IMG/VR virus record: IMGVR_UViG_3300030012_003086
Location: 24,508-88,507 of that record
Length of the DNA stretch: 64,000 nucleotides
DNA from: a virus
Direction: 5' to 3' (one strand)
Part shown: positions 1-64,000 of the stretch, piece after piece
Numbering within the stretch: the stretch's first letter is position 1
Layout of the letters: every line of letters begins with the position of its first letter
Position numbers and translations under genes: made by a program
Notes under the pieces: model-generated
Seen by the model: the letters and a program-made list of their open reading frames with translations, nothing else
Databases searched by the model: none
Told to the model about the DNA's origin: nothing

Positions 1-194
1 GTTCCGCTTATTTTAGTGGAACAGACATTAGAACTGTTTCTATTTGGCATTCACAAATGACTGAAGCATTTGTATTAGGAGGCGAAGGTCACTATGGTTA
101 TTGGCATCAAGATAAGCCTAAGCAATTGGAAATTTATAGAAAATTTGACTTAGAAAGAATACAAAATTGGAATAAAGGAGATGAAGAGGAATGA
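1..194 (+). CDS. 3' end of an unidentified gene (partial)
   Basis: An open frame runs in from the left edge (first full codon at base 3) and ends in TGA at 192-194, giving the last 63 residues of a protein. The tail is rich in aromatic and charged residues (GGEGHYGYWHQDKPK, then KGDEEE at the end). I do not recognise a family. The stop overlaps the ATG of the next gene, so it is the upstream member of the same plus-strand operon. The start lies outside the window. Confidence 0.7.
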   Translation, partial: SAYFSGTDIRTVSIWHSQMTEAFVLGGEGHYGYWHQDKPKQLEIYRKFDLERIQNWNKGDEEE

Positions 195-385
195 GAATTA
201 AAAGCGGTCTTAGGTCAGTTAGAAAGTATCAAGGTAAGCCTGCACATATGTTTACTAAGATAATATCAAGTGGTAGAGATTGGGAATCGAAGTTGGTTCC
301 TGTTGAAAGACTACCACTTAGAATTAGAAAAGCAAACCATATCAAAAGACATCCTAACGATAAAAGTCCGGGGTTGATTCTATGA
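191..385 (+). CDS. Small basic hypothetical protein
   Basis: 64 residues, starting at an ATG that overlaps the previous stop. GAAGAGGA just upstream serves as a purine-rich ribosome site. The protein is strongly basic, with Arg/Lys spread throughout and no Cys pairs or hydrophobic segment. The function is unknown. A nucleic-acid-binding accessory role would fit the charge but is only a guess. Its stop overlaps the next ATG (ATGA), indicating translational coupling. Confidence 0.6.
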   Translation: MRIKSGLRSVRKYQGKPAHMFTKIISSGRDWESKLVPVERLPLRIRKANHIKRHPNDKSPGLIL

Positions 386-651
386 TTCAGTGGCTGCTTA
401 GAAAAACAATTAACGGAATGGGTCGAGTTTATGTTATTCTAGATTCATTTCTAAAGAATGAAGGTGGCCCTATTCTAGGAATAGAAATAGATGATGACTT
501 TGAAGAAATGAACCGTAAACAATTATGCCAATACATTGAACATAAGTTTGGTTGGGAGAATGGAGAGTTTTGGAATCTTCATTCAACGGATAAGATTAGA
601 GTATGTTGCCAAATAGCAAGACAAAATAAATTTAAGGGAGTGAAGAAATGA
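382..651 (+). CDS. Hypothetical protein
   Basis: 89 residues, coupled by ATGA overlap to both neighbours. It has mixed charge and a conserved-looking aromatic stretch (KFGWENGEFWNLHSTDKIRV) but no motif I can name. It is the last gene before the co-chaperonin-like gene and belongs to the same operon. Confidence 0.6.
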   Translation: MIQWLLRKTINGMGRVYVILDSFLKNEGGPILGIEIDDDFEEMNRKQLCQYIEHKFGWENGEFWNLHSTDKIRVCCQIARQNKFKGVKK

Positions 652-878
652 TAGCAGTAGGAGATTATGTAATTATAGAAACCGAAGAAAACACCACAGA
701 AAGTGGAATTAAGATTAAGCACGACAATATAGGATTAGTTGTTTCTAATAGAAAAGAACCAGATATGAACGGTTGTAAAGTGATTTATGATGATAGTCAT
801 ATATACAAGAGACATGGAAAATATCTGTTTGTTCCTTTCCAAAACATATTTGCAATAGTCGAGAGTGATGAAGAATGA
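648..878 (+). CDS. GroES-like co-chaperonin
   Basis: 76 residues with the layout of the Cpn10 beta barrel. GDYVIIETEE resembles the first strand, TESGIKIKH corresponds to the start of the mobile loop (GroES has a Gly-Ile pair at the GroEL contact), NIGLVVSN is a middle strand, and the tail YLFVPFQNIFAIVES matches the final strand in which GroES has an e-x-dIlav pattern. At 76 residues it is shorter than typical GroES (about 95). The strongest support is position: it overlaps by 4 nt the start of a GroEL-like gene. In the known family this protein caps the GroEL ring and closes the folding chamber. The sequence alone would be a weak call; the context makes it probable. Confidence 0.65.
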   Translation: MIAVGDYVIIETEENTTESGIKIKHDNIGLVVSNRKEPDMNGCKVIYDDSHIYKRHGKYLFVPFQNIFAIVESDEE

Positions 879-2398
879 TTATTCAAGGCGAAGAAGTAAA
901 ACAAAAACTACTACAAGGAATTGATTTGGTTGCTAATACTGTTAAACCAACATTAGGACCACAGGCTAAGACTGTAATCCTACAAGGAAATCCTCCGGTT
1001 GTAATTAATGATGGTGTAACTATCACTAAGTATATTTCAAGTGATGACCCATATGTTCAGATGGGTGTTCAATTGGTTCAGAATTTAGCAAGCAAAGCAC
1101 AAGAAGGAAGTGGTGATGGAACAACAACCGCTTGTATTCTAGCACAGGCATTATGCCACAGAATAATGGATTCAACAGGTGAAATTACTGTTCATTCATT
1201 TAACAGACTAATGGAAACTATTAGAGATGAAATGTGTAATATTCTAGATAATTTAAGTCAAGAAGTAAATGATGACGAAATACTAGATATCGCTACTATC
1301 GCTTCTAACAATGATAGCGAAATGGGTAAACTAATTTCTGATGCTTTGTCTAAAGTAGGAAGAGATGGTGTTGTTACTGTCGAGGAATCTAAATCACACC
1401 TTACTGAATTAGTTATTAGAGAAGGAATGGAAATTCATGAAGGATATATTAGTCATATTATGGCTAATTCTGAAAATGGAAAGGTTGAGTTTTCTAATCC
1501 TCTAGTATTCTTATCTAACTGTTCCTTCAAAAACTTTAGTGACGTTTTACCAATGTTAGAGTTTGCAGCACAAGAAAAGCGACCTCTTCTCATTATGTGT
1601 AAAGGTATGAAAGGTTCAGCACTAAACAATCTGTTGATGAATGTAGTCAATAAAACAATTGAATGTGCAGTAATTCTAGCACCTAACTTTGGTGATGCTC
1701 AAGTTGATGAATTAGGAGATGTTCAGTCTTTAATTGGTGGAAGAATCTTTAATGAAGATATGAAAGCAGACCCGACTGATTTTAATGGAATAGATGATTT
1801 TGGAACCTGTCAAAGTATTACTATCACTAAAGAAAAGACTACCTTTGTGGGGGCAGAAGGAGATGTTTCTAGCCGTGTTTTAGCACTAAAAGAAACTCTT
1901 GAAAACGTTACAGGACATGATGCTGCTAGACTCAAAAGAAGAATATCTCGATTAAATGGTGGAGTTGCTACAATTAGAGTTGGGGCTGCTTCTTCTATTG
2001 AAATGAGAGAAAAGAAAGAAAGATTAGATGATGCTCTGAATGCTACAAAAGCCGCTTTAGAAGAAGGAATCGTAGTAGGCGGAGGACTAAGTTTGGCTAG
2101 AGCAGCAAACATTCTAAAGAGTAATTTTACCGGTCACACCCATGATTTAAGTTGGTTTGTTGATGCATTACATGAACCAATTAGAATATTGATTAGTAAT
2201 AGTAATGCGAATGTGTCTTTGGATAATTTATCTCCTAGTGAAAATATAGGTTTCAACGCTTTGATAGGTGATGTTTGTAACTTAACATCGTTTGGAGTAT
2301 ATGACCCTGTAAAGGTAACTAAGAATAGTTTCTTAGCGGCATTATCTATCGCTAATTTATTCTATTCGACAGATGTAGCAGTATTGTTGGAGGAATAA
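875..2398 (+). CDS. groEL: Group I chaperonin (GroEL-like)
   Basis: 507 residues that align end to end with GroEL rather than the archaeal thermosome. KPTLGPQAKTVIL and NDGVTITK mark the N-terminal equatorial domain. GDGTTT, with the catalytic Asp at about residue 81, matches the ATPase motif around E. coli D87. APNFGDAQVDELGDVQSLIGG matches the apical region after the GroEL APGFGDRR motif. KLAGGVA is replaced by RLNGGVATIRVGAAS, followed by EMREKKERLDDALNATKAALEEGIVVGGG. The end, DPVKVTKNSFLAALSIANL, matches the C-terminal equatorial helices, but the flexible Gly-Gly-Met tail is missing. In the family the protein forms ring chambers that fold substrates such as capsid protein. It is encoded directly after a GroES-like gene. 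Confidence 0.93.
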   Translation: MIIQGEEVKQKLLQGIDLVANTVKPTLGPQAKTVILQGNPPVVINDGVTITKYISSDDPYVQMGVQLVQNLASKAQEGSGDGTTTACILAQALCHRIMDSTGEITVHSFNRLMETIRDEMCNILDNLSQEVNDDEILDIATIASNNDSEMGKLISDALSKVGRDGVVTVEESKSHLTELVIREGMEIHEGYISHIMANSENGKVEFSNPLVFLSNCSFKNFSDVLPMLEFAAQEKRPLLIMCKGMKGSALNNLLMNVVNKTIECAVILAPNFGDAQVDELGDVQSLIGGRIFNEDMKADPTDFNGIDDFGTCQSITITKEKTTFVGAEGDVSSRVLALKETLENVTGHDAARLKRRISRLNGGVATIRVGAASSIEMREKKERLDDALNATKAALEEGIVVGGGLSLARAANILKSNFTGHTHDLSWFVDALHEPIRILISNSNANVSLDNLSPSENIGFNALIGDVCNLTSFGVYDPVKVTKNSFLAALSIANLFYSTDVAVLLEE

Positions 2399-2400
2399 AT

Positions 2401-2514
2401 ATGTTCGACGACAAAACTATTGAAAGAATGACTATTGTCTATGAAGATGGTTCGATGACTATTCTTACTAAAAACAAAGACGGAACAATGAAAGTCCAAA
2501 GGAGAGAGAAGTAA
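2401..2514 (+). CDS. Very small hypothetical protein
   Basis: 37 residues. The ATG lies 6 nt after a GGAGG located inside the end of the chaperonin gene, and the TAA overlaps the ATG of the next gene. The repeated pattern MTIVYEDGSMTILTKNKDG suggests a beta hairpin. The coupling on both sides and the good ribosome site argue that it is translated. No function is recognised. Confidence 0.55.
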   Translation: MFDDKTIERMTIVYEDGSMTILTKNKDGTMKVQRREK

Positions 2515-2912
2515 TGGTAAAAAAGGCAATTACTGTAACTTTACCTGCACCGCATAAAGCAAAAATAAAGTGTCCTATTTGTAAAGGAAACAAGTGTATA
2601 GTATGTAACATGACAGGCAATCTAGCAATAGATGTTGCACCTAAAATACCTATTCAAAGAGCGCACATTATCAAGTATGTTGTTGAAAATATACATGATG
2701 TTGCTAGAGAGATTACTAAAAAATATGGATTAGTGCCGGAAGTAAATACTTCTGAGGTTATTGAAATAAATAACGGTCAATATGAGGTAGTGCAAATATC
2801 AAGTCTAGGAGGCGTTTGTTGGGTAGTTAATCGTCTTGACGAATTAGATACTCCTAGATATTTTACATCGAAACAGGATTTGAATAAATTCAAACAGGGG
2901 TGGATGAATTGA
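2514..2912 (+). CDS. DnaJ-type zinc-motif protein
   Basis: 132 residues. Residues about 20-35 hold C-P-I-C-K-G-N-K-C-I-V-C, two CxxC pairs separated by KGNK as in the repeats of the DnaJ zinc-finger domain, but only one such unit is present. The rest (an HIIKYVVENIHDVAREITKKY helix, then a mixed alpha/beta tail) is not recognised. There is no J domain. Given the adjoining chaperonin genes, a substrate-binding helper is conceivable, but single zinc knuckles of this sort are also common in viral regulators. Confidence 0.6.
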   Translation: MVKKAITVTLPAPHKAKIKCPICKGNKCIVCNMTGNLAIDVAPKIPIQRAHIIKYVVENIHDVAREITKKYGLVPEVNTSEVIEINNGQYEVVQISSLGGVCWVVNRLDELDTPRYFTSKQDLNKFKQGWMN

Positions 2913-3121
2913 CAGATGATTTTGAAATCATAGGAAGAATAGTTAGGGACGCTGAAAATGAGTGCCTAATTAAAAAAGGAGTCTATTGGAAATTAGATGT
3001 GATAGATGTTAGATGGTTTAAGAATGACAAACCAACAAATAAAGGAATAAGACTAAACAGAAAGGAAGCAGTAAAATTGCTAAAGATTTTAAAGAGGGAA
3101 TTAAATGAAGAGAGTAACTGA
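2900..3121 (+). CDS. Hypothetical protein
   Basis: 73 residues from a GTG at 2900, overlapping the previous gene by 13 nt. A TTG at 2909 preceded by GGGGTGG is an alternative start. It is an acidic N-terminus followed by beta-type sequence and a Lys-rich helix ending in KLLKILKRELNEESN. No family is recognised. Confidence 0.5.
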   Translation: MDELTDDFEIIGRIVRDAENECLIKKGVYWKLDVIDVRWFKNDKPTNKGIRLNRKEAVKLLKILKRELNEESN

Positions 3122-3368
3122 AACTCAAGGCAGAAATGCATTAAAAGCCGCAAATAAAGACAGACAATATTCACAAGGAACGACGGAAAAGTTTGCCGTT
3201 TTATCTTCTGATATTGTTGATTTATTTGCTAAGTATGTTGAAAGTAAAATGGAGATGCCGCCTAATAGCGGAAGAGGTTGCAGAATGACAAAGCAACACA
3301 TTGAATTACATTATGGGACATTTTATAGAAAGATTAGAGAATTTATGGATGGTGAAAATAATGGATAA
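3105..3368 (+). CDS. Hypothetical protein, possibly histone-fold-like
   Basis: 87 residues from ATG 3105, overlapping the previous gene by 17 nt. After a basic N-terminus the protein has a long amphipathic helix (SSDIVDLFAKYVESKME), a Gly/Arg turn (SGRGCRMTKQHIEL) and a final helix. The spacing of a long helix, a G-R turn and a T-x-x-H-I-x-L start of helix resembles the second half of archaeal histones, but the match is weak and the first helix is unclear. Treat the function as unknown. Confidence 0.55.
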   Translation: MKRVTETQGRNALKAANKDRQYSQGTTEKFAVLSSDIVDLFAKYVESKMEMPPNSGRGCRMTKQHIELHYGTFYRKIREFMDGENNG

Positions 3369-3567
3369 AGAATTAATAAAAATTATAGAAGGCAAACTAG
3401 AGAACGTGCGGGACCAAATGTTAGAGGCCCAAGAAATAATGGTAAAATCAATTATAGGTTTATGCTCGGTTATATTAGCACATCTTCATAATGAACATTA
3501 TGAAAAAGCAAAGGATAGTCTAGTGTTTCTAATAACTACGTTGGAATCAAGGAGTGAGGATGCATGA
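3361..3567 (+). CDS. Small helical hypothetical protein
   Basis: 68 residues from ATG 3361, which overlaps the end of the previous gene. A TTG 60 nt further upstream is in frame but has no better ribosome site. The sequence is predicted to be almost all helix (KIIEGKLENVRDQMLEAQE, then a hydrophobic helix with SIIGLCSVILAHL). The hydrophobic run is too short and too polar to call a membrane segment. The function is unknown. Confidence 0.55.
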   Translation: MDKELIKIIEGKLENVRDQMLEAQEIMVKSIIGLCSVILAHLHNEHYEKAKDSLVFLITTLESRSEDA

Positions 3568-3944
3568 GTAATAAACTATTTTTGATTACAACTAACAATA
3601 AAAGATTTGAGGAGTGGGTTAAACAGAATAGAATTAAACTCATGAAGTTAAAAAATAAACCAGCACTTGACCATTTTAATCAGGGTTATAGTGATGTTAG
3701 AACAGGAAATTATCTAGCAAGGGCATCATATGTTTGCTACTGGGAAATCTTTTCCAATGGAAGTCTTGCCAAGATTTCTCCTGCCATGACTCAAGCAACC
3801 TTAATTCATATGATGCACAGGTTTATTGAAATGGAAAAATATGAGGAGGTTGATGTAATTAATCAAATGATGATTAATTTTCTAAGACTTCTAGGTTCTC
3901 TTGATTCACCTAAAAAGGAAGGTGAACCGAATGAACAAGAATGA
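3564..3944 (+). CDS. Hypothetical protein
   Basis: 126 residues. The ATG overlaps the previous stop, with GGAGTGAGGA upstream as a good ribosome site. Mostly helical, with a Lys/Arg-rich N-terminal third and an acidic Glu/Lys tail. No recognisable motif. Part of the run of small unknown early genes between the chaperonin pair and the ligase. Confidence 0.6.
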   Translation: MSNKLFLITTNNKRFEEWVKQNRIKLMKLKNKPALDHFNQGYSDVRTGNYLARASYVCYWEIFSNGSLAKISPAMTQATLIHMMHRFIEMEKYEEVDVINQMMINFLRLLGSLDSPKKEGEPNEQE

Positions 3945-4083
3945 ATGGGTATCTTTAGCAAACATGATGTGGGCTTTTAGCGAAACCAATGACGGAAAAA
4001 TGAGCAAATTAATTAGAGAATTAATATTAAAAATAAATCAAAATATGGAAGTGATTTTGGATGACATGGGAGAACATGAGTAG
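3931..4083 (+). CDS. Small hypothetical protein
   Basis: 50 residues from ATG 3931, preceded by AAGGAAGGTG, which decides this start over a TTG 30 nt upstream. Starts MNKNEWVSLANMMWAF and is predicted helical. Overlaps the previous gene by 14 nt and the ligase by 23 nt. The function is unknown. Confidence 0.5.
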   Translation: MNKNEWVSLANMMWAFSETNDGKMSKLIRELILKINQNMEVILDDMGEHE

Positions 4084-5602
4084 GTTGTTAGAGGCTAGTG
4101 ATAGAACAACGCCAACAGAACAAATTAAACAAATAAATAGAGCATTGACAGTATCATTTACTGATACTAATGATAAGATAAGTTTGCTTAGAATACTAGC
4201 GCAAGATTATCCAACCAATAATATTGGTGTATCTAAAGCGATTAAGTGGATGGCTAGTATCTTTGATTTGTTCAATGATGAAATGAAATCAGAATATGAG
4301 ACTTTTAATGACTTAGGTGATGCGGTATATCATCTTCAATCTAGTGCTGAGAAAACAAACGATTTTTCTCTTACATCTATCGTTAGGCTACTAACTTTAG
4401 ATTGCAGTAAAATTGATTCTGTTCAGAAGAAGTTAATTGCTGAATGCATATTATCTATGTCTTCACAGGCTAGAAAGTGGTTTATTCGCTATTGGTTAAG
4501 AACACCTAGAAATGGGATTAATGAAGGGGTTGTTGCTAAAATTATAGCAAAACACTACGGTAAAAAGATAGGTGAAGTCAAGAAACATCTGAATTTTAAT
4601 TCAATAGAAGTAGTAGTTAATTGTTATTCAATTGACACAACACCTGCTTGTAATTTAGTGCATGGTAAATTTGTAAAGCCTATGCTAGCCAAAGAAGTGC
4701 CTATGAATAAATGGCCGGAAAATCGCATAGTTGATTTCAAGTATGATGGTAATCGTTACCAAATACACAAAGAAAAAGAAAGCGTGATTATTTTTAACCG
4801 CAAAGGAAATATTGTTACTGAGCAGTTTTCTGATGTGGTTGAAAGTGTTAGGAATTATGAAATAGAATCATGTATTCTAGATGGTGAAATATATCCAATA
4901 AACGATGATGGTTCTCCTGCTGAACATAAACTAATGGCGACTAGGGTTCATTCTAAAAACCATGCAGAAGCAAGAGAAAAGGTCAAAGTCAAGTGGGTTA
5001 TTTTTGATTGCCTTAAGTTTAATCATAATACTATTATGGATTTGCCTTATTGGCAAAGAATAGATTACTTCAGTCGTTTGCCTGACCAAGCACACAGAAT
5101 GGATAGAAATGGAGACACATTGGCATTTTACAATCAAGCAATAAATTTAGGCTTTGAAGGAATTATTGTAAAGGATTCCAATATGTCTTATGAACCGGGT
5201 AAAAGAAGTATAGGTTGGGCTAAATACAAACCACCTAGAATAGAGTTAGATGTTGTTATTCTTTCAGCAAAATACGGTGAAGGTAAAAGAGCAAATGTAT
5301 TTGGGACTTTTGAAATAGGAGTTAAGTCAGAAAATGGATATGTTTCTGTTGGTCAAGTAGGAACAGGATTTAGTGATGCTGATTTAGTATCTCTAACTAA
5401 TCAACTAAGAATGAATATAGAAGAATATTCTGATGGGGTTTATCGCTTCTTACCTAGAGTAGTCTTAGAAGTATCAGCCGATTTAGTGTCTAGAGACAAA
5501 GATGAAAACATCGGTCTTAGATTTCCGAGATGTAACAGAATTCGTAACGATAAGTTTGCTAGTGACGCTAACACATTAGGTGATGTGGAGGCATTAGAAT
5601 GA
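4061..5602 (+). CDS. lig: ATP-dependent DNA ligase (replication module)
   Basis: 513 residues, the usual size of archaeal/eukaryotic-type DNA ligases. The N-terminal 200 residues are a helical DNA-binding domain. Motif I is KYDGNR with the adenylated Lys at about residue 227. ILDGEIYP follows as motif III, GFEGIIVKD as motif IV, and WAKYKPPR as motif V. A C-terminal OB domain follows (VVILSAKYGEGKR onward). The enzyme seals nicks using ATP and would join Okazaki fragments. The start is ATG 4061 with GGAAGTGA upstream; ATG 4076 is an alternative. No PIP box is visible at either end. A second, larger ligase lies on the other strand at 47.8-50.3 kb. Confidence 0.95.
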   Translation: MTWENMSRLLEASDRTTPTEQIKQINRALTVSFTDTNDKISLLRILAQDYPTNNIGVSKAIKWMASIFDLFNDEMKSEYETFNDLGDAVYHLQSSAEKTNDFSLTSIVRLLTLDCSKIDSVQKKLIAECILSMSSQARKWFIRYWLRTPRNGINEGVVAKIIAKHYGKKIGEVKKHLNFNSIEVVVNCYSIDTTPACNLVHGKFVKPMLAKEVPMNKWPENRIVDFKYDGNRYQIHKEKESVIIFNRKGNIVTEQFSDVVESVRNYEIESCILDGEIYPINDDGSPAEHKLMATRVHSKNHAEAREKVKVKWVIFDCLKFNHNTIMDLPYWQRIDYFSRLPDQAHRMDRNGDTLAFYNQAINLGFEGIIVKDSNMSYEPGKRSIGWAKYKPPRIELDVVILSAKYGEGKRANVFGTFEIGVKSENGYVSVGQVGTGFSDADLVSLTNQLRMNIEEYSDGVYRFLPRVVLEVSADLVSRDKDENIGLRFPRCNRIRNDKFASDANTLGDVEALE

Positions 5603-6042
5603 TTAAAGACGGTGAAATGACAATCATCAATGCTATCACTTATAGGTGTATTAAACTGGAAGATGGTTATGCACATCTAAAGGATATTACAACGGGTAGT
5701 GGAAGACCTAAAAAAGTGAAGATAGATGAGTGTCCTTATGTTAAAGATGGTAAATTAGTAGTGCCGGAAAAAAAGGTAACTCCGCCCCACAAAGGAAAGA
5801 GTATAATTAGAATTTCATCATTAGCAAAAGAATCAACTAACCTATCCGTTAGTAAAAATGCAAAATATTTTTTGGCTGAGTGGGCAGAAACCGCTATTGC
5901 TAATTTATTAGCCAAAGCAGAAGAAAGTGCTAAATCCCTCGGACACAAACGAATTACAGAAGCACACATATTTTGGTTAGAAACAAACGATTTCGATGCG
6001 GGATATTGGCCTTCAAATAAAGAATATATGAGGGAAAATTAA
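5599..6042 (+). CDS. Histone-fold domain protein
   Basis: 147 residues. ATG 5599 overlaps the ligase stop and follows GGAGG by 8 nt. Residues 1-60 look beta-rich. Residues about 68-130 follow the archaeal histone pattern: a short first helix IIRISSLAKES, a loop NLSVSKNAK, the long central helix with FLAEWAETAIANLLAKAEES, and the turn GHKRITEAHIFWLE, equivalent to the family G-R-K-T-[IV]-x-x-x-D-I signature. Archaeal histones are usually about 67 residues, so the N-terminal half is an added domain. Likely role: DNA compaction or a histone-fold transcription/replication factor (such as an NF-Y/CBF-like subunit). The fold call is by eye. Confidence 0.65.
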   Translation: MIKDGEMTIINAITYRCIKLEDGYAHLKDITTGSGRPKKVKIDECPYVKDGKLVVPEKKVTPPHKGKSIIRISSLAKESTNLSVSKNAKYFLAEWAETAIANLLAKAEESAKSLGHKRITEAHIFWLETNDFDAGYWPSNKEYMREN

Positions 6043-6395
6043 TGTTTAATGACCCCGAAATTCAAAATTGGATAGATGAACATGGTTTAGCCACAAGCAT
6101 GAATTTTATTGTTTATGGCGACATGGTTCAAGAAGAAGCCGATTTATTGGTTAAGGGAGTAATTATTCAATTAGCAAATAATGATTTGAATAATAATTTT
6201 GCAGTTTTTTATGACCCTATTGATGAAAAACAAGCAAGAGCATGGGACACGTTTCAAGGAACGAGCCTAACCTTTGTTTTTGCGGGAACAATAGAAGACG
6301 ACCAAATGATTATTGAAATTATACAGGATGGTCTTAGGTATCTAAGATACAAATATGATTACTTAGGACATAAATTAAGTGGTAGTTATGTATAG
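6042..6395 (+). CDS. Hypothetical acidic protein
   Basis: 117 residues, directly abutting the previous gene (TAATG). Acidic alpha/beta protein with alternating hydrophobic strands (FAVFYDP, LTFVFAGT) and an amphipathic C-terminal helix. No recognised motif. Confidence 0.6.
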   Translation: MFNDPEIQNWIDEHGLATSMNFIVYGDMVQEEADLLVKGVIIQLANNDLNNNFAVFYDPIDEKQARAWDTFQGTSLTFVFAGTIEDDQMIIEIIQDGLRYLRYKYDYLGHKLSGSYV

Positions 6396-6792
6396 TAAAG
6401 AAATATTAAAAGGAATAATAATAGGAAACGGCAAAACACTACTGAATATTTACAGAGATGATAGAAGAACCATAGGCTATAGTGTCAAAATAGCATTTGG
6501 TTTTAGAGGCAGTAATGAATTCCTAGAAAGAATTAATCGTAGCCTATTACAACATAATATTGTGTTTACTAAACCTACTAGCAAACAACCTTTTCCTCTA
6601 AGCACTAGGAAAAAAGAAAACCAAAGTAAAATTATTTCTTTACTAGGAGACATACCTCTTAGTGAAGATTTAGAATTACTAAAAGACTTATTAGATGTGC
6701 AAAATTCTAACATGTCTAAATTAGAAAAATTTGAAAAAATAATAAAAATACAAGGTGAGTCAAATGGGACTAACGAATATGAATACGAATAG
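6388..6792 (+). CDS. Hypothetical protein
   Basis: 134 residues from ATG 6388, overlapping the previous gene by 8 nt; an in-frame GTG at 6379 is less likely. The middle is basic and the C-terminal half Leu-rich and helical. No motif recognised. Its 3' end overlaps the following P-loop ATPase gene by 29 nt. Confidence 0.55.
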   Translation: MYSKEILKGIIIGNGKTLLNIYRDDRRTIGYSVKIAFGFRGSNEFLERINRSLLQHNIVFTKPTSKQPFPLSTRKKENQSKIISLLGDIPLSEDLELLKDLLDVQNSNMSKLEKFEKIIKIQGESNGTNEYEYE

Positions 6793-7627
6793 AGCGATAT
6801 TACTAACAGGAAAAACAGGAACGGGTAAATCAACTAAAGCAAAAACCTTTTTTGATAGAAACTTTGGTAACGATGTAAAAATAGTTTACGCTAACGATTT
6901 TGATTTTGATGTAGGTTCTCATCCTAAAGAAGATGGGATAATTATTGAAGATGTTCACTATAAACCACAAACTGATAAGATTGTTTCAATACTTAGAAGT
7001 TATCAAGGACAAGTAGTTTTGACTTCAATAAATGAAAAAGGTGTTCCTAAATCAATTAGAGATATGTGCAAAATCAAAAGAGCAGGTTCTTTTAACTATT
7101 TAGAAAATGAAATCAAAATGATAGCACCTCATAGTGAAAGTCCTTTTTCATACGAGAGAGACACATATTCGTTAGTTTCCGATTATCTAAAGACTAAAGA
7201 TAGAGATTTAGTTGCTGAGTTATTGCTTTTCAATAAACCGTCTGACACTCAAATAATGTCATGGTTGATTGAAAATATGCATCCCAATAAATTATTATTT
7301 ATTGATGGTGTAGTAAAAAGAAGGTGGAGTCAAAGATATTTCTATGAAATGTTAGCGTATGTCCACAATGGCGAAGGATTATTTAGAATATCCATGCCAA
7401 AAAGAGGAACCTATTCTAAGATACCTAGTTTATCTAGAAGATTAGGAGTTAAGAATCCCAAAGTTCTAAAACAACTTTGTAAAGATGAAGATTTTAGAGA
7501 TTGGGCCAAAACAAAATTGAACAACGCAGAATGCCGACTGCTACAAATTGGCGAAAAAAGAACAGGTCGTAAAAAGAAAACTGACCCAATTATAATAGAA
7601 CAAAAAACAATAGGTGAATATATATGA
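6764..7627 (+). CDS. P-loop AAA+-like ATPase with C-terminal PIP-like motif (possible clamp-loader large subunit)
   Basis: 287 residues from ATG 6764 (AAGGTGA 5 nt upstream). The Walker A motif GKTGTGKST lies near residue 20, followed by IIIEDVH as a likely Walker B and VVLTSINEK as a sensor-1-like strand. The C-terminal third is helical and basic. The protein ends QKTIGEYI, close to the PCNA-binding consensus Q-x-x-[ILM]-x-x-[FYW]-[FYW], with Ile in the last position. Archaeal RFC large subunits end in a PIP box, and the small subunit is encoded two genes downstream, so a divergent RFC-L is the leading hypothesis. It lacks the IxxKYRP N-terminal signature seen in RFC proteins, so a different loader or helicase accessory remains possible. 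Confidence 0.6.
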   Translation: MGLTNMNTNRAILLTGKTGTGKSTKAKTFFDRNFGNDVKIVYANDFDFDVGSHPKEDGIIIEDVHYKPQTDKIVSILRSYQGQVVLTSINEKGVPKSIRDMCKIKRAGSFNYLENEIKMIAPHSESPFSYERDTYSLVSDYLKTKDRDLVAELLLFNKPSDTQIMSWLIENMHPNKLLFIDGVVKRRWSQRYFYEMLAYVHNGEGLFRISMPKRGTYSKIPSLSRRLGVKNPKVLKQLCKDEDFRDWAKTKLNNAECRLLQIGEKRTGRKKKTDPIIIEQKTIGEYI

Positions 7628-7950
7628 TTAACAAAGAATACCATGTATCAGAAGCAACCATCACATACTTAGTTGATGGTGAAGAAAGAGAAGAAACCGG
7701 TCAATTGCTAATACCGACTCTGATGTTTTTATCAGAGACTTTTATCCTAGCAAAGGGCAAAAAGCAAATCGCTATCCATACTAAAAATATAATTAAATTA
7801 GAATTAGAAATGGATGACCCTACTTATTGGGTAAGGGCAGCAGATATGAGAAAAGATATTTTCTTAAGAGAACAACATCGAGAAATTGAACAAAAACAGA
7901 TGGAAGAAAATATTAGAAGAGAGAAAAGCAATACGAACAATGGGTGGTAA
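7624..7950 (+). CDS. Hypothetical protein
   Basis: 108 residues, ATGA-coupled to the ATPase gene. The N-terminal two thirds are beta-rich, with a KKQIAIHTKNI strand. The C-terminus is a highly charged helix (REQHREIEQKQMEENIRRE). Not recognised. Its position between two clamp-loader-like genes suggests a replication accessory role, which is inference only. Confidence 0.55.
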   Translation: MINKEYHVSEATITYLVDGEEREETGQLLIPTLMFLSETFILAKGKKQIAIHTKNIIKLELEMDDPTYWVRAADMRKDIFLREQHREIEQKQMEENIRREKSNTNNGW

Positions 7951-7954
7951 TTTT

Positions 7955-8224
7955 ATGGGAGAAAATACTGAAAGATGTATATCTCTAATGGTTGATATCC
8001 TTTCTAAAGAAGAAGGACTTACCACCGCAGAGATTTATACTAGATTATTAGATTTAGGATATAGAAATATCCCTACACGTCGCCAAGTATCTTCATTACT
8101 ATATCATCATCCATTTTTTGAAATTATGAAGACCGGTGAAGGCAGTTATAGAAATAAAAGAATTAAATATTGGAGGAATAAAAATGCTATGGACAGAGAA
8201 ATACAGGCCGAAGACTCTGAATGA
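7955..8224 (+). CDS. Winged-helix-like small protein
   Basis: 89 residues from ATG 7955, preceded by GGGTGG; ATG 7940 in the same frame is an alternative. The pattern of helices LMVDILSKEEG, TTAEIYTRLLDLG and TRRQVSSLLYH, followed by a beta wing (EGSYRNKRIKYW), fits a winged helix-turn-helix. A DNA-binding or regulatory role is likely. The gene overlaps the first 41 nt of the RFC gene in another frame, which is unusual here. Confidence 0.55.
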   Translation: MGENTERCISLMVDILSKEEGLTTAEIYTRLLDLGYRNIPTRRQVSSLLYHHPFFEIMKTGEGSYRNKRIKYWRNKNAMDREIQAEDSE

Positions 8225-9092
8225 AATTGTAGGTCAAGAACATTTTACAATGGATGCAGAAACATGGATTGAAGAAAGAAATATGCCAAATCTTTTGATT
8301 TACGGTAAGCCCGGTAATGGTAAAACTACTGCCGGTATTGCATTTTCAAGAACAATGTTAGCAGAAGAATTTGATGATAACTTCTTTGAAATAAACGCAT
8401 CTGATGATAGAAGACTAGAAACCGTTAGAACAATAATTAAACAAATTGCACAAAGTGGGACAATAGGTAATTCACCATTTAGAATTGTTCTACTTGACGA
8501 AATGGATGGTATGACTAGCGACGCTCAAAATGCATTAAAAAGAATTATGGAAAGATATTCTAATAATATTAGATTTATTATTACCTGTAATGATAAAAAT
8601 AAAATTATCTTTGCTTTACAGAGTAGATGTGCTAACTATCATTTTAAGCCATTATCTAATCAATTGATGATGGAGGTCATCAAATCAATACTCGTTAAGG
8701 AGAAAATCACTCGCTTTGGAGACAGTGAGTTGTCTTCTTTTATATATGCGATGAATGGTGATATGAGGCGAGCAGTTACAGAATTGCAGGCAGCAAAATC
8801 AAGCAACAAAGGCCTCGCAGTGCAATTGAAAACTTCACTAGATGAATACAATAAAATATTAAATAAGTTACAGAATAAAAATAAAAATATACTCGGTGAA
8901 TTACATGAATTACTTTATCAAGGCAGAACAGTCAGAGAAATCTGTGTTGGCCTTCATGATGCAATTGTATCCTCAGAAATGGATAGCATTGCTAAATTTA
9001 AGTATCTAAGAACGATAGGTGAAAGTGAATGGCGTTCCAATACAATGACTCCCAAAGTGCTATTATCATGGATGGTGGGACAATTACTTTAG
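8184..9092 (+). CDS. rfcS: Replication factor C small subunit (clamp loader)
   Basis: 303 residues from ATG 8184, 6 nt after GGAGGA; a more upstream in-frame ATG would add 16 residues before the conserved start. It begins with the RFC signature WTEKYRPKTLNEIVGQEH. Walker A GKPGNGKTT is at 41-49, Walker B LLDEMD at 103-108, the sensor TCN at about 134, and the SRC arginine-finger motif QSRC at 146-149. A helical collar domain follows. In archaea RFC-S with RFC-L opens the PCNA ring and loads it at primer ends. Slightly short compared with the usual 315-330 residues. PCNA and PolB are encoded downstream. Confidence 0.95.
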   Translation: MLWTEKYRPKTLNEIVGQEHFTMDAETWIEERNMPNLLIYGKPGNGKTTAGIAFSRTMLAEEFDDNFFEINASDDRRLETVRTIIKQIAQSGTIGNSPFRIVLLDEMDGMTSDAQNALKRIMERYSNNIRFIITCNDKNKIIFALQSRCANYHFKPLSNQLMMEVIKSILVKEKITRFGDSELSSFIYAMNGDMRRAVTELQAAKSSNKGLAVQLKTSLDEYNKILNKLQNKNKNILGELHELLYQGRTVREICVGLHDAIVSSEMDSIAKFKYLRTIGESEWRSNTMTPKVLLSWMVGQLL

Positions 9093-9122
9093 GAAAAACA
9101 ATGAAAAAAGAGGCGAAAGAAT

Positions 9123-10331
9123 ATGAATGAAAACATAAAAGCAGAAATTGAAAAAAGCGCACAATACATTGGTATGAGCGTTGAAGAAGCGATAGCGAAG
9201 TTTGAGGAAATTTGTTCCGCAAACGGACTTGAAACCGGCAACCCTGCATCAATTGGTGTATGGAGAAACTATGTAGCAAATGCTAGAAGGCAAAACGACA
9301 GTGGCGAAAAGAAAGATGACTCTCTTTTCAAGGCTGCTTTTGGATTCTTTGTTTCCCTAGATGCACCTAGAGATATGATGGCTTGGAACAGAAACAAGGC
9401 AAAAGAAGAATTTTTGCGTGATGAAGACAATGCACTTGAGAAGGGTATTGTTGCAGTAGCAACAGAAAATGCTCTAGGAAAGTTTGTTATTTCTCGTTAT
9501 CACAAGAATGAGTATCAAGAAGTTACTGTTAATACACTACCGGAAGGAGCAGAAATTATGGAAGATGGAAGAATTTACATTCCTCTAGATAATACTGCTA
9601 CTTACATGAATGGTGGAACTAATGCTAACTACGGTAAACCTCTTCCTGCACAACAAATGAGAAGAAGTGGTGTATTCTTTGGTTCTGTAAATAACGGGGA
9701 AATGCGACCCTATTATTTCTCATACAAGAATCAAGGTGGAGTTGATTTCGCTCCTAATACCTTTGAATGGGTTCATTTCCTTTGTGTAGAAGGTTCTAAT
9801 GGCACAGACATTTATGGCGCAACAGATTTGACTGTTGGTAGTCTTTCTCTAAATTCTGAGTTAGACCCTGAAAGTAATGTCTATCGCAACATGGATAACT
9901 TTAACTTTGAAGAAGCACTAAAGAATCACTTTGATGAACACATTATCATGTTGTTTGATATTGATAGAGAACATATACAAAGACAAGCACTTCCTTCTAA
10001 AGAGCGATATGTTATTACTGAGGGAACAGTTTGTAATATGAACATGATGCCGACTAAGAATGGTAACAGAATCATTAACATTACAGACCTTAATACTGAA
10101 ATGAATTATGAAGATGATTCAGGAATGGTAACTTGTTGGGTTCCCGAACACTTAACTCTAGATTTCGGTATTGGTTCAACAGTATTTGTTGTCGGAAGAA
10201 CAAGTCAAAGGACTATTGATGGAGTAGTTGAACCTGCAACCATCAATACTTCCGGTATTTACTGCTTAATCAAACATGGTTCAGCAGTTGAAGTATCTCA
10301 ACCAATTGAAGAAGACTTTGATTGGTTTTGA
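9123..10331 (+). CDS. Candidate OB-fold single-stranded DNA-binding protein
   Basis: 402 residues, GAGGCG upstream of ATG 9123. The N-terminal 50 residues are helical. The middle is beta-rich, and the region from about 295 (ERYVITEGTVCNM to SGIYCLIKHG) reads like an OB fold of the RPA type. The extreme C-terminus is acidic and ends EEDFDWF, recalling the acidic, aromatic-ended tails of bacterial SSB and T7 gp2.5 that recruit partners. The position between RFC and a RecA-fold ATPase supports a replication/recombination SSB role. Family membership is not proven; no zinc motif is seen. Confidence 0.5.
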   Translation: MNENIKAEIEKSAQYIGMSVEEAIAKFEEICSANGLETGNPASIGVWRNYVANARRQNDSGEKKDDSLFKAAFGFFVSLDAPRDMMAWNRNKAKEEFLRDEDNALEKGIVAVATENALGKFVISRYHKNEYQEVTVNTLPEGAEIMEDGRIYIPLDNTATYMNGGTNANYGKPLPAQQMRRSGVFFGSVNNGEMRPYYFSYKNQGGVDFAPNTFEWVHFLCVEGSNGTDIYGATDLTVGSLSLNSELDPESNVYRNMDNFNFEEALKNHFDEHIIMLFDIDREHIQRQALPSKERYVITEGTVCNMNMMPTKNGNRIINITDLNTEMNYEDDSGMVTCWVPEHLTLDFGIGSTVFVVGRTSQRTIDGVVEPATINTSGIYCLIKHGSAVEVSQPIEEDFDWF

Positions 10332-10428
10332 AATCTAACTCCACGCTTGGGGCTTTTAGTGTAAGCATAAACTAATTGGAGAAATTGATGCTCAAATGGG
10401 TGCAAAGCCCTACCCTTGAGGGGATAAA
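10332..10428 (+). promoter_or_regulatory. Longest spacer of the replication module; possible structured leader
   Basis: 97 nt without a long ORF in a module where genes otherwise overlap. GGGCTTT (about 10350) can pair with AAAGCCC (about 10404), and the 3' part carries CCCTTGAGGG next to the following start. It also holds a 14-codon ORF (10388-10432). This could be an internal promoter or a translational control leader. No clear archaeal TATA box was identified. Confidence 0.35.
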
Positions 10429-10432
10429 ATGA
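10388..10432 (+). CDS. 14-residue mini-ORF (candidate leader peptide)
   Basis: ATG 10388 is preceded by TTGGAG at a spacing of 6 nt. The ORF reads MLKWVQSPTLEGIK and its TGA overlaps the ATG of the next gene (ATGA), the same coupling used by full-length genes here. It may couple or attenuate translation of the downstream gene. It is equally possible that it is accidental. Confidence 0.3.
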   Translation: MLKWVQSPTLEGIK

Positions 10433-10680
10433 TATTACAAGAAAATAAATTTTTAATTAAAAAAGGAACATATATTGTAGACCTTGAAAAAGTTGATTTT
10501 ATTACTTGGAGAAATAATGAGAAAGAAGAAGGTAAATACCTAGTTAGACTTCACATTGGCTCTAAAGAAGCGACTTATATGTGTCAAACAATAGATGACG
10601 TAAAAGACCTAATAAGAAATTGGTCAATAGCAAATGGAAAAGGAACAAAAATAGATAATGAGGCGATTATATGGGCTTAA
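10429..10680 (+). CDS. Hypothetical protein
   Basis: 83 residues, beginning directly after a GAGGGGAT ribosome site. Beta-rich N-terminal half (NKFLIKKGTYIVDLEKVDFI) resembling a small PH/SH3-like barrel, then helical. Not recognised. Overlaps the RecA-fold gene by 10 nt. Confidence 0.55.
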   Translation: MILQENKFLIKKGTYIVDLEKVDFITWRNNEKEEGKYLVRLHIGSKEATYMCQTIDDVKDLIRNWSIANGKGTKIDNEAIIWA

Positions 10681-11492
10681 CAGACAATAAGAAAACAGAA
10701 GCAGTAGGAATAGAAACAAGCAACAATGCTAGAGTGGCGGCTTTTAGAAATAAACTAAAAGAACAAACAGATACTAGGTTAAAGAGAAATAACCGTTTAG
10801 TATGTGGTATTTGGGGAGAGCCTAAAACAGTTAAGAGCGGGCTAGCATTAGATTTTCCATCTAAGAAAATTTATGTCTTAGATTGGGATGATGGTTGCGA
10901 ACCAACATGGAGACAGAATCATGATTGCACAGACAGAATTACACTTTGGAATCCCGAAGTTAGGAATGCTAATGGTGAATTAGATATTCAAAAGTCTGAA
11001 CAAAATTCAGAAGATTTTGTTCTTTTTGTAAAGGAACAAATTAGTAATGGTGAAAATGTTCTCTTTGTATTCGATGGAGTGGATAAGTGGTTAGATTGCT
11101 GCACACTACATGTAACAGGTTCTTCTAAGATTGGTAAACCACAAAAGATGAAATTTGAATGGGGTAAAAGAAATGCACCTTTCTATTCTCTTTTGATGAT
11201 GTGTAAGAACTTAGATTGTGACCAAGTGTATATTACTCATGCTAAAGCAGATTATGGGGCAACGGGAGAAGTAATTGGTTCTAAACCGAATTGGCATAAT
11301 TGGGGAGATTACCTTCACCAAATCATCAATACTAAAAGAACCCTTAGAAAGGGTGATGTTATTTACAAATCAACATTAGAAAGTAGTAAATCTAATACTT
11401 CCTTAGTTGGAAAAACATGGGAAACTTTAGAGGTCGGTAAAGGAACTGTAAAGTGGAATGGTATTTCTGAATTAAGAGAGGGATTAATTTGA
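10671..11492 (+). CDS. RecA-fold ATPase (Sak4/RadA-like recombinase)
   Basis: 273 residues. A P-loop-like GEPKTVKSG at about 49-57 (Val in place of the usual second Gly) is followed by the strand KIYVLDWDDG and by VLFVFDGVDKW, a typical RecA-superfamily Walker B. QVYITHAKAD is a later strand like the RecA loop region. This arrangement and length resemble phage Sak4-type single-strand annealing ATPases and AAA_24 proteins. Likely role: homologous recombination or replication-fork loading, next to SSB and PCNA genes. The altered P-loop may indicate weak ATP binding. Confidence 0.65.
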   Translation: MGLTDNKKTEAVGIETSNNARVAAFRNKLKEQTDTRLKRNNRLVCGIWGEPKTVKSGLALDFPSKKIYVLDWDDGCEPTWRQNHDCTDRITLWNPEVRNANGELDIQKSEQNSEDFVLFVKEQISNGENVLFVFDGVDKWLDCCTLHVTGSSKIGKPQKMKFEWGKRNAPFYSLLMMCKNLDCDQVYITHAKADYGATGEVIGSKPNWHNWGDYLHQIINTKRTLRKGDVIYKSTLESSKSNTSLVGKTWETLEVGKGTVKWNGISELREGLI

Positions 11493-12253
11493 TATTTACA
11501 ATAGAAACAGATTTACTAAAAGAAGCATTAACAAGTTTACAAGTAAAGGGTAAACATTTGACAAGCACAGGATTTACTAACTCTAGTCTAGGCCAGTATG
11601 TTTATTGTTTACTTGGAGATAATACTCTAACTATGTATAATGGAGATAATACCTTTATCGCTAGTATTGTGTTGGAAGTCGAAGGAGAGAAAGATGGCTC
11701 AGTAGTAATTGATACTGACCTTCTTCTTCCTTATCTTCGTTCCTTTACAGGAAACATGAAGTTTGATTCCGGTGATTTTATTGTTATTTCTAATGGAAGC
11801 AGAAAGGCTTCTATTCCATTAGTAGTTAATCATCCGAATCAAGGTGCAATTGTTAGAATGATGAATATGATTAATCATGTGAGTTATCAACCTCAGCCCG
11901 AAGTATTGTTTAACTTTGGTCAAGGTAAATTTGAAGGTGCATTTACTTTACCGTTAAAATCATTTACAACTGCAATTAAGAATTGTGAGTTAGTGAAAAG
12001 CGGTGTCTATAAATTAGACTTTAATGAAGGTGTAACTAACCTTTCGACTAGACTAAATGTTCAGAATAAATATGAAGAACAGATAGAACCTATGTTTGTT
12101 TTAGGAGAGCCAGCCACTATTGAGTTTAGTGGCCCTCTCTATTCCTTTTTCAAAGAAGGACAATTACTAAACTTCTATGTAAAGGATGACTTTCCTTTGC
12201 TAGTAGTTTCTGATGATAGAATTTTAATAAAAGCACCATATGTTAATGGGTGA
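11489..12253 (+). CDS. pcn: PCNA sliding clamp
   Basis: 254 residues, the normal size of archaeal PCNA (about 245-250). Two similar beta-alpha-beta halves are visible. The C-terminal segment has VKDDFPLLVVSDD and ends ILIKAPYVNG, matching the family end (DFPL strand, then a final strand with an A-P pair). The N-terminus IFTIETDLLKEALTSL matches the first helix. It forms a ring holding the polymerase and other PIP-box proteins on DNA. It is directly followed by the polymerase gene, whose C-terminal part ends in a PIP box. Confidence 0.85.
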   Translation: MIFTIETDLLKEALTSLQVKGKHLTSTGFTNSSLGQYVYCLLGDNTLTMYNGDNTFIASIVLEVEGEKDGSVVIDTDLLLPYLRSFTGNMKFDSGDFIVISNGSRKASIPLVVNHPNQGAIVRMMNMINHVSYQPQPEVLFNFGQGKFEGAFTLPLKSFTTAIKNCELVKSGVYKLDFNEGVTNLSTRLNVQNKYEEQIEPMFVLGEPATIEFSGPLYSFFKEGQLLNFYVKDDFPLLVVSDDRILIKAPYVNG

Positions 12254-12259
12254 ATAAAT

Positions 12260-13912
12260 ATGATAATAAGCAAAACAGAAGATGGAAAAGGCATATACTT
12301 ATCTTGGAGAGAGAATGGAGTAAAGCAATCTAAAACAGTAAATTTTAGACCTTACTTTTACATTCTAGATTCAAGTGGAGAAATACCTAGTTACAAGCCT
12401 AGTAAATATCTTGAAAGAGATTTTGATTATGAAGAAGGTGATTGGGTTAATCTTGAAGGTAATAAACTAAAGAAAGTTTATGTTGATAATTCATTTGATG
12501 TTTACAAGGCTAAAGAATTATTTGCTACAACTTATGAAGCAGATGTTCCTTATCATTTTAGATATGCGGTTGATAATATACATGAAATGCCCGAATATAA
12601 AATGCGTAAATGGTATTGGGATATGGAATGGCAACAAGGTGGAGAACATCATGATAAGATTACTACTATTGTAATGTATGATAATTATGATTTGGAATAT
12701 AGCCAATGGGTGTGGTTTCCTAATATAACAGAAGAAACAAAATTAGATTCTGATGAAATTAATCTTCATGTATTTGATAATGAAAAGGATATGCTTGAAC
12801 ATTTCATTAATACAATGATAGAGAAAGACCCGGATATGTTGATTGCATGGTTTGGTAACTTTGCTGATATACCTAAATTGCTTGAAAGGTGTTGTGCTTT
12901 AGGAATTGACCCTAATAGAATGTCACCGACTTCATTCATTAAGGGTGTTAAAAAGAGCAAGGATGGCTTTACTTTTGCTTATAGTGAAAATGGCTTCTCT
13001 CCTATTGAGCAGCCTATAGGGGGCCGCATAACCCTCAGTTTAGACCTTGCTTTTGAGAGACAATGGAACGATTCTCAAAGGGGAACGTTACCATCCTTGA
13101 GTCTCGATTATGTTGGTGAATTAGTCCTTAATAAAAAGAAATTAGTTTCTGAGAAGTTTTCAGATACAAATGAGTTTTATCGTAGGGCTTGGTTAGAAGA
13201 TACACAAACATATCTTGATTATGCAATAAAAGATGTTGAGTTAATTGTTGAATTAGATGAAACTAATTATTGCAGTGAAGCAATTCTTTCATTACAAAGA
13301 TTACTAAAAGCACCATTTGATGCTTGTTTCTATGCTTCTCACATGGGTAGTATTTACTTTATGAGAAATGCGTGGTGGAAAGCACCAACAGGAAATAAAA
13401 ATGTAAAGCGTGAAGATTATCAAGGGGCTATGATTTATCATCCCGAAAGTGAAGGAACAAATGGTTTACATTTAGGAGTAGCGGCATTTGATTTCGCAGG
13501 ACTATATCCTAGTATGATTGTAGCAAGAAATATTTCTTGGGAAACTCTTTCTGAAATACCTACTGAATTTGGTGCAAATATCTTAACTCCTAGAGACTTC
13601 AGTGAAGTTACAGAAACAGATATGGTGTATTTCAAAACTGATGAATTGGGTCTTTTACCAAAGGCTATCTTAGAATTAAAAGAGTTAAGAGACTATTACA
13701 AAAAGAGAATGAAATCAGCAGAAGATAAATTAGAGTATGCGAAATGGCATAATAATCAAATGGCAGTTAAGAGATTATCAGCCTCCTTTTATGGCATTAT
13801 TGCGTTTCAAGGGTTTGGTTGGGCTAATGTAAAACTAGCCGCTAGTATTACTGCTAGTGCTAGGGAAGCAATTAGATTAGCGGCTTTTGCAGCAAAGGAG
13901 TTGGAAGCATGA
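12260..13912 (+). CDS. polB1: Family B DNA polymerase, N-terminal part (exonuclease plus first half of palm/fingers)
   Basis: 550 residues. The N-terminal domain is followed by the 3'-5' exonuclease: Exo I YWDMEW with D121/E123, Exo II around WFGNFADIP (N200, D203), Exo III YAIKD (Y321, D325). Motif A is DFAGLYPSMI with D411. Motif B is KRLSASFYG at 504-512, where the usual Asn before Ser is Ala. The chain stops about 40 residues later, just before motif C. The missing half is encoded at 14,777-15,667 after four small genes. No intein residues are present at the break, so the two chains presumably assemble non-covalently, as in the split PolB of Methanothermobacter. Confidence 0.93.
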   Translation: MIISKTEDGKGIYLSWRENGVKQSKTVNFRPYFYILDSSGEIPSYKPSKYLERDFDYEEGDWVNLEGNKLKKVYVDNSFDVYKAKELFATTYEADVPYHFRYAVDNIHEMPEYKMRKWYWDMEWQQGGEHHDKITTIVMYDNYDLEYSQWVWFPNITEETKLDSDEINLHVFDNEKDMLEHFINTMIEKDPDMLIAWFGNFADIPKLLERCCALGIDPNRMSPTSFIKGVKKSKDGFTFAYSENGFSPIEQPIGGRITLSLDLAFERQWNDSQRGTLPSLSLDYVGELVLNKKKLVSEKFSDTNEFYRRAWLEDTQTYLDYAIKDVELIVELDETNYCSEAILSLQRLLKAPFDACFYASHMGSIYFMRNAWWKAPTGNKNVKREDYQGAMIYHPESEGTNGLHLGVAAFDFAGLYPSMIVARNISWETLSEIPTEFGANILTPRDFSEVTETDMVYFKTDELGLLPKAILELKELRDYYKKRMKSAEDKLEYAKWHNNQMAVKRLSASFYGIIAFQGFGWANVKLAASITASAREAIRLAAFAAKELEA

Positions 13913-14055
13913 AATGTCCTATGTGCGGTAAAAGAGATTCATTGAGAATAATTAAAAAGAAAGACCTAGAAGCCTATACTCATTTGCATTCTTGGCAGAA
14001 TAAAGCGGGAGTATTAGGTTGTATTTCTTGTGACTATGTGGAGGTATTTCGATGA
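13909..14055 (+). CDS. Small zinc-ribbon protein
   Basis: 48 residues, ATGA-coupled to the polymerase N-part. Cys pairs C-P-M-C-G-K-R near the start and C-I-S-C near the end form a zinc ribbon. The function is unknown. It is the first of four small genes that separate the two polymerase halves. Confidence 0.6.
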   Translation: MKCPMCGKRDSLRIIKKKDLEAYTHLHSWQNKAGVLGCISCDYVEVFR

Positions 14056-14423
14056 ATCAACATAGCCAAAGAAGGATAAAGGAATTAATCTATGAATTAG
14101 AAGAACCCTTTACTGCCCAAAATGTAAAGACTGCTCTAATAGAAAAACACGGCACTGCCTATACTCCTAGTAATATTAGTTTAGGCCAATTCCTAAATAG
14201 AATATGCATACGGATAGGAAAACATCGTGGGAGATTTTTATACAAGGTGAAGACAATGAAAAAGAAAATAGTAAAAGTTGAAGTAACATATGATACAGAA
14301 GAAACATGGGAAACTACTTTACAGGAAGTAAAGGAGTTATTTCAAATGATGAATAACATAAAGCGTAATGCTATCATTATTGATATTCAAGGTGATAAAG
14401 ATGATGATGGACAAGACGAATGA
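14052..14423 (+). CDS. Winged-helix-like protein
   Basis: 123 residues. The first 65 (RRIKELIYELEEPFTAQNV, then a basic recognition-helix-like stretch and GRFLYKVK wing) suggest a winged helix. The C-terminal half is a beta/alpha domain with an acidic tail DKDDDGQDE. A DNA-binding regulatory role is plausible but not proven. Coupled by overlap to its neighbours. Confidence 0.55.
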   Translation: MNQHSQRRIKELIYELEEPFTAQNVKTALIEKHGTAYTPSNISLGQFLNRICIRIGKHRGRFLYKVKTMKKKIVKVEVTYDTEETWETTLQEVKELFQMMNNIKRNAIIIDIQGDKDDDGQDE

Positions 14424-14532
14424 GTTATTAGAGGAATTGCTGGCTATGATAGCAAAATCAAATAAGATATTGATGATGGTAAATATCGTAAACATAGCAA
14501 CCATTTTAACAATAGTGACGGTGATACTATGA
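14401..14532 (+). CDS. Small single-pass membrane protein
   Basis: 43 residues from ATG 14401, preceded by AAGGTGAT at 4 nt. It overlaps the previous gene by 23 nt, and its TGA overlaps the next ATG. The acidic N-terminal helix (TNELLEELLAMIAKSNK) is followed by a hydrophobic run rich in Ile/Val/Thr (MMVNIVNIATILTIVTVIL) that can span a membrane. The function is unknown. Confidence 0.5.
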   Translation: MMMDKTNELLEELLAMIAKSNKILMMVNIVNIATILTIVTVIL

Positions 14533-14780
14533 ATAGTTATGAAATAAAAAAACTGAATGAAGAAATAAAGAGATTAACAATGGAAAACGAAGCCCTAGTG
14601 GAAAGAATACAGGGTCTTGAAAAAAGACTAAGATTACTTGAATCTGAATCTGAAGAAAGAGTTCCAGTATATTCTGTGGCAAAGGCAGTCCATGAAATAC
14701 AGAACGACCTTAAAAAATTGCATCCTGAATTGAATTTTAATAATTCTATTTATGCACCCGATAAGGTGGGCGGAGTATGA
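14529..14780 (+). CDS. Coiled-coil hypothetical protein
   Basis: 83 residues. Residues 5-50 form a leucine-zipper-like coiled coil (LNEEIKRLTMENEALVERI and onward). The remainder is a short helix and a tail. Its location immediately upstream of the polymerase C-part, with ATGA coupling, makes an assembly or bridging factor for the split polymerase conceivable, which is inference only. Confidence 0.55.
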   Translation: MNSYEIKKLNEEIKRLTMENEALVERIQGLEKRLRLLESESEERVPVYSVAKAVHEIQNDLKKLHPELNFNNSIYAPDKVGGV

Positions 14781-15667
14781 AAGTAGTTTATGGGCACACT
14801 GATTCAATCTATGTTCAGATTGATTCTGTTAAAAAGGCCCAAACTGCTATCAAGAAAATAGAAGAAAATGTTAGAGAACATTTTCCTAATATTTTGGGAT
14901 TAGATAACCATCCCGTAGTTTTAGAGTTTGAAAAATACTTTTCAGCATTGGGTGTAGGTTTAACTAAAAATCGTAACGCAGGATTAGTATCTTGGGAAGA
15001 TGGTAATTGGTTAGATGAACCTAAGTTTACTATGACGGGTTTTACTGCTAAAAGGGTCAGTGAAACAATATTAGCAAAAGAAGTGCAAACAACTGTATTA
15101 AAAATGTGGGTTGAAAATAAATCACAAGCAGAAATCAACAAGTATTTGCATGATACCTACGATTCTGTTATCAAAGGAGAAATTAAAATTGATACTATTA
15201 TCAAAAGAAGTCGCCTTAGAAAAAACAGGTTCATGGTAAAATGCCCTACTTGTAAAAAGAAATATCACTTGAAAGAGTGTCTTAAATTAAAACACAAAGC
15301 ATGTAAGAAATGCGCTACCGATTCTTCTAAGTTTATTACTCTAGAAGGAAAGAAACCTTCTATTGGTTCCGGTATTGCAGGTGTGCTTTATGGTTGGGAA
15401 AAACAAAATATGGAGTTTGATGACTCTTACCTCTTCCTAAAAGTGAAAGCGAATGATTACTATACTAATCCGCTAACTCATGAAAGAAGAGAAGTGGAAT
15501 ATGTTTCCGGTGTTACATTAAAAGATTTTAAAAATGTAAAGCCCGATTGGAAACACTATGCTCAACAGGTAATTGATAAAGCAAAACCCATTTACAATTC
15601 TATGGGATGGGATTTGAGCAGCATTAAAACGGGCAAAATACAAATGAGTTTGGAGGAATGGTTTTGA
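14777..15667 (+). CDS. polB2: Family B DNA polymerase, C-terminal part (motif C, thumb, PIP box)
   Basis: 296 residues beginning MKVVYGHTDS, so motif C is at residues 5-10. The catalytic second Asp (D9) is kept while the first position is His instead of Asp. GFTAKRVSETILAKEVQ matches the conserved Lys/Arg segment at the start of the thumb. The thumb contains four Cys in two CxxC pairs (C156, C159, C176, C179), a zinc ribbon not usual at this place. The chain ends QMSLEEWF, a textbook PIP box (Q-x-x-L-x-x-W-F), tethering the enzyme to the viral PCNA. It needs the N-part encoded at 12,260-13,912 to form an active site. Confidence 0.93.
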   Translation: MKVVYGHTDSIYVQIDSVKKAQTAIKKIEENVREHFPNILGLDNHPVVLEFEKYFSALGVGLTKNRNAGLVSWEDGNWLDEPKFTMTGFTAKRVSETILAKEVQTTVLKMWVENKSQAEINKYLHDTYDSVIKGEIKIDTIIKRSRLRKNRFMVKCPTCKKKYHLKECLKLKHKACKKCATDSSKFITLEGKKPSIGSGIAGVLYGWEKQNMEFDDSYLFLKVKANDYYTNPLTHERREVEYVSGVTLKDFKNVKPDWKHYAQQVIDKAKPIYNSMGWDLSSIKTGKIQMSLEEWF

Positions 15668-16593
15668 ATAAAGAAGAAAAATACGGTGCAAAGTTAGCAT
15701 CAATGAGAGGATATACATACAAATGGCTACCAGAAAATTATGATGACCCAACTAAGCCAATACTAAAGATTAGTAAATCATCTTTAGGTTCGTTTAATTG
15801 GTGTCCTAAGAAATATGAATTTAGTTATATCGAGAGATTACCTCAAGACCAAACTGAAGCCATGAAAAAAGGAACGATTTTACATAACCATAGAGAAAAT
15901 TTCTTTAATGAATTTGATATTAAGAAGGCAGCAGATATGAATAACTCAGAAATTATCGAATATTGTAATAGTTTAATGCCTGTTGATGAGTATTTTGATA
16001 TTTCTTTGACAGTCGCTGCATTTGAAGCACAAAGATTCATAGAAGCAAAGAGTGAAGGAAAGATTGATGAATATTTACCTGCAATTAATGAAGAATTGTT
16101 TGATTGTGAGATAATTATACCTGCTGGACCGTATAAGGGTGGTGCTTGGAATAATTATGAAGAATATTCCCTTAATAGAGACTATACTGTTCATCTTCAA
16201 GGTATTATTGATAGGGTTTTCATAGAAAATGGAGGCTTAATACCTTTTGAATATAAGACAGGTGCGTGGAAAGATTACAAAACAACTTCTATGAGACAAG
16301 AAATGGCATTTTATCAACTAATGATTGAAAATTCTTCAGAAGAAGTGCTTGAATTCTTGGGAATTGACAAAGATACTCCTGTTACTCATTGGGGATGGTA
16401 TTACCCTGCTTCAAATTATGTCTTTGTTGAAAAGGTGAAGCCTAGAAGTATGACTTCTGTTAAAAACAATATAGCAAAATTGCTTTATGCTTATGAACAG
16501 AAACAATTTAAACCTAAATTTTACTATAAGACCTGTTCACATTGTAGTTACTTTGGTATCTGTGATGCTGCTAATGCTAATACATGGGGTTGA
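15664..16593 (+). CDS. Fe-S PD-(D/E)XK nuclease, RecB/Cas4-like
   Basis: 309 residues if TTG 15664 is used. It lies 7 nt after GGAGG, while ATG 15658 is only 1 nt from that site. The N-terminal Cys in FNWCPKKYEF and three C-terminal Cys in CSHCSYFGIC form the four-cysteine 4Fe-4S arrangement of Cas4/AddB nucleases. GTILHNHREN is the conserved His motif. LQGIIDRVF followed by PFEYKTG supplies the D...E-x-K catalytic core, and MRQEMAFYQLM the Q-x-x-x-Y motif. Likely a DNA end-processing exonuclease for recombination or primer handling. No CRISPR genes are nearby, so a Cas role is not suggested. Confidence 0.85.
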   Translation: MNKEEKYGAKLASMRGYTYKWLPENYDDPTKPILKISKSSLGSFNWCPKKYEFSYIERLPQDQTEAMKKGTILHNHRENFFNEFDIKKAADMNNSEIIEYCNSLMPVDEYFDISLTVAAFEAQRFIEAKSEGKIDEYLPAINEELFDCEIIIPAGPYKGGAWNNYEEYSLNRDYTVHLQGIIDRVFIENGGLIPFEYKTGAWKDYKTTSMRQEMAFYQLMIENSSEEVLEFLGIDKDTPVTHWGWYYPASNYVFVEKVKPRSMTSVKNNIAKLLYAYEQKQFKPKFYYKTCSHCSYFGICDAANANTWG

Positions 16594-16597
16594 CTAA

Positions 16598-16726
16598 ATG
16601 AAATGTAAATTATGTAAAAAAGAAATTGAAGGATATGGTCACATGTTATCTAAAGGAGGATATTGTTGTGATGATTGTAATTATGATATAGTATTACCAG
16701 CAAGAATGAAGGGGGTTCACTATTGA
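16598..16726 (+). CDS. Small zinc-ribbon protein
   Basis: 42 residues. Cys pairs C-K-L-C near the N-terminus and C-C-D-D-C in the middle form a zinc ribbon. The ATG follows the nuclease stop by 1 nt and the TGA overlaps the TTG start of the next gene. The function is unknown. Confidence 0.5.
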   Translation: MKCKLCKKEIEGYGHMLSKGGYCCDDCNYDIVLPARMKGVHY

Positions 16727-17094
16727 AAGAATTAATTAAAAAGAAAGTTTTGGCTAAAAATTGGACATTTAATGAAATATCTGATTTAACTTCGACAATA
16801 CAAATCCTTTCCGAAGAAGTATGGTCTGAAATGACTTTACTTGAAAGAATAGATTTAGTGAGAGATATTAGAATAAATGAAAACTTAGTAGGTATGGGAT
16901 TTGAACAGGCTATTAAAGAAGTAGTGATAACTTATTTGAAAGGTGATATAGCAGAAGTAATTAAGAATATGCTAAGTAAAGCAACAATAAATTTTGGAGG
17001 GAATAATAATGAAATATCCGAGAGAAGTATGGGCGGGAAGTCACATAAAGAACGCACCTCAGATGAAGAGGAAAATAGCGTGGTCGAGGAATGA
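16723..17094 (+). CDS. Hypothetical helical protein
   Basis: 123 residues from TTG 16723, which has AAGGGGG upstream. The first 85 residues are helical (LIKKKVLAKNWTFNEISDL onward). The last 30 are disordered and acidic and share DNA with the start of the primase gene over 86 nt, far longer than usual overlaps here. The true protein may tolerate any C-terminus. Not recognised. Confidence 0.5.
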   Translation: MKELIKKKVLAKNWTFNEISDLTSTIQILSEEVWSEMTLLERIDLVRDIRINENLVGMGFEQAIKEVVITYLKGDIAEVIKNMLSKATINFGGNNNEISERSMGGKSHKERTSDEEENSVVEE

Positions 17095-18037
17095 ATATGT
17101 TCAGTTTGTTAATGCTCAAAATAATAAAACCAATGTTTATACAACTGTATATGACTTTGAACATTTTTCAGAAAAAGCGAAAATAGAATCTTCTGTTGTT
17201 TTAGACAGAGTGTTTTTGGATTTTGACGGCCATGATAATGATTTAGATAGAGCGTGGAGAGATGTTAAAATGGTAATGCAAAAAGTTCTTGAGAATAATT
17301 GGGAATATACTCTTTTCTTTTCGGGAAGGGGATTTCATCTTTTCTTATTCGGTGAAAGAACAGATAACATAAGAAACATACAAGTTTTCTTTAGAGAAAT
17401 CAAAAAGACTCTTGATGCTAACTTTTATCCTAATACTTTAGATGAAAGAGTAGGGCAAACAACAAGATTGCGAAGAGTGCCAAATACAGTAAACATGTCA
17501 TCCTCTAATAATGAAGGTAATCCCTATTATTGTATTCCATTAACAAAAAATGAATTATCATTTACGCTAGACGGTATTCTTGATTTAGCCTCAAGGCCTA
17601 GACATATTCCTTTCAAAAAAGGTGGTTCGGTCAAGGTAGTATTTCCTAAAGCACCCCCTCTTGAAGCAATAGAGGGTGAGGTTTCCGTTCCCGATACAAT
17701 AGGAAAACTTCCTATACTACCCTGTTTACATAATGCCATCATGGTTGAAAATCCCTCGCATATCGCTAGAGCATACCTAGTTTCTTGGTATCGAGATTTG
17801 CTTTCGGGATATAGAGATTTAACTTCACATTCGGACAAAAAGAAAGTTTTGGATTTAGTTGTTGAGGAATTAGAAAGGGTCTTTGCTAATTCCGATTCTG
17901 TTTGGTTAGATTGGGATAAAGACACTACTCGTAAACATTCTAAGTTTACTGTTTTTAATAATTACAATACACCCCATTGTGACAAACTAATTGGTGAAGG
18001 TTTCTGTATAGGAAAATGTTGGAGGTTCCCACAATGA
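17009..18037 (+). CDS. pri: Archaeo-eukaryotic primase with PriL-type Fe-S domain
   Basis: 342 residues from ATG 17009 (GGAGGG 7 nt upstream). The catalytic PriS core is visible: VFLDFDGHD with D71/D73 binding metal, SGRGFHLF at 105-112 with the nucleotide-binding His, and RLRRVPNTVN as motif III. From about 230 the sequence changes to a PriL C-terminal-like region: LPILPCLHNAI starts it, with C239, C324, C333 and C337 spaced as the four ligands of the 4Fe-4S cluster. In cells these are two subunits; here they appear fused in one short chain, as known for some plasmid and virus primases. It makes RNA or DNA primers. Confidence 0.85.
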   Translation: MKYPREVWAGSHIKNAPQMKRKIAWSRNEYVQFVNAQNNKTNVYTTVYDFEHFSEKAKIESSVVLDRVFLDFDGHDNDLDRAWRDVKMVMQKVLENNWEYTLFFSGRGFHLFLFGERTDNIRNIQVFFREIKKTLDANFYPNTLDERVGQTTRLRRVPNTVNMSSSNNEGNPYYCIPLTKNELSFTLDGILDLASRPRHIPFKKGGSVKVVFPKAPPLEAIEGEVSVPDTIGKLPILPCLHNAIMVENPSHIARAYLVSWYRDLLSGYRDLTSHSDKKKVLDLVVEELERVFANSDSVWLDWDKDTTRKHSKFTVFNNYNTPHCDKLIGEGFCIGKCWRFPQ

Positions 18038-18351
18038 GACAAAAACTAAACATGGAATTACTTAGACAAGTAACAAAAAAAGAGTTAGGAAATATTTCTG
18101 AAAATGAAATTTGGTTAAGTGAATTAGTTGAACAAGTGGCTACCAGATACTCAAAACTCAATCACTATCCTCTTCATTCTATTACTTACAGAAAAGTAAA
18201 ACAATCTGACCATGTTGTTCGTAACATAGCCAAGAATTTTGGTTGGGTTGCTAAAAGAAAAAGTAAAAAGCAGCACCTTCTTATTGAGGGAAAGTGGCAT
18301 TATACTCAAAAATTCTTATGCCGATTGTATAGATTACAGGAGGAAGAATAA
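18034..18351 (+). CDS. Hypothetical basic protein
   Basis: 105 residues from ATG 18034, which overlaps the primase stop and has GGAGG 8 nt upstream. Helical N-terminal half, then a basic stretch (VAKRKSKKQHLLIEGKWHY) that resembles a wing. Possibly a small DNA-binding protein. No family recognised. Confidence 0.55.
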   Translation: MRQKLNMELLRQVTKKELGNISENEIWLSELVEQVATRYSKLNHYPLHSITYRKVKQSDHVVRNIAKNFGWVAKRKSKKQHLLIEGKWHYTQKFLCRLYRLQEEE

Positions 18352-19040
18352 TGTTAGTAATTGATTCAAGAGAAAACTCCAAACTATCTAAGTTAGTAAT
18401 TCAAAAAGCGGAAGCGATAAGAATACCTTATGATAAAAAGTGGATTGAGATAGGAGACTATGTTTTTGATGATGTTTGTTTTGAAGCCAAATCAACAACG
18501 GATTTTTTAGGCTCAGTAATGTCAAAGAGACTTTGGACTCAATTAGATAACATGGATAGACATTACAATACAAATGTTGTAATTATCTATGGAGATATGC
18601 AGGAAGCCATTCTAAATGTAATTCAGCATTCTCCTAGTAAAATGCCTATTTCAACTAGAACAATTATGTTAAACAACAAGTTTCTAGGTGCAATAGGAAG
18701 AATTGTATTAGATACAGACATAAAACCCTTTTGGGTTCAAACAGAAGAAGAAGCAGCACTAATAATAACCGCAGTAAGTAAAATGAAACCAATAACAAGA
18801 GACACAATAGCACCACAATTGTTTAAAAGAATTACAACAGATGATTTGAGAATAGATTTGTTAAGTAGCATAAAAGGCGTATCAATCAAAAAAGCAAAAG
18901 AATTAGTAAATAAATTCGGCTCTATTATGGAAATAGGTGAGTGTTCAACATTTGAATTACAAGCCATTGAAGGTATTGGAGAAACCTTAGCCAAAAGAAT
19001 AATCTCCACCTTAAATTCAGAAGAGAAGGTGAAAATATGA
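18351..19040 (+). CDS. XPF/ERCC4-family structure-specific endonuclease
   Basis: 229 residues. The ERCC4 nuclease signature is present: VIDSREN at 3-9, IGDYVFDDVCFEAKSTTDF at 34-52, where the usual ERKS is EAKS with E45/K47, then RLWTQLDNM. The C-terminal third is a tandem helix-hairpin-helix (IKGVSIKKAKELVNKFGSI and IEGIGETLAKRIIST). The architecture is that of the short archaeal XPF without helicase domain. In archaea it cuts branched or flap DNA and works with PCNA, but no terminal PIP box is seen here. Probable role: fork restart or recombination-intermediate resolution. Confidence 0.9.
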   Translation: MLVIDSRENSKLSKLVIQKAEAIRIPYDKKWIEIGDYVFDDVCFEAKSTTDFLGSVMSKRLWTQLDNMDRHYNTNVVIIYGDMQEAILNVIQHSPSKMPISTRTIMLNNKFLGAIGRIVLDTDIKPFWVQTEEEAALIITAVSKMKPITRDTIAPQLFKRITTDDLRIDLLSSIKGVSIKKAKELVNKFGSIMEIGECSTFELQAIEGIGETLAKRIISTLNSEEKVKI

Positions 19041-20572
19041 ATAACAATACGATAGACGAAGAAAAGGCAAACATCCTGTATGAGGATGTAGATGAATGGG
19101 AAAATTACGAAGAAACACTAAATATGAATGCAGCAGCATTTAGTGAAGCACTTCCGGCAGTAGTTAGAGAATTTCAAAAATCAGCAATAGAAGTATCACA
19201 CTATAATGATATCCCTGCTGGTATTTCGTTTTTCAATATCTTAGGACAGGTTGTAAAAGATTTCGTTATTATTCCAAATGGAAGAAATCATGAAGATACA
19301 AGAATACATTTTTGTTGGGTTCAAACAAGTGGAACGGGTAAATCAACACTATGGAATTTTGTTGGACCGGTTGCTAATAAGACCTTTGAATTAATCAATA
19401 AAAGAGGCAAGCATCCTCCGTTTTTAACAACTGATGAAAACAATTTACTTATGCCCATGCCAAGAATATTTGATACATTTGGTGTAACTGATTATACAGA
19501 TGCGGTTCTTATCGGTGGGTATGAAAGTGTTCAACAGAAAGATGAAGTCGGTAATCTTCTTCCACAGTGGGAACAAGAAAGAAGACCCGGCATCTTAGAA
19601 GGTAATGGATTAGCCCATTGGGATGAATTTGAATACTCCGGTATATTTTCAACTAGCGCACATAAAGAAAATGCAATTGTATATCTAAACACATTGATGA
19701 ATTCTTTAGCAGGTGAATCTTGGATTATATCTAAGGCTCTTAGAGAATACAGTGGTAAAGTAATGGAGTGCTACTGTGAACGTTCAGTATTGGCTATGAC
19801 TTACCCTCCAAGTAACTTGAATGATGTTATGGCTCAAAAAGGTGTATTACAAAGAATGCTATTGTATGTTTGGGAAGTCCCTGAATTTATTCAGCATCAA
19901 ATGAGACTTAAACAAATAGAAAAGGCAGGAACAATTGAGGAGGTAAATCAACCAATTGATAGGTTCGCCGAGGCTCTATTCTCTCTTTATGAATTAACAA
20001 GAGAAAGATTCAATGAAGTAGGCGGCGACCCTCTTAAAACCATTAGTTATACTAAGGACTTCAATCAAGTATTAGCACTAGAATACAACAGTATGAGAAA
20101 CTATCTCATGAATACTAGAAAAGACGTGGCTAAGATTGCAGGTAACTTTACTACTAGACTAATGAAGATATTATACAAGATGTCGGTTCTTTGTTCAATT
20201 GCTTCTGCTCCTTCAATTAAGGATAAGGATAAGCGATTTATTGTTACGGGTTTAAACGTTAGACAAGCGGCTACCATCGTGCGACACAGTTATATGACAC
20301 TTGTGGATTGGTTAGAACGAAGCCTAAGAGTTAAGAGAAGGGGCCAAGCGATTGATGCACAAGAAGATGTATTTACTCAAGTGTTTGATAAAATGGCGGC
20401 GACTTCCAAAGATGGTTTAGTAAACAAAGCGGCTTATCTCAAAGAAGTGATGAAGAAACTTAAAAAATCACAAGCACAGGTGTATAGACAATATAATCAC
20501 ATCAAACACAATTTTGAAGAAGAGAAGCATGGTCGCAGTAATTACATACGAAAAAAAGAGGTTGAGGAATAA
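19037..20572 (+). CDS. P-loop ATPase, candidate replicative helicase
   Basis: 511 residues. Walker A TSGTGKST at 97-104 and Walker B GLAHWDEFEY at 191-200 (D196/E197). RSVLAMTYPPSNLND may be a sensor strand and GVLQRMLLYVWEVP a conserved arginine region. The C-terminal 80 residues look like a winged helix (DGLVNKAAYLKEVMKKLKK). The order P-loop, WDE, Arg, winged helix is reminiscent of MCM-like or DUF3987-type helicases, but no family signature is clear. With primase upstream and exonuclease downstream, a replication helicase is the most likely job. Confidence 0.55.
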   Translation: MNNNTIDEEKANILYEDVDEWENYEETLNMNAAAFSEALPAVVREFQKSAIEVSHYNDIPAGISFFNILGQVVKDFVIIPNGRNHEDTRIHFCWVQTSGTGKSTLWNFVGPVANKTFELINKRGKHPPFLTTDENNLLMPMPRIFDTFGVTDYTDAVLIGGYESVQQKDEVGNLLPQWEQERRPGILEGNGLAHWDEFEYSGIFSTSAHKENAIVYLNTLMNSLAGESWIISKALREYSGKVMECYCERSVLAMTYPPSNLNDVMAQKGVLQRMLLYVWEVPEFIQHQMRLKQIEKAGTIEEVNQPIDRFAEALFSLYELTRERFNEVGGDPLKTISYTKDFNQVLALEYNSMRNYLMNTRKDVAKIAGNFTTRLMKILYKMSVLCSIASAPSIKDKDKRFIVTGLNVRQAATIVRHSYMTLVDWLERSLRVKRRGQAIDAQEDVFTQVFDKMAATSKDGLVNKAAYLKEVMKKLKKSQAQVYRQYNHIKHNFEEEKHGRSNYIRKKEVEE

Positions 20573-20793
20573 TGAAGTGGGAAAACACATATTTAGTCTT
20601 TGAAGTAGCAAAAGGACCGAAGGTAATCATTGAAACTTTGAATACCTATGGTGATGATGGTTGGGAATGTTGTTCTCAATTGATTGTCGCAGGTTCTCAA
20701 ATAGTCTGTTTCTTGAAAAGAAGACTTGATGCACCGGAACCGGTAAACAAGGAAGAAGAAAAGATTAGCAAACTTTGGTCTAATAAGGAATGA
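20572..20793 (+). CDS. Small DUF4177-like protein
   Basis: 73 residues. Pattern of a strand starting KWENTYLVFEV, helix IIETLNTYG, the motif DDGWECCSQL and final strand IVCFLKRRL resembles DUF4177, whose hallmark is LN-x-x-G-x-x-G-W-E followed by L-K-R. The function of that family is unknown. Coupled to the helicase-like gene by TAATG overlap. Confidence 0.5.
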   Translation: MKWENTYLVFEVAKGPKVIIETLNTYGDDGWECCSQLIVAGSQIVCFLKRRLDAPEPVNKEEEKISKLWSNKE

Positions 20794-20797
20794 TAGC

Positions 20798-21391
20798 ATG
20801 TCTGTATTAGCATTAGATATTGAAACAAAAAATATGTCGCATGAAATAGGCGGCTTTGGTAATACCCATATGTTTCAGGTATCAACAGTCGCTACATGGG
20901 ATGGCAATAACGGAACGGTTTATGTTGATGAGCCTGTTGATAACTTTGCTAAATCGGGCCATGTTATCAAAAGCCTTAGAGAATTAAAGTATGATTTAGA
21001 CGACCATTTACAAAAAGGCGGAGTTTTGCTAGGACATAATATAGCAGCATTTGATTTACCTATTCTTAGGGATTCTTTAGATATTTATTGTATTAGAAAA
21101 TACTTATCTGAAAAGAAATATATTGATACTAGCAAAATACTATTGAAGGAACATGGAGAAAGATTCCAACTTAAGAATTTAGTAAAATGCACTATGAATG
21201 ATTTTAAGTTAATGGATAGTGCTGATGCTCCTAAATTGTGGAAAATGGGTAAATTTGATGAAGTGGTGGATTATTGTATGAAAGATACACAGTTAGTATA
21301 TGATTTGTGGAAATATGGTAAAGATAATGGAATAGTAAAGGCTTTTTCGTTAGAACAATCAGAACATAAAGACTTGGAGGTGAATTGGTAA
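20798..21391 (+). CDS. DEDDy 3'-5' exonuclease (RNase H fold)
   Basis: 197 residues. Exo I is LALDIETK (D7, E9), Exo II is GHNIAAFDLP (D86), Exo III is YCMKD (Y159, D163), so all four DEDD positions and the Tyr are present. It resembles the proofreading exonuclease domain of family A/B polymerases and stand-alone DnaQ-like proteins. The polymerase N-part has its own exonuclease, so this enzyme probably acts in repair, recombination or RNA-primer removal. Confidence 0.85.
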   Translation: MSVLALDIETKNMSHEIGGFGNTHMFQVSTVATWDGNNGTVYVDEPVDNFAKSGHVIKSLRELKYDLDDHLQKGGVLLGHNIAAFDLPILRDSLDIYCIRKYLSEKKYIDTSKILLKEHGERFQLKNLVKCTMNDFKLMDSADAPKLWKMGKFDEVVDYCMKDTQLVYDLWKYGKDNGIVKAFSLEQSEHKDLEVNW

Positions 21392-21543
21392 TGACCGGTT
21401 GGGAATGGTTTGGCCTAATTGTTTTCGTTATTATTCTTCTTTTGTTGTTCTTTGCTGCTTTTGGTGGTAGTAATATCACTGATGAAAGCGTTGAAGATTA
21501 CATGAGAAGACTAATGCGAAATGATAAAGGCGGTCAAAGATGA
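21391..21543 (+). CDS. Small single-pass membrane protein
   Basis: 50 residues. ATG abuts the exonuclease stop, with TTGGAGGTGA upstream. Residues 8-26 are a strongly hydrophobic run of Ile/Val/Leu/Phe, followed by GGSN and a charged helix. One membrane pass with a short N-terminus. Function unknown; a holin-like or membrane-anchoring role cannot be told from sequence. Confidence 0.55.
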   Translation: MTGWEWFGLIVFVIILLLLFFAAFGGSNITDESVEDYMRRLMRNDKGGQR

Positions 21544-21698
21544 CTTTAAAACAAAAATGTATTTTTTGTGGAGAATCAACTATCGCTAAAAGAATTTCCG
21601 GGTTTTATTTAGGTTCTAATGAACAAATAAAACTATGGGAATGTAGGAGTTGTAAAGGCATTTGGTCTAACAAAACAAAACTTGGAGGGGAGGCTTAA
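21540..21698 (+). CDS. Small zinc-ribbon protein, last gene of the plus-strand module
   Basis: 52 residues, ATGA-coupled. Two Cys pairs (C-I-F-C and C-R-S-C) form a zinc ribbon. Its stop codon lies in the loop of the terminator hairpin. Function unknown. Confidence 0.55.
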   Translation: MTLKQKCIFCGESTIAKRISGFYLGSNEQIKLWECRSCKGIWSNKTKLGGEA

Positions 21699-21720
21699 CG
21701 GCTTCCCCTCCATTTTTTTT
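21684..21720 (+). terminator. Hairpin plus T-run terminator ending the replication module
   Basis: GGAGGGGAGGC (21684-21694) and GCTTCCCCTCC (21701-21711) form an 11-bp stem with one G-T wobble and a 6-nt loop that contains the stop codon of the last gene. Eight T follow at 21713-21720. It sits exactly where the two convergent gene blocks meet. Archaeal polymerase can terminate at the T-run alone. The 58 nt from here to the first minus-strand stop hold nothing else I recognise. Confidence 0.8.
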
Positions 21721-21778
21721 GGCCTTTTGAATTCTAATAATCAGTTTTTTTAAAGCCCGCATTATCAGTATAATAGCC

Positions 21779-23677
21779 TCAAATTCCTATTACATACCAA
21801 CCTGTTTGTATTGGTGCGCCACCTGAATCTGTTATTGCGTGAAGTGTTATTGATTGTCCTACGGCTAAAGTAATTACATTTGGACTTGTAACATAAGGAT
21901 GGTCGGTTTGTCCAAAATCAATTGTATCACCTACTAAAGGTGCAGGTAGAATAGTAAGTGCATTTTGAGAAACCACACTACCTGAATTTACATTTTTTAT
22001 TGTTAATCTTGTTGTAGCAGCAGTATTAGCGCGTGGTAATTCAAGTGCATGAGGAGTGGGTCCGGCGTTTATTACGCTACTTGCTAATTCATTAACATAT
22101 ACCATAGATTTGAAACCAGAAATGAAAGTCTGTCCACTATCATCTAATACTTCAGCATCAAGCATTTCTAGACCTAATGCTTTTTGAAAAACATTGCTTA
22201 TTACTTCAGGAGCCGTTACAGAAGTGGTTGCCGCTATTGTATCGCCATCAATGGATGTTGTGGCGGCAATAGAACCTGTTACATCTAAAGTAGCAGAAGG
22301 GTTAGTTTTACCAATACCAACATTACCTGTATCAGTTATTCTCATTCTTTCTGCCAAAGTTCCAGCATTAGCCGTTGATAATACTAAACTTCCATCATCA
22401 ACTCCCGTTGCTTCATTAATGGCAGCGATTCTCGCACCGACATATGAAGAGGGGCCATGACTGTCATAGTTTTTTAAATCAATTTGTGCGTAATTAGTTC
22501 CCGTTGCATTTCTCGCACCCTCAATACTTAATATTCTAGTTTGGCTTAAATCAGCAGTTCTTGATATTGTGACATCTCCTTTAACATGTAAGGCAGTATC
22601 GGGAGAAGTAGTTCCAATACCGACTTTACCATCCATTGTCATTTTGTGGTCTGTTCCATCTTTGTCAGAATAAACATGTAAAACAGAAGTAGTAGTTCCT
22701 ACTCTATTTATTCTAAAATTACCATCAACTGCTGATTGGGAATCTCTAAAGATTCTAAGTATTTGGTCAGTTCCGGTTGCGGTGGAAACAGGACTTATAT
22801 CAAATGTAATGGGTTCAGATGCAGTATTATTGATTGCTTTCAATCTTGTTTGTGAATCCACCACCGAAGTTAATTCAGTATGTCCCGTTTGCCCTGTTTC
22901 TTGCACTCTTATTGTAGGATTAGAAGCCGATTCAACATGCAGTTCACTTGAAGGGCTACTTGTTCCTATTCCTACTCTATTGTTTGAAGCATCAACATGA
23001 AGCGTATTAGTATCAACTGTTAAGTCTTTACCTGCTGCAATAGTTACATCTCCTGTTAAATCCAATGTTGGTTCTCCTTCAACTGCCGCTATTGCATCAG
23101 CAGAAGTTATTCCTGTTCCTGCCGTTTCAGAACTTGTTAAATACTGAATATGTCTTGTTGCTTTTGCTTCTCCCCTTTGCATTCTTAATACTGCAATAGG
23201 GATATCTCCGCTATTTAAATCGGCTACTTTATCCACACCGGCAGACTGTCTAATTTTAACTACATTTGATGAATCGACTACAATAAGATGATAGCGATTA
23301 GCACCGGCAGAATCAGCAGTTACTTCTTGAAATTGAATAGAAGTATCAGTCATACTACCACTATCAATTATTTCTGTAATTGTTGCTTCAGTAGTTGCAT
23401 TTTGTAATACTCCGCCTCTAATTACCTTACCTGTCCTAACTGTAATTACAGTTAGACCCGATGAATCATTCATTTGCATATTGAAGTTTTTAGAACCTGT
23501 TCCTGCGCTAGCAGTTAAACCTGCATAACCTGTTGTAGCCATAGCGTTTAATGCTTTAATTAGACCGGAATGTGGAAAATCAGTTCCGTCAACCGGTTGC
23601 CCTGCTGAACCATTATGTGTGCTATTATCTCCCATTTTTGTTATATATCCGCTATTTATGTATTCATTATCTGCCAT
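21779..23677 (-). CDS. Tail fibre / receptor-binding protein
   Basis: 632 residues from ATG 23677 (GAGGTTGATT upstream; an in-frame TTG would add five residues). The middle is built of repeats typical of fibre shafts: VGIGTSSPSSELHV, VGIGTTSPDTALHVKG and VGIGKTNPSATLDVTG, interspersed with SIAATTS-type strands. This GIGT-x-x-P pattern is common in phage fibres ahead of an intramolecular chaperone, but no such chaperone domain is visible at the C-terminus. Last gene of the late operon, a usual place for host-range determinants. Confidence 0.8.
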   Translation of the reverse strand: MADNEYINSGYITKMGDNSTHNGSAGQPVDGTDFPHSGLIKALNAMATTGYAGLTASAGTGSKNFNMQMNDSSGLTVITVRTGKVIRGGVLQNATTEATITEIIDSGSMTDTSIQFQEVTADSAGANRYHLIVVDSSNVVKIRQSAGVDKVADLNSGDIPIAVLRMQRGEAKATRHIQYLTSSETAGTGITSADAIAAVEGEPTLDLTGDVTIAAGKDLTVDTNTLHVDASNNRVGIGTSSPSSELHVESASNPTIRVQETGQTGHTELTSVVDSQTRLKAINNTASEPITFDISPVSTATGTDQILRIFRDSQSAVDGNFRINRVGTTTSVLHVYSDKDGTDHKMTMDGKVGIGTTSPDTALHVKGDVTISRTADLSQTRILSIEGARNATGTNYAQIDLKNYDSHGPSSYVGARIAAINEATGVDDGSLVLSTANAGTLAERMRITDTGNVGIGKTNPSATLDVTGSIAATTSIDGDTIAATTSVTAPEVISNVFQKALGLEMLDAEVLDDSGQTFISGFKSMVYVNELASSVINAGPTPHALELPRANTAATTRLTIKNVNSGSVVSQNALTILPAPLVGDTIDFGQTDHPYVTSPNVITLAVGQSITLHAITDSGGAPIQTGWYVIGI

Positions 23678-23678
23678 A

Positions 23679-24047
23679 TTAATCAACCTCAACTGCTATA
23701 AAAAATTCTATTTCTTCACTTGCACTAAACGGACCTATTCCTTCAAACGGTATTCTTAACAAAAGATTATTGTTTGATGTTTCATCAGTTATGCAAATTT
23801 CTCTTAGAGTCCTTTGTGTAATATTAGAATCACTTCCTTGAATAGTTATTTTGAAATCAACTACGTTCTCTCCCGATTTTACCGATGAAATAGATACGCC
23901 ATGTGCAGCACCGGAGCCTCCCAGTAAAGGAACATCTAAAGTAGTTTGAGAAGGACTTGAACCATCTCCGCCGGTTCCTACATTTCCTCTAGTAAAAGTG
24001 TTAACTAAATGTTGTGCTAAAATAGACTTTGCTGCATCCGTAATCAT
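23679..24047 (-). CDS. Small tail protein, probable fibre adaptor
   Basis: 122 residues, GGAGG 7 nt upstream of its ATG. Starts with a helix (DAAKSILAQHLVNTFTRG), then a Gly/Ser-rich loop and beta strands. Coupled to the hub gene before it and the fibre gene after it. The size and location suit an adaptor joining fibre to baseplate. No family motif recognised. Confidence 0.5.
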   Translation of the reverse strand: MITDAAKSILAQHLVNTFTRGNVGTGGDGSSPSQTTLDVPLLGGSGAAHGVSISSVKSGENVVDFKITIQGSDSNITQRTLREICITDETSNNNLLLRIPFEGIGPFSASEEIEFFIAVEVD

Positions 24048-27000
24048 AATTGTTCCTCCAATAAATCAGAATAGACAATAGTAGTGCCTGCCGTGAATCC
24101 TATTGTAGCGGCAGCAGTATTTAACGGTGTGGAGAAACCTAATGTAAACGCAGTGCCACTTGTGGTTCTTGTTCTCGCTTTGATTCTAATTGGTTTTATT
24201 TTGATTTCTTCAAAGAAGTCAGATGATTTACTTGGTTCCTTGAATGTTTTAGTTCTTCTTAATCCTTTAATGTTTTTATTTTCTAGAAGTAATTCACCAA
24301 ATCTATCTTCTAAACCTTTATTATTTTCTCCTAATTTTAGTTTAGTTAATCCTGTTATAGTGTATTCTTTTTCGACTATAACAAATTCTGCTCTTATTGT
24401 ATTTTGTCTCGCTAATAAAAATTGACCTTCTACTTCTATTACATCACCGGGCTTCAAAACAAATAGTCCTCTTCCACTGACTTCAATTTCAATTGTTTCT
24501 CCCATTTTACTATGCACTTTTAGTAAATTACTTGCTCTTATGTCGGCTTCTTCTTGAGTATATATGTTTTCATCTGTAATTTCTAAAGTCTTTTTGCCAT
24601 TTTCTTTTATTTTTCTAATATCTTTACGAACAGATTTTATGTTTCTTCCATACACAATAACTTCATTAAAACTATCAAATAACTTTTTTCCTTTCTTTAT
24701 GCTTCTAATGTTATACTTTGAGTCTCTATCAGAAATTTTTACTTTAGGTCTATTTAGTGCTGAGTTATTATCTCTAAGAATAAATTTTTTATCGTGTGAT
24801 ATTTTTCTATCTTTTCGGCTAAGTAATGAATTTGCAGCAGCCAATAAACTAACTCCTCTAAACTCAGGAGAAACAAACACAGGATATTCTGTTAAATTTT
24901 GCTTGGTAAATTCTAATCCTTCATCTTCAAATATATCATTGAGTAACTCATCGGTTTCAAAACAAACATTTACTCCACAACCTATTGTTGCGATATCATA
25001 ATCACCTTTAATATTTTCAAGTATTTTTAATGAAAATATTTCTCCTATTGAAACTGCTCCAACCATTTCTGCCATTTTACTAAAAGTTAATTGATGAGTA
25101 TTGAAACTAGAATTAGAAACTACGCTAATATCGGTTTTTAATTTATTTTCACCATCTGTCATTCCCGCAGTAAAACTATCTTCATCATTTAGTAATCCGG
25201 CAATATCAGTTTGATTTCTATATACTAAGTGTGAACCACTGCCTTTATTGCTTGGGTCAGCAATAATATACATTGATGATATTCCTTCGCCGTGACCTGT
25301 ATTTTCATAAGTTTTACTACCATTTCCTCTATTTTCAATTACTGTTTTCGGTCCTTTCGTATTTCTGTATTTATAGGATTTAATTTCAGAATAACATTCA
25401 TCATCATACGGTTTCTTTGTAAATGTTGGAGATAAACAGTAGGTCTTAATAATTTTAGGACTAAAATCATAAAAAGTATTTTCTGCAACTCTCATAACTT
25501 TATACGCTACATCAACAGATGAAGCGTTATCTATTACTATCTCATGTCTAGTATTAGTAGCAGTCCTTGTAATTGTATGTGAAATAACATAATGTATTCT
25601 TTGAGGAATAGATTCACCTGTTCCTCTTAATGATTTTTCACCTGCTGCCGAATCGCTACTTTCAAATGCATCTTCATTACTAGAATTTTGTCCAAAGGTT
25701 TTTCCGCTAAAACTAACTAAATAACAACCTGTTAGATTAGGTGCATAATTGAGCCACAAATTTTTAACTTCAGTCCCTGTTCCTTCTTCATCAACTGTAA
25801 ATGAAAATTTCTTACAGTCAGTGCTATCCCCCACTGCTTTTACTGTATGAGAACCTGTGTATAGATTGCCGCCGCTTTGTGTTGTAAATGACAGATATGG
25901 CTTAAATAAAACATATCCTCCATCTGCTTGAAAGGGCGTTTCCCCATCTTTGGAAACTTTACCGCTTCCTGTATAATGAGCAAATCCTTGTTGAGATTTT
26001 CTTCTAAGCATTAATTTATGAGGATGTGTAACACTTACATTACTTTCAGCATGGAAGTTATTTAGTAAAGGAGCATGTTCCATAATCATTGATGAAGTCA
26101 TGCCTGCACTAACAGATGCTTGTCCTCCATCTTCAATATCATATCTATCTAAGAATACAGGGAGTGTCTGTTGATATGTATTTCTATTTTGTAGTCTAGA
26201 TATTGATTTAAGAACCTCTGACTTGTGAGTATTTCCATCTGTGCGAACTAAAGATTCATCTCCGACTTCAGCATATTGAACATTTCTCATAGGATTGATG
26301 GCTTTCGCACTTGCGGTTGCGGTTTGTAATTTATCAAATAAAAATAATCTTTCCATAACAACAGTGCTACTGCTATACGTCTGACTCGTTGTTCTTCCTA
26401 AATAATGACCTGCTTCGGTAAATAGATGATACTGCTTATTTGCCGTTAAAACAGGAGTTCCTGTTAAAACTAAATTTACATTATTGCCATTGTTTACTGC
26501 CTGTCCGATATTAATTCTTAATTGCGTTCCTGAACTATCCACTAAATTAGCCCTTGTTGGCAACGATGTAGGAACAGTAAATACAGGCGGCAAAGCAATA
26601 TCAAATAATTCGGCTTCTGCCGACGCTATGTTATCAGTAAGACTAAAAGTATGGGGTGGATTGGCTGACGTGCTTGCTATGTTATTTGGCAAAAAGTCTT
26701 CATGATATTCATCGTCATTATCTTCAGCATATCCATCCATACCATCTCTTCTTCCAAATAATTCGTTTTGGAATACTGCTCCTTTTATCATGTGTATAGG
26801 CTGATTAAACATATCAACAAATGTGTCTTTACTACCATGTCCTTGAATAAACAAACCCGGAGCATCCTTATCAATAGCATATATTACAGTTAAACTTCCT
26901 TTTGTGTTATTATCATTAGCATACGGACCTGCTCCGCCCGATGAAGAATCAAAGTCAATTGTAGCACCATATGTTTGAGCGAAAGATTGTCCAATCCAAT

Positions 27001-30000
27001 TTCCATTGTCAGTATAAAAATTATACCCTTTTGAATTTTCTAAATTATTTGGAGCAGCATTTAGTGTTATTGAATCAGCACCGTAGTCTGAACTCGCTAA
27101 AGTAACATTTGAACCTCCCGAATCCACAACTTTGAAAAGATTACCCATAGTATTTCCTCGTTGTAAATCAATGGTTTTTTCTTTGTCAGGTAAATTTTCA
27201 GCATCAACCGAATTAAAATGCCAATCTAATGTCATTTCAACTAATCTTAACATTGTAAATTTTTTAAGATTATTAATATTAGGTCCACTTACAATTTGAG
27301 CCAACTGCGTTTCATCATCTGTATTAGATATAGATGAACCTCCACCTAAAGACTTAGTGTGCGAAGAAGAAACTTCTGATTCGTTACCATTTCTTTGTAA
27401 TAAAATACTAAAATCACTTAAGTCTCTAGAACCATAGTATAAACTTGTTTTTCTTAAATCAGATTCTGGTAATAAATCACAGGTAGTAAACAAAAAATTG
27501 CGGGAAACTTTAGAATCAAATTGTTGTAAATTTCTTTCCCAATTTCTTTGTCCCGAAATATATTCATTAGACATATATCTTCTTTTAGGAGCAGTGTTTC
27601 CTGTTAAATAGTAATCCCAAAAATTAGTTCCTCTTGACGGTAAATTTCCTCTTTTCTCAAACATACCTTGTTTTGCATGTAAATCAGTAAAGTCATCTTT
27701 TCGAGAATTAGTTATTGTTGGAACGCTAGTAACATATCCATTTCTAAATCTATAAGCGAGAGCATAGTAATTAGTTTTACTAGGTAAATCATAGTATGCA
27801 CCTACTTCTTTTTGATTAGAAGTATTTTTCTTTATAGGATATTCGTTAAAGAGATTGTAATTTCCTCTCTCTAAATCTAAGAATCTGTAATATGGTGGCC
27901 CATATCTAGTTATGTAATCAGTAGTTACTGTTGAAGAAAGAGTATCATGTATATGAATATTGAAAGGTAATAGTCCCTTTGTGTTGCTTATTATAGGACT
28001 AGCCTTTTGAATTAAAGAAGAAGGCTTATTTATAAAATACATATCAGTAGTATCTTTACCAATAAGTGACCATATCTGATGGCTACTAGAACTTGAAGCA
28101 CTTATGCTTATTTCTCTGTCTAATAACAATAAGTGATGAGTCCCGCCTAAATCAGAAACAGACCTAATAAAATAACCCATAAATGTAAATTCGCCTGTAG
28201 AAACTTCTTTAACGAATACAGGGTCATTTCTCTTAAACAGTCCCTCTATTCCCGCACCTGTGGTTAAATAGGCTTTGTTTGTAAGAGTATGAGGATAGGA
28301 TGAACCGGTTATGGTAAGACTCGTATTTGCTAGAGTCATATTGTCTGCATCATAGGTATCATTTTCATCAACCCTTCCTAGATATAGTCCTACTCTCGGT
28401 GCTAGTTGAAGAACAGTATTTTTATCCTCAGTTTTTTTAGAAATAATTACAAAGTCACTCAAGCCGTTTACTACATCATCTTCTAAATAGTTTCCACTAA
28501 CATCATCCTTTAATCTAGATTGAAATGCTCTATCCTTTTTGATATTTGCAATTGCTTCAAAATTATATCCTATTGCTCCTGTTGTAGTATTTTTTGATGA
28601 GCCTGCTAATTTTCCGGTTTTTGCACCCGAAGAATCAACAGTTATTCCTCCGTTAAAGAAAACTCCTTTGTTTGATGCCCCATGTAATGAACTAACACTT
28701 TCTGAGTTTTTAGTGCTGGCTTGTAATGCTTTCTTGAAAGTAAATGGTTTTTTATTTTGTATATACAATGCTGAAGATGAGGCTAATTTAACGCAACTTC
28801 CAAATTCTAAAGTTAATGTAGTGCTATCATGACCACTTTGTATTATGCCTATGAAGTTTTTATTTGTGTCAAATATAGCGTCACCCACTGCCAGTGATGC
28901 TATAATTCCACTAATTGATATGCTTGTGCTATTGATATCCTTATCAGCCGATACTGTAACAGAAGCACCTCCACTCGTTTCTGCCGCAGTAATGCTCTGT
29001 AAAGGAGAAATAGATGAATGTATTATATCTTGTGTAAATAGAGTATTTTTATTTATTATAGGAGAAACTAATTTGCGTATATCATCTCTTCCTACTATTT
29101 CTATTACAGGCTGACCATTATCAAAATCTTTACTTATTTCTTCAACTGCCCCGTTAAATAATTCTAACTCTACTGAACATTTACCAAATGCATAGTCCAA
29201 ACTTGTAAAACTATTTACTGTATTTTCTCTATAATGTGTTTTTTCAGGCTCTAATCTAAAGCAACTATGAACTCTATCTCCAAATAAAACTCTAACAGTT
29301 CTGCTAGTATAATTTACATCATTAAATAAAATAACTGCATTATTATATCTAGAATCTGTATAAGAAGATAAAGTAGCCCCGTTTATTTTATATGTGAATG
29401 AATCAACATCGAGAGGCAAAGTATGACTTGTTAATGCACTTAATCCTGTATAAGTAACATCAGTATCTAATTCTAAATTTGTCATTAGAGTTTTTGTTAT
29501 AGGCGACCATTTTCTTCGATATATTTTATCTCCGACTGAGAAAGGTGCTGAAGACCTAACTGAAAAAAAAGTTTCACTCTCTAAACGCCATTTATTATTA
29601 CAAACTACTGTGTGTAAATTACTAGACGGAGCAGAAATACTATCAACAAAGCCTATGTAATTACCTATTTTTATTTCTTCATTTTGCCCCCATAATACTC
29701 TAGCATCGTAATCTCCTTGAGTTTTAAACTTTAGATTAGTGCTTCCGCTAGTAATTGAATCTAAAACCAAATCGGTTTCAAACCAACCACTCAAATGTAT
29801 TTCTTCTATTTGTTCTCTAATTACTAAATCGTCTTGAATATTATTTTTTAAAGAAAATACGTTTTTTATGTCTAATATTTTACATTCTGCAATACCTGAT
29901 TTATCAGAAAGAGAATCAAAAATAACACTTTCAAATAAATTATTTTCTCTATTTAAGATATTAGGCGAGTCTTCATAATGAAGGTAAGTTATTGGGCCTG

Positions 30001-30934
30001 TAAAATCATCTAAAGGTGTATTATCATCTAACTGTCTTCTAGCGTTTAATGCCCAAGTATTGTAACTATTAGGATTAGGTGTAATAGAACCCACATCATA
30101 ATACAATTTAGTATCTGTCTGATTATCTGCCGTAGGAGTGTCCATTAATTTTCTGTTATCTATTATTTCTGCATTTAAAGTAAATTTACTTTTATCTATA
30201 ACTCTAAATTTTGCACTTTGCTTAGTAGTAAAGGTTGAAATTGTGTTTAAAGTAATAGAAGTAGCAGTCCCTCTAGCATAACATAATTTGTATTTTGTAT
30301 TGTGGTCTAGTTGATTCTTTTTATCTAGCCTGTCATTATAAAAATGAAATAGAGGTCTAGAAACCATAAGATTGTCATTATGTCTTGTATCTGAACTTGC
30401 GCCCTTTAACAGTAAACCAGCAGTTACGGCAACTACTGAGTTATCAGTTACACTTGGTCCTTTAAATACAATAAATTTAGTGCCTTTTGGTATTTCATTA
30501 CCTAACTTAGGAGTAAATTCTAACGCATCCCCTAATACATCATCAGTAATTACATCAGTAATTTTAGCAAAATGATGTTCCTTTATTTTATCAGCATAGA
30601 TTAGAATGAAGTGGTCATGAGTAGTTAAGTTAATTGCGTTAAACTGTTGTCCCTCATTATTTTCTTTTCTAAATGCTTTTACTCTATAACCGGGAGTATT
30701 TTCTAAATTTTCGTTATGGTTATCATATGCTCCCGTTGTAATCTTTTGCATAGTAGTAACTGTGCTATTATCGTTTCTTATTTCGGCACATATATATTCG
30801 TTACCGGGGGAAACATTGTATCTAATTACGGGATTAGTAGGGCAGTCATGATTAATATTATTGCCGGTATCTCCCCAAGTAGTATTTATTCCTGTGCTAC
30901 TATGCACACCTTCTTTCATAACATACAATGACAT
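24044..30934 (-). CDS. Very large tail tip / hub protein
   Basis: 2296 residues, the largest protein in the window. Most of the length is beta-rich with many short Ser/Thr/Asn strands. The last 450 residues resemble phage baseplate hub proteins: KKLFDSFNEVIVYGRN, then TQEEADIRASNLLKV and FVLKPGDVIEVEGQF, typical of the gpD/gp27-like barrel region. It ends in a short hydrophobic Ala/Thr-rich tail. Likely forms the tail tip that contacts the cell envelope and links the tube to fibres. The length is comparable to central tail fibres of siphoviruses such as lambda gpJ. Starts at ATG 30934 with GAGGTGG upstream. Confidence 0.75.
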   Translation of the reverse strand: MSLYVMKEGVHSSTGINTTWGDTGNNINHDCPTNPVIRYNVSPGNEYICAEIRNDNSTVTTMQKITTGAYDNHNENLENTPGYRVKAFRKENNEGQQFNAINLTTHDHFILIYADKIKEHHFAKITDVITDDVLGDALEFTPKLGNEIPKGTKFIVFKGPSVTDNSVVAVTAGLLLKGASSDTRHNDNLMVSRPLFHFYNDRLDKKNQLDHNTKYKLCYARGTATSITLNTISTFTTKQSAKFRVIDKSKFTLNAEIIDNRKLMDTPTADNQTDTKLYYDVGSITPNPNSYNTWALNARRQLDDNTPLDDFTGPITYLHYEDSPNILNRENNLFESVIFDSLSDKSGIAECKILDIKNVFSLKNNIQDDLVIREQIEEIHLSGWFETDLVLDSITSGSTNLKFKTQGDYDARVLWGQNEEIKIGNYIGFVDSISAPSSNLHTVVCNNKWRLESETFFSVRSSAPFSVGDKIYRRKWSPITKTLMTNLELDTDVTYTGLSALTSHTLPLDVDSFTYKINGATLSSYTDSRYNNAVILFNDVNYTSRTVRVLFGDRVHSCFRLEPEKTHYRENTVNSFTSLDYAFGKCSVELELFNGAVEEISKDFDNGQPVIEIVGRDDIRKLVSPIINKNTLFTQDIIHSSISPLQSITAAETSGGASVTVSADKDINSTSISISGIIASLAVGDAIFDTNKNFIGIIQSGHDSTTLTLEFGSCVKLASSSALYIQNKKPFTFKKALQASTKNSESVSSLHGASNKGVFFNGGITVDSSGAKTGKLAGSSKNTTTGAIGYNFEAIANIKKDRAFQSRLKDDVSGNYLEDDVVNGLSDFVIISKKTEDKNTVLQLAPRVGLYLGRVDENDTYDADNMTLANTSLTITGSSYPHTLTNKAYLTTGAGIEGLFKRNDPVFVKEVSTGEFTFMGYFIRSVSDLGGTHHLLLLDREISISASSSSSHQIWSLIGKDTTDMYFINKPSSLIQKASPIISNTKGLLPFNIHIHDTLSSTVTTDYITRYGPPYYRFLDLERGNYNLFNEYPIKKNTSNQKEVGAYYDLPSKTNYYALAYRFRNGYVTSVPTITNSRKDDFTDLHAKQGMFEKRGNLPSRGTNFWDYYLTGNTAPKRRYMSNEYISGQRNWERNLQQFDSKVSRNFLFTTCDLLPESDLRKTSLYYGSRDLSDFSILLQRNGNESEVSSSHTKSLGGGSSISNTDDETQLAQIVSGPNINNLKKFTMLRLVEMTLDWHFNSVDAENLPDKEKTIDLQRGNTMGNLFKVVDSGGSNVTLASSDYGADSITLNAAPNNLENSKGYNFYTDNGNWIGQSFAQTYGATIDFDSSSGGAGPYANDNNTKGSLTVIYAIDKDAPGLFIQGHGSKDTFVDMFNQPIHMIKGAVFQNELFGRRDGMDGYAEDNDDEYHEDFLPNNIASTSANPPHTFSLTDNIASAEAELFDIALPPVFTVPTSLPTRANLVDSSGTQLRINIGQAVNNGNNVNLVLTGTPVLTANKQYHLFTEAGHYLGRTTSQTYSSSTVVMERLFLFDKLQTATASAKAINPMRNVQYAEVGDESLVRTDGNTHKSEVLKSISRLQNRNTYQQTLPVFLDRYDIEDGGQASVSAGMTSSMIMEHAPLLNNFHAESNVSVTHPHKLMLRRKSQQGFAHYTGSGKVSKDGETPFQADGGYVLFKPYLSFTTQSGGNLYTGSHTVKAVGDSTDCKKFSFTVDEEGTGTEVKNLWLNYAPNLTGCYLVSFSGKTFGQNSSNEDAFESSDSAAGEKSLRGTGESIPQRIHYVISHTITRTATNTRHEIVIDNASSVDVAYKVMRVAENTFYDFSPKIIKTYCLSPTFTKKPYDDECYSEIKSYKYRNTKGPKTVIENRGNGSKTYENTGHGEGISSMYIIADPSNKGSGSHLVYRNQTDIAGLLNDEDSFTAGMTDGENKLKTDISVVSNSSFNTHQLTFSKMAEMVGAVSIGEIFSLKILENIKGDYDIATIGCGVNVCFETDELLNDIFEDEGLEFTKQNLTEYPVFVSPEFRGVSLLAAANSLLSRKDRKISHDKKFILRDNNSALNRPKVKISDRDSKYNIRSIKKGKKLFDSFNEVIVYGRNIKSVRKDIRKIKENGKKTLEITDENIYTQEEADIRASNLLKVHSKMGETIEIEVSGRGLFVLKPGDVIEVEGQFLLARQNTIRAEFVIVEKEYTITGLTKLKLGENNKGLEDRFGELLLENKNIKGLRRTKTFKEPSKSSDFFEEIKIKPIRIKARTRTTSGTAFTLGFSTPLNTAAATIGFTAGTTIVYSDLLEEQL

Positions 30935-32049
30935 TACAAATCCACCTCTTCAAATGTTAAAAACATTAAATTATTTTCAGCAGTGGGTTTCAAAACGCCG
31001 GAATCAAAGGCTGATACCGTTCCTTTTGAATAAGACATTTCATGAAATACTCCATAAAATTGTTTATTACTAACTGCCATGTTAGTAGGTATTCCCGATT
31101 GTCTTGGAAAAACATTAGTCCCATTTGCTCCTAAAAATAAATCCTCGGCATCCAATTGAAAATCAGTAGTTTCTGTTCTATCAACTGATTTAATTATTCG
31201 CCCGTTGTATAATATGCTGAGAGTCCTTCTTACATTATTGTATGTTACTCCTATATGACACACGTCATTAACATAGGTTGCTTCTTTTAGTGCTTCTCTA
31301 TATATGGATTGACCAACAAGAGAAGAAGAAGGAGTCTTACTCAATGTAACCGTTGTTCCGCTTAAATTAGTAATTCTTCCTATATTTACTGAATTAAATC
31401 CATTTCTAGTAAACAATAAATCTCCTAAGTTATACACACTAGAGGCGGGTGAAAATGCCGAAGTAAATGTATTACCTCCACTATAAGCCGAACCCCCTAA
31501 AGACTCTAATCTTTTATGAGTTAATCTTCCGTCTGTATTGAATATACCCAAAGCATCTGATAGTCTAATAGGTTGAGTTACCGAAGGATTAATTATTGCG
31601 TCGCTAGTTAAAGTAGTCGTGGTTGAACCGGTTGTTAATTCAACTTTAATTTTGTATGTGGCAGGATTATTGTAATTCAAAGTATCAGTAAAATTTGAAC
31701 CTGTAGTATAAGAATCATTTACTAAGAAAATTTTCAATTTAGTGCTATGAAATATAGTCATTTCATGACCAGCACCCACATAACTCTTCACGGAAAAATG
31801 ACCTGCGTTAGGCATGGTCTTCTTTGAAGTAGTAACATTCTCACTGCTACCATTTGTTTCATAGGGAGTAATTAAAGCATCAAATGTAAATGAACCTTGA
31901 TGACCCCATATTCCGTAAGGTTGGTCTGTTGTTGTTAAAGAATCACTTTCAATATCCGGTATATTATCTGAGTAATCTATTTTAACACAACCATTACACA
32001 TTATAGGAAATACCAATCCTTTTTTATTTCCTATTGTTAATGTCTGCAT
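30934..32049 (-). CDS. Tail protein with LamG/ConA-like lectin region
   Basis: 371 residues. GIWGHQGSFTFDALITPYE begins, and RRTLSILYNGRIIKSVDRTE with a later FLGANG and FYGVFHEMSYSKG complete, a pattern typical of concanavalin-like/LamG domains (strand, NG turn, then a loop with D/E and a final A-L-x-x-F-E). A Ser/Thr-rich beta insertion lies in the middle. Likely binds surface glycans or decorates the distal tail. Overlaps the hub gene start by 1 nt. Confidence 0.6.
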   Translation of the reverse strand: MQTLTIGNKKGLVFPIMCNGCVKIDYSDNIPDIESDSLTTTDQPYGIWGHQGSFTFDALITPYETNGSSENVTTSKKTMPNAGHFSVKSYVGAGHEMTIFHSTKLKIFLVNDSYTTGSNFTDTLNYNNPATYKIKVELTTGSTTTTLTSDAIINPSVTQPIRLSDALGIFNTDGRLTHKRLESLGGSAYSGGNTFTSAFSPASSVYNLGDLLFTRNGFNSVNIGRITNLSGTTVTLSKTPSSSLVGQSIYREALKEATYVNDVCHIGVTYNNVRRTLSILYNGRIIKSVDRTETTDFQLDAEDLFLGANGTNVFPRQSGIPTNMAVSNKQFYGVFHEMSYSKGTVSAFDSGVLKPTAENNLMFLTFEEVDL

Positions 32050-32053
32050 ATTA

Positions 32054-32785
32054 TCACACCGTAAATGCTATTTCAAATTCTAAACTAAAACTTATGCTAC
32101 TTGGGTCTGCCGCAGCAAAATCGGTTGAGAAACTTCTAACAAATCCTTTTAGTCCCGTAGCGGTTTGTGAATCGGGAAAATCAGTAACTAATAAAATAGC
32201 ACCTTGATTATCTAAAGTATTATCATATCCTCTAGCAGCATATGTAAATGGAATTAAATTAGAAGACCTATCCGAGTTTCTATATTGATATCTGCTATTT
32301 ACTTTAGAATCCATCAAAAAAATCAACTCATTCATATTTTGCATATCTTGAAATGTAGTCCCATCTGTATTAGAGTGTATTAATTGAGCAACTTCTTCCT
32401 TTGTCATATCTATTGTTAATATCTCATCCACAAGTGAAGGATTCATATCACTTTCAGCAAATGTTCCTGCTGCTCTTGAAGCAGTAGGCGTATTTTCTGA
32501 GGCATCATAAAACTCCGGCCCAGTATCGTCAAATTTTCTTTTAATAGTTTGGTCAACTATAATTCCTGTAACGGAAACAGTTTTACTAGCCATACCTAAA
32601 TTTAACGCCACTGTTCTAGATTCACCACTAAACATACCGGATAAAGGAACGTCAAAAGATGGAACTGTCTTAGTGGTTGATACGCTAATACTTTCTGCTT
32701 TTAGTGCAACAGTATTTATTCCTAAGTTATCACTATCATAAGAACCTAGTTTTAGATATACAAAATGCGTTCCATCTGCCGTCAT
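32054..32785 (-). CDS. Distal tail (Dit-like) protein
   Basis: 243 residues, beta-rich, located between the tape measure and the hub complex, the canonical place of Dit. Residues 30-75 (SISVSTTKTVPSFDVPLSG to KTVSVTGIIVDQTI) look like the N-terminal belt found in Dit/T4 gp53-type tail proteins, and the end FSLEFEIAFTV is a typical closing strand. Function inferred from position and fold type; no definitive motif. Confidence 0.5.
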   Translation of the reverse strand: MTADGTHFVYLKLGSYDSDNLGINTVALKAESISVSTTKTVPSFDVPLSGMFSGESRTVALNLGMASKTVSVTGIIVDQTIKRKFDDTGPEFYDASENTPTASRAAGTFAESDMNPSLVDEILTIDMTKEEVAQLIHSNTDGTTFQDMQNMNELIFLMDSKVNSRYQYRNSDRSSNLIPFTYAARGYDNTLDNQGAILLVTDFPDSQTATGLKGFVRSFSTDFAAADPSSISFSLEFEIAFTV

Positions 32786-32789
32786 ATAA

Positions 32790-34685
32790 TCACCTGCTCA
32801 TGCTTGAAGATGTGCTTCTATTAATTTCTCTATTGATGATGTTCGCAACCTTTTGGGCTATCTTTCTTATTTCCCCGTCGCTAGTGCCACTTGCATTTAC
32901 TGTTACGTTGATGACATTACCGCCGCCCCTATTCAGCATTTTTTGTGAATCTTTGTTACTATGGACTCTAGAACCCTTTGGAAGACTGACTATTTCCGGT
33001 CCCTTTTCTCCAACAACCTGCATTGGAGTAGTTACAGGACCACCGTTAGCAAGGAAATCAACCTTATCTTCGAGGAATTTATACAAAGCATAAGCAATAT
33101 ATCCTGCTATTACTATCCAATACAAAGGTGTTCCCTTTAACGCATCTGCTCGGCTCCATATGAACCATGCAAGAGCAAAGGTAGCAAGTATTCCTACTGC
33201 TTTTGCTAAATTTTTACTCGATTTAGTTGCCCATTTAAATCCGGCAGTGAATAATTCTTTTGCTAAAGATATTACTAAACCAACTGTAACTACTAATAGA
33301 ATACCAAGCGTTGCCGCTATTGTTCCTAAGAAACCTTTCAAAAAAGTCCCCGCAGCAAAAACAATTTCTTTTACGTCACCTTTTATTATTGCATTAATAA
33401 GTTCAGTAAAACCTTCATACATTTCCATTACCCGTTCTCCCAAGAAATCTCGAACGATTTCTAATATAGGATAAATGGCTTCATATGCATCTTCAAGATA
33501 CGGCTTAATGAAATTAAATACTGCCATCGCTATACCTATGAATAGAGTAGCAAAAAAGATAAATTTCAAAGCATGGAGTGTAAATTTAGCAACTGAATAC
33601 AATCCGTCCCCCACTGCTTTAAATCCTTCAGCAAAAATGTTCTTATGTATTTGTAACTGCTCAATTTGTTTTTCAGCATTATCTCTTACTTCATTAGCAG
33701 CCTCTTCATTTTTTATTGCATAATCTAATTGATTTTCTAGTATTCTTCTTCTTTTTTGGAAATCTTCTTGGCTTTCTTGAACCGTAATTTCAAATGTTCT
33801 ATTACTCTCAAGTTGCCTTTGCATTTCTTCTTCAAATCTATATGCATCAGTTAATTGCTTTTGCATCTCTTCCATTCTTTTATCAAACTTTTCTTGGCTT
33901 TCTTGCCCTGCTTTTTTTCCCTTTCTTCCGGGTTTTGTTCTTCGACCCTTTTTTCGTGCTTTTTCAAATTTTTCTTCCAATTCTTCTCTTGCTTTCAGTG
34001 CATCTTGATGTTGTTTATGGAAAACTTGCATTTCGGATGCGGCTCTTTGTTGTATTTCAATTAAATTCTGTGGGCCTTGTTCCTGTAATTCTTGTAATTT
34101 TTTTTCTTGCTGCATTCTTTCCTCTGTTGCTGCCTTTGCTTGTTGAACAAGCCCGTCTTCTTGGTCCATCAATTCTTTTAATTCTTTTTTCTTTTGTCTT
34201 CTCATAAAGGCTTCTTCTCTAGTATAACCTAAAGTGGCTTTATATCCTCTAATTAAAGTAGTAAACATATTATTTTGAATTTCAGCATCTTCTCCTGACT
34301 TTCCTGAAACTGCAAGCATGGCTTGATTTACTGCTAAAATAGATGTTGAAAATTTATTTACTAATCGGAAAGCACCCGGAGGGAGAAAACCATATACAAT
34401 TTTTCTAGCGGTTTTTGCTCTTAAGCCGAAAACTTTAGTTTCATCTGAGGTTGAAGTTAAAACATCATAAAACCCCTTCATTTTTTTACTAGCGAATTCA
34501 GTTCCATCAGCAGATTCAATCGCTGCCTTAGTCTTTTTCTTTTCTGCTTTTTCACTTAATGTTTTAAGTTTAGTTTGGCGTTCCTCTAATTTATTGAGTT
34601 CATCCATCGCTTTAATCTGCTTTTCAAGAGCAATAGTCAATTTGTTAATTGAATCCTCCATCTGTGCGATTTTACCCATAAACAT
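32790..34685 (-). CDS. Tail tape measure protein
   Basis: 631 residues from ATG 34685, which overlaps the stop of the frameshifted chaperone frame (TGATG). Long coiled coil from about 150 to 340 rich in Glu/Lys/Gln (EKKLQELQEQG and similar). Hydrophobic segments follow: KFIFFATLFIGIAMAVF, TIAATLGILLVVTVGLVISL, and YWIVIAGYIAYALY. The C-terminus has GGPVTTPMQVVGEKGPEIV, the GGxV...GExGPE motif common near the end of tape measure proteins. It sets tail length and is ejected into the host envelope. At this length it implies a tail of roughly 95 nm if 1.5 angstrom per residue holds. Confidence 0.85.
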   Translation of the reverse strand: MFMGKIAQMEDSINKLTIALEKQIKAMDELNKLEERQTKLKTLSEKAEKKKTKAAIESADGTEFASKKMKGFYDVLTSTSDETKVFGLRAKTARKIVYGFLPPGAFRLVNKFSTSILAVNQAMLAVSGKSGEDAEIQNNMFTTLIRGYKATLGYTREEAFMRRQKKKELKELMDQEDGLVQQAKAATEERMQQEKKLQELQEQGPQNLIEIQQRAASEMQVFHKQHQDALKAREELEEKFEKARKKGRRTKPGRKGKKAGQESQEKFDKRMEEMQKQLTDAYRFEEEMQRQLESNRTFEITVQESQEDFQKRRRILENQLDYAIKNEEAANEVRDNAEKQIEQLQIHKNIFAEGFKAVGDGLYSVAKFTLHALKFIFFATLFIGIAMAVFNFIKPYLEDAYEAIYPILEIVRDFLGERVMEMYEGFTELINAIIKGDVKEIVFAAGTFLKGFLGTIAATLGILLVVTVGLVISLAKELFTAGFKWATKSSKNLAKAVGILATFALAWFIWSRADALKGTPLYWIVIAGYIAYALYKFLEDKVDFLANGGPVTTPMQVVGEKGPEIVSLPKGSRVHSNKDSQKMLNRGGGNVINVTVNASGTSDGEIRKIAQKVANIINREINRSTSSSMSR

Positions 34686-35253
34686 CACTTTACCTTTTTA
34701 GTAGCCTTGTCAATTTCTTCTGCTTCTAATTTTTTGTATTCCATATGTATATTTAACATATCCGATACTAATGATGCTGGCATCCTATACACTTCCAACG
34801 GGCTTATGTGAAAAGCCTGTGCTATTGTATAAACGATGAATTTGGAGGTATCTTCCGGTTCTATTTTACCGGTTTTAACGGCCCTCCTTATTCTTCGTTT
34901 TTTTCCTTGTCCTCCCCGATATCTAGAGGATTAGGAAGTATTTCTTTTAATTGGTTTCCTACGAATGGAGACAATTTTAGCATATCAATTGCTGATAAGT
35001 TTGGTTCAGTTTTGACAATAAAGTTTTCCATCATGTATTTGAACATGGCATTCATGTCCATTTTCATGTCTTGGCTCTTTACATCAATCTTCATTAAAGA
35101 ATTTATGGCTTTATCAACTTCAAGCCATGTAGGTTCTTTAATCCATACCTTAAGGTATTCATCACTTTCGGGTGCTACTTTAACATAATGTAGCACAGGT
35201 TCTGCTAGCGCAAATAGCGCACTCTTATCTGTTACAATTTTTTTCTCTAACAT
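34685..35253 (-). CDS. Tail assembly chaperone GT-type fusion made by -1 frameshift
   Basis: Reading the upstream frame from 35253 and shifting -1 at the slippery heptamer A-AAA-AAC (34903-34897) continues for 70 codons to a TGA at 34685, giving about 189 residues. The added part has AFHISPLEVYRMPASLVSDM and a charged helix, the kind of short domain seen in lambda gpGT-like products. The extra frame has no good start of its own. In lambda and relatives the G and GT products act as chaperones of the tape measure, whose gene starts exactly at the end of this frame. Joint evidence: heptamer in the correct phase, open frame, and gene order. Confidence 0.85.
34888..35253 (-). CDS. Tail assembly chaperone (G-type, unshifted product)
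   Basis: 121 residues from ATG 35253 with AAGGTGGAG upstream; an in-frame GTG at 35262 is less likely. Starts LEKKIVTDKSALFALAEPV, contains EPTWLEVDKAINSLMKI, and ends in the acidic tail GEDKEKNEE directly after the slippery site. It lies between the tail tube and tape measure genes, the conserved place of this protein pair in long-tailed viruses. Confidence 0.8.
   Translation of the reverse strand: MLEKKIVTDKSALFALAEPVLHYVKVAPESDEYLKVWIKEPTWLEVDKAINSLMKIDVKSQDMKMDMNAMFKYMMENFIVKTEPNLSAIDMLKLSPFVGNQLKEILPNPLDIGEDKEKNEE
34897..34903 (-). other. Programmed -1 ribosomal frameshift slippery site
   Basis: On the minus strand the codons GAA AAA AAC contain A-AAA-AAC in the phase required for simultaneous -1 slippage (X-XXY-YYZ). 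The zero-frame stop follows three codons later (34890-34888). Downstream, AAGGAGGGCC and CCGGTAAAATAGAACCGG could provide a Shine-Dalgarno-like stimulator and a stem respectively. Confidence 0.85.
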
Positions 35254-35301
35254 TTTCTCCACCTTCTAACCAACAAACAAACAAACGGTGTTGGTGGAAT
35301 A

Positions 35302-35433
35302 TTATTCTGTTTTAGACTTAGGGGTTTCCTTTTTTTCTTCTTTAACGGCTTTCTTTTCAGCCTTGATTTCTTTCTTAGTCTTATTGCGAGCAATAATTCT
35401 TGCTCTCTTTGCATACTTATCCAAATCAATCAC
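35302..35433 (-). CDS. Small Lys/Arg-rich protein
   Basis: 43 residues from GTG 35433, which overlaps the tail tube stop (GTGA). TTG 35424, 5 nt after AGGGGTGA, would give 40 residues. Almost half Lys/Arg/Glu (YAKRARIIARNKTKKEIKA onward). An overlapping ORF in another frame (35247-35429) is rejected because this frame has the ribosome site and a cleaner composition. Function unknown. It might represent a small structural or regulatory peptide in the tail operon. Confidence 0.5.
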   Translation of the reverse strand: MIDLDKYAKRARIIARNKTKKEIKAEKKAVKEEKKETPKSKTE

Positions 35434-37082
35434 CCCTGTAAAATCCAATGTGTTTCCACTTTGCATAGGCTTAGGTTTCTAGGCATAACTGTTGTTTCAA
35501 CAACAATTGGTCCTTTGTCTTCCTGTATTGGGAAATTATTAGCCGATATAAAGTAATCTGTAAAGTTTAGAGTAATTTTTTCTCCATTAGGCTTTGTAAA
35601 TACTAACTCGATAGTTTGTGTTTGATTCTCATCATCACTTCTAAGAGCCTTATACAGTGCGTTGTCAGTAACATGACCTGTAAATTGAATCTCATATGTT
35701 CTTTGTGCTGGAAGAGAAACCTGCACTTCTTTAGATGCGACTCCTAAGAATCTTCTATCTTGTAAAGTATTATTCATTGTCAATGTCAAAGTATTTATCT
35801 TTAAGAAAGGTTGACCTAATACCTTGAATGTTCCATCAGAAAAGAAGAATGGCTCTCTAAATTGCTGCGCTGAGTTAGCAGCACCGACTCCACCTTCAAA
35901 ATTAAAGAACGCCTTTTCATCTGTTACACCTCTTCGAGCATCATACTTCTCATCTTCTGCTAATTGATGAACATTTCTAGTATTCAAACTCATAGTCATC
36001 TTAACTTCTTCATTTTCATTAGCAGTCATAGTTAGAGTATTAACTCGGCAACCTCTTGCTATTTGAACGAAGTTTAAATCTTCATCAACACTTCCATCGC
36101 TATTTGTTCTATAAATATTAGTCCCTGTTAATTTAGAATGATTATATTCTAAAGCAAAAGAAGGTAACAGGTCACTGTTTTGTTCTTCAAAAGTATAAGT
36201 TATTGAATCTGTAATAGAGGTTGTTCCCGAAGCCCTATTAACTAATTTTACATCTCCTATATCTGATGTAGTGATTTCTTGTGGAGAAATAGGTGGACAA
36301 AATTTACCATCAATTGCTCTTCTAAAAAATGGACCTGTATCAGCAAAACCCGCCAAATCTCTTACTCCGGCATTTTGTCCGTTGCCAGACGCATCGGTGC
36401 TTTCTACAAATAATTGGTTATTATCTCCCGCATTAGCAACATCAAATCTATGTGAAGCGGTTGAAAGAGCAGTGCTAGCATCTGCTATTTTGCAGTTTAT
36501 GTTTGTGCATTTACCTAAGAAATAATATAACCATGCACCGTGATTTGCTACTATGTTTAAATCAGCAGTGCCAAAATTAGTAACTCCTTTGTATTGATAA
36601 GTATAGTTTCTTGAACCGCCCAGACTTAGATTCATTTGTTTCATTTCGGGTTCAACAGTAGGAAATGTTGCACTTTCAAGAATACCTAGCCATTGGTCAG
36701 AAAGTAGGTTTTTTACATCAGTATCGACGCTATCAAAAGGTGCAGGAACAGGTGCGCCATAAGACTTGATAACGAAGTAATCTGTTGAGACAGGTGTAAC
36801 TTCATCTGTAATAGTTACGCTATCAGCATCATTGGCTTTAATTATATGTGAAGAAGAAAGGGTTCCACCGGTAGCATATCTTTCTAGAGTGCATCCTATA
36901 TACAGATTGTTTACTAATTTATAATTAGCAGTAAATCCTGTTGCTGCTTGAATAACATTTACAGTTTCAGCACCCGTAAATGCACTTCCTCCGTTTTGAA
37001 CTCCTACTCCTAAATACAAATCACATTCCGGTATGAATGTTAAACTTGTTCCTGCTCCCAAAAATATCTCTTCATTTGCCAT
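35430..37082 (-). CDS. Major tail tube protein
   Basis: 550 residues, GGGGGAG upstream of ATG 37082. Beta-rich throughout. Position directly before the chaperone pair and tape measure is the standard place of the tube protein. The C-terminal half contains KEVQVSLPAQRTYEIQFTGHVTDN and later TIELVFTKPNGEKITLNF, resembling tube protein strands. It is about twice the usual length, so it probably carries extra surface domains in its N-terminal half. No sheath-like gene accompanies it, which suggests a non-contractile tail. Confidence 0.65.
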   Translation of the reverse strand: MANEEIFLGAGTSLTFIPECDLYLGVGVQNGGSAFTGAETVNVIQAATGFTANYKLVNNLYIGCTLERYATGGTLSSSHIIKANDADSVTITDEVTPVSTDYFVIKSYGAPVPAPFDSVDTDVKNLLSDQWLGILESATFPTVEPEMKQMNLSLGGSRNYTYQYKGVTNFGTADLNIVANHGAWLYYFLGKCTNINCKIADASTALSTASHRFDVANAGDNNQLFVESTDASGNGQNAGVRDLAGFADTGPFFRRAIDGKFCPPISPQEITTSDIGDVKLVNRASGTTSITDSITYTFEEQNSDLLPSFALEYNHSKLTGTNIYRTNSDGSVDEDLNFVQIARGCRVNTLTMTANENEEVKMTMSLNTRNVHQLAEDEKYDARRGVTDEKAFFNFEGGVGAANSAQQFREPFFFSDGTFKVLGQPFLKINTLTLTMNNTLQDRRFLGVASKEVQVSLPAQRTYEIQFTGHVTDNALYKALRSDDENQTQTIELVFTKPNGEKITLNFTDYFISANNFPIQEDKGPIVVETTVMPRNLSLCKVETHWILQG

Positions 37083-37109
37083 ATTAAACTCCCCCTTCCT
37101 ACTAACTTA

Positions 37110-37622
37110 CTAGGGAATACTTTGTGCGAATCTTTTTGCTTCTGTTGTGACTTTATATCCGAATAAACGTTTTGCTCTATCATTACTTTCTGTTCTGCTT
37201 CCTAAAAATAATTGGTCAAATTTAGAACCATCACTTGCAGTATAGCCTTTCCGCTTACTCTCAATTACACGACGCAGTATCAAGTATATAGCCCTTAGCC
37301 TATCTTTGCCATAAGAGGCATCTATTCCGCCTCTTTCGTCATGTAATACTCTAATATGAATAGTAAATGTATAACTCTCATTTCTTATATCGTAATGAAT
37401 AGTGTTGTATTCTATGTTTTGGCTATCTTCAAAAACAACAATTGTAGCAGGTGAACGACTCAAATCAACTCTTACTCCCTTATGTTTAGTAGTATTTCTA
37501 ACATCTAAAAACTCCGGGGTAACTGCATGACTAGCAGAAATGGTTCCTGCACTAACTAAAGCAGTAGCATTACTACTCCAATTATTAGACAATAAATCTA
37601 AGAGTAAACTGACTTCATCCAT
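37110..37622 (-). CDS. Probable tail terminator / completion protein
   Basis: 170 residues. N-terminal helix (LLLDLLSNNWSSN), strand NTTKHKGVRVDL, then SYTFTIHIRVLHDERGG and a helix DRLRAIYLILRRVIESKR match the alpha/beta fold and order of tail terminator or neck proteins such as lambda gpU-like. Sits between connector genes and the tube gene. Overlaps the previous gene by 25 nt. Confidence 0.55.
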   Translation of the reverse strand: MDEVSLLLDLLSNNWSSNATALVSAGTISASHAVTPEFLDVRNTTKHKGVRVDLSRSPATIVVFEDSQNIEYNTIHYDIRNESYTFTIHIRVLHDERGGIDASYGKDRLRAIYLILRRVIESKRKGYTASDGSKFDQLFLGSRTESNDRAKRLFGYKVTTEAKRFAQSIP

Positions 37623-37795
37623 GTTTCTATTCCCTCGATTATTGCTTTTTCATAGGCTTCTTCTGCGAATTTTAAAACTTCTTCATCACTAAATGAAATG
37701 TCATATCCTAATATTTCTGATAATTCCTGTAATGCTAATTGCCTTTCTTTTTGAATTGATAATAATTCATTAAACAATTGTAAATTTACTTTCAT
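37598..37795 (-). CDS. Small helical protein in the neck gene cluster
   Basis: 65 residues: two helices (LFNELLSIQKERQLALQEL and DEEVLKFAEEAYEKAIIE). Not recognised. Between the connector and tail terminator genes, so a neck accessory role is possible. Confidence 0.55.
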   Translation of the reverse strand: MKVNLQLFNELLSIQKERQLALQELSEILGYDISFSDEEVLKFAEEAYEKAIIEGIETWMKSVYS

Positions 37796-37796
37796 A

Positions 37797-39116
37797 CTAA
37801 CCGAGGAAATATACTAAGTCTCCCTTCCCCTTGAGAATATCCATAGCCTCTTGTTTTAAAATATCATACTTTTCTTTAGTAGTAATATTAGCACCTGTTT
37901 CAGCAATTAATACACTTTGGTCATCATGCCTTAGTATTTCTGCTGCTGCTAATTTAGTTGCTGCTTCATGTATAGCAGCAGGAACTCTCCCATTACCTGC
38001 TAGATAAGTAACTATTACTGAATTCTTTTCATGGTAAGGATAATCTCTTAAGAAAAATATTCTTCCTTCTGATTTAATAGTCCAATAAGAACCTAGTCTT
38101 CTTAGGTCTTCTTTATCAGTAAAGTTAGTTAAATCACAAACTGTTGGTATTTTATCATCAGTTGTAAAAGTCAAATTAGAACTACTAAAGGAACCACTTG
38201 TAGTAGCATTACTTAGAACGACTGTAGTCGAATCAGTAATAGAAGTAATTGTGGAACCACTTACAATGTTACTGATTCCGCTTACCGTCATACCTACGGC
38301 TAATTTAGACGAATCTGCAACGGTAAGATTAACTGAATTATTACCGGAACATGATTGTTTTATGGTTGCTTTAAGAACACATTCTGCCCCGTCATCACCG
38401 GAAAGTAGGGATGAAATGAGGACTCTCTTGCCGTTTGCTCTGTCCTTTGCAGCATAGAAAAAATCAGAAATTGACAAATTATTCGGTGTTGATGACACTG
38501 ATTTCAGAGCCGTAGCACCTGTAAAATTAGATGTGTTAGACGGAAATTGTTCATTAACTAGAGAAACTATTTCATCATTCGTAGTTTTAACGCCAAACGT
38601 ATTACAGAATTCATCATTTCCTAAACCCGAAATGTCATTCTCAGCAACCATTTCAAATGAATCTCCACTATTAGGTAATTCTAAAATTATAGAATTTAAA
38701 TCTCTAAAGTTTTCTTGAAGCAATATCTTGGCCTGTGCTGATGCTAATTCTTCATATTCGCTACCTTGCCAAACTTGTAAAGATATTACTTTTCTCAGTC
38801 TTAGTTGAGATAGTTGAATAAAGCCAACATATCCTCCATAGTAAGAATGCATTGGTAATGTCTTAAATTGAAAATCATGAAATTCGTTCTTAGTAATAAT
38901 AGGTCTAAAAGAACGCTTTACTTTATCGTCAATAAGTCCCTCGACTCTTTTGATAATTGCACCGACTTGTGCTAAAGTAGGATAAGTAGTGCTAGCAGTA
39001 AAAACAGGAACTTGTAATAGATTAGCGACTTCAGTTGCATTGGTATAGAATCCTCTTCCATCTGAATAACTAGGATTTATTTCTGTAAAATCACTTGGCG
39101 ACACTGTTACTGACAT
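37797..39116 (-). CDS. Head-tail connector (adaptor) protein with inserted beta domain
   Basis: 439 residues. The beginning (TNATEVANLLQVPVF, then TLAQVGAIIKRVEGLIDDKVKRSF) and the end (PAAIHEAATKLAAAEILRHDD, then a helical tail) are the helical parts typical of gp6/gp15-like adaptors that bind under the portal. Inserted between them, about residues 250-320, is a Ser/Thr/Val-rich segment with AVGMTVSGISNIVSGSTIT and TTVVLSNATTSG, a beta-sandwich repeat pattern usually found in surface proteins. Adaptors are commonly 100-200 residues, so this one is enlarged. Confidence 0.65.
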   Translation of the reverse strand: MSVTVSPSDFTEINPSYSDGRGFYTNATEVANLLQVPVFTASTTYPTLAQVGAIIKRVEGLIDDKVKRSFRPIITKNEFHDFQFKTLPMHSYYGGYVGFIQLSQLRLRKVISLQVWQGSEYEELASAQAKILLQENFRDLNSIILELPNSGDSFEMVAENDISGLGNDEFCNTFGVKTTNDEIVSLVNEQFPSNTSNFTGATALKSVSSTPNNLSISDFFYAAKDRANGKRVLISSLLSGDDGAECVLKATIKQSCSGNNSVNLTVADSSKLAVGMTVSGISNIVSGSTITSITDSTTVVLSNATTSGSFSSSNLTFTTDDKIPTVCDLTNFTDKEDLRRLGSYWTIKSEGRIFFLRDYPYHEKNSVIVTYLAGNGRVPAAIHEAATKLAAAEILRHDDQSVLIAETGANITTKEKYDILKQEAMDILKGKGDLVYFLG

Positions 39117-41158
39117 TATTCAAGTCCTCCTATTAGTCTCTTAATTTTTCTGATAACCTTTCTATATCCACCGATTGTTCTATTCATTTCCTTATTTCTT
39201 CTAGGCCTAAGTTGAACTGAAGGTATTTCATACGCCTGCATAAGATAACCTTTAATCGAGACATTAGTATCTTTGAACGATTCATTTATTTCGTCTATTG
39301 GAACTTGTCCTGTTCGATAAGTTATTTTCCCAAACTCAGAAGTAATGTCTTCTCCTGTCTTTGCATCTAATACTTCTTTTACTCCTTCTCTTTTAATTCT
39401 AGCAATATCTTCTGCTTGTGTCTCTCGGTAAACTCTTTCATATTCCTGTTTTTCCTTTGGGGAGAGTTTATTGTATTCCTTATCAGTAATTTGCTTACCT
39501 TCTTTGTTTTTCCAACCTTCGCTTACTTCATAAACATCTGCATCTTCATCTGTTATTCCTTGTTCAAATGCGTCTTTCATGCTAGAATATAACTCCTTAG
39601 TTTTGCCCTTTTTGACTTTAAACGTGACATATACTCTTATTCCCATAACTCTGTTATATTCTTCAAATAAATCAGAATCTTTTGCTTCTTTCTTTACCAT
39701 TTCAGTAATTCTTTTTACTAACTTTTCAATTTGGTCATCATTATCATATGACATAGAAATGGGAGTGCTTTCACCACCTTTTACTGTGTATTCGATTGGT
39801 TCATCAACTTCTTCCCATTTCTTAGTAATACTATTGTATTTATAATTTAATTTAGCCTTATTTTTTCCTTGCGCTACTTGTTCAAAAGCAGCAGCAATAA
39901 AACCATCAACAGGATAAGATATGGTTGTTGCAGGTATTCCGACGGAAGCCTCATACTCTTCATAAGTTAGTTTTCTTTCAATTATTTTTCTTTTGTATTT
40001 TTCTTTTTCTCTATTAGATAATTTATCATAATCTTCATTACTAATTGTTATGTTTTTATTTTCTTTACTTATCCACATTGTTTCGTCTTCTTCCTGTTCA
40101 TTAAGAACATCAGAAACATCACTAATCTTTTTGTTTTCTGACTGTGCTCGTTTTTCTGCGTCGTCATATTCTTTAGAATATTTATCAAACATTTCTTTCA
40201 TTCTTCTATTTTTTTCGCCTTCAGAAACCTTTTCTCTTTCTCCGGCCATTTGACCTAGTTTACCCATTTCAAAAACTTTAGTTTGGATTGTTCTTTTAGA
40301 TAATTCATCATTCAATTTTTCTATGAAATCTTCATCTAAACTGAGGTCATATCCCTCTAATGTATCTTCTAGCAAATCAAAAGATTGATTTTTAGCCACA
40401 GGCTTTACTACATTACCTGACATATTAGACAATACAGATGCTCTTTTTTTGCTTATATCTTCTAATTCATCTGTCAGAGGTCTATCTGGCCCTAATTGAT
40501 TTGGATAATCAATAATTAAATGTGCTTTATCTTTCAGGTTTTTATCTGTCAAAACACTTGTTCCTGTATTTAGTTTACCTGTGGGTTCTCCGCCTCTTGT
40601 GGATTCTTCTAAAACTAATTCATAATCAAACTTAGGAGAGCGAACTATTTTGTTAATTTCTTCTTCACTTAGTTTCTTTTCTAAGTTTTCTTCTTGACTT
40701 CTTAGATAATTTAATCCCTTAAGTCTTCTAATAACTTCGGGTTTCATTAAATCCTTTAATTTTTTATTTTGAATATATTTCTTATTGGCTTCGTTTTCAA
40801 CCTGAACATCCTTTGTTTCAAATACATCAACTACTTTGCCATCAACTTCTTTTGTTCCTGTTTTTGTTCTTTTAGAAGTTCTTCTTCTTTTGATAAAATT
40901 ATTCCATCCGGGTGATTTTTTTAGCCATTCTGATAATTCCTCATCAAGAACTTCGCCTATGACTTTTTTTAAAACTAAAGAAAATTCATCCATTTCCTCA
41001 TCATCATCTTCCAAAGCATATTGAACTCCTAGAATTTTCCTATAAAAAGCATCATCATTTGGATTCATTAATGCGTTTCTAAATTCTGTTTTAAAATCGT
41101 CTTCGGTTGATTTGTCTTCAGTATCAACATAATTGTCTCCCCATAAAAAATCAACCAT
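39116..41158 (-). CDS. Large charged head-region protein of unknown function
   Basis: 680 residues, very rich in Glu/Lys/Asp. No enzymatic motif seen. Two copies of a short repeat are visible: one around EDYDKLSNREKEKYKRKI, the other around KEYNKLSPKEKQEYERVY, each preceded by a Trp and a K-[IT]-[ST] strand. A related repeat occurs in the protein at 60,867. The C-terminus is basic (RKVIRKIKRLIGG). By location (between capsid-associated genes and the connector) it may be a minor head or internal virion protein. Confidence 0.6.
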   Translation of the reverse strand: MVDFLWGDNYVDTEDKSTEDDFKTEFRNALMNPNDDAFYRKILGVQYALEDDDEEMDEFSLVLKKVIGEVLDEELSEWLKKSPGWNNFIKRRRTSKRTKTGTKEVDGKVVDVFETKDVQVENEANKKYIQNKKLKDLMKPEVIRRLKGLNYLRSQEENLEKKLSEEEINKIVRSPKFDYELVLEESTRGGEPTGKLNTGTSVLTDKNLKDKAHLIIDYPNQLGPDRPLTDELEDISKKRASVLSNMSGNVVKPVAKNQSFDLLEDTLEGYDLSLDEDFIEKLNDELSKRTIQTKVFEMGKLGQMAGEREKVSEGEKNRRMKEMFDKYSKEYDDAEKRAQSENKKISDVSDVLNEQEEDETMWISKENKNITISNEDYDKLSNREKEKYKRKIIERKLTYEEYEASVGIPATTISYPVDGFIAAAFEQVAQGKNKAKLNYKYNSITKKWEEVDEPIEYTVKGGESTPISMSYDNDDQIEKLVKRITEMVKKEAKDSDLFEEYNRVMGIRVYVTFKVKKGKTKELYSSMKDAFEQGITDEDADVYEVSEGWKNKEGKQITDKEYNKLSPKEKQEYERVYRETQAEDIARIKREGVKEVLDAKTGEDITSEFGKITYRTGQVPIDEINESFKDTNVSIKGYLMQAYEIPSVQLRPRRNKEMNRTIGGYRKVIRKIKRLIGGLE

Positions 41159-41169
41159 TTAGGTTCACC

Positions 41170-41823
41170 TCACATCAACCATTTAGCCCATGCAGCACCC
41201 TTTTGTATTGCTGAACCTAAACCTAAGCCTGCCTTTGGCGGCTCATAACTCATTTGTCCTGTTTGTGGGTCTATCCAATATGGCCTACCATATCCGTCTG
41301 TTCCATTAGGAGGAATAGGATAACCTGTGCCATTATTCATAGCACCCTGCATTTGGTTATATTGTTGCGTATTACCTGTTACTCCTGCAATAGCAGCACC
41401 GGCGGTAATTTGTTGTGTTTGTCCTCCACCGAATCCTTGAGATTCTAGATATTGTTGCTTTGCCATCTTTCTTTGGTTTACTACTTCTGCATTGATAGCG
41501 GATTGAAGCAATCTTTGAATATCCAAATCAATATTTTCTTGAGTAATTCTTTCGTATTCTCTCATAGCATCAGCATCAATTTGTATTGAATTCCCTGTCA
41601 TTGTAAATTTCAATTTACCTAGCATTTGGGAAACTACTCTCTCAATCACGTCTTCCATCAGTTTTTCCAAAGCAGTCAAGAAATGTTCTCCATGATACTG
41701 AAAGAATTCCTCAACATGGTTATCTTGTAATGATAACAAATTATTCATTGATTTGAATTGCTGGTCGCCTTGTGCTTGCACTGCTCCTAAAACAGTGCCA
41801 TTACTTGTTCCTAATAATCCCAT
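41170..41823 (-). CDS. Hypothetical virion-region protein
   Basis: 217 residues. Helical first 130 residues (FLTALEKLMEDVIERVVSQM), then a low-complexity Gly/Gln/Asn/Pro region ending in GLGSAIQKGAAWAKWLM. Disordered tail and hydrophobic end suggest a virion-associated or assembly protein. Not recognised. Confidence 0.55.
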   Translation of the reverse strand: MGLLGTSNGTVLGAVQAQGDQQFKSMNNLLSLQDNHVEEFFQYHGEHFLTALEKLMEDVIERVVSQMLGKLKFTMTGNSIQIDADAMREYERITQENIDLDIQRLLQSAINAEVVNQRKMAKQQYLESQGFGGGQTQQITAGAAIAGVTGNTQQYNQMQGAMNNGTGYPIPPNGTDGYGRPYWIDPQTGQMSYEPPKAGLGLGSAIQKGAAWAKWLM

Positions 41824-41825
41824 AA

Positions 41826-42485
41826 TTATTCCTCTTTAGTTTCTTCTCTAGTGGGTATTTTTACCCCTTCATTAATCATTAAGTAATTTAGCCTATCAGT
41901 AAGTATGTTTATCTCACCAACAATCTCAATTACTTCGTTAGTAGCACTCCTATTATCTCCTAATGAGGGTGGCTTTATTAAATAACCGCTTGCAGTAAGT
42001 GTTGCTATATTTTCTTTAGTCAAATGAGTCAAAGGACCACTTTTTAGAACCTTTGGCATCTTAGGAATATATTTAGCAAACTCTAAGCCATGCTTATCCG
42101 CAAGTATCGTTTGTTGTAGCATTTCTAATTGCATAAACATAGCAGCGTGTTTAGGGCAATATGTTCCTGCTAGTGGTCTACCTTTCACTACATTATCTAG
42201 TGGAATAGGAGGCCTTAATGAATCTCCGGGTTCCCATATATGATGAAAACCACAAACTACGCATCTATCTTTTAGATTAAATTTTTTACCGTATTTTAAT
42301 CCCAAAAATTTCTTTGGTTCGGGCTTTAAAACGGCAACTAATTCTTTTAATTGTTTTTTAGGTTTAATTGCTACAAACTTGTATTCCATTATAGAACCGC
42401 TCGCTCTTGCTGCTCTTAATGGAGACAAGAATGCGGTCGGTAACATATTTGGATTCTGTCCTATAATATTTGGTTGTTGATACAT
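41826..42485 (-). CDS. Putative zinc-binding head-region protein
   Basis: 219 residues. A zinc site is likely from C-V-V-C-G-F-H-H around residue 77 and Y-C-P-K-H about 30 residues later. The middle is basic and hydrophobic; the C-terminus is helical and contains LTDRLNYLMINEGV. Unknown function. In the same cluster as the GTPase. Confidence 0.55.
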   Translation of the reverse strand: MYQQPNIIGQNPNMLPTAFLSPLRAARASGSIMEYKFVAIKPKKQLKELVAVLKPEPKKFLGLKYGKKFNLKDRCVVCGFHHIWEPGDSLRPPIPLDNVVKGRPLAGTYCPKHAAMFMQLEMLQQTILADKHGLEFAKYIPKMPKVLKSGPLTHLTKENIATLTASGYLIKPPSLGDNRSATNEVIEIVGEINILTDRLNYLMINEGVKIPTREETKEE

Positions 42486-42776
42486 CTATCTCCCTCTTCT
42501 TCTAATTGATTGAATAATATTTTTGCTTAACATTTTATCCCAAAATTTATCTGCTACGGGTAGTGTTCCATCAGCCTCTATGTCTCCGTCTTTTATTGAA
42601 AGTAAATACTTAACCATTTCTTTTAGGTATTTTTCTCCTAATCCCTGTCTTTCTTCTGCATTATGACCAAAGCCCATAATTCCCCAATATCCAGCATAAA
42701 ACGCATCTCCGGTTGCTTTACCATCTTTTGAATGCCAAGTGACTTCTAATTCTTCTTTGATAATATTAAACCACAT
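42486..42776 (-). CDS. Small hypothetical protein
   Basis: 96 residues from ATG 42776. TTG 42785, overlapping the GTPase stop (TTGA) and close to AAAGG, is an alternative adding three residues. Central Gly/aromatic stretch (FYAGYWGIMGFGHNAEERQG) followed by a helix and basic end IRRRGR. Not recognised. Coupled to the GTPase gene. Confidence 0.55.
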   Translation of the reverse strand: MWFNIIKEELEVTWHSKDGKATGDAFYAGYWGIMGFGHNAEERQGLGEKYLKEMVKYLLSIKDGDIEADGTLPVADKFWDKMLSKNIIQSIRRRGR

Positions 42777-42781
42777 AATAA

Positions 42782-43450
42782 TCAATAATCCTTTATCATC
42801 GTCATTACGCCTCTATATACCATTTCGGGTTCTGATTTTGCTGAAACTATATATTTGAAGCAAGGTATTCCTTTATCGTTTAATTGTCTCATTCCATACT
42901 TAAACGGTTCAAAAATTTCATGTTTATCTATTGTTTGTCCTTCTTTTAGCGGGTATTTTTCTCCCCATATGTCATATTTATTTGCCCATATTCCTACTGC
43001 CATTGGATAATCTGAATCTCTTTTTTTCCTATTAGTAGGCCAAATATTAGAACAGATTGTATCAACTAAAAATTTCCATGCTACTTGATGGTCTAAGTTA
43101 GAAGAATTATCTAAATGCCTGTGGTCTATCATAAAAATCACATATTTTACTTTTCTTTTTTGCATGTCTTTAACCCATTCTTTCCAATAGATTGCTTCTC
43201 CACCAACATCTGCGCTTCTAACAGTATAGGAATCTCCGTCTATTTTAACATTTTTTCTTGAAGCCCTATGTAATCCTACTGTTCTTTCATTTATTTGAGG
43301 CACTTCGCCCCTTGTTCTTAACTGATTACTTAACGTTGTTTTGCCGACCATTGTTGCACCATACACACCGAAATTGATTGCATGAACCTTTCTATAAAAA
43401 CTAATGAATGCTTCTCCTACTAAAATTGCAAAGCCTGTCATCATTGACAA
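42782..43450 (-). CDS. Membrane-anchored small GTPase (Arf / SR-beta-like)
   Basis: 222 residues if TTG 43450 is used, 7 nt after GGGAGG at 43463-43458; a longer in-frame TTG at 43492 adds 14 residues but overlaps the upstream gene by 40 nt. A hydrophobic N-terminal segment (MMTGFAILVGEAFISFY) precedes the G domain. G1 is GATMVGKTT, G3 is DVGGEA (Arf/SR-beta have D-x-G-G rather than the D-T-A-G of Ras), G4 is ANKYD, and G5 is VSAKSE. All nucleotide-binding motifs are intact, so GTP binding is expected. It lies among head genes beside two other membrane proteins. Its role is unknown; membrane or particle docking is a guess. Confidence 0.85.
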   Translation of the reverse strand: MSMMTGFAILVGEAFISFYRKVHAINFGVYGATMVGKTTLSNQLRTRGEVPQINERTVGLHRASRKNVKIDGDSYTVRSADVGGEAIYWKEWVKDMQKRKVKYVIFMIDHRHLDNSSNLDHQVAWKFLVDTICSNIWPTNRKKRDSDYPMAVGIWANKYDIWGEKYPLKEGQTIDKHEIFEPFKYGMRQLNDKGIPCFKYIVSAKSEPEMVYRGVMTMIKDY

Positions 43451-43452
43451 AA

Positions 43453-43668
43453 CTATACCTCCCAACTGTGCCAAAAGGTATCTAATATCCAACCTAGAAT
43501 ATTAATATCAAAAACACCCATAATGTTTCCAATAAAGAAAGAGAATATAGCGGCAAAAGTGCCCCAAAACCATGCTCTCATTTTTAAAAATAAAATATCT
43601 GCTGAATGCGCTCTTTGCTGATTATATGCATAATCAGAATCAGAAAAACCTAGAAAATCAGAAATCAT
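43453..43668 (-). CDS. Small membrane protein
   Basis: 71 residues, GAGGCGG upstream of ATG 43668. Residues about 33-65 (FWGTFAAIFSFFIGNIMGV and the following hydrophobic stretch) can form one or two membrane helices. Upstream neighbour of the GTPase and probably translationally coupled to it. Confidence 0.6.
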   Translation of the reverse strand: MISDFLGFSDSDYAYNQQRAHSADILFLKMRAWFWGTFAAIFSFFIGNIMGVFDINILGWILDTFWHSWEV

Positions 43669-43677
43669 TTAACCGCC

Positions 43678-44073
43678 TCACTGAAGAGTAGCGGCTAAAA
43701 ATTCACTTCCAACAGTGTTATCATCAGTGGTTTCGATGTTAGAATACTGCTGGAAAGTCGTTCCACCATATTGCTTTGCGCTTTCTTGCATCTTTCTCAA
43801 CTGTTGCTCATCTCTTGCTTTTCTTTCCCAATAGGCCGCAATTTTTCTATCAAGTAGCCACATCTCTATTTTATCATTTAGTGCCAAATCAAACAGTGCT
43901 TTCATTACCATAATAGCACCTATCGTTCCTAAACCAAATAATACAGAGTGTGCTAAAGGACCATATGGGAATCCTAAACCTATCTGTGCATAAACCATAA
44001 CGTTAGCACCACTTAATGCACCAACGAAAAGTATAGTCATAACTAATCTAGTATCTTGATTCAATGCAGGCAT
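43678..44073 (-). CDS. Two-helix membrane protein
   Basis: 131 residues. Two hydrophobic segments (LVMTILFVGALSGANVMVY and LAHSVLFGLGTIGAIMVMKAL) are followed by a charged helical and Gln-rich tail that would lie on one membrane side. Holin-like topology but longer than most holins, and no endolysin is seen nearby. Part of the membrane cluster in the head operon. Confidence 0.6.
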   Translation of the reverse strand: MPALNQDTRLVMTILFVGALSGANVMVYAQIGLGFPYGPLAHSVLFGLGTIGAIMVMKALFDLALNDKIEMWLLDRKIAAYWERKARDEQQLRKMQESAKQYGGTTFQQYSNIETTDDNTVGSEFLAATLQ

Positions 44074-44083
44074 TTAATTCACC

Positions 44084-44407
44084 TCAAGCAAATTCGACGG
44101 AAACTGCTGCGCCTTCGTCTGCTCCACTACTAATGTCCAAATAAAGACCATTGGTTGCAATTACACCATGCATATCAAACTCGATGTTTTCGGTTTGACC
44201 TAGCGTAATTCTAACCAATTCCTTACCCGATGCAGCCGAAGCATTATCCCATACTGACACTGTTGTTGGATTAATTCCTGTTAGTGAAGCATGTATTGAA
44301 ATAAGTTTACACCTATCACCGCTAATAGTCTGACTTGAAGTTAAAACTCCGCTACTTCTGCAACCCGACATATGTTTCCACCATTCGACTTTAGGGATAA
44401 CTCCCAC
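44084..44407 (-). CDS. Small beta-rich virion protein (decoration-like)
   Basis: 107 residues from GTG 44407 with AAGGT upstream. Beta-sandwich-like pattern (CKLISIHASLTG, TTVSVWDNASAASGKELVRI, LYLDISSGADEGAAVSVEF) of the sort found in capsid decoration or fibre-like proteins. Close to the major capsid gene. Function inferred from composition and position. Confidence 0.5.
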   Translation of the reverse strand: MGVIPKVEWWKHMSGCRSSGVLTSSQTISGDRCKLISIHASLTGINPTTVSVWDNASAASGKELVRITLGQTENIEFDMHGVIATNGLYLDISSGADEGAAVSVEFA

Positions 44408-44423
44408 TTAAACCTTATTGGGA

Positions 44424-44762
44424 TTATTCGGACTCTTCGGCCTTTTCAACTACCGGAGCAGTTGTTTTTTTGGCTTTAGATTTTCTAGTCTTCTTTGGTA
44501 AAAGAAGAGCACACAATTCCTCATGAGTGGTAATATTAGTGCCTAATTCTTTAGAAAGCACTTCAAAAATCCCGATATCTAATTGCATCATTTCTTCTCT
44601 GTCTGATTCATCAAAAACAAAATTTAAGTTTTTGTCACTATATCGAACCAAAGCCCCAATTAATGATGGGAATGTAACGGGTTCGAGACTTGTTTTACTT
44701 AGCCTCAAACCCATTACATTCAAAGAAAACGGAGATGCACTACTCAGTTTTACTTTAACCAA
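44424..44762 (-). CDS. Hypothetical small protein with Lys/Ala-rich tail
   Basis: 112 residues from TTG 44762, 6 nt after GAGGG. Folded N-terminal 85 residues and a tail KKTRKSKAKKTTAPVVEKA followed by acidic residues. Not recognised. Between two decoration-like genes; might be a capsid accessory protein. Confidence 0.5.
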   Translation of the reverse strand: MVKVKLSSASPFSLNVMGLRLSKTSLEPVTFPSLIGALVRYSDKNLNFVFDESDREEMMQLDIGIFEVLSKELGTNITTHEELCALLLPKKTRKSKAKKTTAPVVEKAEESE

Positions 44763-44771
44763 TCAAATCCC

Positions 44772-45137
44772 TCAGATATTGCCGAACACTCTAACTCGGA
44801 ATTGCATTCCACTGTGAGTCCCACCATCCGCTACTTCAGCAGGGGTCGCTTGTAACGCTTGAACCAATAACATTGTTACTGAATCTGCGCTAGTATAACT
44901 TCCATCTGTTCCTGATATTACAAATGTCGGGTAAAACAATACATTACTTGTTCCCGTATGGGAAATTGAACTGATTGAATTTAGCCCAAATTTGCTTGCA
45001 GACATGACTACTCCGCTTGCATCGTATGTGGAAACATCAATTAGAGCATCAACCATATATTCATCACCATTTGCTCTAGGCTTAGTGAATCCCTTATGGT
45101 CGGCTAATAGAGTAACCGTAAATACTTCTTCTGTCAA
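44772..45137 (-). CDS. Small beta-rich capsid-associated protein
   Basis: 121 residues from TTG 45137 with GAGGTGA at 6 nt. All-beta pattern (VFTVTLLADHKGFTKPR onward, ending MQFRVRVFGNI). Directly after the major capsid gene, the usual site of decoration/head-stabilisation proteins. Confidence 0.55.
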   Translation of the reverse strand: MTEEVFTVTLLADHKGFTKPRANGDEYMVDALIDVSTYDASGVVMSASKFGLNSISSISHTGTSNVLFYPTFVISGTDGSYTSADSVTMLLVQALQATPAEVADGGTHSGMQFRVRVFGNI

Positions 45138-45148
45138 GTTAAATCACC

Positions 45149-46504
45149 TCACAGAAGGTTTGTGACTTTACCTTGTCCTTTCCAATATGAGCAACCCAAT
45201 TCACCAATTGTTCGGTAAAGAGCCTTGTTTCCGAGGGTTCCGACACCGAATGGGTTTCCGTTGCTAATACCATCCTCAAAGTATTGAGTTGGTTTCATAA
45301 CAGATAGCCATAGATGGTCTGTATCTAGGAATAACATATCGCTAATACAAGATGAATTTACACCTGTGGAAGCCATAGCAGCAACAGGAATTAGAGGAAT
45401 ATCGTAGTAAGTTGATACTCTAAATCCTACTTCTTGACCTTTAACACCACGAACACCGTTTACGGTTGGAACAATTTCTTTTCTATCCATAAATCTCTCT
45501 TGTGCTTGTAGCAAATCAGAGATAGTTTGTAGTGTATCATATCCTGTTAGAATAACCTTTGGTGAACCACCGGCAACACGAATTAGTCTTAGCATTTCAT
45601 TAAGAACAGTTAGTGTTAGTTGGCGAGCATCTGCGCTAGCATAAGAATCACCAAAAGTAACCTGTGAATCTAGGAAAGAAGCAGCGTCACGGTTTGTTGA
45701 GAATAGATGACTCAATTCATTCGCAGTTGCGCTTGATACTAGATTTGCGGTAGCCATAGCATCCAATTCAGCCTTTGAAGAAACAATCTTGTTTAGAGAA
45801 GTATAGTTTCTCTCAATTGTATCAACAGTAACTGAACCGGAAACTGCTGAACCTGCTGCATAGAATTCTAGAGGCATAACTAGCATAGCATTCTGAACTT
45901 CAGCGTGGTGCTTACCCATATCTTCACGCATTTGCGCTCTAATATCGCCAATTCCATCATCAATTTGTGCCATTTCCATAGCCAATTCGCTGAATTCAAA
46001 TTGATGTGCAATAATTTTAGGACTTGTGAACAATTGCTCATACTTTGGCGCAATAGAAGCCAAACCATCAGCAACAGTATCTAGACCTGCGTTCTCAGGA
46101 ACACCACCAATAATATCTGCTCTAGGAGAAGTTGAACCGAGATTTGCAGCATCTTTTGAACCTTCAACATCTAATGCTAGGAAATTACCACTACCACCAG
46201 CAGGTCTTTCTGACAATACTCTCCAACCGCTAGAAGTATATGGCCTCTTAGAAATTACTGAAAGAGCATTACATTCACGGTTTAACATAGACCAAACTTT
46301 TTGTCCGTAAACTTGATTGTATAATGCTCCTAGAGAAGAAGCAGCAGTAGTTCCACTACCGACTCCTAGAGAAACATCATGGCCTGTGTGAATACCTGCC
46401 ACTGCACCAACCTGTTTTAGCAATTGGTTGTTTAGTCCCGCATTTGCGCCCATTCCGTAAGTATTAGCCTCTAAATCTGCAATTGTGTTAATATATCCAC
46501 TCAT
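45149..46504 (-). CDS. Major capsid protein (HK97 fold)
   Basis: 451 residues. The region around residue 100 (VISKRPYTSSGWRVLSERP), the long helix with FEFSELAMEMAQIDDGIGD and the pattern AQMREDMGKHHAEVQNAML match HK97-fold spine and E-loop elements. Later GGSPKVILTGYDTLQTISDLL and LLQAQERFMD are typical of the A domain. Follows a protease/scaffold gene, as expected. Forms the icosahedral shell. Codon use is somewhat richer in C and G than neighbours, as for highly expressed genes. Confidence 0.88.
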   Translation of the reverse strand: MSGYINTIADLEANTYGMGANAGLNNQLLKQVGAVAGIHTGHDVSLGVGSGTTAASSLGALYNQVYGQKVWSMLNRECNALSVISKRPYTSSGWRVLSERPAGGSGNFLALDVEGSKDAANLGSTSPRADIIGGVPENAGLDTVADGLASIAPKYEQLFTSPKIIAHQFEFSELAMEMAQIDDGIGDIRAQMREDMGKHHAEVQNAMLVMPLEFYAAGSAVSGSVTVDTIERNYTSLNKIVSSKAELDAMATANLVSSATANELSHLFSTNRDAASFLDSQVTFGDSYASADARQLTLTVLNEMLRLIRVAGGSPKVILTGYDTLQTISDLLQAQERFMDRKEIVPTVNGVRGVKGQEVGFRVSTYYDIPLIPVAAMASTGVNSSCISDMLFLDTDHLWLSVMKPTQYFEDGISNGNPFGVGTLGNKALYRTIGELGCSYWKGQGKVTNLL

Positions 46505-46505
46505 C

Positions 46506-47732
46506 TTAAATTCCTCCTACCATCTTATGAATGTCATTCCAGTCCATTTCTGCAATTTCATCCAATGAAGGGAGTTTAATTTGAGACTCTTCTTGAGCCT
46601 TTAGAATAGTCTCTTTCTCAGCAGTTAGAGACTTTCTTAGTTGTGTAAATTCTTCCTTTAGGGAAGCAATTTCTGTCTTTGCATCGTAATTTGCTTTAGC
46701 GATTGCATTTGTTCTTGATGTAGTTTCAGCCTCAAATCTGGCTTCAAACTGCTTTTGAAGATTATCGTAAGCCAATTTTTCTAATTGTTCTTGACGGAAT
46801 GCTTCGTAAGCCTTCTCAATGTTTCCTACTGACAAATCAAGTGTTTCTAATTCATTGTTGTTATATGCTTTAACAACAGGCAAATCAGAAGCCTTTGGAT
46901 TTCCATTCTCAATAACGACTCTATCCGCAGGTTCACCGATTTCAACACCAGCACCATCTAGAGTTGAAAGCAAAGCCTTTGCTTCTCTGTCTCTTTCTTC
47001 AGTGCCCATATCCATCAATTCTTCTTCTTCTTCATCGGCTCTTTCCATGTTGTCCATGTATTCGCCCATGCCCTTTTCTTTTTCTTCAGGCATTTCTTTT
47101 GCATACATGCCTTTTTCATCTTCTTTTTCTTCTTCTTTTCTTAACATATTGACTTCCTCCATTAGAGTGTCCAATTCTGCTAGTGCTTTTTCTAGTTTAC
47201 TCATTTTTTTTGCCTCCTTATCTTGCTTTAAAATATCAAATTTCGCTTCCGGGTTTATTCCTTTTTCACATATTGTTACTTCATGCAATTCTAGTTTGCT
47301 TATTTCATTGTAATCTCCTAACTCTGGGTGATTTTTCTTTACTTTATGTATCGCTTGCCCCCCAATGCTAAATGACCTCAATGAACCTTTTCTTATGCCT
47401 CGATTTATTTCTTTGGCTTTTTCTATATCATCCCTTAATTTAATCACTACAAAAAATCCTACATCATCAACTTCAGTTTTCCATAGTTTTCCGTTCTTAT
47501 CTCGATATGATTTAATTACCTCTCCGACTTGAACATTTGAATGGTTTGTCATTACATTCCTAAATTTGGGATTCTCCATGTATTTTTCGACTGCATCTTC
47601 TAATGCTTTGAGTGTAATTAAATCATTTTGCTTATCAACGATTTCGATGCTTGCATATCCTCCAATCATTAAATCGTCACTTTTGAGTATTCTGAAATCA
47701 TCATTATGATTAGCCATAATAGCAGATGCCAT
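46506..47732 (-). CDS. Prohead protease fused to scaffold (XkdF-like), with C-terminal MDWNDIHKMV peptide
   Basis: 408 residues, GAGGAAGA upstream of ATG 47732. Residues 20-170 are an XkdF-like maturation protease: a His in MTNHSNVQVGEV, then KGSLRSFSIGGQ with the likely catalytic Ser, and ELHEVTICEKGINPEA near the end of the domain. Residues 175-395 are acidic coiled coil typical of scaffolds. The last 18 residues (EIAEMDWNDIHKMVGGI) repeat a peptide found at the end of the small protein at 50,522 and resemble the tag at the start of many small late proteins. Function: capsid assembly and maturation cleavage. Confidence 0.85.
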   Translation of the reverse strand: MASAIMANHNDDFRILKSDDLMIGGYASIEIVDKQNDLITLKALEDAVEKYMENPKFRNVMTNHSNVQVGEVIKSYRDKNGKLWKTEVDDVGFFVVIKLRDDIEKAKEINRGIRKGSLRSFSIGGQAIHKVKKNHPELGDYNEISKLELHEVTICEKGINPEAKFDILKQDKEAKKMSKLEKALAELDTLMEEVNMLRKEEEKEDEKGMYAKEMPEEKEKGMGEYMDNMERADEEEEELMDMGTEERDREAKALLSTLDGAGVEIGEPADRVVIENGNPKASDLPVVKAYNNNELETLDLSVGNIEKAYEAFRQEQLEKLAYDNLQKQFEARFEAETTSRTNAIAKANYDAKTEIASLKEEFTQLRKSLTAEKETILKAQEESQIKLPSLDEIAEMDWNDIHKMVGGI

Positions 47733-47772
47733 TCTTCCTCACCCCTGTTTATTTCCTTTCACTATATTAACT
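47733..47772 (-). promoter_or_regulatory. Spacer upstream of the capsid gene set; possible promoter
   Basis: 40 nt between the ligase and the protease/scaffold gene in an otherwise overlapping operon. On the minus strand it contains TTAATATAG about 30-35 nt before the protease ATG and then AGGGGTGAGGAAG as ribosome site. A TATA-like promoter for capsid genes is possible but weakly supported. Confidence 0.25.
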
Positions 47773-50271
47773 TCACTGTGGAATTTTAATTTTTGCATAC
47801 TTATCTTCGTAAATATTCCAAATACCATCATCAGTTTTACTATCCACAGGTTCCTGTTCATAACCTGTCCATGCTAACCACATCTTTTTACCCTTTACAG
47901 GTAGATATCTGATATGAAGTTTAGTCTCAAACTTGTTTCCATCTAAGAAATATTCATGATATCCCTCTCTTTGAACGCCTAATTCAACAGTTCCACTATC
48001 AATTACCTTTTCTTTTTCTATATTAGTCGCTACTTGTGCAGGATATTTTCCCGCAGCACCAAACAAATCAAACAATTCTTCCTCGTTTTCTAAATCAATA
48101 GTCCAATTAATAGTATCTTCACCTAACTTAATTGATAGAGTAATATTATCATCTTCTCTAGCATATATTTTGAAAGGACCGCTTCTTTTTTCTTTGGGGG
48201 TTTTATACTCTTTCTTAATTTCTTCAGTGTCCTTTTGGACTTTATCGTAACTCATGAAGAGTTTTTTAGTTTGAGGATTGTAATCTATACCATCTCTATT
48301 ATCAGCCCATTCCACTAAACCATCTTTTCCATCTTTTACAATGTCTTTATATTCAGCAATGTTTTCTTTTACTAGATAGTCATGCACTTCTTTTAATGTT
48401 CTAGGACCATTGTCTGTTAAATAACGAATAATTGCATTTGCCAAAATTCCTTGTTTAGTTTTCATTATCTCTTGCACTTGTTCTTTCCAAATATCAATAT
48501 CCAACATAGCATTCTTAGACATTAAATTATGTTCTTCAAAGAAAGTAAAACCGCTTAAGTCAAACTTTAATATTGCTTCACCGTGAATATGGTCCGTTAT
48601 TTTGAATCCTTTTGTTAGTGCAGTTACATCATAATTTAGAGATTTCTTAGTATCTTGTGCTAAGAATTCTAAAGTAACCACTTTGTCGGGCATTTCGACT
48701 TCCGGTATTTCTATTACCTTTGCAGAATATAGAGTAAATCTTTCACCGGCTTGTTTTACTTCATCAACTTTTACTCTAACTATATCTCCTACATTTACAG
48801 AAGTTTTAGTATTAAGAGTCTTACCGACGTTCATGTATTTTTTACCGTCAATTTCTTCTATAAATTTACTTTCCTCATCAGTCGGACCAATATCAACACC
48901 AACAGTATAAGAATATAAATTGCTTTTTGTTTTCTTTTTATCCAAGATAATAACATCTAAATCAACAAACTTTTTCCACTTAATCCATTTAGGGTTCTTT
49001 CTTGTTCCTAGATAATAAGTCGAAGTAGCATCTTTAATTACTACGCCTTCAGCAGTAGGCATATTCATAATTGTCTTAGAATATTCTTCTATATCTTTTA
49101 GACTATCTGCCATTCTAGTATCTCTCTTAGATGGGAATACTAAATACTCAGAAGAATGGGACGAATAATTATTGAATAAGGTAGTAATTCTATTGGACAA
49201 TTCTTCGTCAAGAAGAGTTTGTTCTTCGTGTCGCATAATATCAAAAACATGGCATTTTAATTTAGCATCTTTGTATTTTCCTTTGAATACGTGAGCAATA
49301 GTGTCTGCCCTATGTAAAGAATCTTCACCACTAAATAAAATCAATTCAGCATCTAAAATACAGTCGCCAAAGTGTTTTTTCTTTAATTCATCAACTATAT
49401 CAGAGCATTTATCTGTTATATTCTTTTTATTATAGGAATAGACTTTAACCGACTTATCAAACTTATGAAGTTGCACTCTCATGCCATCATATTTTTCTTG
49501 AACAACCCAATCGCCACTGAAACCTTTCAATTCATTGATATCTTCAATGTCAAATATCCTATACATCGGTTTATTAGGAATAATGAAATCACTAATTGAC
49601 TTTTCTTCTTCTGATTTTTTCATGTCAATATCAACCAATTCTTCCCATTCCTTTTCTTCATGTTGGGAAAAGAAAACTAAATGCAATAGGTCTAAGGCTG
49701 CCTTTACTTTAGATTCCACTTTTTTTGAGTCTTTCCCATCCCCATAATGCTCAATAATATACAGTGCTATATCGTCTTCCTCTAGGTCAAGACCCATAAG
49801 ACCCTCGGTAATTGAGTCCGGTTCCATGTCTTTTATTGATAATGTTTCAGCAGTTAGAGCATTGTTGTGATTTCTTAGCGCATAATGAACAAATTTGACC
49901 ATAGATTCGGGATTTGTCATTAACTCTTCAAGAACATTACCTTTGAATCTTTTAGCAAACGGGTCTTCAACTAATTTAGAATTATATCTTAGAAGTTTTA
50001 TTTTTTCAAATAAGTTTTTTGCTTCAGTTGTTTTAACATCATTAACGCTATTGTTTTCTAAATCATCTTCATCAATAAAATTTTTCATTTCTTTTCCAGC
50101 AGCATCTAATTCATCATAGGATTCTTTAATTAATTTAACTGTTGCTCTCCAACGACTCCCATATTCTTTTGGGTCATGTCGTGCAGATAAATAGGCAACC
50201 CTTGTCTTTTCAAAAAGACGCATTATTTCGACTGATGGTTGTCTATCTTTTTCGATAGAACCTAATTTCAT
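47773..50271 (-). CDS. Second ATP-dependent DNA ligase, large, in the head module
   Basis: 832 residues, far longer than the 513-residue ligase of the replication module. Residues 1-240 are a divergent helical N-terminus. Motif I is QEKYDGMR with Lys at about 260; CILDAELILF is motif III; AEGVVIKDA is motif IV; KWIKWKKF is motif V. An OB domain follows to about 550. The last 170 residues form an extra beta domain (SGPFKIYARED, VIDSGTVELGVQREG, FETKLHIRYLPVKGKKMWLAW) that loosely resembles the phosphoesterase domain of LigD in strand order but lacks its His ligands. Located between portal-side genes and the protease; possible role in packaged-DNA repair or as virion cargo. Confidence 0.88.
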   Translation of the reverse strand: MKLGSIEKDRQPSVEIMRLFEKTRVAYLSARHDPKEYGSRWRATVKLIKESYDELDAAGKEMKNFIDEDDLENNSVNDVKTTEAKNLFEKIKLLRYNSKLVEDPFAKRFKGNVLEELMTNPESMVKFVHYALRNHNNALTAETLSIKDMEPDSITEGLMGLDLEEDDIALYIIEHYGDGKDSKKVESKVKAALDLLHLVFFSQHEEKEWEELVDIDMKKSEEEKSISDFIIPNKPMYRIFDIEDINELKGFSGDWVVQEKYDGMRVQLHKFDKSVKVYSYNKKNITDKCSDIVDELKKKHFGDCILDAELILFSGEDSLHRADTIAHVFKGKYKDAKLKCHVFDIMRHEEQTLLDEELSNRITTLFNNYSSHSSEYLVFPSKRDTRMADSLKDIEEYSKTIMNMPTAEGVVIKDATSTYYLGTRKNPKWIKWKKFVDLDVIILDKKKTKSNLYSYTVGVDIGPTDEESKFIEEIDGKKYMNVGKTLNTKTSVNVGDIVRVKVDEVKQAGERFTLYSAKVIEIPEVEMPDKVVTLEFLAQDTKKSLNYDVTALTKGFKITDHIHGEAILKFDLSGFTFFEEHNLMSKNAMLDIDIWKEQVQEIMKTKQGILANAIIRYLTDNGPRTLKEVHDYLVKENIAEYKDIVKDGKDGLVEWADNRDGIDYNPQTKKLFMSYDKVQKDTEEIKKEYKTPKEKRSGPFKIYAREDDNITLSIKLGEDTINWTIDLENEEELFDLFGAAGKYPAQVATNIEKEKVIDSGTVELGVQREGYHEYFLDGNKFETKLHIRYLPVKGKKMWLAWTGYEQEPVDSKTDDGIWNIYEDKYAKIKIPQ

Positions 50272-50282
50272 TGTATCACTTC

Positions 50283-50522
50283 TTAATACTTAGATTCTTG
50301 ACCTGCTAAACCATATCCATCAGTTTCTCTATTTTTAGGAATTAATTCACTATCTTTAACTTCTTCTGCTTTTGGTCTTTTTACTTTGACTACTTCAGCA
50401 TCATCCTTTTCGGGACTTCTGTTATTATCATTAAGAGACAATTCTAATTCTTTTTTAGCACTTCTAGCCTTTTCAATAGCAAGACTGACAATTCTTTCTT
50501 CTTTTGTTACTCTTTCCGGCAT
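50283..50522 (-). CDS. Small charged helical protein
   Basis: 79 residues. Charged helix (EERIVSLAIEKARSAKKEL) and a disordered Lys/Glu/Pro tail. Overlaps the previous gene by 1 nt. Not recognised. Possibly a minor scaffold or internal protein, given its neighbours. Confidence 0.5.
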   Translation of the reverse strand: MPERVTKEERIVSLAIEKARSAKKELELSLNDNNRSPEKDDAEVVKVKRPKAEEVKDSELIPKNRETDGYGLAGQESKY

Positions 50523-50773
50523 TAATTTCCACCTGCCTTTTCGACCATTTTATGAATCTCGGACCAATCCATAGTTGAAATATCTTTTGGCATTCCTGTT
50601 GGAGAACCAATTGAATTATCCATAGCAGGAGTTGGACTATTAGTTACTACAAAGCCTGCTTTCATGAGTATGCTATCTTTAGCATAAATTGTCTTTTCTA
50701 AATCTTCAACCTTTGAGGCTAGTGCTTTAATTATCTCTAATAATTCTTCATTAATTGTGTTTTCTTCTGTCAT
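50522..50773 (-). CDS. Small coiled-coil protein with C-terminal MDWSEIHKMV peptide
   Basis: 83 residues from ATG 50773, 5 nt after GAAGTGA; an upstream in-frame ATG at 50800 lacks a ribosome site. N-terminal coiled coil (EELLEIIKALASKVEDLEK), Pro/Ser linker, and the terminal peptide DISTMDWSEIHKMVEKAGG. The same peptide ends the protease/scaffold protein, so the two probably bind the same partner, most likely the capsid protein. This could be a small scaffold. Confidence 0.6.
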   Translation of the reverse strand: MTEENTINEELLEIIKALASKVEDLEKTIYAKDSILMKAGFVVTNSPTPAMDNSIGSPTGMPKDISTMDWSEIHKMVEKAGGN

Positions 50774-50777
50774 AATA

Positions 50778-51134
50778 TCACTTCTTTTTTGTCCGGCCAT
50801 AAATTAAATCATCAAGTTGCCTATACAGTAACTCATATTCTTTACGTAACTTCGTAGCAGTAGCAACAATATCAAGGTTCCTATCATCCATTGATTTCAT
50901 TTTCTTACTAAGTTTCTTATCAGATTTAGTTAAATCCAATTCTTTGAGAGTATCAATCAATTCACCTAATTTAGTAAAGTCTTGACCAAAAAATTCAGTG
51001 GGAGAAGCCGCTTGAATAGTCTTTTTAAGTCTCTTTCTAGCCTTTGGGTCTAACGAATCGAGTATGCTTTTAGGCTTAGTTTTTTCTTTTTTTATGATAA
51101 TCTCTTTTCCATCATTATAATAATCCCATGTCAT
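50778..51134 (-). CDS. Helical basic hypothetical protein
   Basis: 118 residues. Starts MTWDYYNDGKEI, which shares M-T-W with the tagged proteins but not the rest of the tag. Contains ARKRLKKTIQAASPTEFFG and a C-terminal helix. Lys-rich throughout. Overlaps the upstream gene by 4 nt. Not recognised. Confidence 0.55.
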   Translation of the reverse strand: MTWDYYNDGKEIIIKKEKTKPKSILDSLDPKARKRLKKTIQAASPTEFFGQDFTKLGELIDTLKELDLTKSDKKLSKKMKSMDDRNLDIVATATKLRKEYELLYRQLDDLIYGRTKKK

Positions 51135-53083
51135 TCAAAACCCTCCTTATATTTTTTACCACCCATTTGCCTTTCGGGGTCAAAGTCTTCCTCAATCCAA
51201 GATGGTATCTCATATTCAAATGGAATTTCAGGAACTACTTCTTTTTCTGAATCTTCTTTCTTTCTGCTTTTAATATCGCTATTTATTTCTGCTCTATCAC
51301 TACTAATATCTTGCAACATTTCTTCTATTTCAGATATAGGGATATTTATATTTTGAACATTTTTGAAATCTATACCTAACTCTGTAAACTTATTTTTTGC
51401 TTGGTCTTCGCTTACTTCCATAAGTATTCGCATGGTTCTATCTATTCTATAACCTACGCTACTTGCTAGATTTTCTCCCTTCTTTCTTTTTTTGGGTTTA
51501 TCTGCTTCTAAGTCTTTTAGACTTTCAGAATCTTCTTTTAGGAATTCTTTCCATTTTTCCTTTGTCTCATCATCTAATTCATCTAGTGCCTTTGTTAAAG
51601 AATTGATTTTAGAAAACAATTTTCTAATAGGTCGTCTAATCTGTCTTATTTTTTTACTCAACTCTTTACTAGGGTCTTTAATTTCCTCAGCAGAGGATAT
51701 TGTTTGTTTTATTAGATTAATTTCTGCAATCAAATTCTTCATAAATTTCATATTAAATTTATCGTAAATTTTTTCGTAATCTTCTTTTACTTCGACCCAT
51801 TGGTTTGCTAAATCCATTCTTAGGTCATCTAGTTTTTCTTCAGGGTTTTCTCTTAGAGTTTTTATTTCTTCTCTTAAATTTCTTATGTATTCCGGCATTT
51901 CATTTGAACCTTCTTTAACAGTAAATACCTTTAGTGAAACTGCTAACTCTCTAGCCTTATCTGTTACTAAATCCTCTGCATATTCTAGAAGATAATCATC
52001 ATCAACATTTTCAAACTCTTCTAAAGTATTCTTCAAAGAAGAATTTGAATTATTTAAGTATTTGATATGATTCTCAATATTTTGTAATGTCTTGTTTAAA
52101 GACGATACTGCCCTTCTAAATCTAACATTATATCCTTTAGCATCTCTTTCTGCAATTTTTGTTTTAAATCCTGAAAAGTCTCTTGCTATTCTTCCGACAT
52201 CGGCAAGGGCTTTTGCTTCACTATTAAACGCTCTTAAATGAAGCATTCCCATAACTTCTATAACAGACATGTCTTTATTCGATGGAGTGTTATCAATTAT
52301 AGAATTGGCAAGAGCAGAGTAAGTATTATTTAAATCAAAAATATTTATTTCAGAAGTAACTTTATTTTTAATGGTCCTCTCGCCTTTTTCTCTTTTATAC
52401 ATTTTTTTAGAATATATCGGGAATTCACCATTAAATGAAAATTGTTTGAATCTATTTACTATAAAATTAGTCTCGGTTCCTTTTTGGAATTCTGGCAGTG
52501 TGGACATGATTCTTAGAACCCTTATTAAAAAATTAGAATCCTTTTTACTAATATCTCTATATGCACTTGCCCCTGTTATAGCAGGAGGCGAAATATTAGT
52601 TTGGATTCTAACGTTTCTAATTAAATCATTTACTTTTTCCCTAGCATTTATTAAAAATTTAATTTCATTCTGTGCCCTTCTATGTTCTGTTTCTTCTTTA
52701 CTCTTTTCTCTCTGTTCAGCAGAAAGCATAGTGCTTTGTCTAAATGTATCGGATTCTTTGAAACTTTCTTGTTCAGTCTGTTCTTGTTCAGTCTGCGCTT
52801 GTAATGTTTCCTTTCTTTGTTCTCTTTCTCTTGCCTTACCCGAAGTATATCTAGTATCTCCTGCAAATTCACCATAGTCTTCATCTTCTTTTTGCTTAAG
52901 TATTGCTTTTTCTATTAGTTTTCTATAAACAACAATGTTAGTAGAATCTATGTTTTTAATTAGAGAATTTTTAATCATAGCAGCACTCGCTTGGTTTTCA
53001 ACAAGTTCTTTTGTTTCACTATCTAAATCATATTTCAATAGAACACTGTGTAGTGTCTTATCTTTAGATAGTTGAAAGAACAT
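51131..53083 (-). CDS. Large coiled-coil protein of unknown function
   Basis: 650 residues, mostly charged helix. Notable are a Gln/Glu repeat region (QTEQEQTEQES) at about 100, a folded part around 170-290, and several coiled coils later. No enzymatic motif. Directly downstream of portal and upstream of the scaffold-like genes, so a minor head or internal core protein is likely; such cores (for example T4 internal proteins) are often coiled coil. Confidence 0.6.
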   Translation of the reverse strand: MFFQLSKDKTLHSVLLKYDLDSETKELVENQASAAMIKNSLIKNIDSTNIVVYRKLIEKAILKQKEDEDYGEFAGDTRYTSGKAREREQRKETLQAQTEQEQTEQESFKESDTFRQSTMLSAEQREKSKEETEHRRAQNEIKFLINAREKVNDLIRNVRIQTNISPPAITGASAYRDISKKDSNFLIRVLRIMSTLPEFQKGTETNFIVNRFKQFSFNGEFPIYSKKMYKREKGERTIKNKVTSEINIFDLNNTYSALANSIIDNTPSNKDMSVIEVMGMLHLRAFNSEAKALADVGRIARDFSGFKTKIAERDAKGYNVRFRRAVSSLNKTLQNIENHIKYLNNSNSSLKNTLEEFENVDDDYLLEYAEDLVTDKARELAVSLKVFTVKEGSNEMPEYIRNLREEIKTLRENPEEKLDDLRMDLANQWVEVKEDYEKIYDKFNMKFMKNLIAEINLIKQTISSAEEIKDPSKELSKKIRQIRRPIRKLFSKINSLTKALDELDDETKEKWKEFLKEDSESLKDLEADKPKKRKKGENLASSVGYRIDRTMRILMEVSEDQAKNKFTELGIDFKNVQNINIPISEIEEMLQDISSDRAEINSDIKSRKKEDSEKEVVPEIPFEYEIPSWIEEDFDPERQMGGKKYKEGFE

Positions 53084-53092
53084 CTAATCACC

Positions 53093-53320
53093 TCAGAATG
53101 GAATATTTTCTTTTCTTCCTTTTCTCTTAGGGGGAAGTGTAACTACATCAGGAACATCAGCCGAATGTAGTTTAGCCTTATGTGTAGTATCGGGAGGAAC
53201 CCCACCAATACTGAAATCTCTTGTTTTGCTTAGTTTAGTATCGGCATTAGCGTTAATTGCTTTTACTTGTGCCAATTCTTTCTTTAGTCTTATTTCTTTT
53301 TGTTTCAAATCTTCTGTCAT
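53093..53320 (-). CDS. Small hypothetical protein
   Basis: 75 residues. Charged helix KQKEIRLKKELAQVKAINA, then a Pro/Gly-rich, probably disordered tail ending PPKRKGRKENIPF. Between portal and the large coiled-coil protein. Not recognised. Confidence 0.5.
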   Translation of the reverse strand: MTEDLKQKEIRLKKELAQVKAINANADTKLSKTRDFSIGGVPPDTTHKAKLHSADVPDVVTLPPKRKGRKENIPF

Positions 53321-53321
53321 A

Positions 53322-54977
53322 TCAACCCACTCTCCTTTCTGTTCTTCTATCCACGTTTTGATTACCTGCTTCTCTAGGTAGTCCGGCTAATCTCTTATCC
53401 GGCCCCGTTGCCATACTTGGCTTATTTCTATTGGCTTTAACCTTTGCCGGTTTAGCAGGCATTCCTGCTTCTTCCGGTGAAGGTTTAGTTCCCGCTTCCA
53501 TCATTTGACCTAATTGACTTTGGTCTATATTAGTGCCCGCATAAGGGTCTAATTCTATTTCTTCTTGATTTTCCTCTTCTCCCTCATTTTCTTTAGGTTC
53601 GGGTTTAGTAAAGGTAAAGTTACCATCTTCATCCATATCAACCTCAAATCCTAAATTCTTAGTTGAAGCAGCAATATTAACTTCTATCTCTCTCTTTCTC
53701 AATACTGCAATTTCATCCTCTTCTTCGGATGGCGGTAGTTTTAGTTTCCAATCACTAATACCAAATTGCTTTACTAGGAACGGGAATACATATTCATTGT
53801 AAACATTCTGTGCCATTTGAACGGCTCTATTAGTAACTAAGATTTGCATACCTTCATTATTTAATCCACCACTTGTAGTATTATCAGCCATGAAAACTTT
53901 ACTTACGCCATAGAACGCTGAGATTCTATCTCGCAAATCATCCTTAACAGAAACATAATCCATTTCCTTTAGACTATCCATGAATTTAATCCATTCAACC
54001 GCACCCTTTCCTCCTTCGGCTTCAATACCCATAACAGGAATAAAGTGAGGGTCTTGTTCCATTTTTTCTTTTACTGAACGCCAAAAAGAACGCATAGAAT
54101 CCATGTTTCTAGTTTGCACTGCTAGAAGACCTTTTGGCATTCGGCTTTTAGTATAAGATGAATTGACGTAATTTTCCATAGCAATAAGAGTCATAATGTT
54201 ATTGTAAAGTGTAATTACAGGAGACATTCCGTATAGTCTAGAAGGACTATACTTACTAAAATGAAGGACTTCTCCCTTTAGGAAATATTGGTCTTCACCA
54301 TGCACTCTATTTACATAATGAACAGGAAATAAATTGGAGCCACATGTTTCACATAATTCATGTGGTTCTGTTGATAGCATATTACGATGATTAATACAAG
54401 TAAATCCTTTGGTTCCCCTTTCACCTAACTCATCAGTATAGATAGCCATAGTAACAGGGTCGCCCCTATATACTTCTTTGATTCGGTGCATTCTAATTTT
54501 ACCATTACCATCTATGAAGTATTCCTTTACAAGAACAATGTAAGCATCATCCATTATATTTAGGTCATCTTCTAATTCTCTTAGAACATCAATGAATAAT
54601 TGTTCTGCTTTATTTACATACCCTTCAATAAATTTCTCAGCATATTCTAATTGCTTAACATCGGGAATTTTAAGATTAGTGCTTTTACATCTAGAACACT
54701 CTTGAACAGGCCTTTTGTGTTCTTTACCACAATCCTTACACAGGGCTTCGTATGCCTTTTCCCAATAATATCCTCTCCTGAACACTTCTTGCTTTAGTTG
54801 AGTAATACATGTTCTAGCAATAACTGATTGATTTACTAAATGATAAATCAGAGGAGCGGTCATTATGTTTTGGTTGTGCCTTTCTTGAATACCGATATTG
54901 TATATCTTCCTATCAGCAGGTTTGGGGGTCTGTCTTCTAAACAAATTTGTAATGGAGAATCTTCTCTTTTCTGCCAC
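53322..54977 (-). CDS. Portal protein with two zinc-finger insertions
   Basis: 551 residues from GTG 54977 preceded by GGAGGGG. The portal core is indicated by LIYHLVNQSVIARTCITQL, FLKGEVLHFSKYSPSRLYG, SPVITLYNNIMTLIAMENY and SRMPKGLLAVQ, a clip/stem/wing order typical of HK97-lineage portals. Two metal sites interrupt it: C80, C83, C94, C97 and C194, H197, C209, C212. Zinc insertions of this sort are unusual in portals. The C-terminal 100 residues are acidic, then Pro/Lys-rich and disordered. The portal forms the dodecameric DNA entry ring to which TerL docks. Confidence 0.88.
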   Translation of the reverse strand: MAEKRRFSITNLFRRQTPKPADRKIYNIGIQERHNQNIMTAPLIYHLVNQSVIARTCITQLKQEVFRRGYYWEKAYEALCKDCGKEHKRPVQECSRCKSTNLKIPDVKQLEYAEKFIEGYVNKAEQLFIDVLRELEDDLNIMDDAYIVLVKEYFIDGNGKIRMHRIKEVYRGDPVTMAIYTDELGERGTKGFTCINHRNMLSTEPHELCETCGSNLFPVHYVNRVHGEDQYFLKGEVLHFSKYSPSRLYGMSPVITLYNNIMTLIAMENYVNSSYTKSRMPKGLLAVQTRNMDSMRSFWRSVKEKMEQDPHFIPVMGIEAEGGKGAVEWIKFMDSLKEMDYVSVKDDLRDRISAFYGVSKVFMADNTTSGGLNNEGMQILVTNRAVQMAQNVYNEYVFPFLVKQFGISDWKLKLPPSEEEDEIAVLRKREIEVNIAASTKNLGFEVDMDEDGNFTFTKPEPKENEGEEENQEEIELDPYAGTNIDQSQLGQMMEAGTKPSPEEAGMPAKPAKVKANRNKPSMATGPDKRLAGLPREAGNQNVDRRTERRVG

Positions 54978-55009
54978 TATAACCCCTCCTATTTATCTGT
55001 CAGAGATGA

Positions 55010-55129
55010 TTAGTTATCAACCTTACTAACTTTCATACTCTTTGGTTTACCTGCTTTTATCCAGCACGATTCACAAAACCCAAAAGGATAATTATTTTCT
55101 GAACAATAACATTTACCACAATATATCAT
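55010..55129 (-). CDS. Very small zinc-ribbon protein
   Basis: 39 residues from ATG 55129, which overlaps the stop of the previous gene (ATGA). Cys positions C-G-K-C-Y-C and C-E-S-C make a compact zinc ribbon, followed by a basic tail GKPKSMKVSK. Fills most of the spacer before the portal gene. Function unknown. Confidence 0.55.
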   Translation of the reverse strand: MIYCGKCYCSENNYPFGFCESCWIKAGKPKSMKVSKVDN

Positions 55130-55506
55130 AGTCTCCGCCTCTGATTCTTTGGCCGTGTTAAATGCTTTCCGGGGTCAGAAGCAACGCTACCGAAATTTGT
55201 TCGGGGGCTAACTGCTCCTGTGTCAGACATATCTCCGGTAGTTTGATTTACAATATTTGTTGTTCTTGGTGTAGGATTATCAAATCTAGCACCTGCAAGA
55301 ACTCCTAACATTTTTTTCATCTCTTCAACTGTTCTTTGTTGTTTAGGCTTGAATCTTAAATATCTTTTAAATTTCTTTTTAGCATCATCAGAATAATTGG
55401 ATAAACTCATCTGAAAATCATAAAATTCTTTTGCTTCCTGATTAGGAAAAAAACCAAAAATACCTTTTTCTAAATCAGATTTAAGTATTAATTTCCATTC
55501 TTCCAT
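55126..55506 (-). CDS. Small late protein with variant W-x-x-ILK N-terminus
   Basis: 126 residues. Begins MEEWKLILKSDLEKGIF, a variant of the tag found in the neighbouring genes. A helical, basic middle (AKKKFKRYLRFKPKQQRTV) and a disordered Arg-rich tail follow. Likely an internal virion protein if the tag has the proposed meaning. Confidence 0.55.
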   Translation of the reverse strand: MEEWKLILKSDLEKGIFGFFPNQEAKEFYDFQMSLSNYSDDAKKKFKRYLRFKPKQQRTVEEMKKMLGVLAGARFDNPTPRTTNIVNQTTGDMSDTGAVSPRTNFGSVASDPGKHLTRPKNQRRRL

Positions 55507-55510
55507 ACAA

Positions 55511-55828
55511 TCATCTCCTTGATTTATTTCCGTGACATTTCCATTTTTTACGGCTTAAATTATTCGGGCTATTTGGGTCACTTCTCCAATTTCCTTTAAT
55601 TTTATTTGACCTCGCACAATAAGCATCTCCCTTAGAAGTTCCGGGCCTTATTCTATCTCCACCATCTTTGGCTTTACCTGCTTGACCATATGAAACCTTT
55701 CTGCCCGAAGCAGTTCTTTTAACAAACCTTTTTCCTTTTCGAGGTTTGCCTAATTTCTTTTTCCTTCTTTTAGAACCGGCCTTTCGTCTAGCCTTACTTT
55801 TCTTTTGAAGAATATCTTGCCAAGTCAT
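55511..55828 (-). CDS. Tagged basic virion-associated protein with Cys motif
   Basis: 105 residues. N-terminal tag MTWQDILQKKSKARR, then a very basic stretch (KRRKKKLGKPRKGKRF), and a C-terminal conserved block with DAYCARSNKIKGNWRSD and NLSRKKWKCHG. Blocks like this last one recur in small proteins of marine phages and large DNA viruses as I recall them; their function is unknown. The basic charge suggests DNA binding inside the capsid. Stop overlaps nothing; the gene before it ends 1 nt away (TAATG). Confidence 0.65.
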   Translation of the reverse strand: MTWQDILQKKSKARRKAGSKRRKKKLGKPRKGKRFVKRTASGRKVSYGQAGKAKDGGDRIRPGTSKGDAYCARSNKIKGNWRSDPNSPNNLSRKKWKCHGNKSRR

Positions 55829-56268
55829 TACTTTTCTCCTCTCATTTGGTTTTGTTTAGAGGTTTTATCATCAACAATTGGCCCGCCCTTCGCCCAAGTA
55901 TAGCAAGTTCTCGCTGAATGACATTTAAAGTGATGCATCCAACAATAGCCCAGAGTTTCCCACTTTTTATTATTTTTTATAGCGGATTTTATTTCCTCTT
56001 GACTCATAATTTCTAAAGGCATACATTCATCCATTCTTGGAGATATATCAAATGCAATACAATTACTACAATTAGATTCCTTTGCTACATCAGCAGTAGT
56101 GTTCCACCTTTTAGCATATTCCTCCCAATATTCTTCATCTTCTAGATTAAGTGGCCCATATCTGATATTAGGATTTTTAACTGCGGCATCTCTATTCTTA
56201 GTATTGAGCATCAAATCTTGTGTTGCTCTAGGACAAGCCATTTCTTTTAGGATAATTTGCCAAGTCAT
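55828..56268 (-). CDS. Tagged Cys-rich protein
   Basis: 146 residues. Starts MTWQIILKEMACPRATQ (tag with Ile in place of Asp). Later cysteines: SNCSNCIAFDISPRMDEC and GYCWMHHFKCHSARTCYTW, which probably bind metal. Similar Cys-rich blocks occur in small proteins of marine viruses. Function unknown. Coupled to its neighbours by overlap. Confidence 0.62.
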   Translation of the reverse strand: MTWQIILKEMACPRATQDLMLNTKNRDAAVKNPNIRYGPLNLEDEEYWEEYAKRWNTTADVAKESNCSNCIAFDISPRMDECMPLEIMSQEEIKSAIKNNKKWETLGYCWMHHFKCHSARTCYTWAKGGPIVDDKTSKQNQMRGEK

Positions 56269-56657
56269 GCAGTGAAACCTCTCCCTTTACTTGGTTTTTT
56301 ATTAGATATAATATCTCCATCTGAGTGAATGTATGCTTTTCCATCCTCAACTAAAGCCATTACTTCGCCCTTTATTTGAGCAGGGCTAAGTTTTTTCTTA
56401 AATTTTTTATTTAAGTGACTATAACCTAAAGCACCACCTTCTTTTTCTATTTCTCTTAAAATCAATCCTCTGATTGCTCCGGCTTTAGCCTTCTTGACTT
56501 TCTTTCCATCTTTATCAAGAACACCTCTTCCAATTAGAACATCCTTTCTAGTAACTTTACCGTCACCGGATAAATCCTCTAAATCTTTTTCAAAAATCTG
56601 CTTTTCACTATCGGTTTTTTCATTACAGTGTCTTTTTATTATATCTTTCCAATTCAT
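56265..56657 (-). CDS. Tagged small protein with EF-hand-like and winged-helix-like parts
   Basis: 130 residues. Tag MNWKDIIKRHCNEK, then LEDLSGDGKVTRKDVLIG, where D-x-D-G-K-V-T-x-x-D resembles a dockerin/EF-hand calcium loop. Residues 65-115 (RGLILREIEKEGGALGYSHL, KKLSPAQIKGEVMALVEDG, AYIHSDGDII) resemble a small helical domain with a wing. Function unknown. Confidence 0.6.
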   Translation of the reverse strand: MNWKDIIKRHCNEKTDSEKQIFEKDLEDLSGDGKVTRKDVLIGRGVLDKDGKKVKKAKAGAIRGLILREIEKEGGALGYSHLNKKFKKKLSPAQIKGEVMALVEDGKAYIHSDGDIISNKKPSKGRGFTA

Positions 56658-57085
56658 GTTTTAGCCATCCTTTGTGTTTTTCTTTTACTTGATTCCTTTC
56701 TTGCCGAAGCAACTTTATGTGCAGCATTTAATCTCTTCTTTGTTTTGGGGTCTTTTGCTCTCCTAGCCGCTACTCTTGCTCTTTGTTCAACTAAATTAAT
56801 TATTTGCGATTGTCTTTTATGTGGCTTAGAACGGAATGCCGCACTACTGAATGTATCTCTCACATCTTTAGCAGTTTTAAAACTAACGGGAACAGTATCT
56901 TTTGGATTTTCATCTGTGTATAATCTTCTTCTAGACCCTTTTGGCTTTTTACCTGTTCCTTTTTTGGGGTCGGTTTTTTTTATTTCTTTACTTCGACAAT
57001 GTGCTTTACAAGTAAATCCTTTAGTTTTATTTGGCCCACTACAAACGCAATAAGACATATCTTTCTTTAGAATATCTTGCCACAT
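56654..57085 (-). CDS. Tagged basic protein with Cys cluster
   Basis: 143 residues from ATG 57085, overlapping the previous stop (TAATG) and preceded by GGGGGAAG; an in-frame ATG at 57103 would add six residues. Starts MWQDILKKDMSYCVCSG, with C-V-C and F-T-C-K-A-H-C as a metal site, then a long very basic helix (LVEQRARVAARRAKDPKTKK). Suits binding of packaged DNA. Function otherwise unknown. Confidence 0.6.
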   Translation of the reverse strand: MWQDILKKDMSYCVCSGPNKTKGFTCKAHCRSKEIKKTDPKKGTGKKPKGSRRRLYTDENPKDTVPVSFKTAKDVRDTFSSAAFRSKPHKRQSQIINLVEQRARVAARRAKDPKTKKRLNAAHKVASARKESSKRKTQRMAKT

Positions 57086-57882
57086 TATTTTGTCTTCCCC
57101 CATTTCTTACCTTTACCTTTAGTTTTACAGGCTGATGGTGTAGGGCGACAAGCAGGATATCTTTTTCTTTTTTCACCGGAAGAACGACCACATGATTTGT
57201 AGCCACCACTTCCATCGGGCGCATTACAATCAACCCAACCGCCTTTACTCCCTTTAGCACCTTTACGACCAAACCAATCTTTAAGACTTGATTCAGAAGA
57301 AGGCTTTGAAGTCAATCTTCTTCTTTGTTTCTTTTTATAACGTTTAGCACTTCTTCTTCTTCGAGCCTTGCTCTTTTTATGAAGAATATCTTCCCATGCA
57401 GATTTTTTAACAGAAGCCATAGTTATATCAGTAACTGCAATTAATACACCAAACAGTAATATTTTCAAAAACATTCTATTATTCTCTATAACGTTAATTA
57501 TCCCCTCATCAATAAATTCTTCAAACAAAAAAGATTTTAGTTTTGTAATCATATTATTTATAGTGATATCAGATATGCTTTTTCTAATTATATGAATTAG
57601 TTCAGGATTAGAAAAACCTTCATCCTGCGTGTTTAAATCCACTTCTTTTACTTTATCTAAACACAACAATATGATTTCACTGAGAATTACGTTAACAGGA
57701 GTATCTAAATTATTATCATCAATATAATTATTATATTCTTTCAGAAATTTATCTGAATATGTATCAACAAGATTCTTCATATCGGGATGTATATAATTTA
57801 TTTTATCATATAAATTTGGCATAGCACTATCAAAAACATTTGATAAATCAATAGATTCCTTCAATATGTTATGCCAACTCAT
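57085..57882 (-). CDS. Tagged protein that carries a second internal tag (probable gene fusion)
   Basis: 265 residues from ATG 57882 after GAAGTGA; GTG 57891 is less likely. First tag MSWHNILKESIDLSN, a helical 130-residue domain, a hydrophobic stretch (MFLKILLFGVLIAVTDITM), then about residue 155 MASVKKSAWEDILHKKSKARR, a second tag with the same following residues as the protein at 55,511. A basic linker and a Cys/Gly block (KDWFGRKGAKGSKGGWVDC, YPACRPTPSAC) follow. That block also occurs in small proteins of other marine viruses as I remember. Looks like two neighbouring tagged genes joined. Confidence 0.62.
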   Translation of the reverse strand: MSWHNILKESIDLSNVFDSAMPNLYDKINYIHPDMKNLVDTYSDKFLKEYNNYIDDNNLDTPVNVILSEIILLCLDKVKEVDLNTQDEGFSNPELIHIIRKSISDITINNMITKLKSFLFEEFIDEGIINVIENNRMFLKILLFGVLIAVTDITMASVKKSAWEDILHKKSKARRRRSAKRYKKKQRRRLTSKPSSESSLKDWFGRKGAKGSKGGWVDCNAPDGSGGYKSCGRSSGEKRKRYPACRPTPSACKTKGKGKKWGKTK

Positions 57883-57887
57883 ATCAA

Positions 57888-58088
57888 TCACTTCTTAGAT
57901 TTATTGCCCCAATTAGCAGCACCTACTTTACGGCATTGGACTAAAGCACCACTAGCGTAAGCGGAAGGCCATTTTTTATATCTACTTCTTACCTTATAAT
58001 AACAAGCATCTTGTTTTTTACCAGACCTTTGGGTTCTCCTTCTTCGGAGTTTTTTCTTTTTTCTTTTAAGAATATCTTGCCACTTCAA
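57888..58088 (-). CDS. Tagged small basic protein
   Basis: 66 residues from TTG 58088, which overlaps the previous stop (TTGA) and follows GGGGG. Tag MKWQDILKRKKKKLRRRR, then a compact conserved-looking block (CYYKVRSRYKKWPSAYASGA, then VQCRKVGAANWGNKS). The latter pattern is familiar from many small phage proteins of unknown function. Highly basic overall, suggesting nucleic acid binding. Confidence 0.62.
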   Translation of the reverse strand: MKWQDILKRKKKKLRRRRTQRSGKKQDACYYKVRSRYKKWPSAYASGALVQCRKVGAANWGNKSKK

Positions 58089-59446
58089 GCCAATATCCCC
58101 CCTATTCCTTCTAACTCATCCATTACTGAAATTTTACAATTATCTTTGTATTTTTGAATGTCATCTAAATTTATATTTTCTTTACCAAAATCAAATCCAA
58201 CATGGTCTTTATGATTTTCCCACTTCATCAATTTGAAAATTTCGTCACACCTTTGCTTATACCAATCAGCCTTCTTATATGATTTTTTCATTCGTATCAA
58301 CTCTATAAGTAATTCGGCATTTCCTTTCTTTAATCTAAAATGAGGAAGACACTTAGTTAGTAAACCCATAACGTCTTTTTGTGAATAAAAATTTAAACGA
58401 TTTACGGGTCTAGTATCTTGTGGAGATTTTTGGTCTAAATGTAATCTTCCAAAACCAATTGATTTATGCATCTCTTCCATGAATGCCCTGCCTCTTTCTC
58501 CGGTAGCGACCAAACCAACTCTAGGATTCATATTACGGTCAAGAGTAATATAACCATCAGAGTCAATAAAAGCAGCAGTATAAGCCCATACATTTTTCTT
58601 TAACATAGTAGGGGCCTTGTAATAATTGCCCTTAACGGATAATATATCTAGTGACTTTGCTGATTTAGATATAGAGTTAGCATTGGTTGTTCTAAATAAA
58701 TCAGCAGGCATTCTATCATGTATTCCCTTCGCACTAATACCGGGGTTTTCACACACCATCTTTACAATAAAGTCATTTTGTCTGTCCTTTTTCGACTTAA
58801 CTAAAGACTGATTAGAAACCTTAGAAATAGCATTTCTAAATTCTTTTTTACTTTGTCTCATAGTCTTGTATAGTGCAGAATAATCATCACAGTAAACCAT
58901 TCCTGTTTGTTCTAGTTCAGCCTCCCAATACTTACACAAAGCATCAACGACTTCTCTTCTAGATTCCACATCTTTCATTTTGTAAAGTTTCTGTAAGTCT
59001 TTTTCATTAAATCTCATTTTCTTTAAAGGCACTTCGTAAGGAGATAACCAAGAAATAGAATCTATACATTTCTGCAAATGGTCTGAGTAAGCATCAATCA
59101 TTGTATCAATTACTCTTGTCATCTTTTCTCTATTTTCACCCTTAAGGACTCTTCTAGCCTTCCTCATCTTAGTGACTAAATCAGGAATAGTCTGTTCTTG
59201 TATGATATATTCATCGGGGAATGAAACAATATACTTTCTTGCTTGAGAAGCATTAATCCCTAAATCATTTGATAGTTTAGTTATCTGCTCATTCTCCGAC
59301 ATAACATATGTGTCAAAAGAAGCAGTGACTAAATCTTTATTTTGAGCATCTTCAATCTCATCCTCAACCTTTTCTTCTCTCTCAGTAATTCTAGACAACT
59401 CTTCATATTTGCTAGAAATTTCTTTTAATCTTTCAGCCTTCGACAT
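58085..59446 (-). CDS. Helix-turn-helix protein with C-terminal LAGLIDADG domain
   Basis: 453 residues directly downstream of TerL. Residues 50-80 hold a helix-turn-helix-like segment (ITKLSNDLGINASQARKYI). Residues about 222-275 look like a winged helix. From about 286 a single LAGLIDADG endonuclease domain begins: AYTAAFIDSDGYITLD with the acidic residue at D297, later GFGRLHLDQK and MGLLTKCLPHFRLKKGNAE as in single-motif homing enzymes that dimerise. No disrupted host gene, intron or intein is seen. Might be a homing nuclease that targets viruses lacking it, or a domesticated DNA-binding protein; TerS-like recognition of packaging sites is another possibility. Confidence 0.75.
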   Translation of the reverse strand: MSKAERLKEISSKYEELSRITEREEKVEDEIEDAQNKDLVTASFDTYVMSENEQITKLSNDLGINASQARKYIVSFPDEYIIQEQTIPDLVTKMRKARRVLKGENREKMTRVIDTMIDAYSDHLQKCIDSISWLSPYEVPLKKMRFNEKDLQKLYKMKDVESRREVVDALCKYWEAELEQTGMVYCDDYSALYKTMRQSKKEFRNAISKVSNQSLVKSKKDRQNDFIVKMVCENPGISAKGIHDRMPADLFRTTNANSISKSAKSLDILSVKGNYYKAPTMLKKNVWAYTAAFIDSDGYITLDRNMNPRVGLVATGERGRAFMEEMHKSIGFGRLHLDQKSPQDTRPVNRLNFYSQKDVMGLLTKCLPHFRLKKGNAELLIELIRMKKSYKKADWYKQRCDEIFKLMKWENHKDHVGFDFGKENINLDDIQKYKDNCKISVMDELEGIGGILA

Positions 59447-59454
59447 AATACCAC

Positions 59455-60867
59455 CTAGAAATTAAGACCCAATGAATTCCTTTTAGGACCACTATCAAAT
59501 AAACCTATATCATCTAACAGAATGAAGTTTTCAACTAATTGATATGTAGCAGCGTTAGCCAATGCTAAACTCATAACCATATCGTCATGTGCGCCTATTC
59601 CCTCAAACTTACCACGTTCAGTAATAGCAAACATTGACAATTCCTCAACTAATGTTGAAGTAACTCTTCGGCTTTCTTCATTACCATAAGGAAAATTCAT
59701 TTTTTGATTCTCTAAAGTCATCTGTAAATTAAGAATAATTTCCTGCTTCTTTCTTCTAGTGGTGTTGAAATCATGCACGTTTAAATCAGCCACCTGTCTC
59801 AACTCCTGTGTAAAAGATTTAGCGAAAGTATTAGTCTCAAAAAGAATAGCCTCCGGTCTGAAAATTTGACCTATCAATTTTACTTTGTTGATATTTTCTC
59901 TAAACTCAACATTCTTTGCCCGGTCAATGTAAACTATGGATTTGTTTTCATTCTCATCGACTTCTAAAACAGTAATTACATTGTAGTCTCCATCAGTGGA
60001 TATAGCAGGGTCCACTCCTACAAAATACTTGTAGCCTTCTCTTCTCATAGGTTTCAAAACCAAATCTTTATTCTTAGCACTATCCAAATATTCGGGATTA
60101 AATAAAGAAGTGCCCGTTGATATAGGAACACACATATATTCTCTTGTAAACATGAGAGAACCTACTTCAGCCTTTCTTGCCATTAGTGCATCATAATTCC
60201 ATCTTTCGGGCCATAGCGGTTCGTTTAAAGAATTTAAACAAGGATATGTTCTAACTGTATAAGCCTCATTTTCTGCTAGTTGCTGATAAATATCTGTGTA
60301 ACTAAAAGGAGTTCCGATTACTCTAAGAGAAGCAGTGTGGTGAAGTGTTGGTATCATGTCACCATAAAACCAATCTGTAACTTTCTGAATACCTGTCATA
60401 CTAAACTCCTTTAAAGGGTCATCAATAATAATCTCTTGAGGGTGTAACCCACGAATCTGAGAACCTACTGACCTTTCTAGAATTTGATTTCCATTAGTCA
60501 AAGTAATATTACCAATAGCCCAACCTCTAGCAGGTTTAAACTTCTTAAGCATAGGATGAGTAAACATCTTATCAATGTCTCTCATGTGAACCAAAGTCTG
60601 TTTTTGGTTAGAAGAAATGTAAAGCATTTGATATGGGGGTTCTTCAAAGATTAATTTCCATACAACCCAACTGTGCATAAATACAGATTTTCCGTGGTCA
60701 CGACTACAAATAATTACAGTTCTTTGAGTGCTATTCATCAACTCATGCCACTCTTGAATATAAGAGGGAAAATGATAACCTAATACATTTTGAAAAAAAT
60801 ATGGAAAAGAGTTACGAGATAACTCCATATCCATCTGATGTTCAAAATTAAATGCTTCTAATTCCAT
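59455..60867 (-). CDS. terL: Terminase large subunit
   Basis: 470 residues. ATPase: Walker-A-like CSRDHGKS around 54-61, adenine-motif region QMLYISSNQKQT, Walker B EIIIDDPLKE with D149/D150, coupling motif VIGTPFSYTD. Nuclease of RNase H fold: GYKYFVGVDPAIS with D286, EAILFETNTFAKSF, and GAHDDMVMSLALA near the end. It pumps DNA into the prohead through the portal and cuts the concatemer. The normal TerL length is matched. No TerS is identified; the neighbours at 58,085 and 62,343 are candidates. Confidence 0.95.
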   Translation of the reverse strand: MELEAFNFEHQMDMELSRNSFPYFFQNVLGYHFPSYIQEWHELMNSTQRTVIICSRDHGKSVFMHSWVVWKLIFEEPPYQMLYISSNQKQTLVHMRDIDKMFTHPMLKKFKPARGWAIGNITLTNGNQILERSVGSQIRGLHPQEIIIDDPLKEFSMTGIQKVTDWFYGDMIPTLHHTASLRVIGTPFSYTDIYQQLAENEAYTVRTYPCLNSLNEPLWPERWNYDALMARKAEVGSLMFTREYMCVPISTGTSLFNPEYLDSAKNKDLVLKPMRREGYKYFVGVDPAISTDGDYNVITVLEVDENENKSIVYIDRAKNVEFRENINKVKLIGQIFRPEAILFETNTFAKSFTQELRQVADLNVHDFNTTRRKKQEIILNLQMTLENQKMNFPYGNEESRRVTSTLVEELSMFAITERGKFEGIGAHDDMVMSLALANAATYQLVENFILLDDIGLFDSGPKRNSLGLNF

Positions 60868-62066
60868 TACATATCCTCCGGTGAATAAAATACGGGAAGT
60901 TTGCTATTTAATCTCAACCTATCATACATTTTCTGATGAAACCTACCCTTATCCATTTCACCTATTTTTAAACTTCTAGTCCTCATTTTACGGTGATATT
61001 TTCTTTTTTCATCATTAGTCATGTTTTCATATTCTTCCCTTGTGTTCGTTTTACCTTTTATGCTTTCCCCACCATATTTAGGGGATGCAAAGGTAGGAAA
61101 TTTGTAATTTCTTTTTTTATCAAGCCTTCCTCTCATTCTTATATGAAATTTTTTCTCTTCGCCCTCAGTTAGTTTAATCCTACCTGTATGATACTTGTGC
61201 TTTTCACTATTAGTTAAAGTTTCATAAACTTCTTGTGAAAGTTCTTGATATAGCAAAGGATTACCATGAGCGGTTTGTCGCCCTTTTATTTTAAATCTAT
61301 TATTTTCTAAATCTAAAGAATAAAAATCTTCTTTCTTTGAGTTTGTAATTATTCTTTGATATTGCCTTGTATGAAATCTAGCCAATTCTTGTAATTCTAC
61401 CATTTCCTGATATAATGGAGATTTTTCATCAGTAACATTAACTCTTGCTTGTAGGTTTTTTAGTCTTTTATTGTAGGCCTCATATTGACTCGAATGCCAT
61501 CTTTTTCTATCATCAGGACTCGCTCTTTCATATTGTTCAGCACTACGAATGTCCACTAAATTTTTAATAATGTTCCACCATCCTTTTGCCAAAGGCAATC
61601 CTTTAACTGCCCATTTAGCCCCTCTAGGGTGGTCATCATAATATTCTTTGAATGCCTTAATAGTATTATCATTAGCATATTTTCCTAACTCTTTATCTGT
61701 TGGAGTTACCGACCAACCTCTCTTTTCAAAAGACTTAGCCCATTCTTCATTAGGCATAACAGTTGAAGAAATACCTGTTATGTAAGGACCGGAAGTATTT
61801 CTCTCAAGATGTCTATCTAACTGCTGATAATGATTGTTGCCTCTTTCAGATTCAATGACAAATGCACCACCTCTAGTAGTGAATTCTCCTTTCTTACCAT
61901 AACCAATCGCAGCAATAGGCAGGCCGTCTTGTAATTTAACAAAGTAATCAGTTATAGGATAGAATGGGTCTAAAGGAGAATTCTTACTACGGGCAGCAGG
62001 AAATTCACTGTCATTATTTGATTCCCACAAAGAAAACAATTCTTCTTTAGACATATCCTCTATCAA
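60867..62066 (-). CDS. GNAT-like N-terminal domain plus repeated EKxKYH motifs
   Basis: 399 residues from TTG 62066, 8 nt after GAGGG; TTG 62072 (TTGA overlap) or ATG 62054 are alternatives. Residues 1-130 follow the GNAT acetyltransferase pattern: YFVKLQDGLPIAAIGYGKKG, FVIESERGNNHYQQL (acetyl-CoA-binding-like R-G-x-x-x), and a final EEWAKSFEKRGWSVT. The rest is basic and contains repeats of the form Y-x-x-[LM]-T-x-x-E-K-x-K-Y-H (around 272 and 340). A related repeat occurs in the protein at 39,116. Catalysis by the GNAT part is not certain. Confidence 0.6.
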   Translation of the reverse strand: MIEDMSKEELFSLWESNNDSEFPAARSKNSPLDPFYPITDYFVKLQDGLPIAAIGYGKKGEFTTRGGAFVIESERGNNHYQQLDRHLERNTSGPYITGISSTVMPNEEWAKSFEKRGWSVTPTDKELGKYANDNTIKAFKEYYDDHPRGAKWAVKGLPLAKGWWNIIKNLVDIRSAEQYERASPDDRKRWHSSQYEAYNKRLKNLQARVNVTDEKSPLYQEMVELQELARFHTRQYQRIITNSKKEDFYSLDLENNRFKIKGRQTAHGNPLLYQELSQEVYETLTNSEKHKYHTGRIKLTEGEEKKFHIRMRGRLDKKRNYKFPTFASPKYGGESIKGKTNTREEYENMTNDEKRKYHRKMRTRSLKIGEMDKGRFHQKMYDRLRLNSKLPVFYSPEDM

Positions 62067-62068
62067 AA

Positions 62069-62338
62069 TCAACCCTCTTTATTCTCATAATCAGTAATTA
62101 ATTTTCTTACTTTCATAGCGACTTTTTTAATTTCATCAGCAAGGTCCAAATACTGTTGACTTCTTCTTTTATCAATATAAGCAAACCTAGCCAACTCAGG
62201 AACAAGTCCATTTACTCCCTTGTGAAATTTAGTTTTGTTCATAGTTTGTCGCAACAATTTAGAAACTTCTTCTCTAGGATATTGGATAGGGTTAGCCAAA
62301 TCTAATCTCTCTGCTTTCAATACTTCTTGCCAATTCAT
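62069..62338 (-). CDS. Tagged small helical protein
   Basis: 89 residues starting MNWQEVLKAERLDLANP, a clear copy of the tag, located on the other side of TerL from the main tagged cluster. The remainder is helical (YLDLADEIKKVAMKVRKLI). Function unknown; virion cargo or packaging accessory if the tag hypothesis holds. Confidence 0.62.
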   Translation of the reverse strand: MNWQEVLKAERLDLANPIQYPREEVSKLLRQTMNKTKFHKGVNGLVPELARFAYIDKRRSQQYLDLADEIKKVAMKVRKLITDYENKEG

Positions 62339-62342
62339 ATTA

Positions 62343-64000
62343 TCACTGCCTAAATGATGCTTTTATTAAATACACCTGCTCTTTGCTAATACCATATTCC
62401 TTTGATAGATTACCATGAGCGTCATCGGATTTTACAATATTTTCGACTTCTAAATTACTCAAATCAATTTGATGATTATGATACATATCATCAATAAACG
62501 AACCTACATCTCTATTTAAATCAAGGAAACCATAAACAACGGGTTTTCCTAATTGCTTTCTAATAACGTCATGGGCCTTTAACAACTTAGTTACTCTTTC
62601 CGGTAAGTCCTTCTGTCTTTCTTCGTATATTTGCATGATTCTATCATACTGTGATTTCATGTTATCATCTTGTGTTAGAACTCCTTGTTGTTCTAATAAG
62701 AAGTTAAACAACGCCACTAGATATCTTCTTTGTCCAGCAGATTCAAAGTATTCAGAAACTCTTTCTTTAATTGTTTTAGTGCTATCTTTAGGGAATCTCT
62801 TGTCTTCTAATCTAGTATCTTCTACTTCATTCATCAGAATATAAATTTGAGTCGCTATCTCATTAGCAATTTGCTCTCTATTATTTTCTCCAAAAATCTC
62901 AGATATAGAATCCAATGCTGCTTGTCCTGTTACAAATGTATTACTGTTTATTTGTAAGTTTCTTGCATTTTTAATCTCAAAGAATTCAGCAATATTAGAT
63001 AAGTCATTAACTCCTATTTCATCCACTTCTCCTTCGGATAGTATCTCATATGCTCGACCAAATGCAGACTCTAGACCTAACATATCTGCCCAAACACTGA
63101 ATCCTCGGTTAGCCCTGCTAGTGGAAAATCTAGGATTATTAATTACAGTAAAACCTGCTTGGACAGGAAGAGAAAAATAGTCTGTCATTCTCTTAATTAG
63201 TTCTTTTAAAGGTTCAATAATCACTTTATATTTCTCATCTATTTGTGCTAGAGAAGGGTCATCATCAATATCTCCTCGGAAAAATGACATGGTTTTACCT
63301 GCTGATAGTGCTTCGCCATATTGAACGGTTGTTCCTTTGGGTTGGCCTTTAGTGGTTCTAGAAGCAATATGGAAAGCAAAAGGAACAGGTTCAGATTTAT
63401 CGCCTACCTTCTTACCTTCGGGTATTTCTCCTGCATCTTCCATTTCTTGAGTATAGGTTATTGGTTTTTCTTTTAGAGCATTAAGTAAGTCTTCTAAGAA
63501 ATCCTTGATATCATCTTCTCTATCTAGTAAAGTTTCAGAATCCATTCCTTGATATAGACTATTAAATTTTGAATTTCTAAGAACAGAAGCAGGAAGATAA
63601 TACCCACTAAATGCAACTTCATCTTCTTCAACAATAGTAGTATCTTCTAATTCATCAGCCCACCTATTTAATTGGGCTTCATAAGTGCCGGTAACTTTTA
63701 GTTCACCATCAGCAATATCATCCAATTCATCATCAATATACTCAATCAATTCATCATACTGTTCTTCTGAAATACTAATGAGTTTCTTTTCAGTATCGTC
63801 TTTCTTCAATTCCCAACCTAAGAGAGGGTCAATTGATTCAAGACTGTTTTTCATTTGTTCAAATACTTCTTCATCTTTATCTTTGAATGCCATATCTTCA
63901 ACTAATTTATTGTCTATTAGTTCGGCTCCTTCTCTCAGGGCTTCATCAGCCGAACCTGCCGCAGCAGTTTGTATAGATTGCATAGCAGCATCTTTACTGC
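62343..64000 (-). CDS. Large unidentified protein, 5' end beyond the window
   Basis: At least 546 residues. The frame stays open to the right edge (codons for SKDAA precede the first in-window ATG at 63,983, which has no ribosome site), so the start probably lies outside. Acidic and helical at both ends; the middle has FAFHIASRTTKGQPKGT and SVWADMLGLESAFGRAYEIL. The C-terminus (GNLSKEYGISKEQVYLIKAS) looks like a helix-turn-helix. Function unknown; because it is just upstream of TerL, a packaging or minor head role is possible. Confidence 0.6.
   Translation of the reverse strand, partial: SKDAAMQSIQTAAAGSADEALREGAELIDNKLVEDMAFKDKDEEVFEQMKNSLESIDPLLGWELKKDDTEKKLISISEEQYDELIEYIDDELDDIADGELKVTGTYEAQLNRWADELEDTTIVEEDEVAFSGYYLPASVLRNSKFNSLYQGMDSETLLDREDDIKDFLEDLLNALKEKPITYTQEMEDAGEIPEGKKVGDKSEPVPFAFHIASRTTKGQPKGTTVQYGEALSAGKTMSFFRGDIDDDPSLAQIDEKYKVIIEPLKELIKRMTDYFSLPVQAGFTVINNPRFSTSRANRGFSVWADMLGLESAFGRAYEILSEGEVDEIGVNDLSNIAEFFEIKNARNLQINSNTFVTGQAALDSISEIFGENNREQIANEIATQIYILMNEVEDTRLEDKRFPKDSTKTIKERVSEYFESAGQRRYLVALFNFLLEQQGVLTQDDNMKSQYDRIMQIYEERQKDLPERVTKLLKAHDVIRKQLGKPVVYGFLDLNRDVGSFIDDMYHNHQIDLSNLEVENIVKSDDAHGNLSKEYGISKEQVYLIKASFRQ

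Follow-up and report, generated by a model that had tools for sequence, protein, structure and literature searches.

We wanted to understand why many unrelated late proteins encoded in the stretch of viral DNA analysed here (64,000 nucleotides, further called the window) share a short peptide of the type W-x-D-I-L-K. The window comes from the record of a 96.5-kb magrovirus-like genome, that is, a marine archaeal tailed virus. The replication and morphogenesis arms diverge at a strand switch in the record; the replication arm encodes a chaperonin and a clamp-loader-like AAA protein, and the head gene set, of HK97 type, comprises portal, TerL, protease and major capsid protein (MCP). Magrovirales have been described as marine genomes of 90-110 kb with divergent replication and morphogenesis arms (PMC12999244). 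Our genome agreed with them in size, divergent arms, large replication gene set and HK97-type head genes, and was assigned at the level of the order (Magrovirales), not of a family. The following landmark genes were used:

53322..54977, minus strand, portal protein
59455..60867, minus strand, terminase large subunit (TerL)
45149..46504, minus strand, major capsid protein (SU10_MCP / PHROG major head protein)

All peptides of the earlier list were found again in the sequence of the window. The tagged proteins, including those absent from that list, were:

42486..42776, minus strand, 96-aa protein, tag MWFNIIK, absent from the earlier list
55126..55506, minus strand, 126-aa late protein, N-terminal variant MEEWKLILK (tag 55506-55480)
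55511..55828, minus strand, 105-aa basic protein, N-terminal MTWQDILQ, no Pfam match
55828..56268, minus strand, 146-aa Cys-rich protein, N-terminal MTWQIILK
56265..56657, minus strand, 130-aa protein, N-terminal MNWKDIIK
56654..57085, minus strand, 143-aa basic Cys-rich protein, tag MWQDILKK
57085..57882, minus strand, 265-aa protein, N-terminal MSWHNILK, with a possible GTG further upstream
57376..57399, minus strand, internal second tag AWEDILHK of the 57085..57882 protein, preceding a basic domain
57888..58088, minus strand, 66-aa very basic protein, tag (M)KWQDILK, TTG start
61560..61583, minus strand, internal tag-like GWWNIIKN in the 401-aa protein 60867-62072, absent from the earlier list
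62069..62338, minus strand, 89-aa protein, N-terminal MNWQEVLK

N-termini similar to that of the 55828..56268 protein (MxWxIILK...CPxAT) were also present in five other genomes. The 56265..56657 protein was aligned with 7 tagged homologues, and its tag formed a short separate helix in the structure model. The 56654..57085 gene has an alternative ATG upstream, at 57103, which would add 6 residues; in relatives, bodies of this type have the tag placed elsewhere before the body or are fused to another domain. The 57085..57882 protein is apparently a fusion of two tagged proteins. The 57888..58088 body past the tag matched PHROG families of unknown function. Probable relatives of the 401-aa protein, which resemble it in the N-terminal domain, have such a motif at an internal position or at the C-terminal end. 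About 10 further tags were found elsewhere in the same genome, beyond the window.

We assessed the frequency of the tag in 13 related magrovirus-like genomes, with 917 late and 868 early ORFs, using a strict motif of 8 residues, M-x-W-x-[DNE]-[IV]-[LI]-K (tag A). N-terminal tag A was detected in 149 of the 917 late ORFs and in none of the 868 early ORFs, while 0.19 were expected by chance from shuffled proteins. A looser motif gave 202 late matches and 1 early match; this corresponds to approximately 11 (strict) or 15 (looser) tags per genome. Early proteins, 154,974 aa in all, contained the core W.[DE][IV].K a single time. The shared peptide is thus real and far more common than the earlier note had claimed, and the interpretation in that note withstood its own refuting test on early genes. 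None of the 203 late genes that lie 5 kb or more past the major capsid gene, most of them tail genes, carried the tag. Tags were not confined to a cluster between TerL and the capsid genes, the arrangement that the earlier note had proposed to look for; the majority were located upstream of TerL. The segment EWHELM in TerL itself also matched, and was rejected as a tag since it is a conserved TerL segment. A scan of the whole IMG/VR yielded 74 matching stretches, nearly all from magroviruses carrying several tags; the remaining matches were single, isolated ones. The tag was absent among the listed termini of Halovirus HVTV-1 and the methanogen virus vir335, both checked as relatives, and no such tag was seen at halovirus loci.

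The 149 tags were spread over 83 unrelated protein clusters. The tagged proteins (cargo) had been described as small, basic and Cys-rich; this was true for some, but others were proteins of 700-800 aa, a GNAT acetyltransferase, PAP2-family proteins and pentapeptide-repeat proteins, and most matched no known family. PADLOC returned weak hits to Csx20 and Csm2, in one member each, and two further scans tied neither of them to a protein; we place no weight on these hits.

Conservation ended at the last residue of the tag, with relative entropy falling from 2.9 to 0.46 bits directly past it. The W was present in 100% of the aligned tags, and the position +3 from it was occupied by I in 82% and by V in 12%. 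The helical moment was 0.64 for tags and 0.37 for bodies. Tags appeared as separate helices in structure models, at low confidence (mean pLDDT 62.6 for cargo, which is moderate, and 43.5 for the scaffold, which is poor).

There were 128 distinct 18-mers among the 149 tags, and all six Leu codons were in use; therefore the conservation acts at the level of protein. These figures bear on the possibility that the repeat is a feature of nucleic acid, either a translation leader or a recombination cassette spreading 5' ends of genes. Compared with other late genes, tagged genes do show a slightly better ribosome-binding region and stronger conservation of the bases upstream, and recombination may have helped to spread the tag. 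However, third codon positions of the tag were less informative than the first two, and tag A is seen in internal and C-terminal positions too, so we regard a nucleic-acid feature as very improbable.

A sister clade (clade B) was without tag A and carried a different peptide, [PA]-[MFIL]-[DEN]-x-A-W-x-[IL]-[LV]-K (tag B), at N-termini, at C-termini and inside proteins. The tag B motif was found 48 times in clade B and once in clade A, the clade of the window, while the tag A motif was found 177 times in clade A and 5 times in clade B. Two cargo domains were tagged in both clades, with A in one and B in the other, and had no tag in bacterial phages. Since homologous cargo bears A, B or none, the tag is a module that can be exchanged, rather than a first helix, in agreement with the earlier note. 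The notion that all tagged proteins share one folded domain of which the tag is the first helix draws on true paralogues among the tagged proteins, such as a cluster of 14 members in 3 genomes. It is refuted by the 83 clusters without similarity past the tag and by the same bodies being differently tagged or untagged; internal and C-terminal tags also speak against it, and we give it practically no weight.

We then compared the tag with the C-termini of two proteins which had been claimed to resemble it:

46506..47732, minus strand, prohead protease (Peptidase_S78) fused to a coiled-coil scaffold, C-terminal peptide DWNDIHKMVGGI
46521..46544, minus strand, scaffold C-terminal peptide DWNDIHKM (DWNDIHKMV)
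50522..50800, minus strand, 92-aa probable coiled-coil protein (coil judged by reading), C-terminal DWSEIHKMV

A W-x-[DE]-[IV]-H core was present in nearly all of 76 distinct scaffold C-termini, and the scaffold peptide was modelled, with low confidence, as a terminal helix. The DWSEIHKMV-type end was conserved in most of 93 distinct sequences of the coiled-coil protein. Across the clade of the window, tag A and both of these ends share the core W-x-[DE]-I, so the claimed resemblance is confirmed, and sequence comparison makes scaffold mimicry well supported for this clade. Such mimicry does not seem to apply generally, since in the sister clade the scaffold keeps a W-x-[DE]-V-H tail that differs from the cargo tag. 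In a search with the clade A tag profile, other, previously missed cargo outranked the scaffold, which ranked lower because H replaces L there. The clade B profile did not single out the scaffold and picked NPEAxFRILK, where the protease domain ends; we take this to be a motif common to the protease family, and the match was set aside as evidence on the tag.

Sharing of the core with two head-assembly proteins is also relevant to whether the tag sends late proteins to some other site, such as a membrane or a virus factory, to which the scaffold goes as well. The tag forms a short, strongly amphipathic helix, as membrane-binding peptides usually do, and the sister-clade tag and scaffold tail differ. 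Against such a destination stand the shared core, the absence of the tag from early proteins and the tail module, and a Pelagibacter phage in which an untagged homologue of the cargo is encoded between the genes for scaffold and capsid. We consider this explanation improbable.

The known system closest to these observations is the capsid-targeting sequence (CTS) of T4 (IPI, IPII, IPIII, Alt). Like the magrovirus tag, it is a short N-terminal peptide on diverse proteins, conserved in front of highly variable bodies, and it resembles the terminus of its own scaffold. T4 internal proteins start with MKTYQEF or MKTFKEF, so that Y-Q-E-F or F-K-E-F and the magrovirus W-Q-D-I have equal aromatic-x-acidic-hydrophobic spacing. 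The residues that matter most for targeting in T4 are the aromatic one at position 4 and the hydrophobic one at position 7, three further on (PMC9026906); Y4 and F7 match the spacing of the magrovirus W and +3 I/V, which bears out the proposed likeness. The differences are that the magroviruses infect archaea, have approximately 11-15 tags per genome rather than a handful, place tags also internally or at C-termini, and use an alternative tag in another lineage. We saw no cleavage motif in them; the system is known from sequence, and no homology with T4 is claimed.

The suggestion that an XkdF-like protease trims the tag did not find support, as no conserved site follows it: positions +6 to +21 contained only 0.1-0.5 bits, a measure based on conservation. 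C-terminal tags, e.g. KSWQDILRW, still hold the basic residue (K or R), which speaks against this residue being merely a cleavage point.

In giant phages SPN3US and phiKZ, N-terminal propeptides are thought to direct internal head proteins into the prohead (PMC5694885). Unlike the magrovirus tag, most of these exceed 100 residues, and a known motif marks where the prohead protease cuts them. Encapsulins load cargo into an HK97-fold shell by means of short terminal peptides. They are cellular compartments, the peptide is usually C-terminal and one or a few enzymes are loaded; the likeness to magrovirus tags would be one of principle only.

These observations suggest that the peptide is probably a capsid-targeting tag. 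The best explanation, by analogy, is that lineage-specific tags, analogues of the T4 CTS, bring into the prohead a set of proteins that changes fast. While the prohead is being built, the tail of the scaffold would dock at the inner surface of the shell or within the core, and proteins with a tag would join the assembly by docking a like helix on the same partner; we propose the major capsid protein (45149..46504) as the putative receptor. A variant in which tags bundle with the C-terminal helices of the scaffold, so that the scaffold core and not the shell holds the cargo, seems to us unlikely, though less so than another destination. T4 internal proteins join the core via the CTS (PMC5694885), and the start of the T4 scaffold gp22, MLKEQLIAEA, resembles MKTYQEFIAEA; but simple bundling of like with like does not fit the sister clade, where tail and cargo tag differ. 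With either partner, capsid-targeted cargo would finish up within the head alongside the DNA, to be injected at infection. As the tag is independent of the cargo, the virus could rapidly exchange and enlarge its set of injected proteins, with an own label in each lineage.

In summary, we lean slightly towards a broader reading, in which viruses of Poseidoniales use exchangeable lineage addresses, one of them modelled on the docking helix of the scaffold, to load an open-ended and rapidly changing set of injected proteins; cargo that moves from one viral lineage to another would be re-labelled with the address used there, and the tag would reveal the whole set. If this is true, sequence alone would tell which of the numerous uncharacterised magrovirus proteins enter the cell with DNA, in viruses whose hosts are one of the most abundant uncultured groups of marine archaea. 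The small address peptides could be used for loading HK97-type shells, and the same cargo with two tags or none would provide a natural experiment on the co-evolution of tag and shell. The principle of the T4 CTS would then hold, on a larger scale, for tailed viruses of archaea as well.

Replication-type genes, among them a cpn60/TCP-1 chaperonin and a clamp-loader-like AAA protein, were located on the plus-strand (early) arm of the window, which is bases 24508-88507 of a virus record of 96.5 kb. The minus-strand (late) arm encodes terminase, portal, a protease/scaffold fusion, the major capsid protein and tail genes. The gene content of both arms fits magroviruses, the viruses of Poseidoniales archaea (described in PMC12999244).

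Each peptide listed in the earlier note was found in the window's sequence. We called ORFs identically, on both strands, in this genome and twelve further near-complete genomes of its relatives (clade A). Tag A, M-x-W-x-[DNE]-[IV]-[LI]-K, was searched for with the strict motif W.[DEN][IVLM][LIVM][KR] at most 5 residues from the start codon. It was present in 149 of 917 late ORFs of the 13 genomes, with 0.19 matches expected overall from shuffled proteins. Equally frequent occurrence of the tag on early genes had been named beforehand as speaking against the proposal, and we observed the tag in none of 868 early ORFs. A looser motif matched 202 late ORFs and 1 early ORF, the latter away from any true N-terminus. 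Relative to the capsid gene, 142 of the 149 tags lay upstream at a distance of 5 to 35 kb; of the others, all less than 5 kb away, one was upstream and six were downstream. None was found on the 203 late genes, mostly tail genes, lying more than 5 kb downstream. Further, a scan of all IMG/VR for DNA encoding M-x-W-x-D-I-L-K-K gave 74 matching stretches. Approximately 60 resembled magrovirus proteins, nearly all bearing more than one tag, and the others were isolated single matches.

Six tagged paralogues stand in tandem at L082:496-4064, a locus of the window's genome (MWWNIIKNIKQSSRQL...), and a similar array, MxWKDILKNVITQxRVKE, was seen in the fetched genome G014 (56915-60859). Between the portal and protease genes (window 47773-50271) lies the gene for a second ATP-dependent DNA ligase, an untagged protein of 832 aa; the early arm also holds a ligase-like protein, identified by reading only (window 4061-5602).

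In the W-anchored alignment, residue frequencies were W 100%, D/N/E 99%, I/V 94%, L/I/V 99% and K 97%. Information was 2.9 bits at the tag K, dropped to 0.46 at the residue that follows, and stayed at about 0.1-0.3 beyond. After removal of the tag, the 149 proteins formed 83 clusters, 55 of them singletons, which bears out the earlier claim of a shared peptide on otherwise unrelated late proteins. The coding DNA was not conserved (128 distinct 18-mers, all six Leu codons in use). The motif was also found between domains and at C-termini, for example KSWQDILRW closing 374-aa proteins. Few cargo proteins belong to a recognised family: those recognised are a GNAT acetyltransferase, PAP2-family proteins, one pentapeptide-repeat protein and DUF6321. 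In the alignment of tagged proteins, weak PADLOC matches were seen for one member each: Csx20 (4e-6) and Csm2.

A sister clade (clade B), with capsid proteins approximately 37% identical to the window's, was reached by search through the HVTV-1 capsid protein. No N-terminal W-x-D-I-L-K was found there, six near-complete genomes included. Unbiased comparison of its N-termini yielded tag B, [PA]-[MFIL]-[DEN]-x-A-W-x-[IL]-[LV]-K, carried by numerous late proteins that are unrelated to one another (L420-L449; genomes G021-G025, G028). It occurs at N-termini, at C-termini and as repeats within long proteins, with up to three copies in one 946-aa protein. The tags are nearly exclusive of each other: the tag B motif occurred 48 times in clade B versus once in clade A, and the tag A motif 177 times in clade A versus 5 in clade B (shuffled clade A proteins yield 1 to 12). 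The large head-region proteins 113, 115 and 116 of the halovirus HVTV-1 (L145) share a repeated segment, VYVDSPDEAPEG..GPSG..YY, possibly an analogous module.

Two cargo domains are common to both clades. In each, the alignment begins directly after the tag, and the tag is that of the local clade: WQEILK-KKKKPFKGYNKK in clade A versus FEISMAILK-AKSKSKPFHGYNKN in clade B, and WMDILK-KKKKHPALARAGVSGF versus MNLSWRLLK-KDTRLERAGVEGY. Tag-free versions of these bodies occur in bacterial marine phages; Pelagibacter phage Eistla has one of them positioned between its scaffold gene and its capsid gene. Since the same bodies bear tag A, tag B or none, a shared first helix is ruled out, and these sequences indicate that cargo receives a new label on passing to another lineage. 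In the T4-like cyanophages S-CRM01 and P-TIM68 (L455:133-1683, L456:457-1740), a DUF6321-type cargo domain ends larger TerL-adjacent proteins.

Nearly all of the 76 distinct C-termini of the protease/scaffold protein close with W-x-[DE]-[IV]-H-K-M or something very similar, and so do most of the 93 distinct sequences of a small probable coiled-coil protein; both alignments keep W, I, H, K and M without exception. The 154,974 residues of early proteins contain W.[DE][IV].K a single time, so its C-terminal place in two head-assembly genes is not chance. Sister-clade scaffolds mostly end in W-[SD]-[DE]-V-H-x-L-A, the remainder in a divergent GWRA[LT]EEL form. Mimicry of the scaffold tail by the tag, as earlier proposed, is supported in the window's clade only.

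Internal proteins of T4 begin with MKTYQEFIAEA or MKTFKEF. Packaging by this capsid-targeting sequence needs no more than ten residues, targeting depending mostly on residues 4 and 7 and processing mostly on 8 and 10; the conserved sequence precedes diverse bodies, a set of injected proteins (PMC9026906; PMC3012670). The aromatic-x-acidic-hydrophobic spacing is identical in tag A. Given this shared spacing, tagged proteins would be taken into the prohead by docking at the place used by the scaffold tail, and the tag is probably a signal directing proteins into the prohead. Retention of the cargo by the scaffold core, not the shell, is a variant within the prohead-targeting explanation, not a competitor to it, and we consider it unlikely. 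Trimming of the tag by the protease, also suggested earlier, was not supported, as no motif follows the tag.

The searchable literature, which covers the primary magrovirus papers incompletely, yielded no account of tags of this kind in magroviruses. The principle of the tag is already known from T4; what appears to be new is the pair of lineage codes, the tag swap and how many proteins are tagged.
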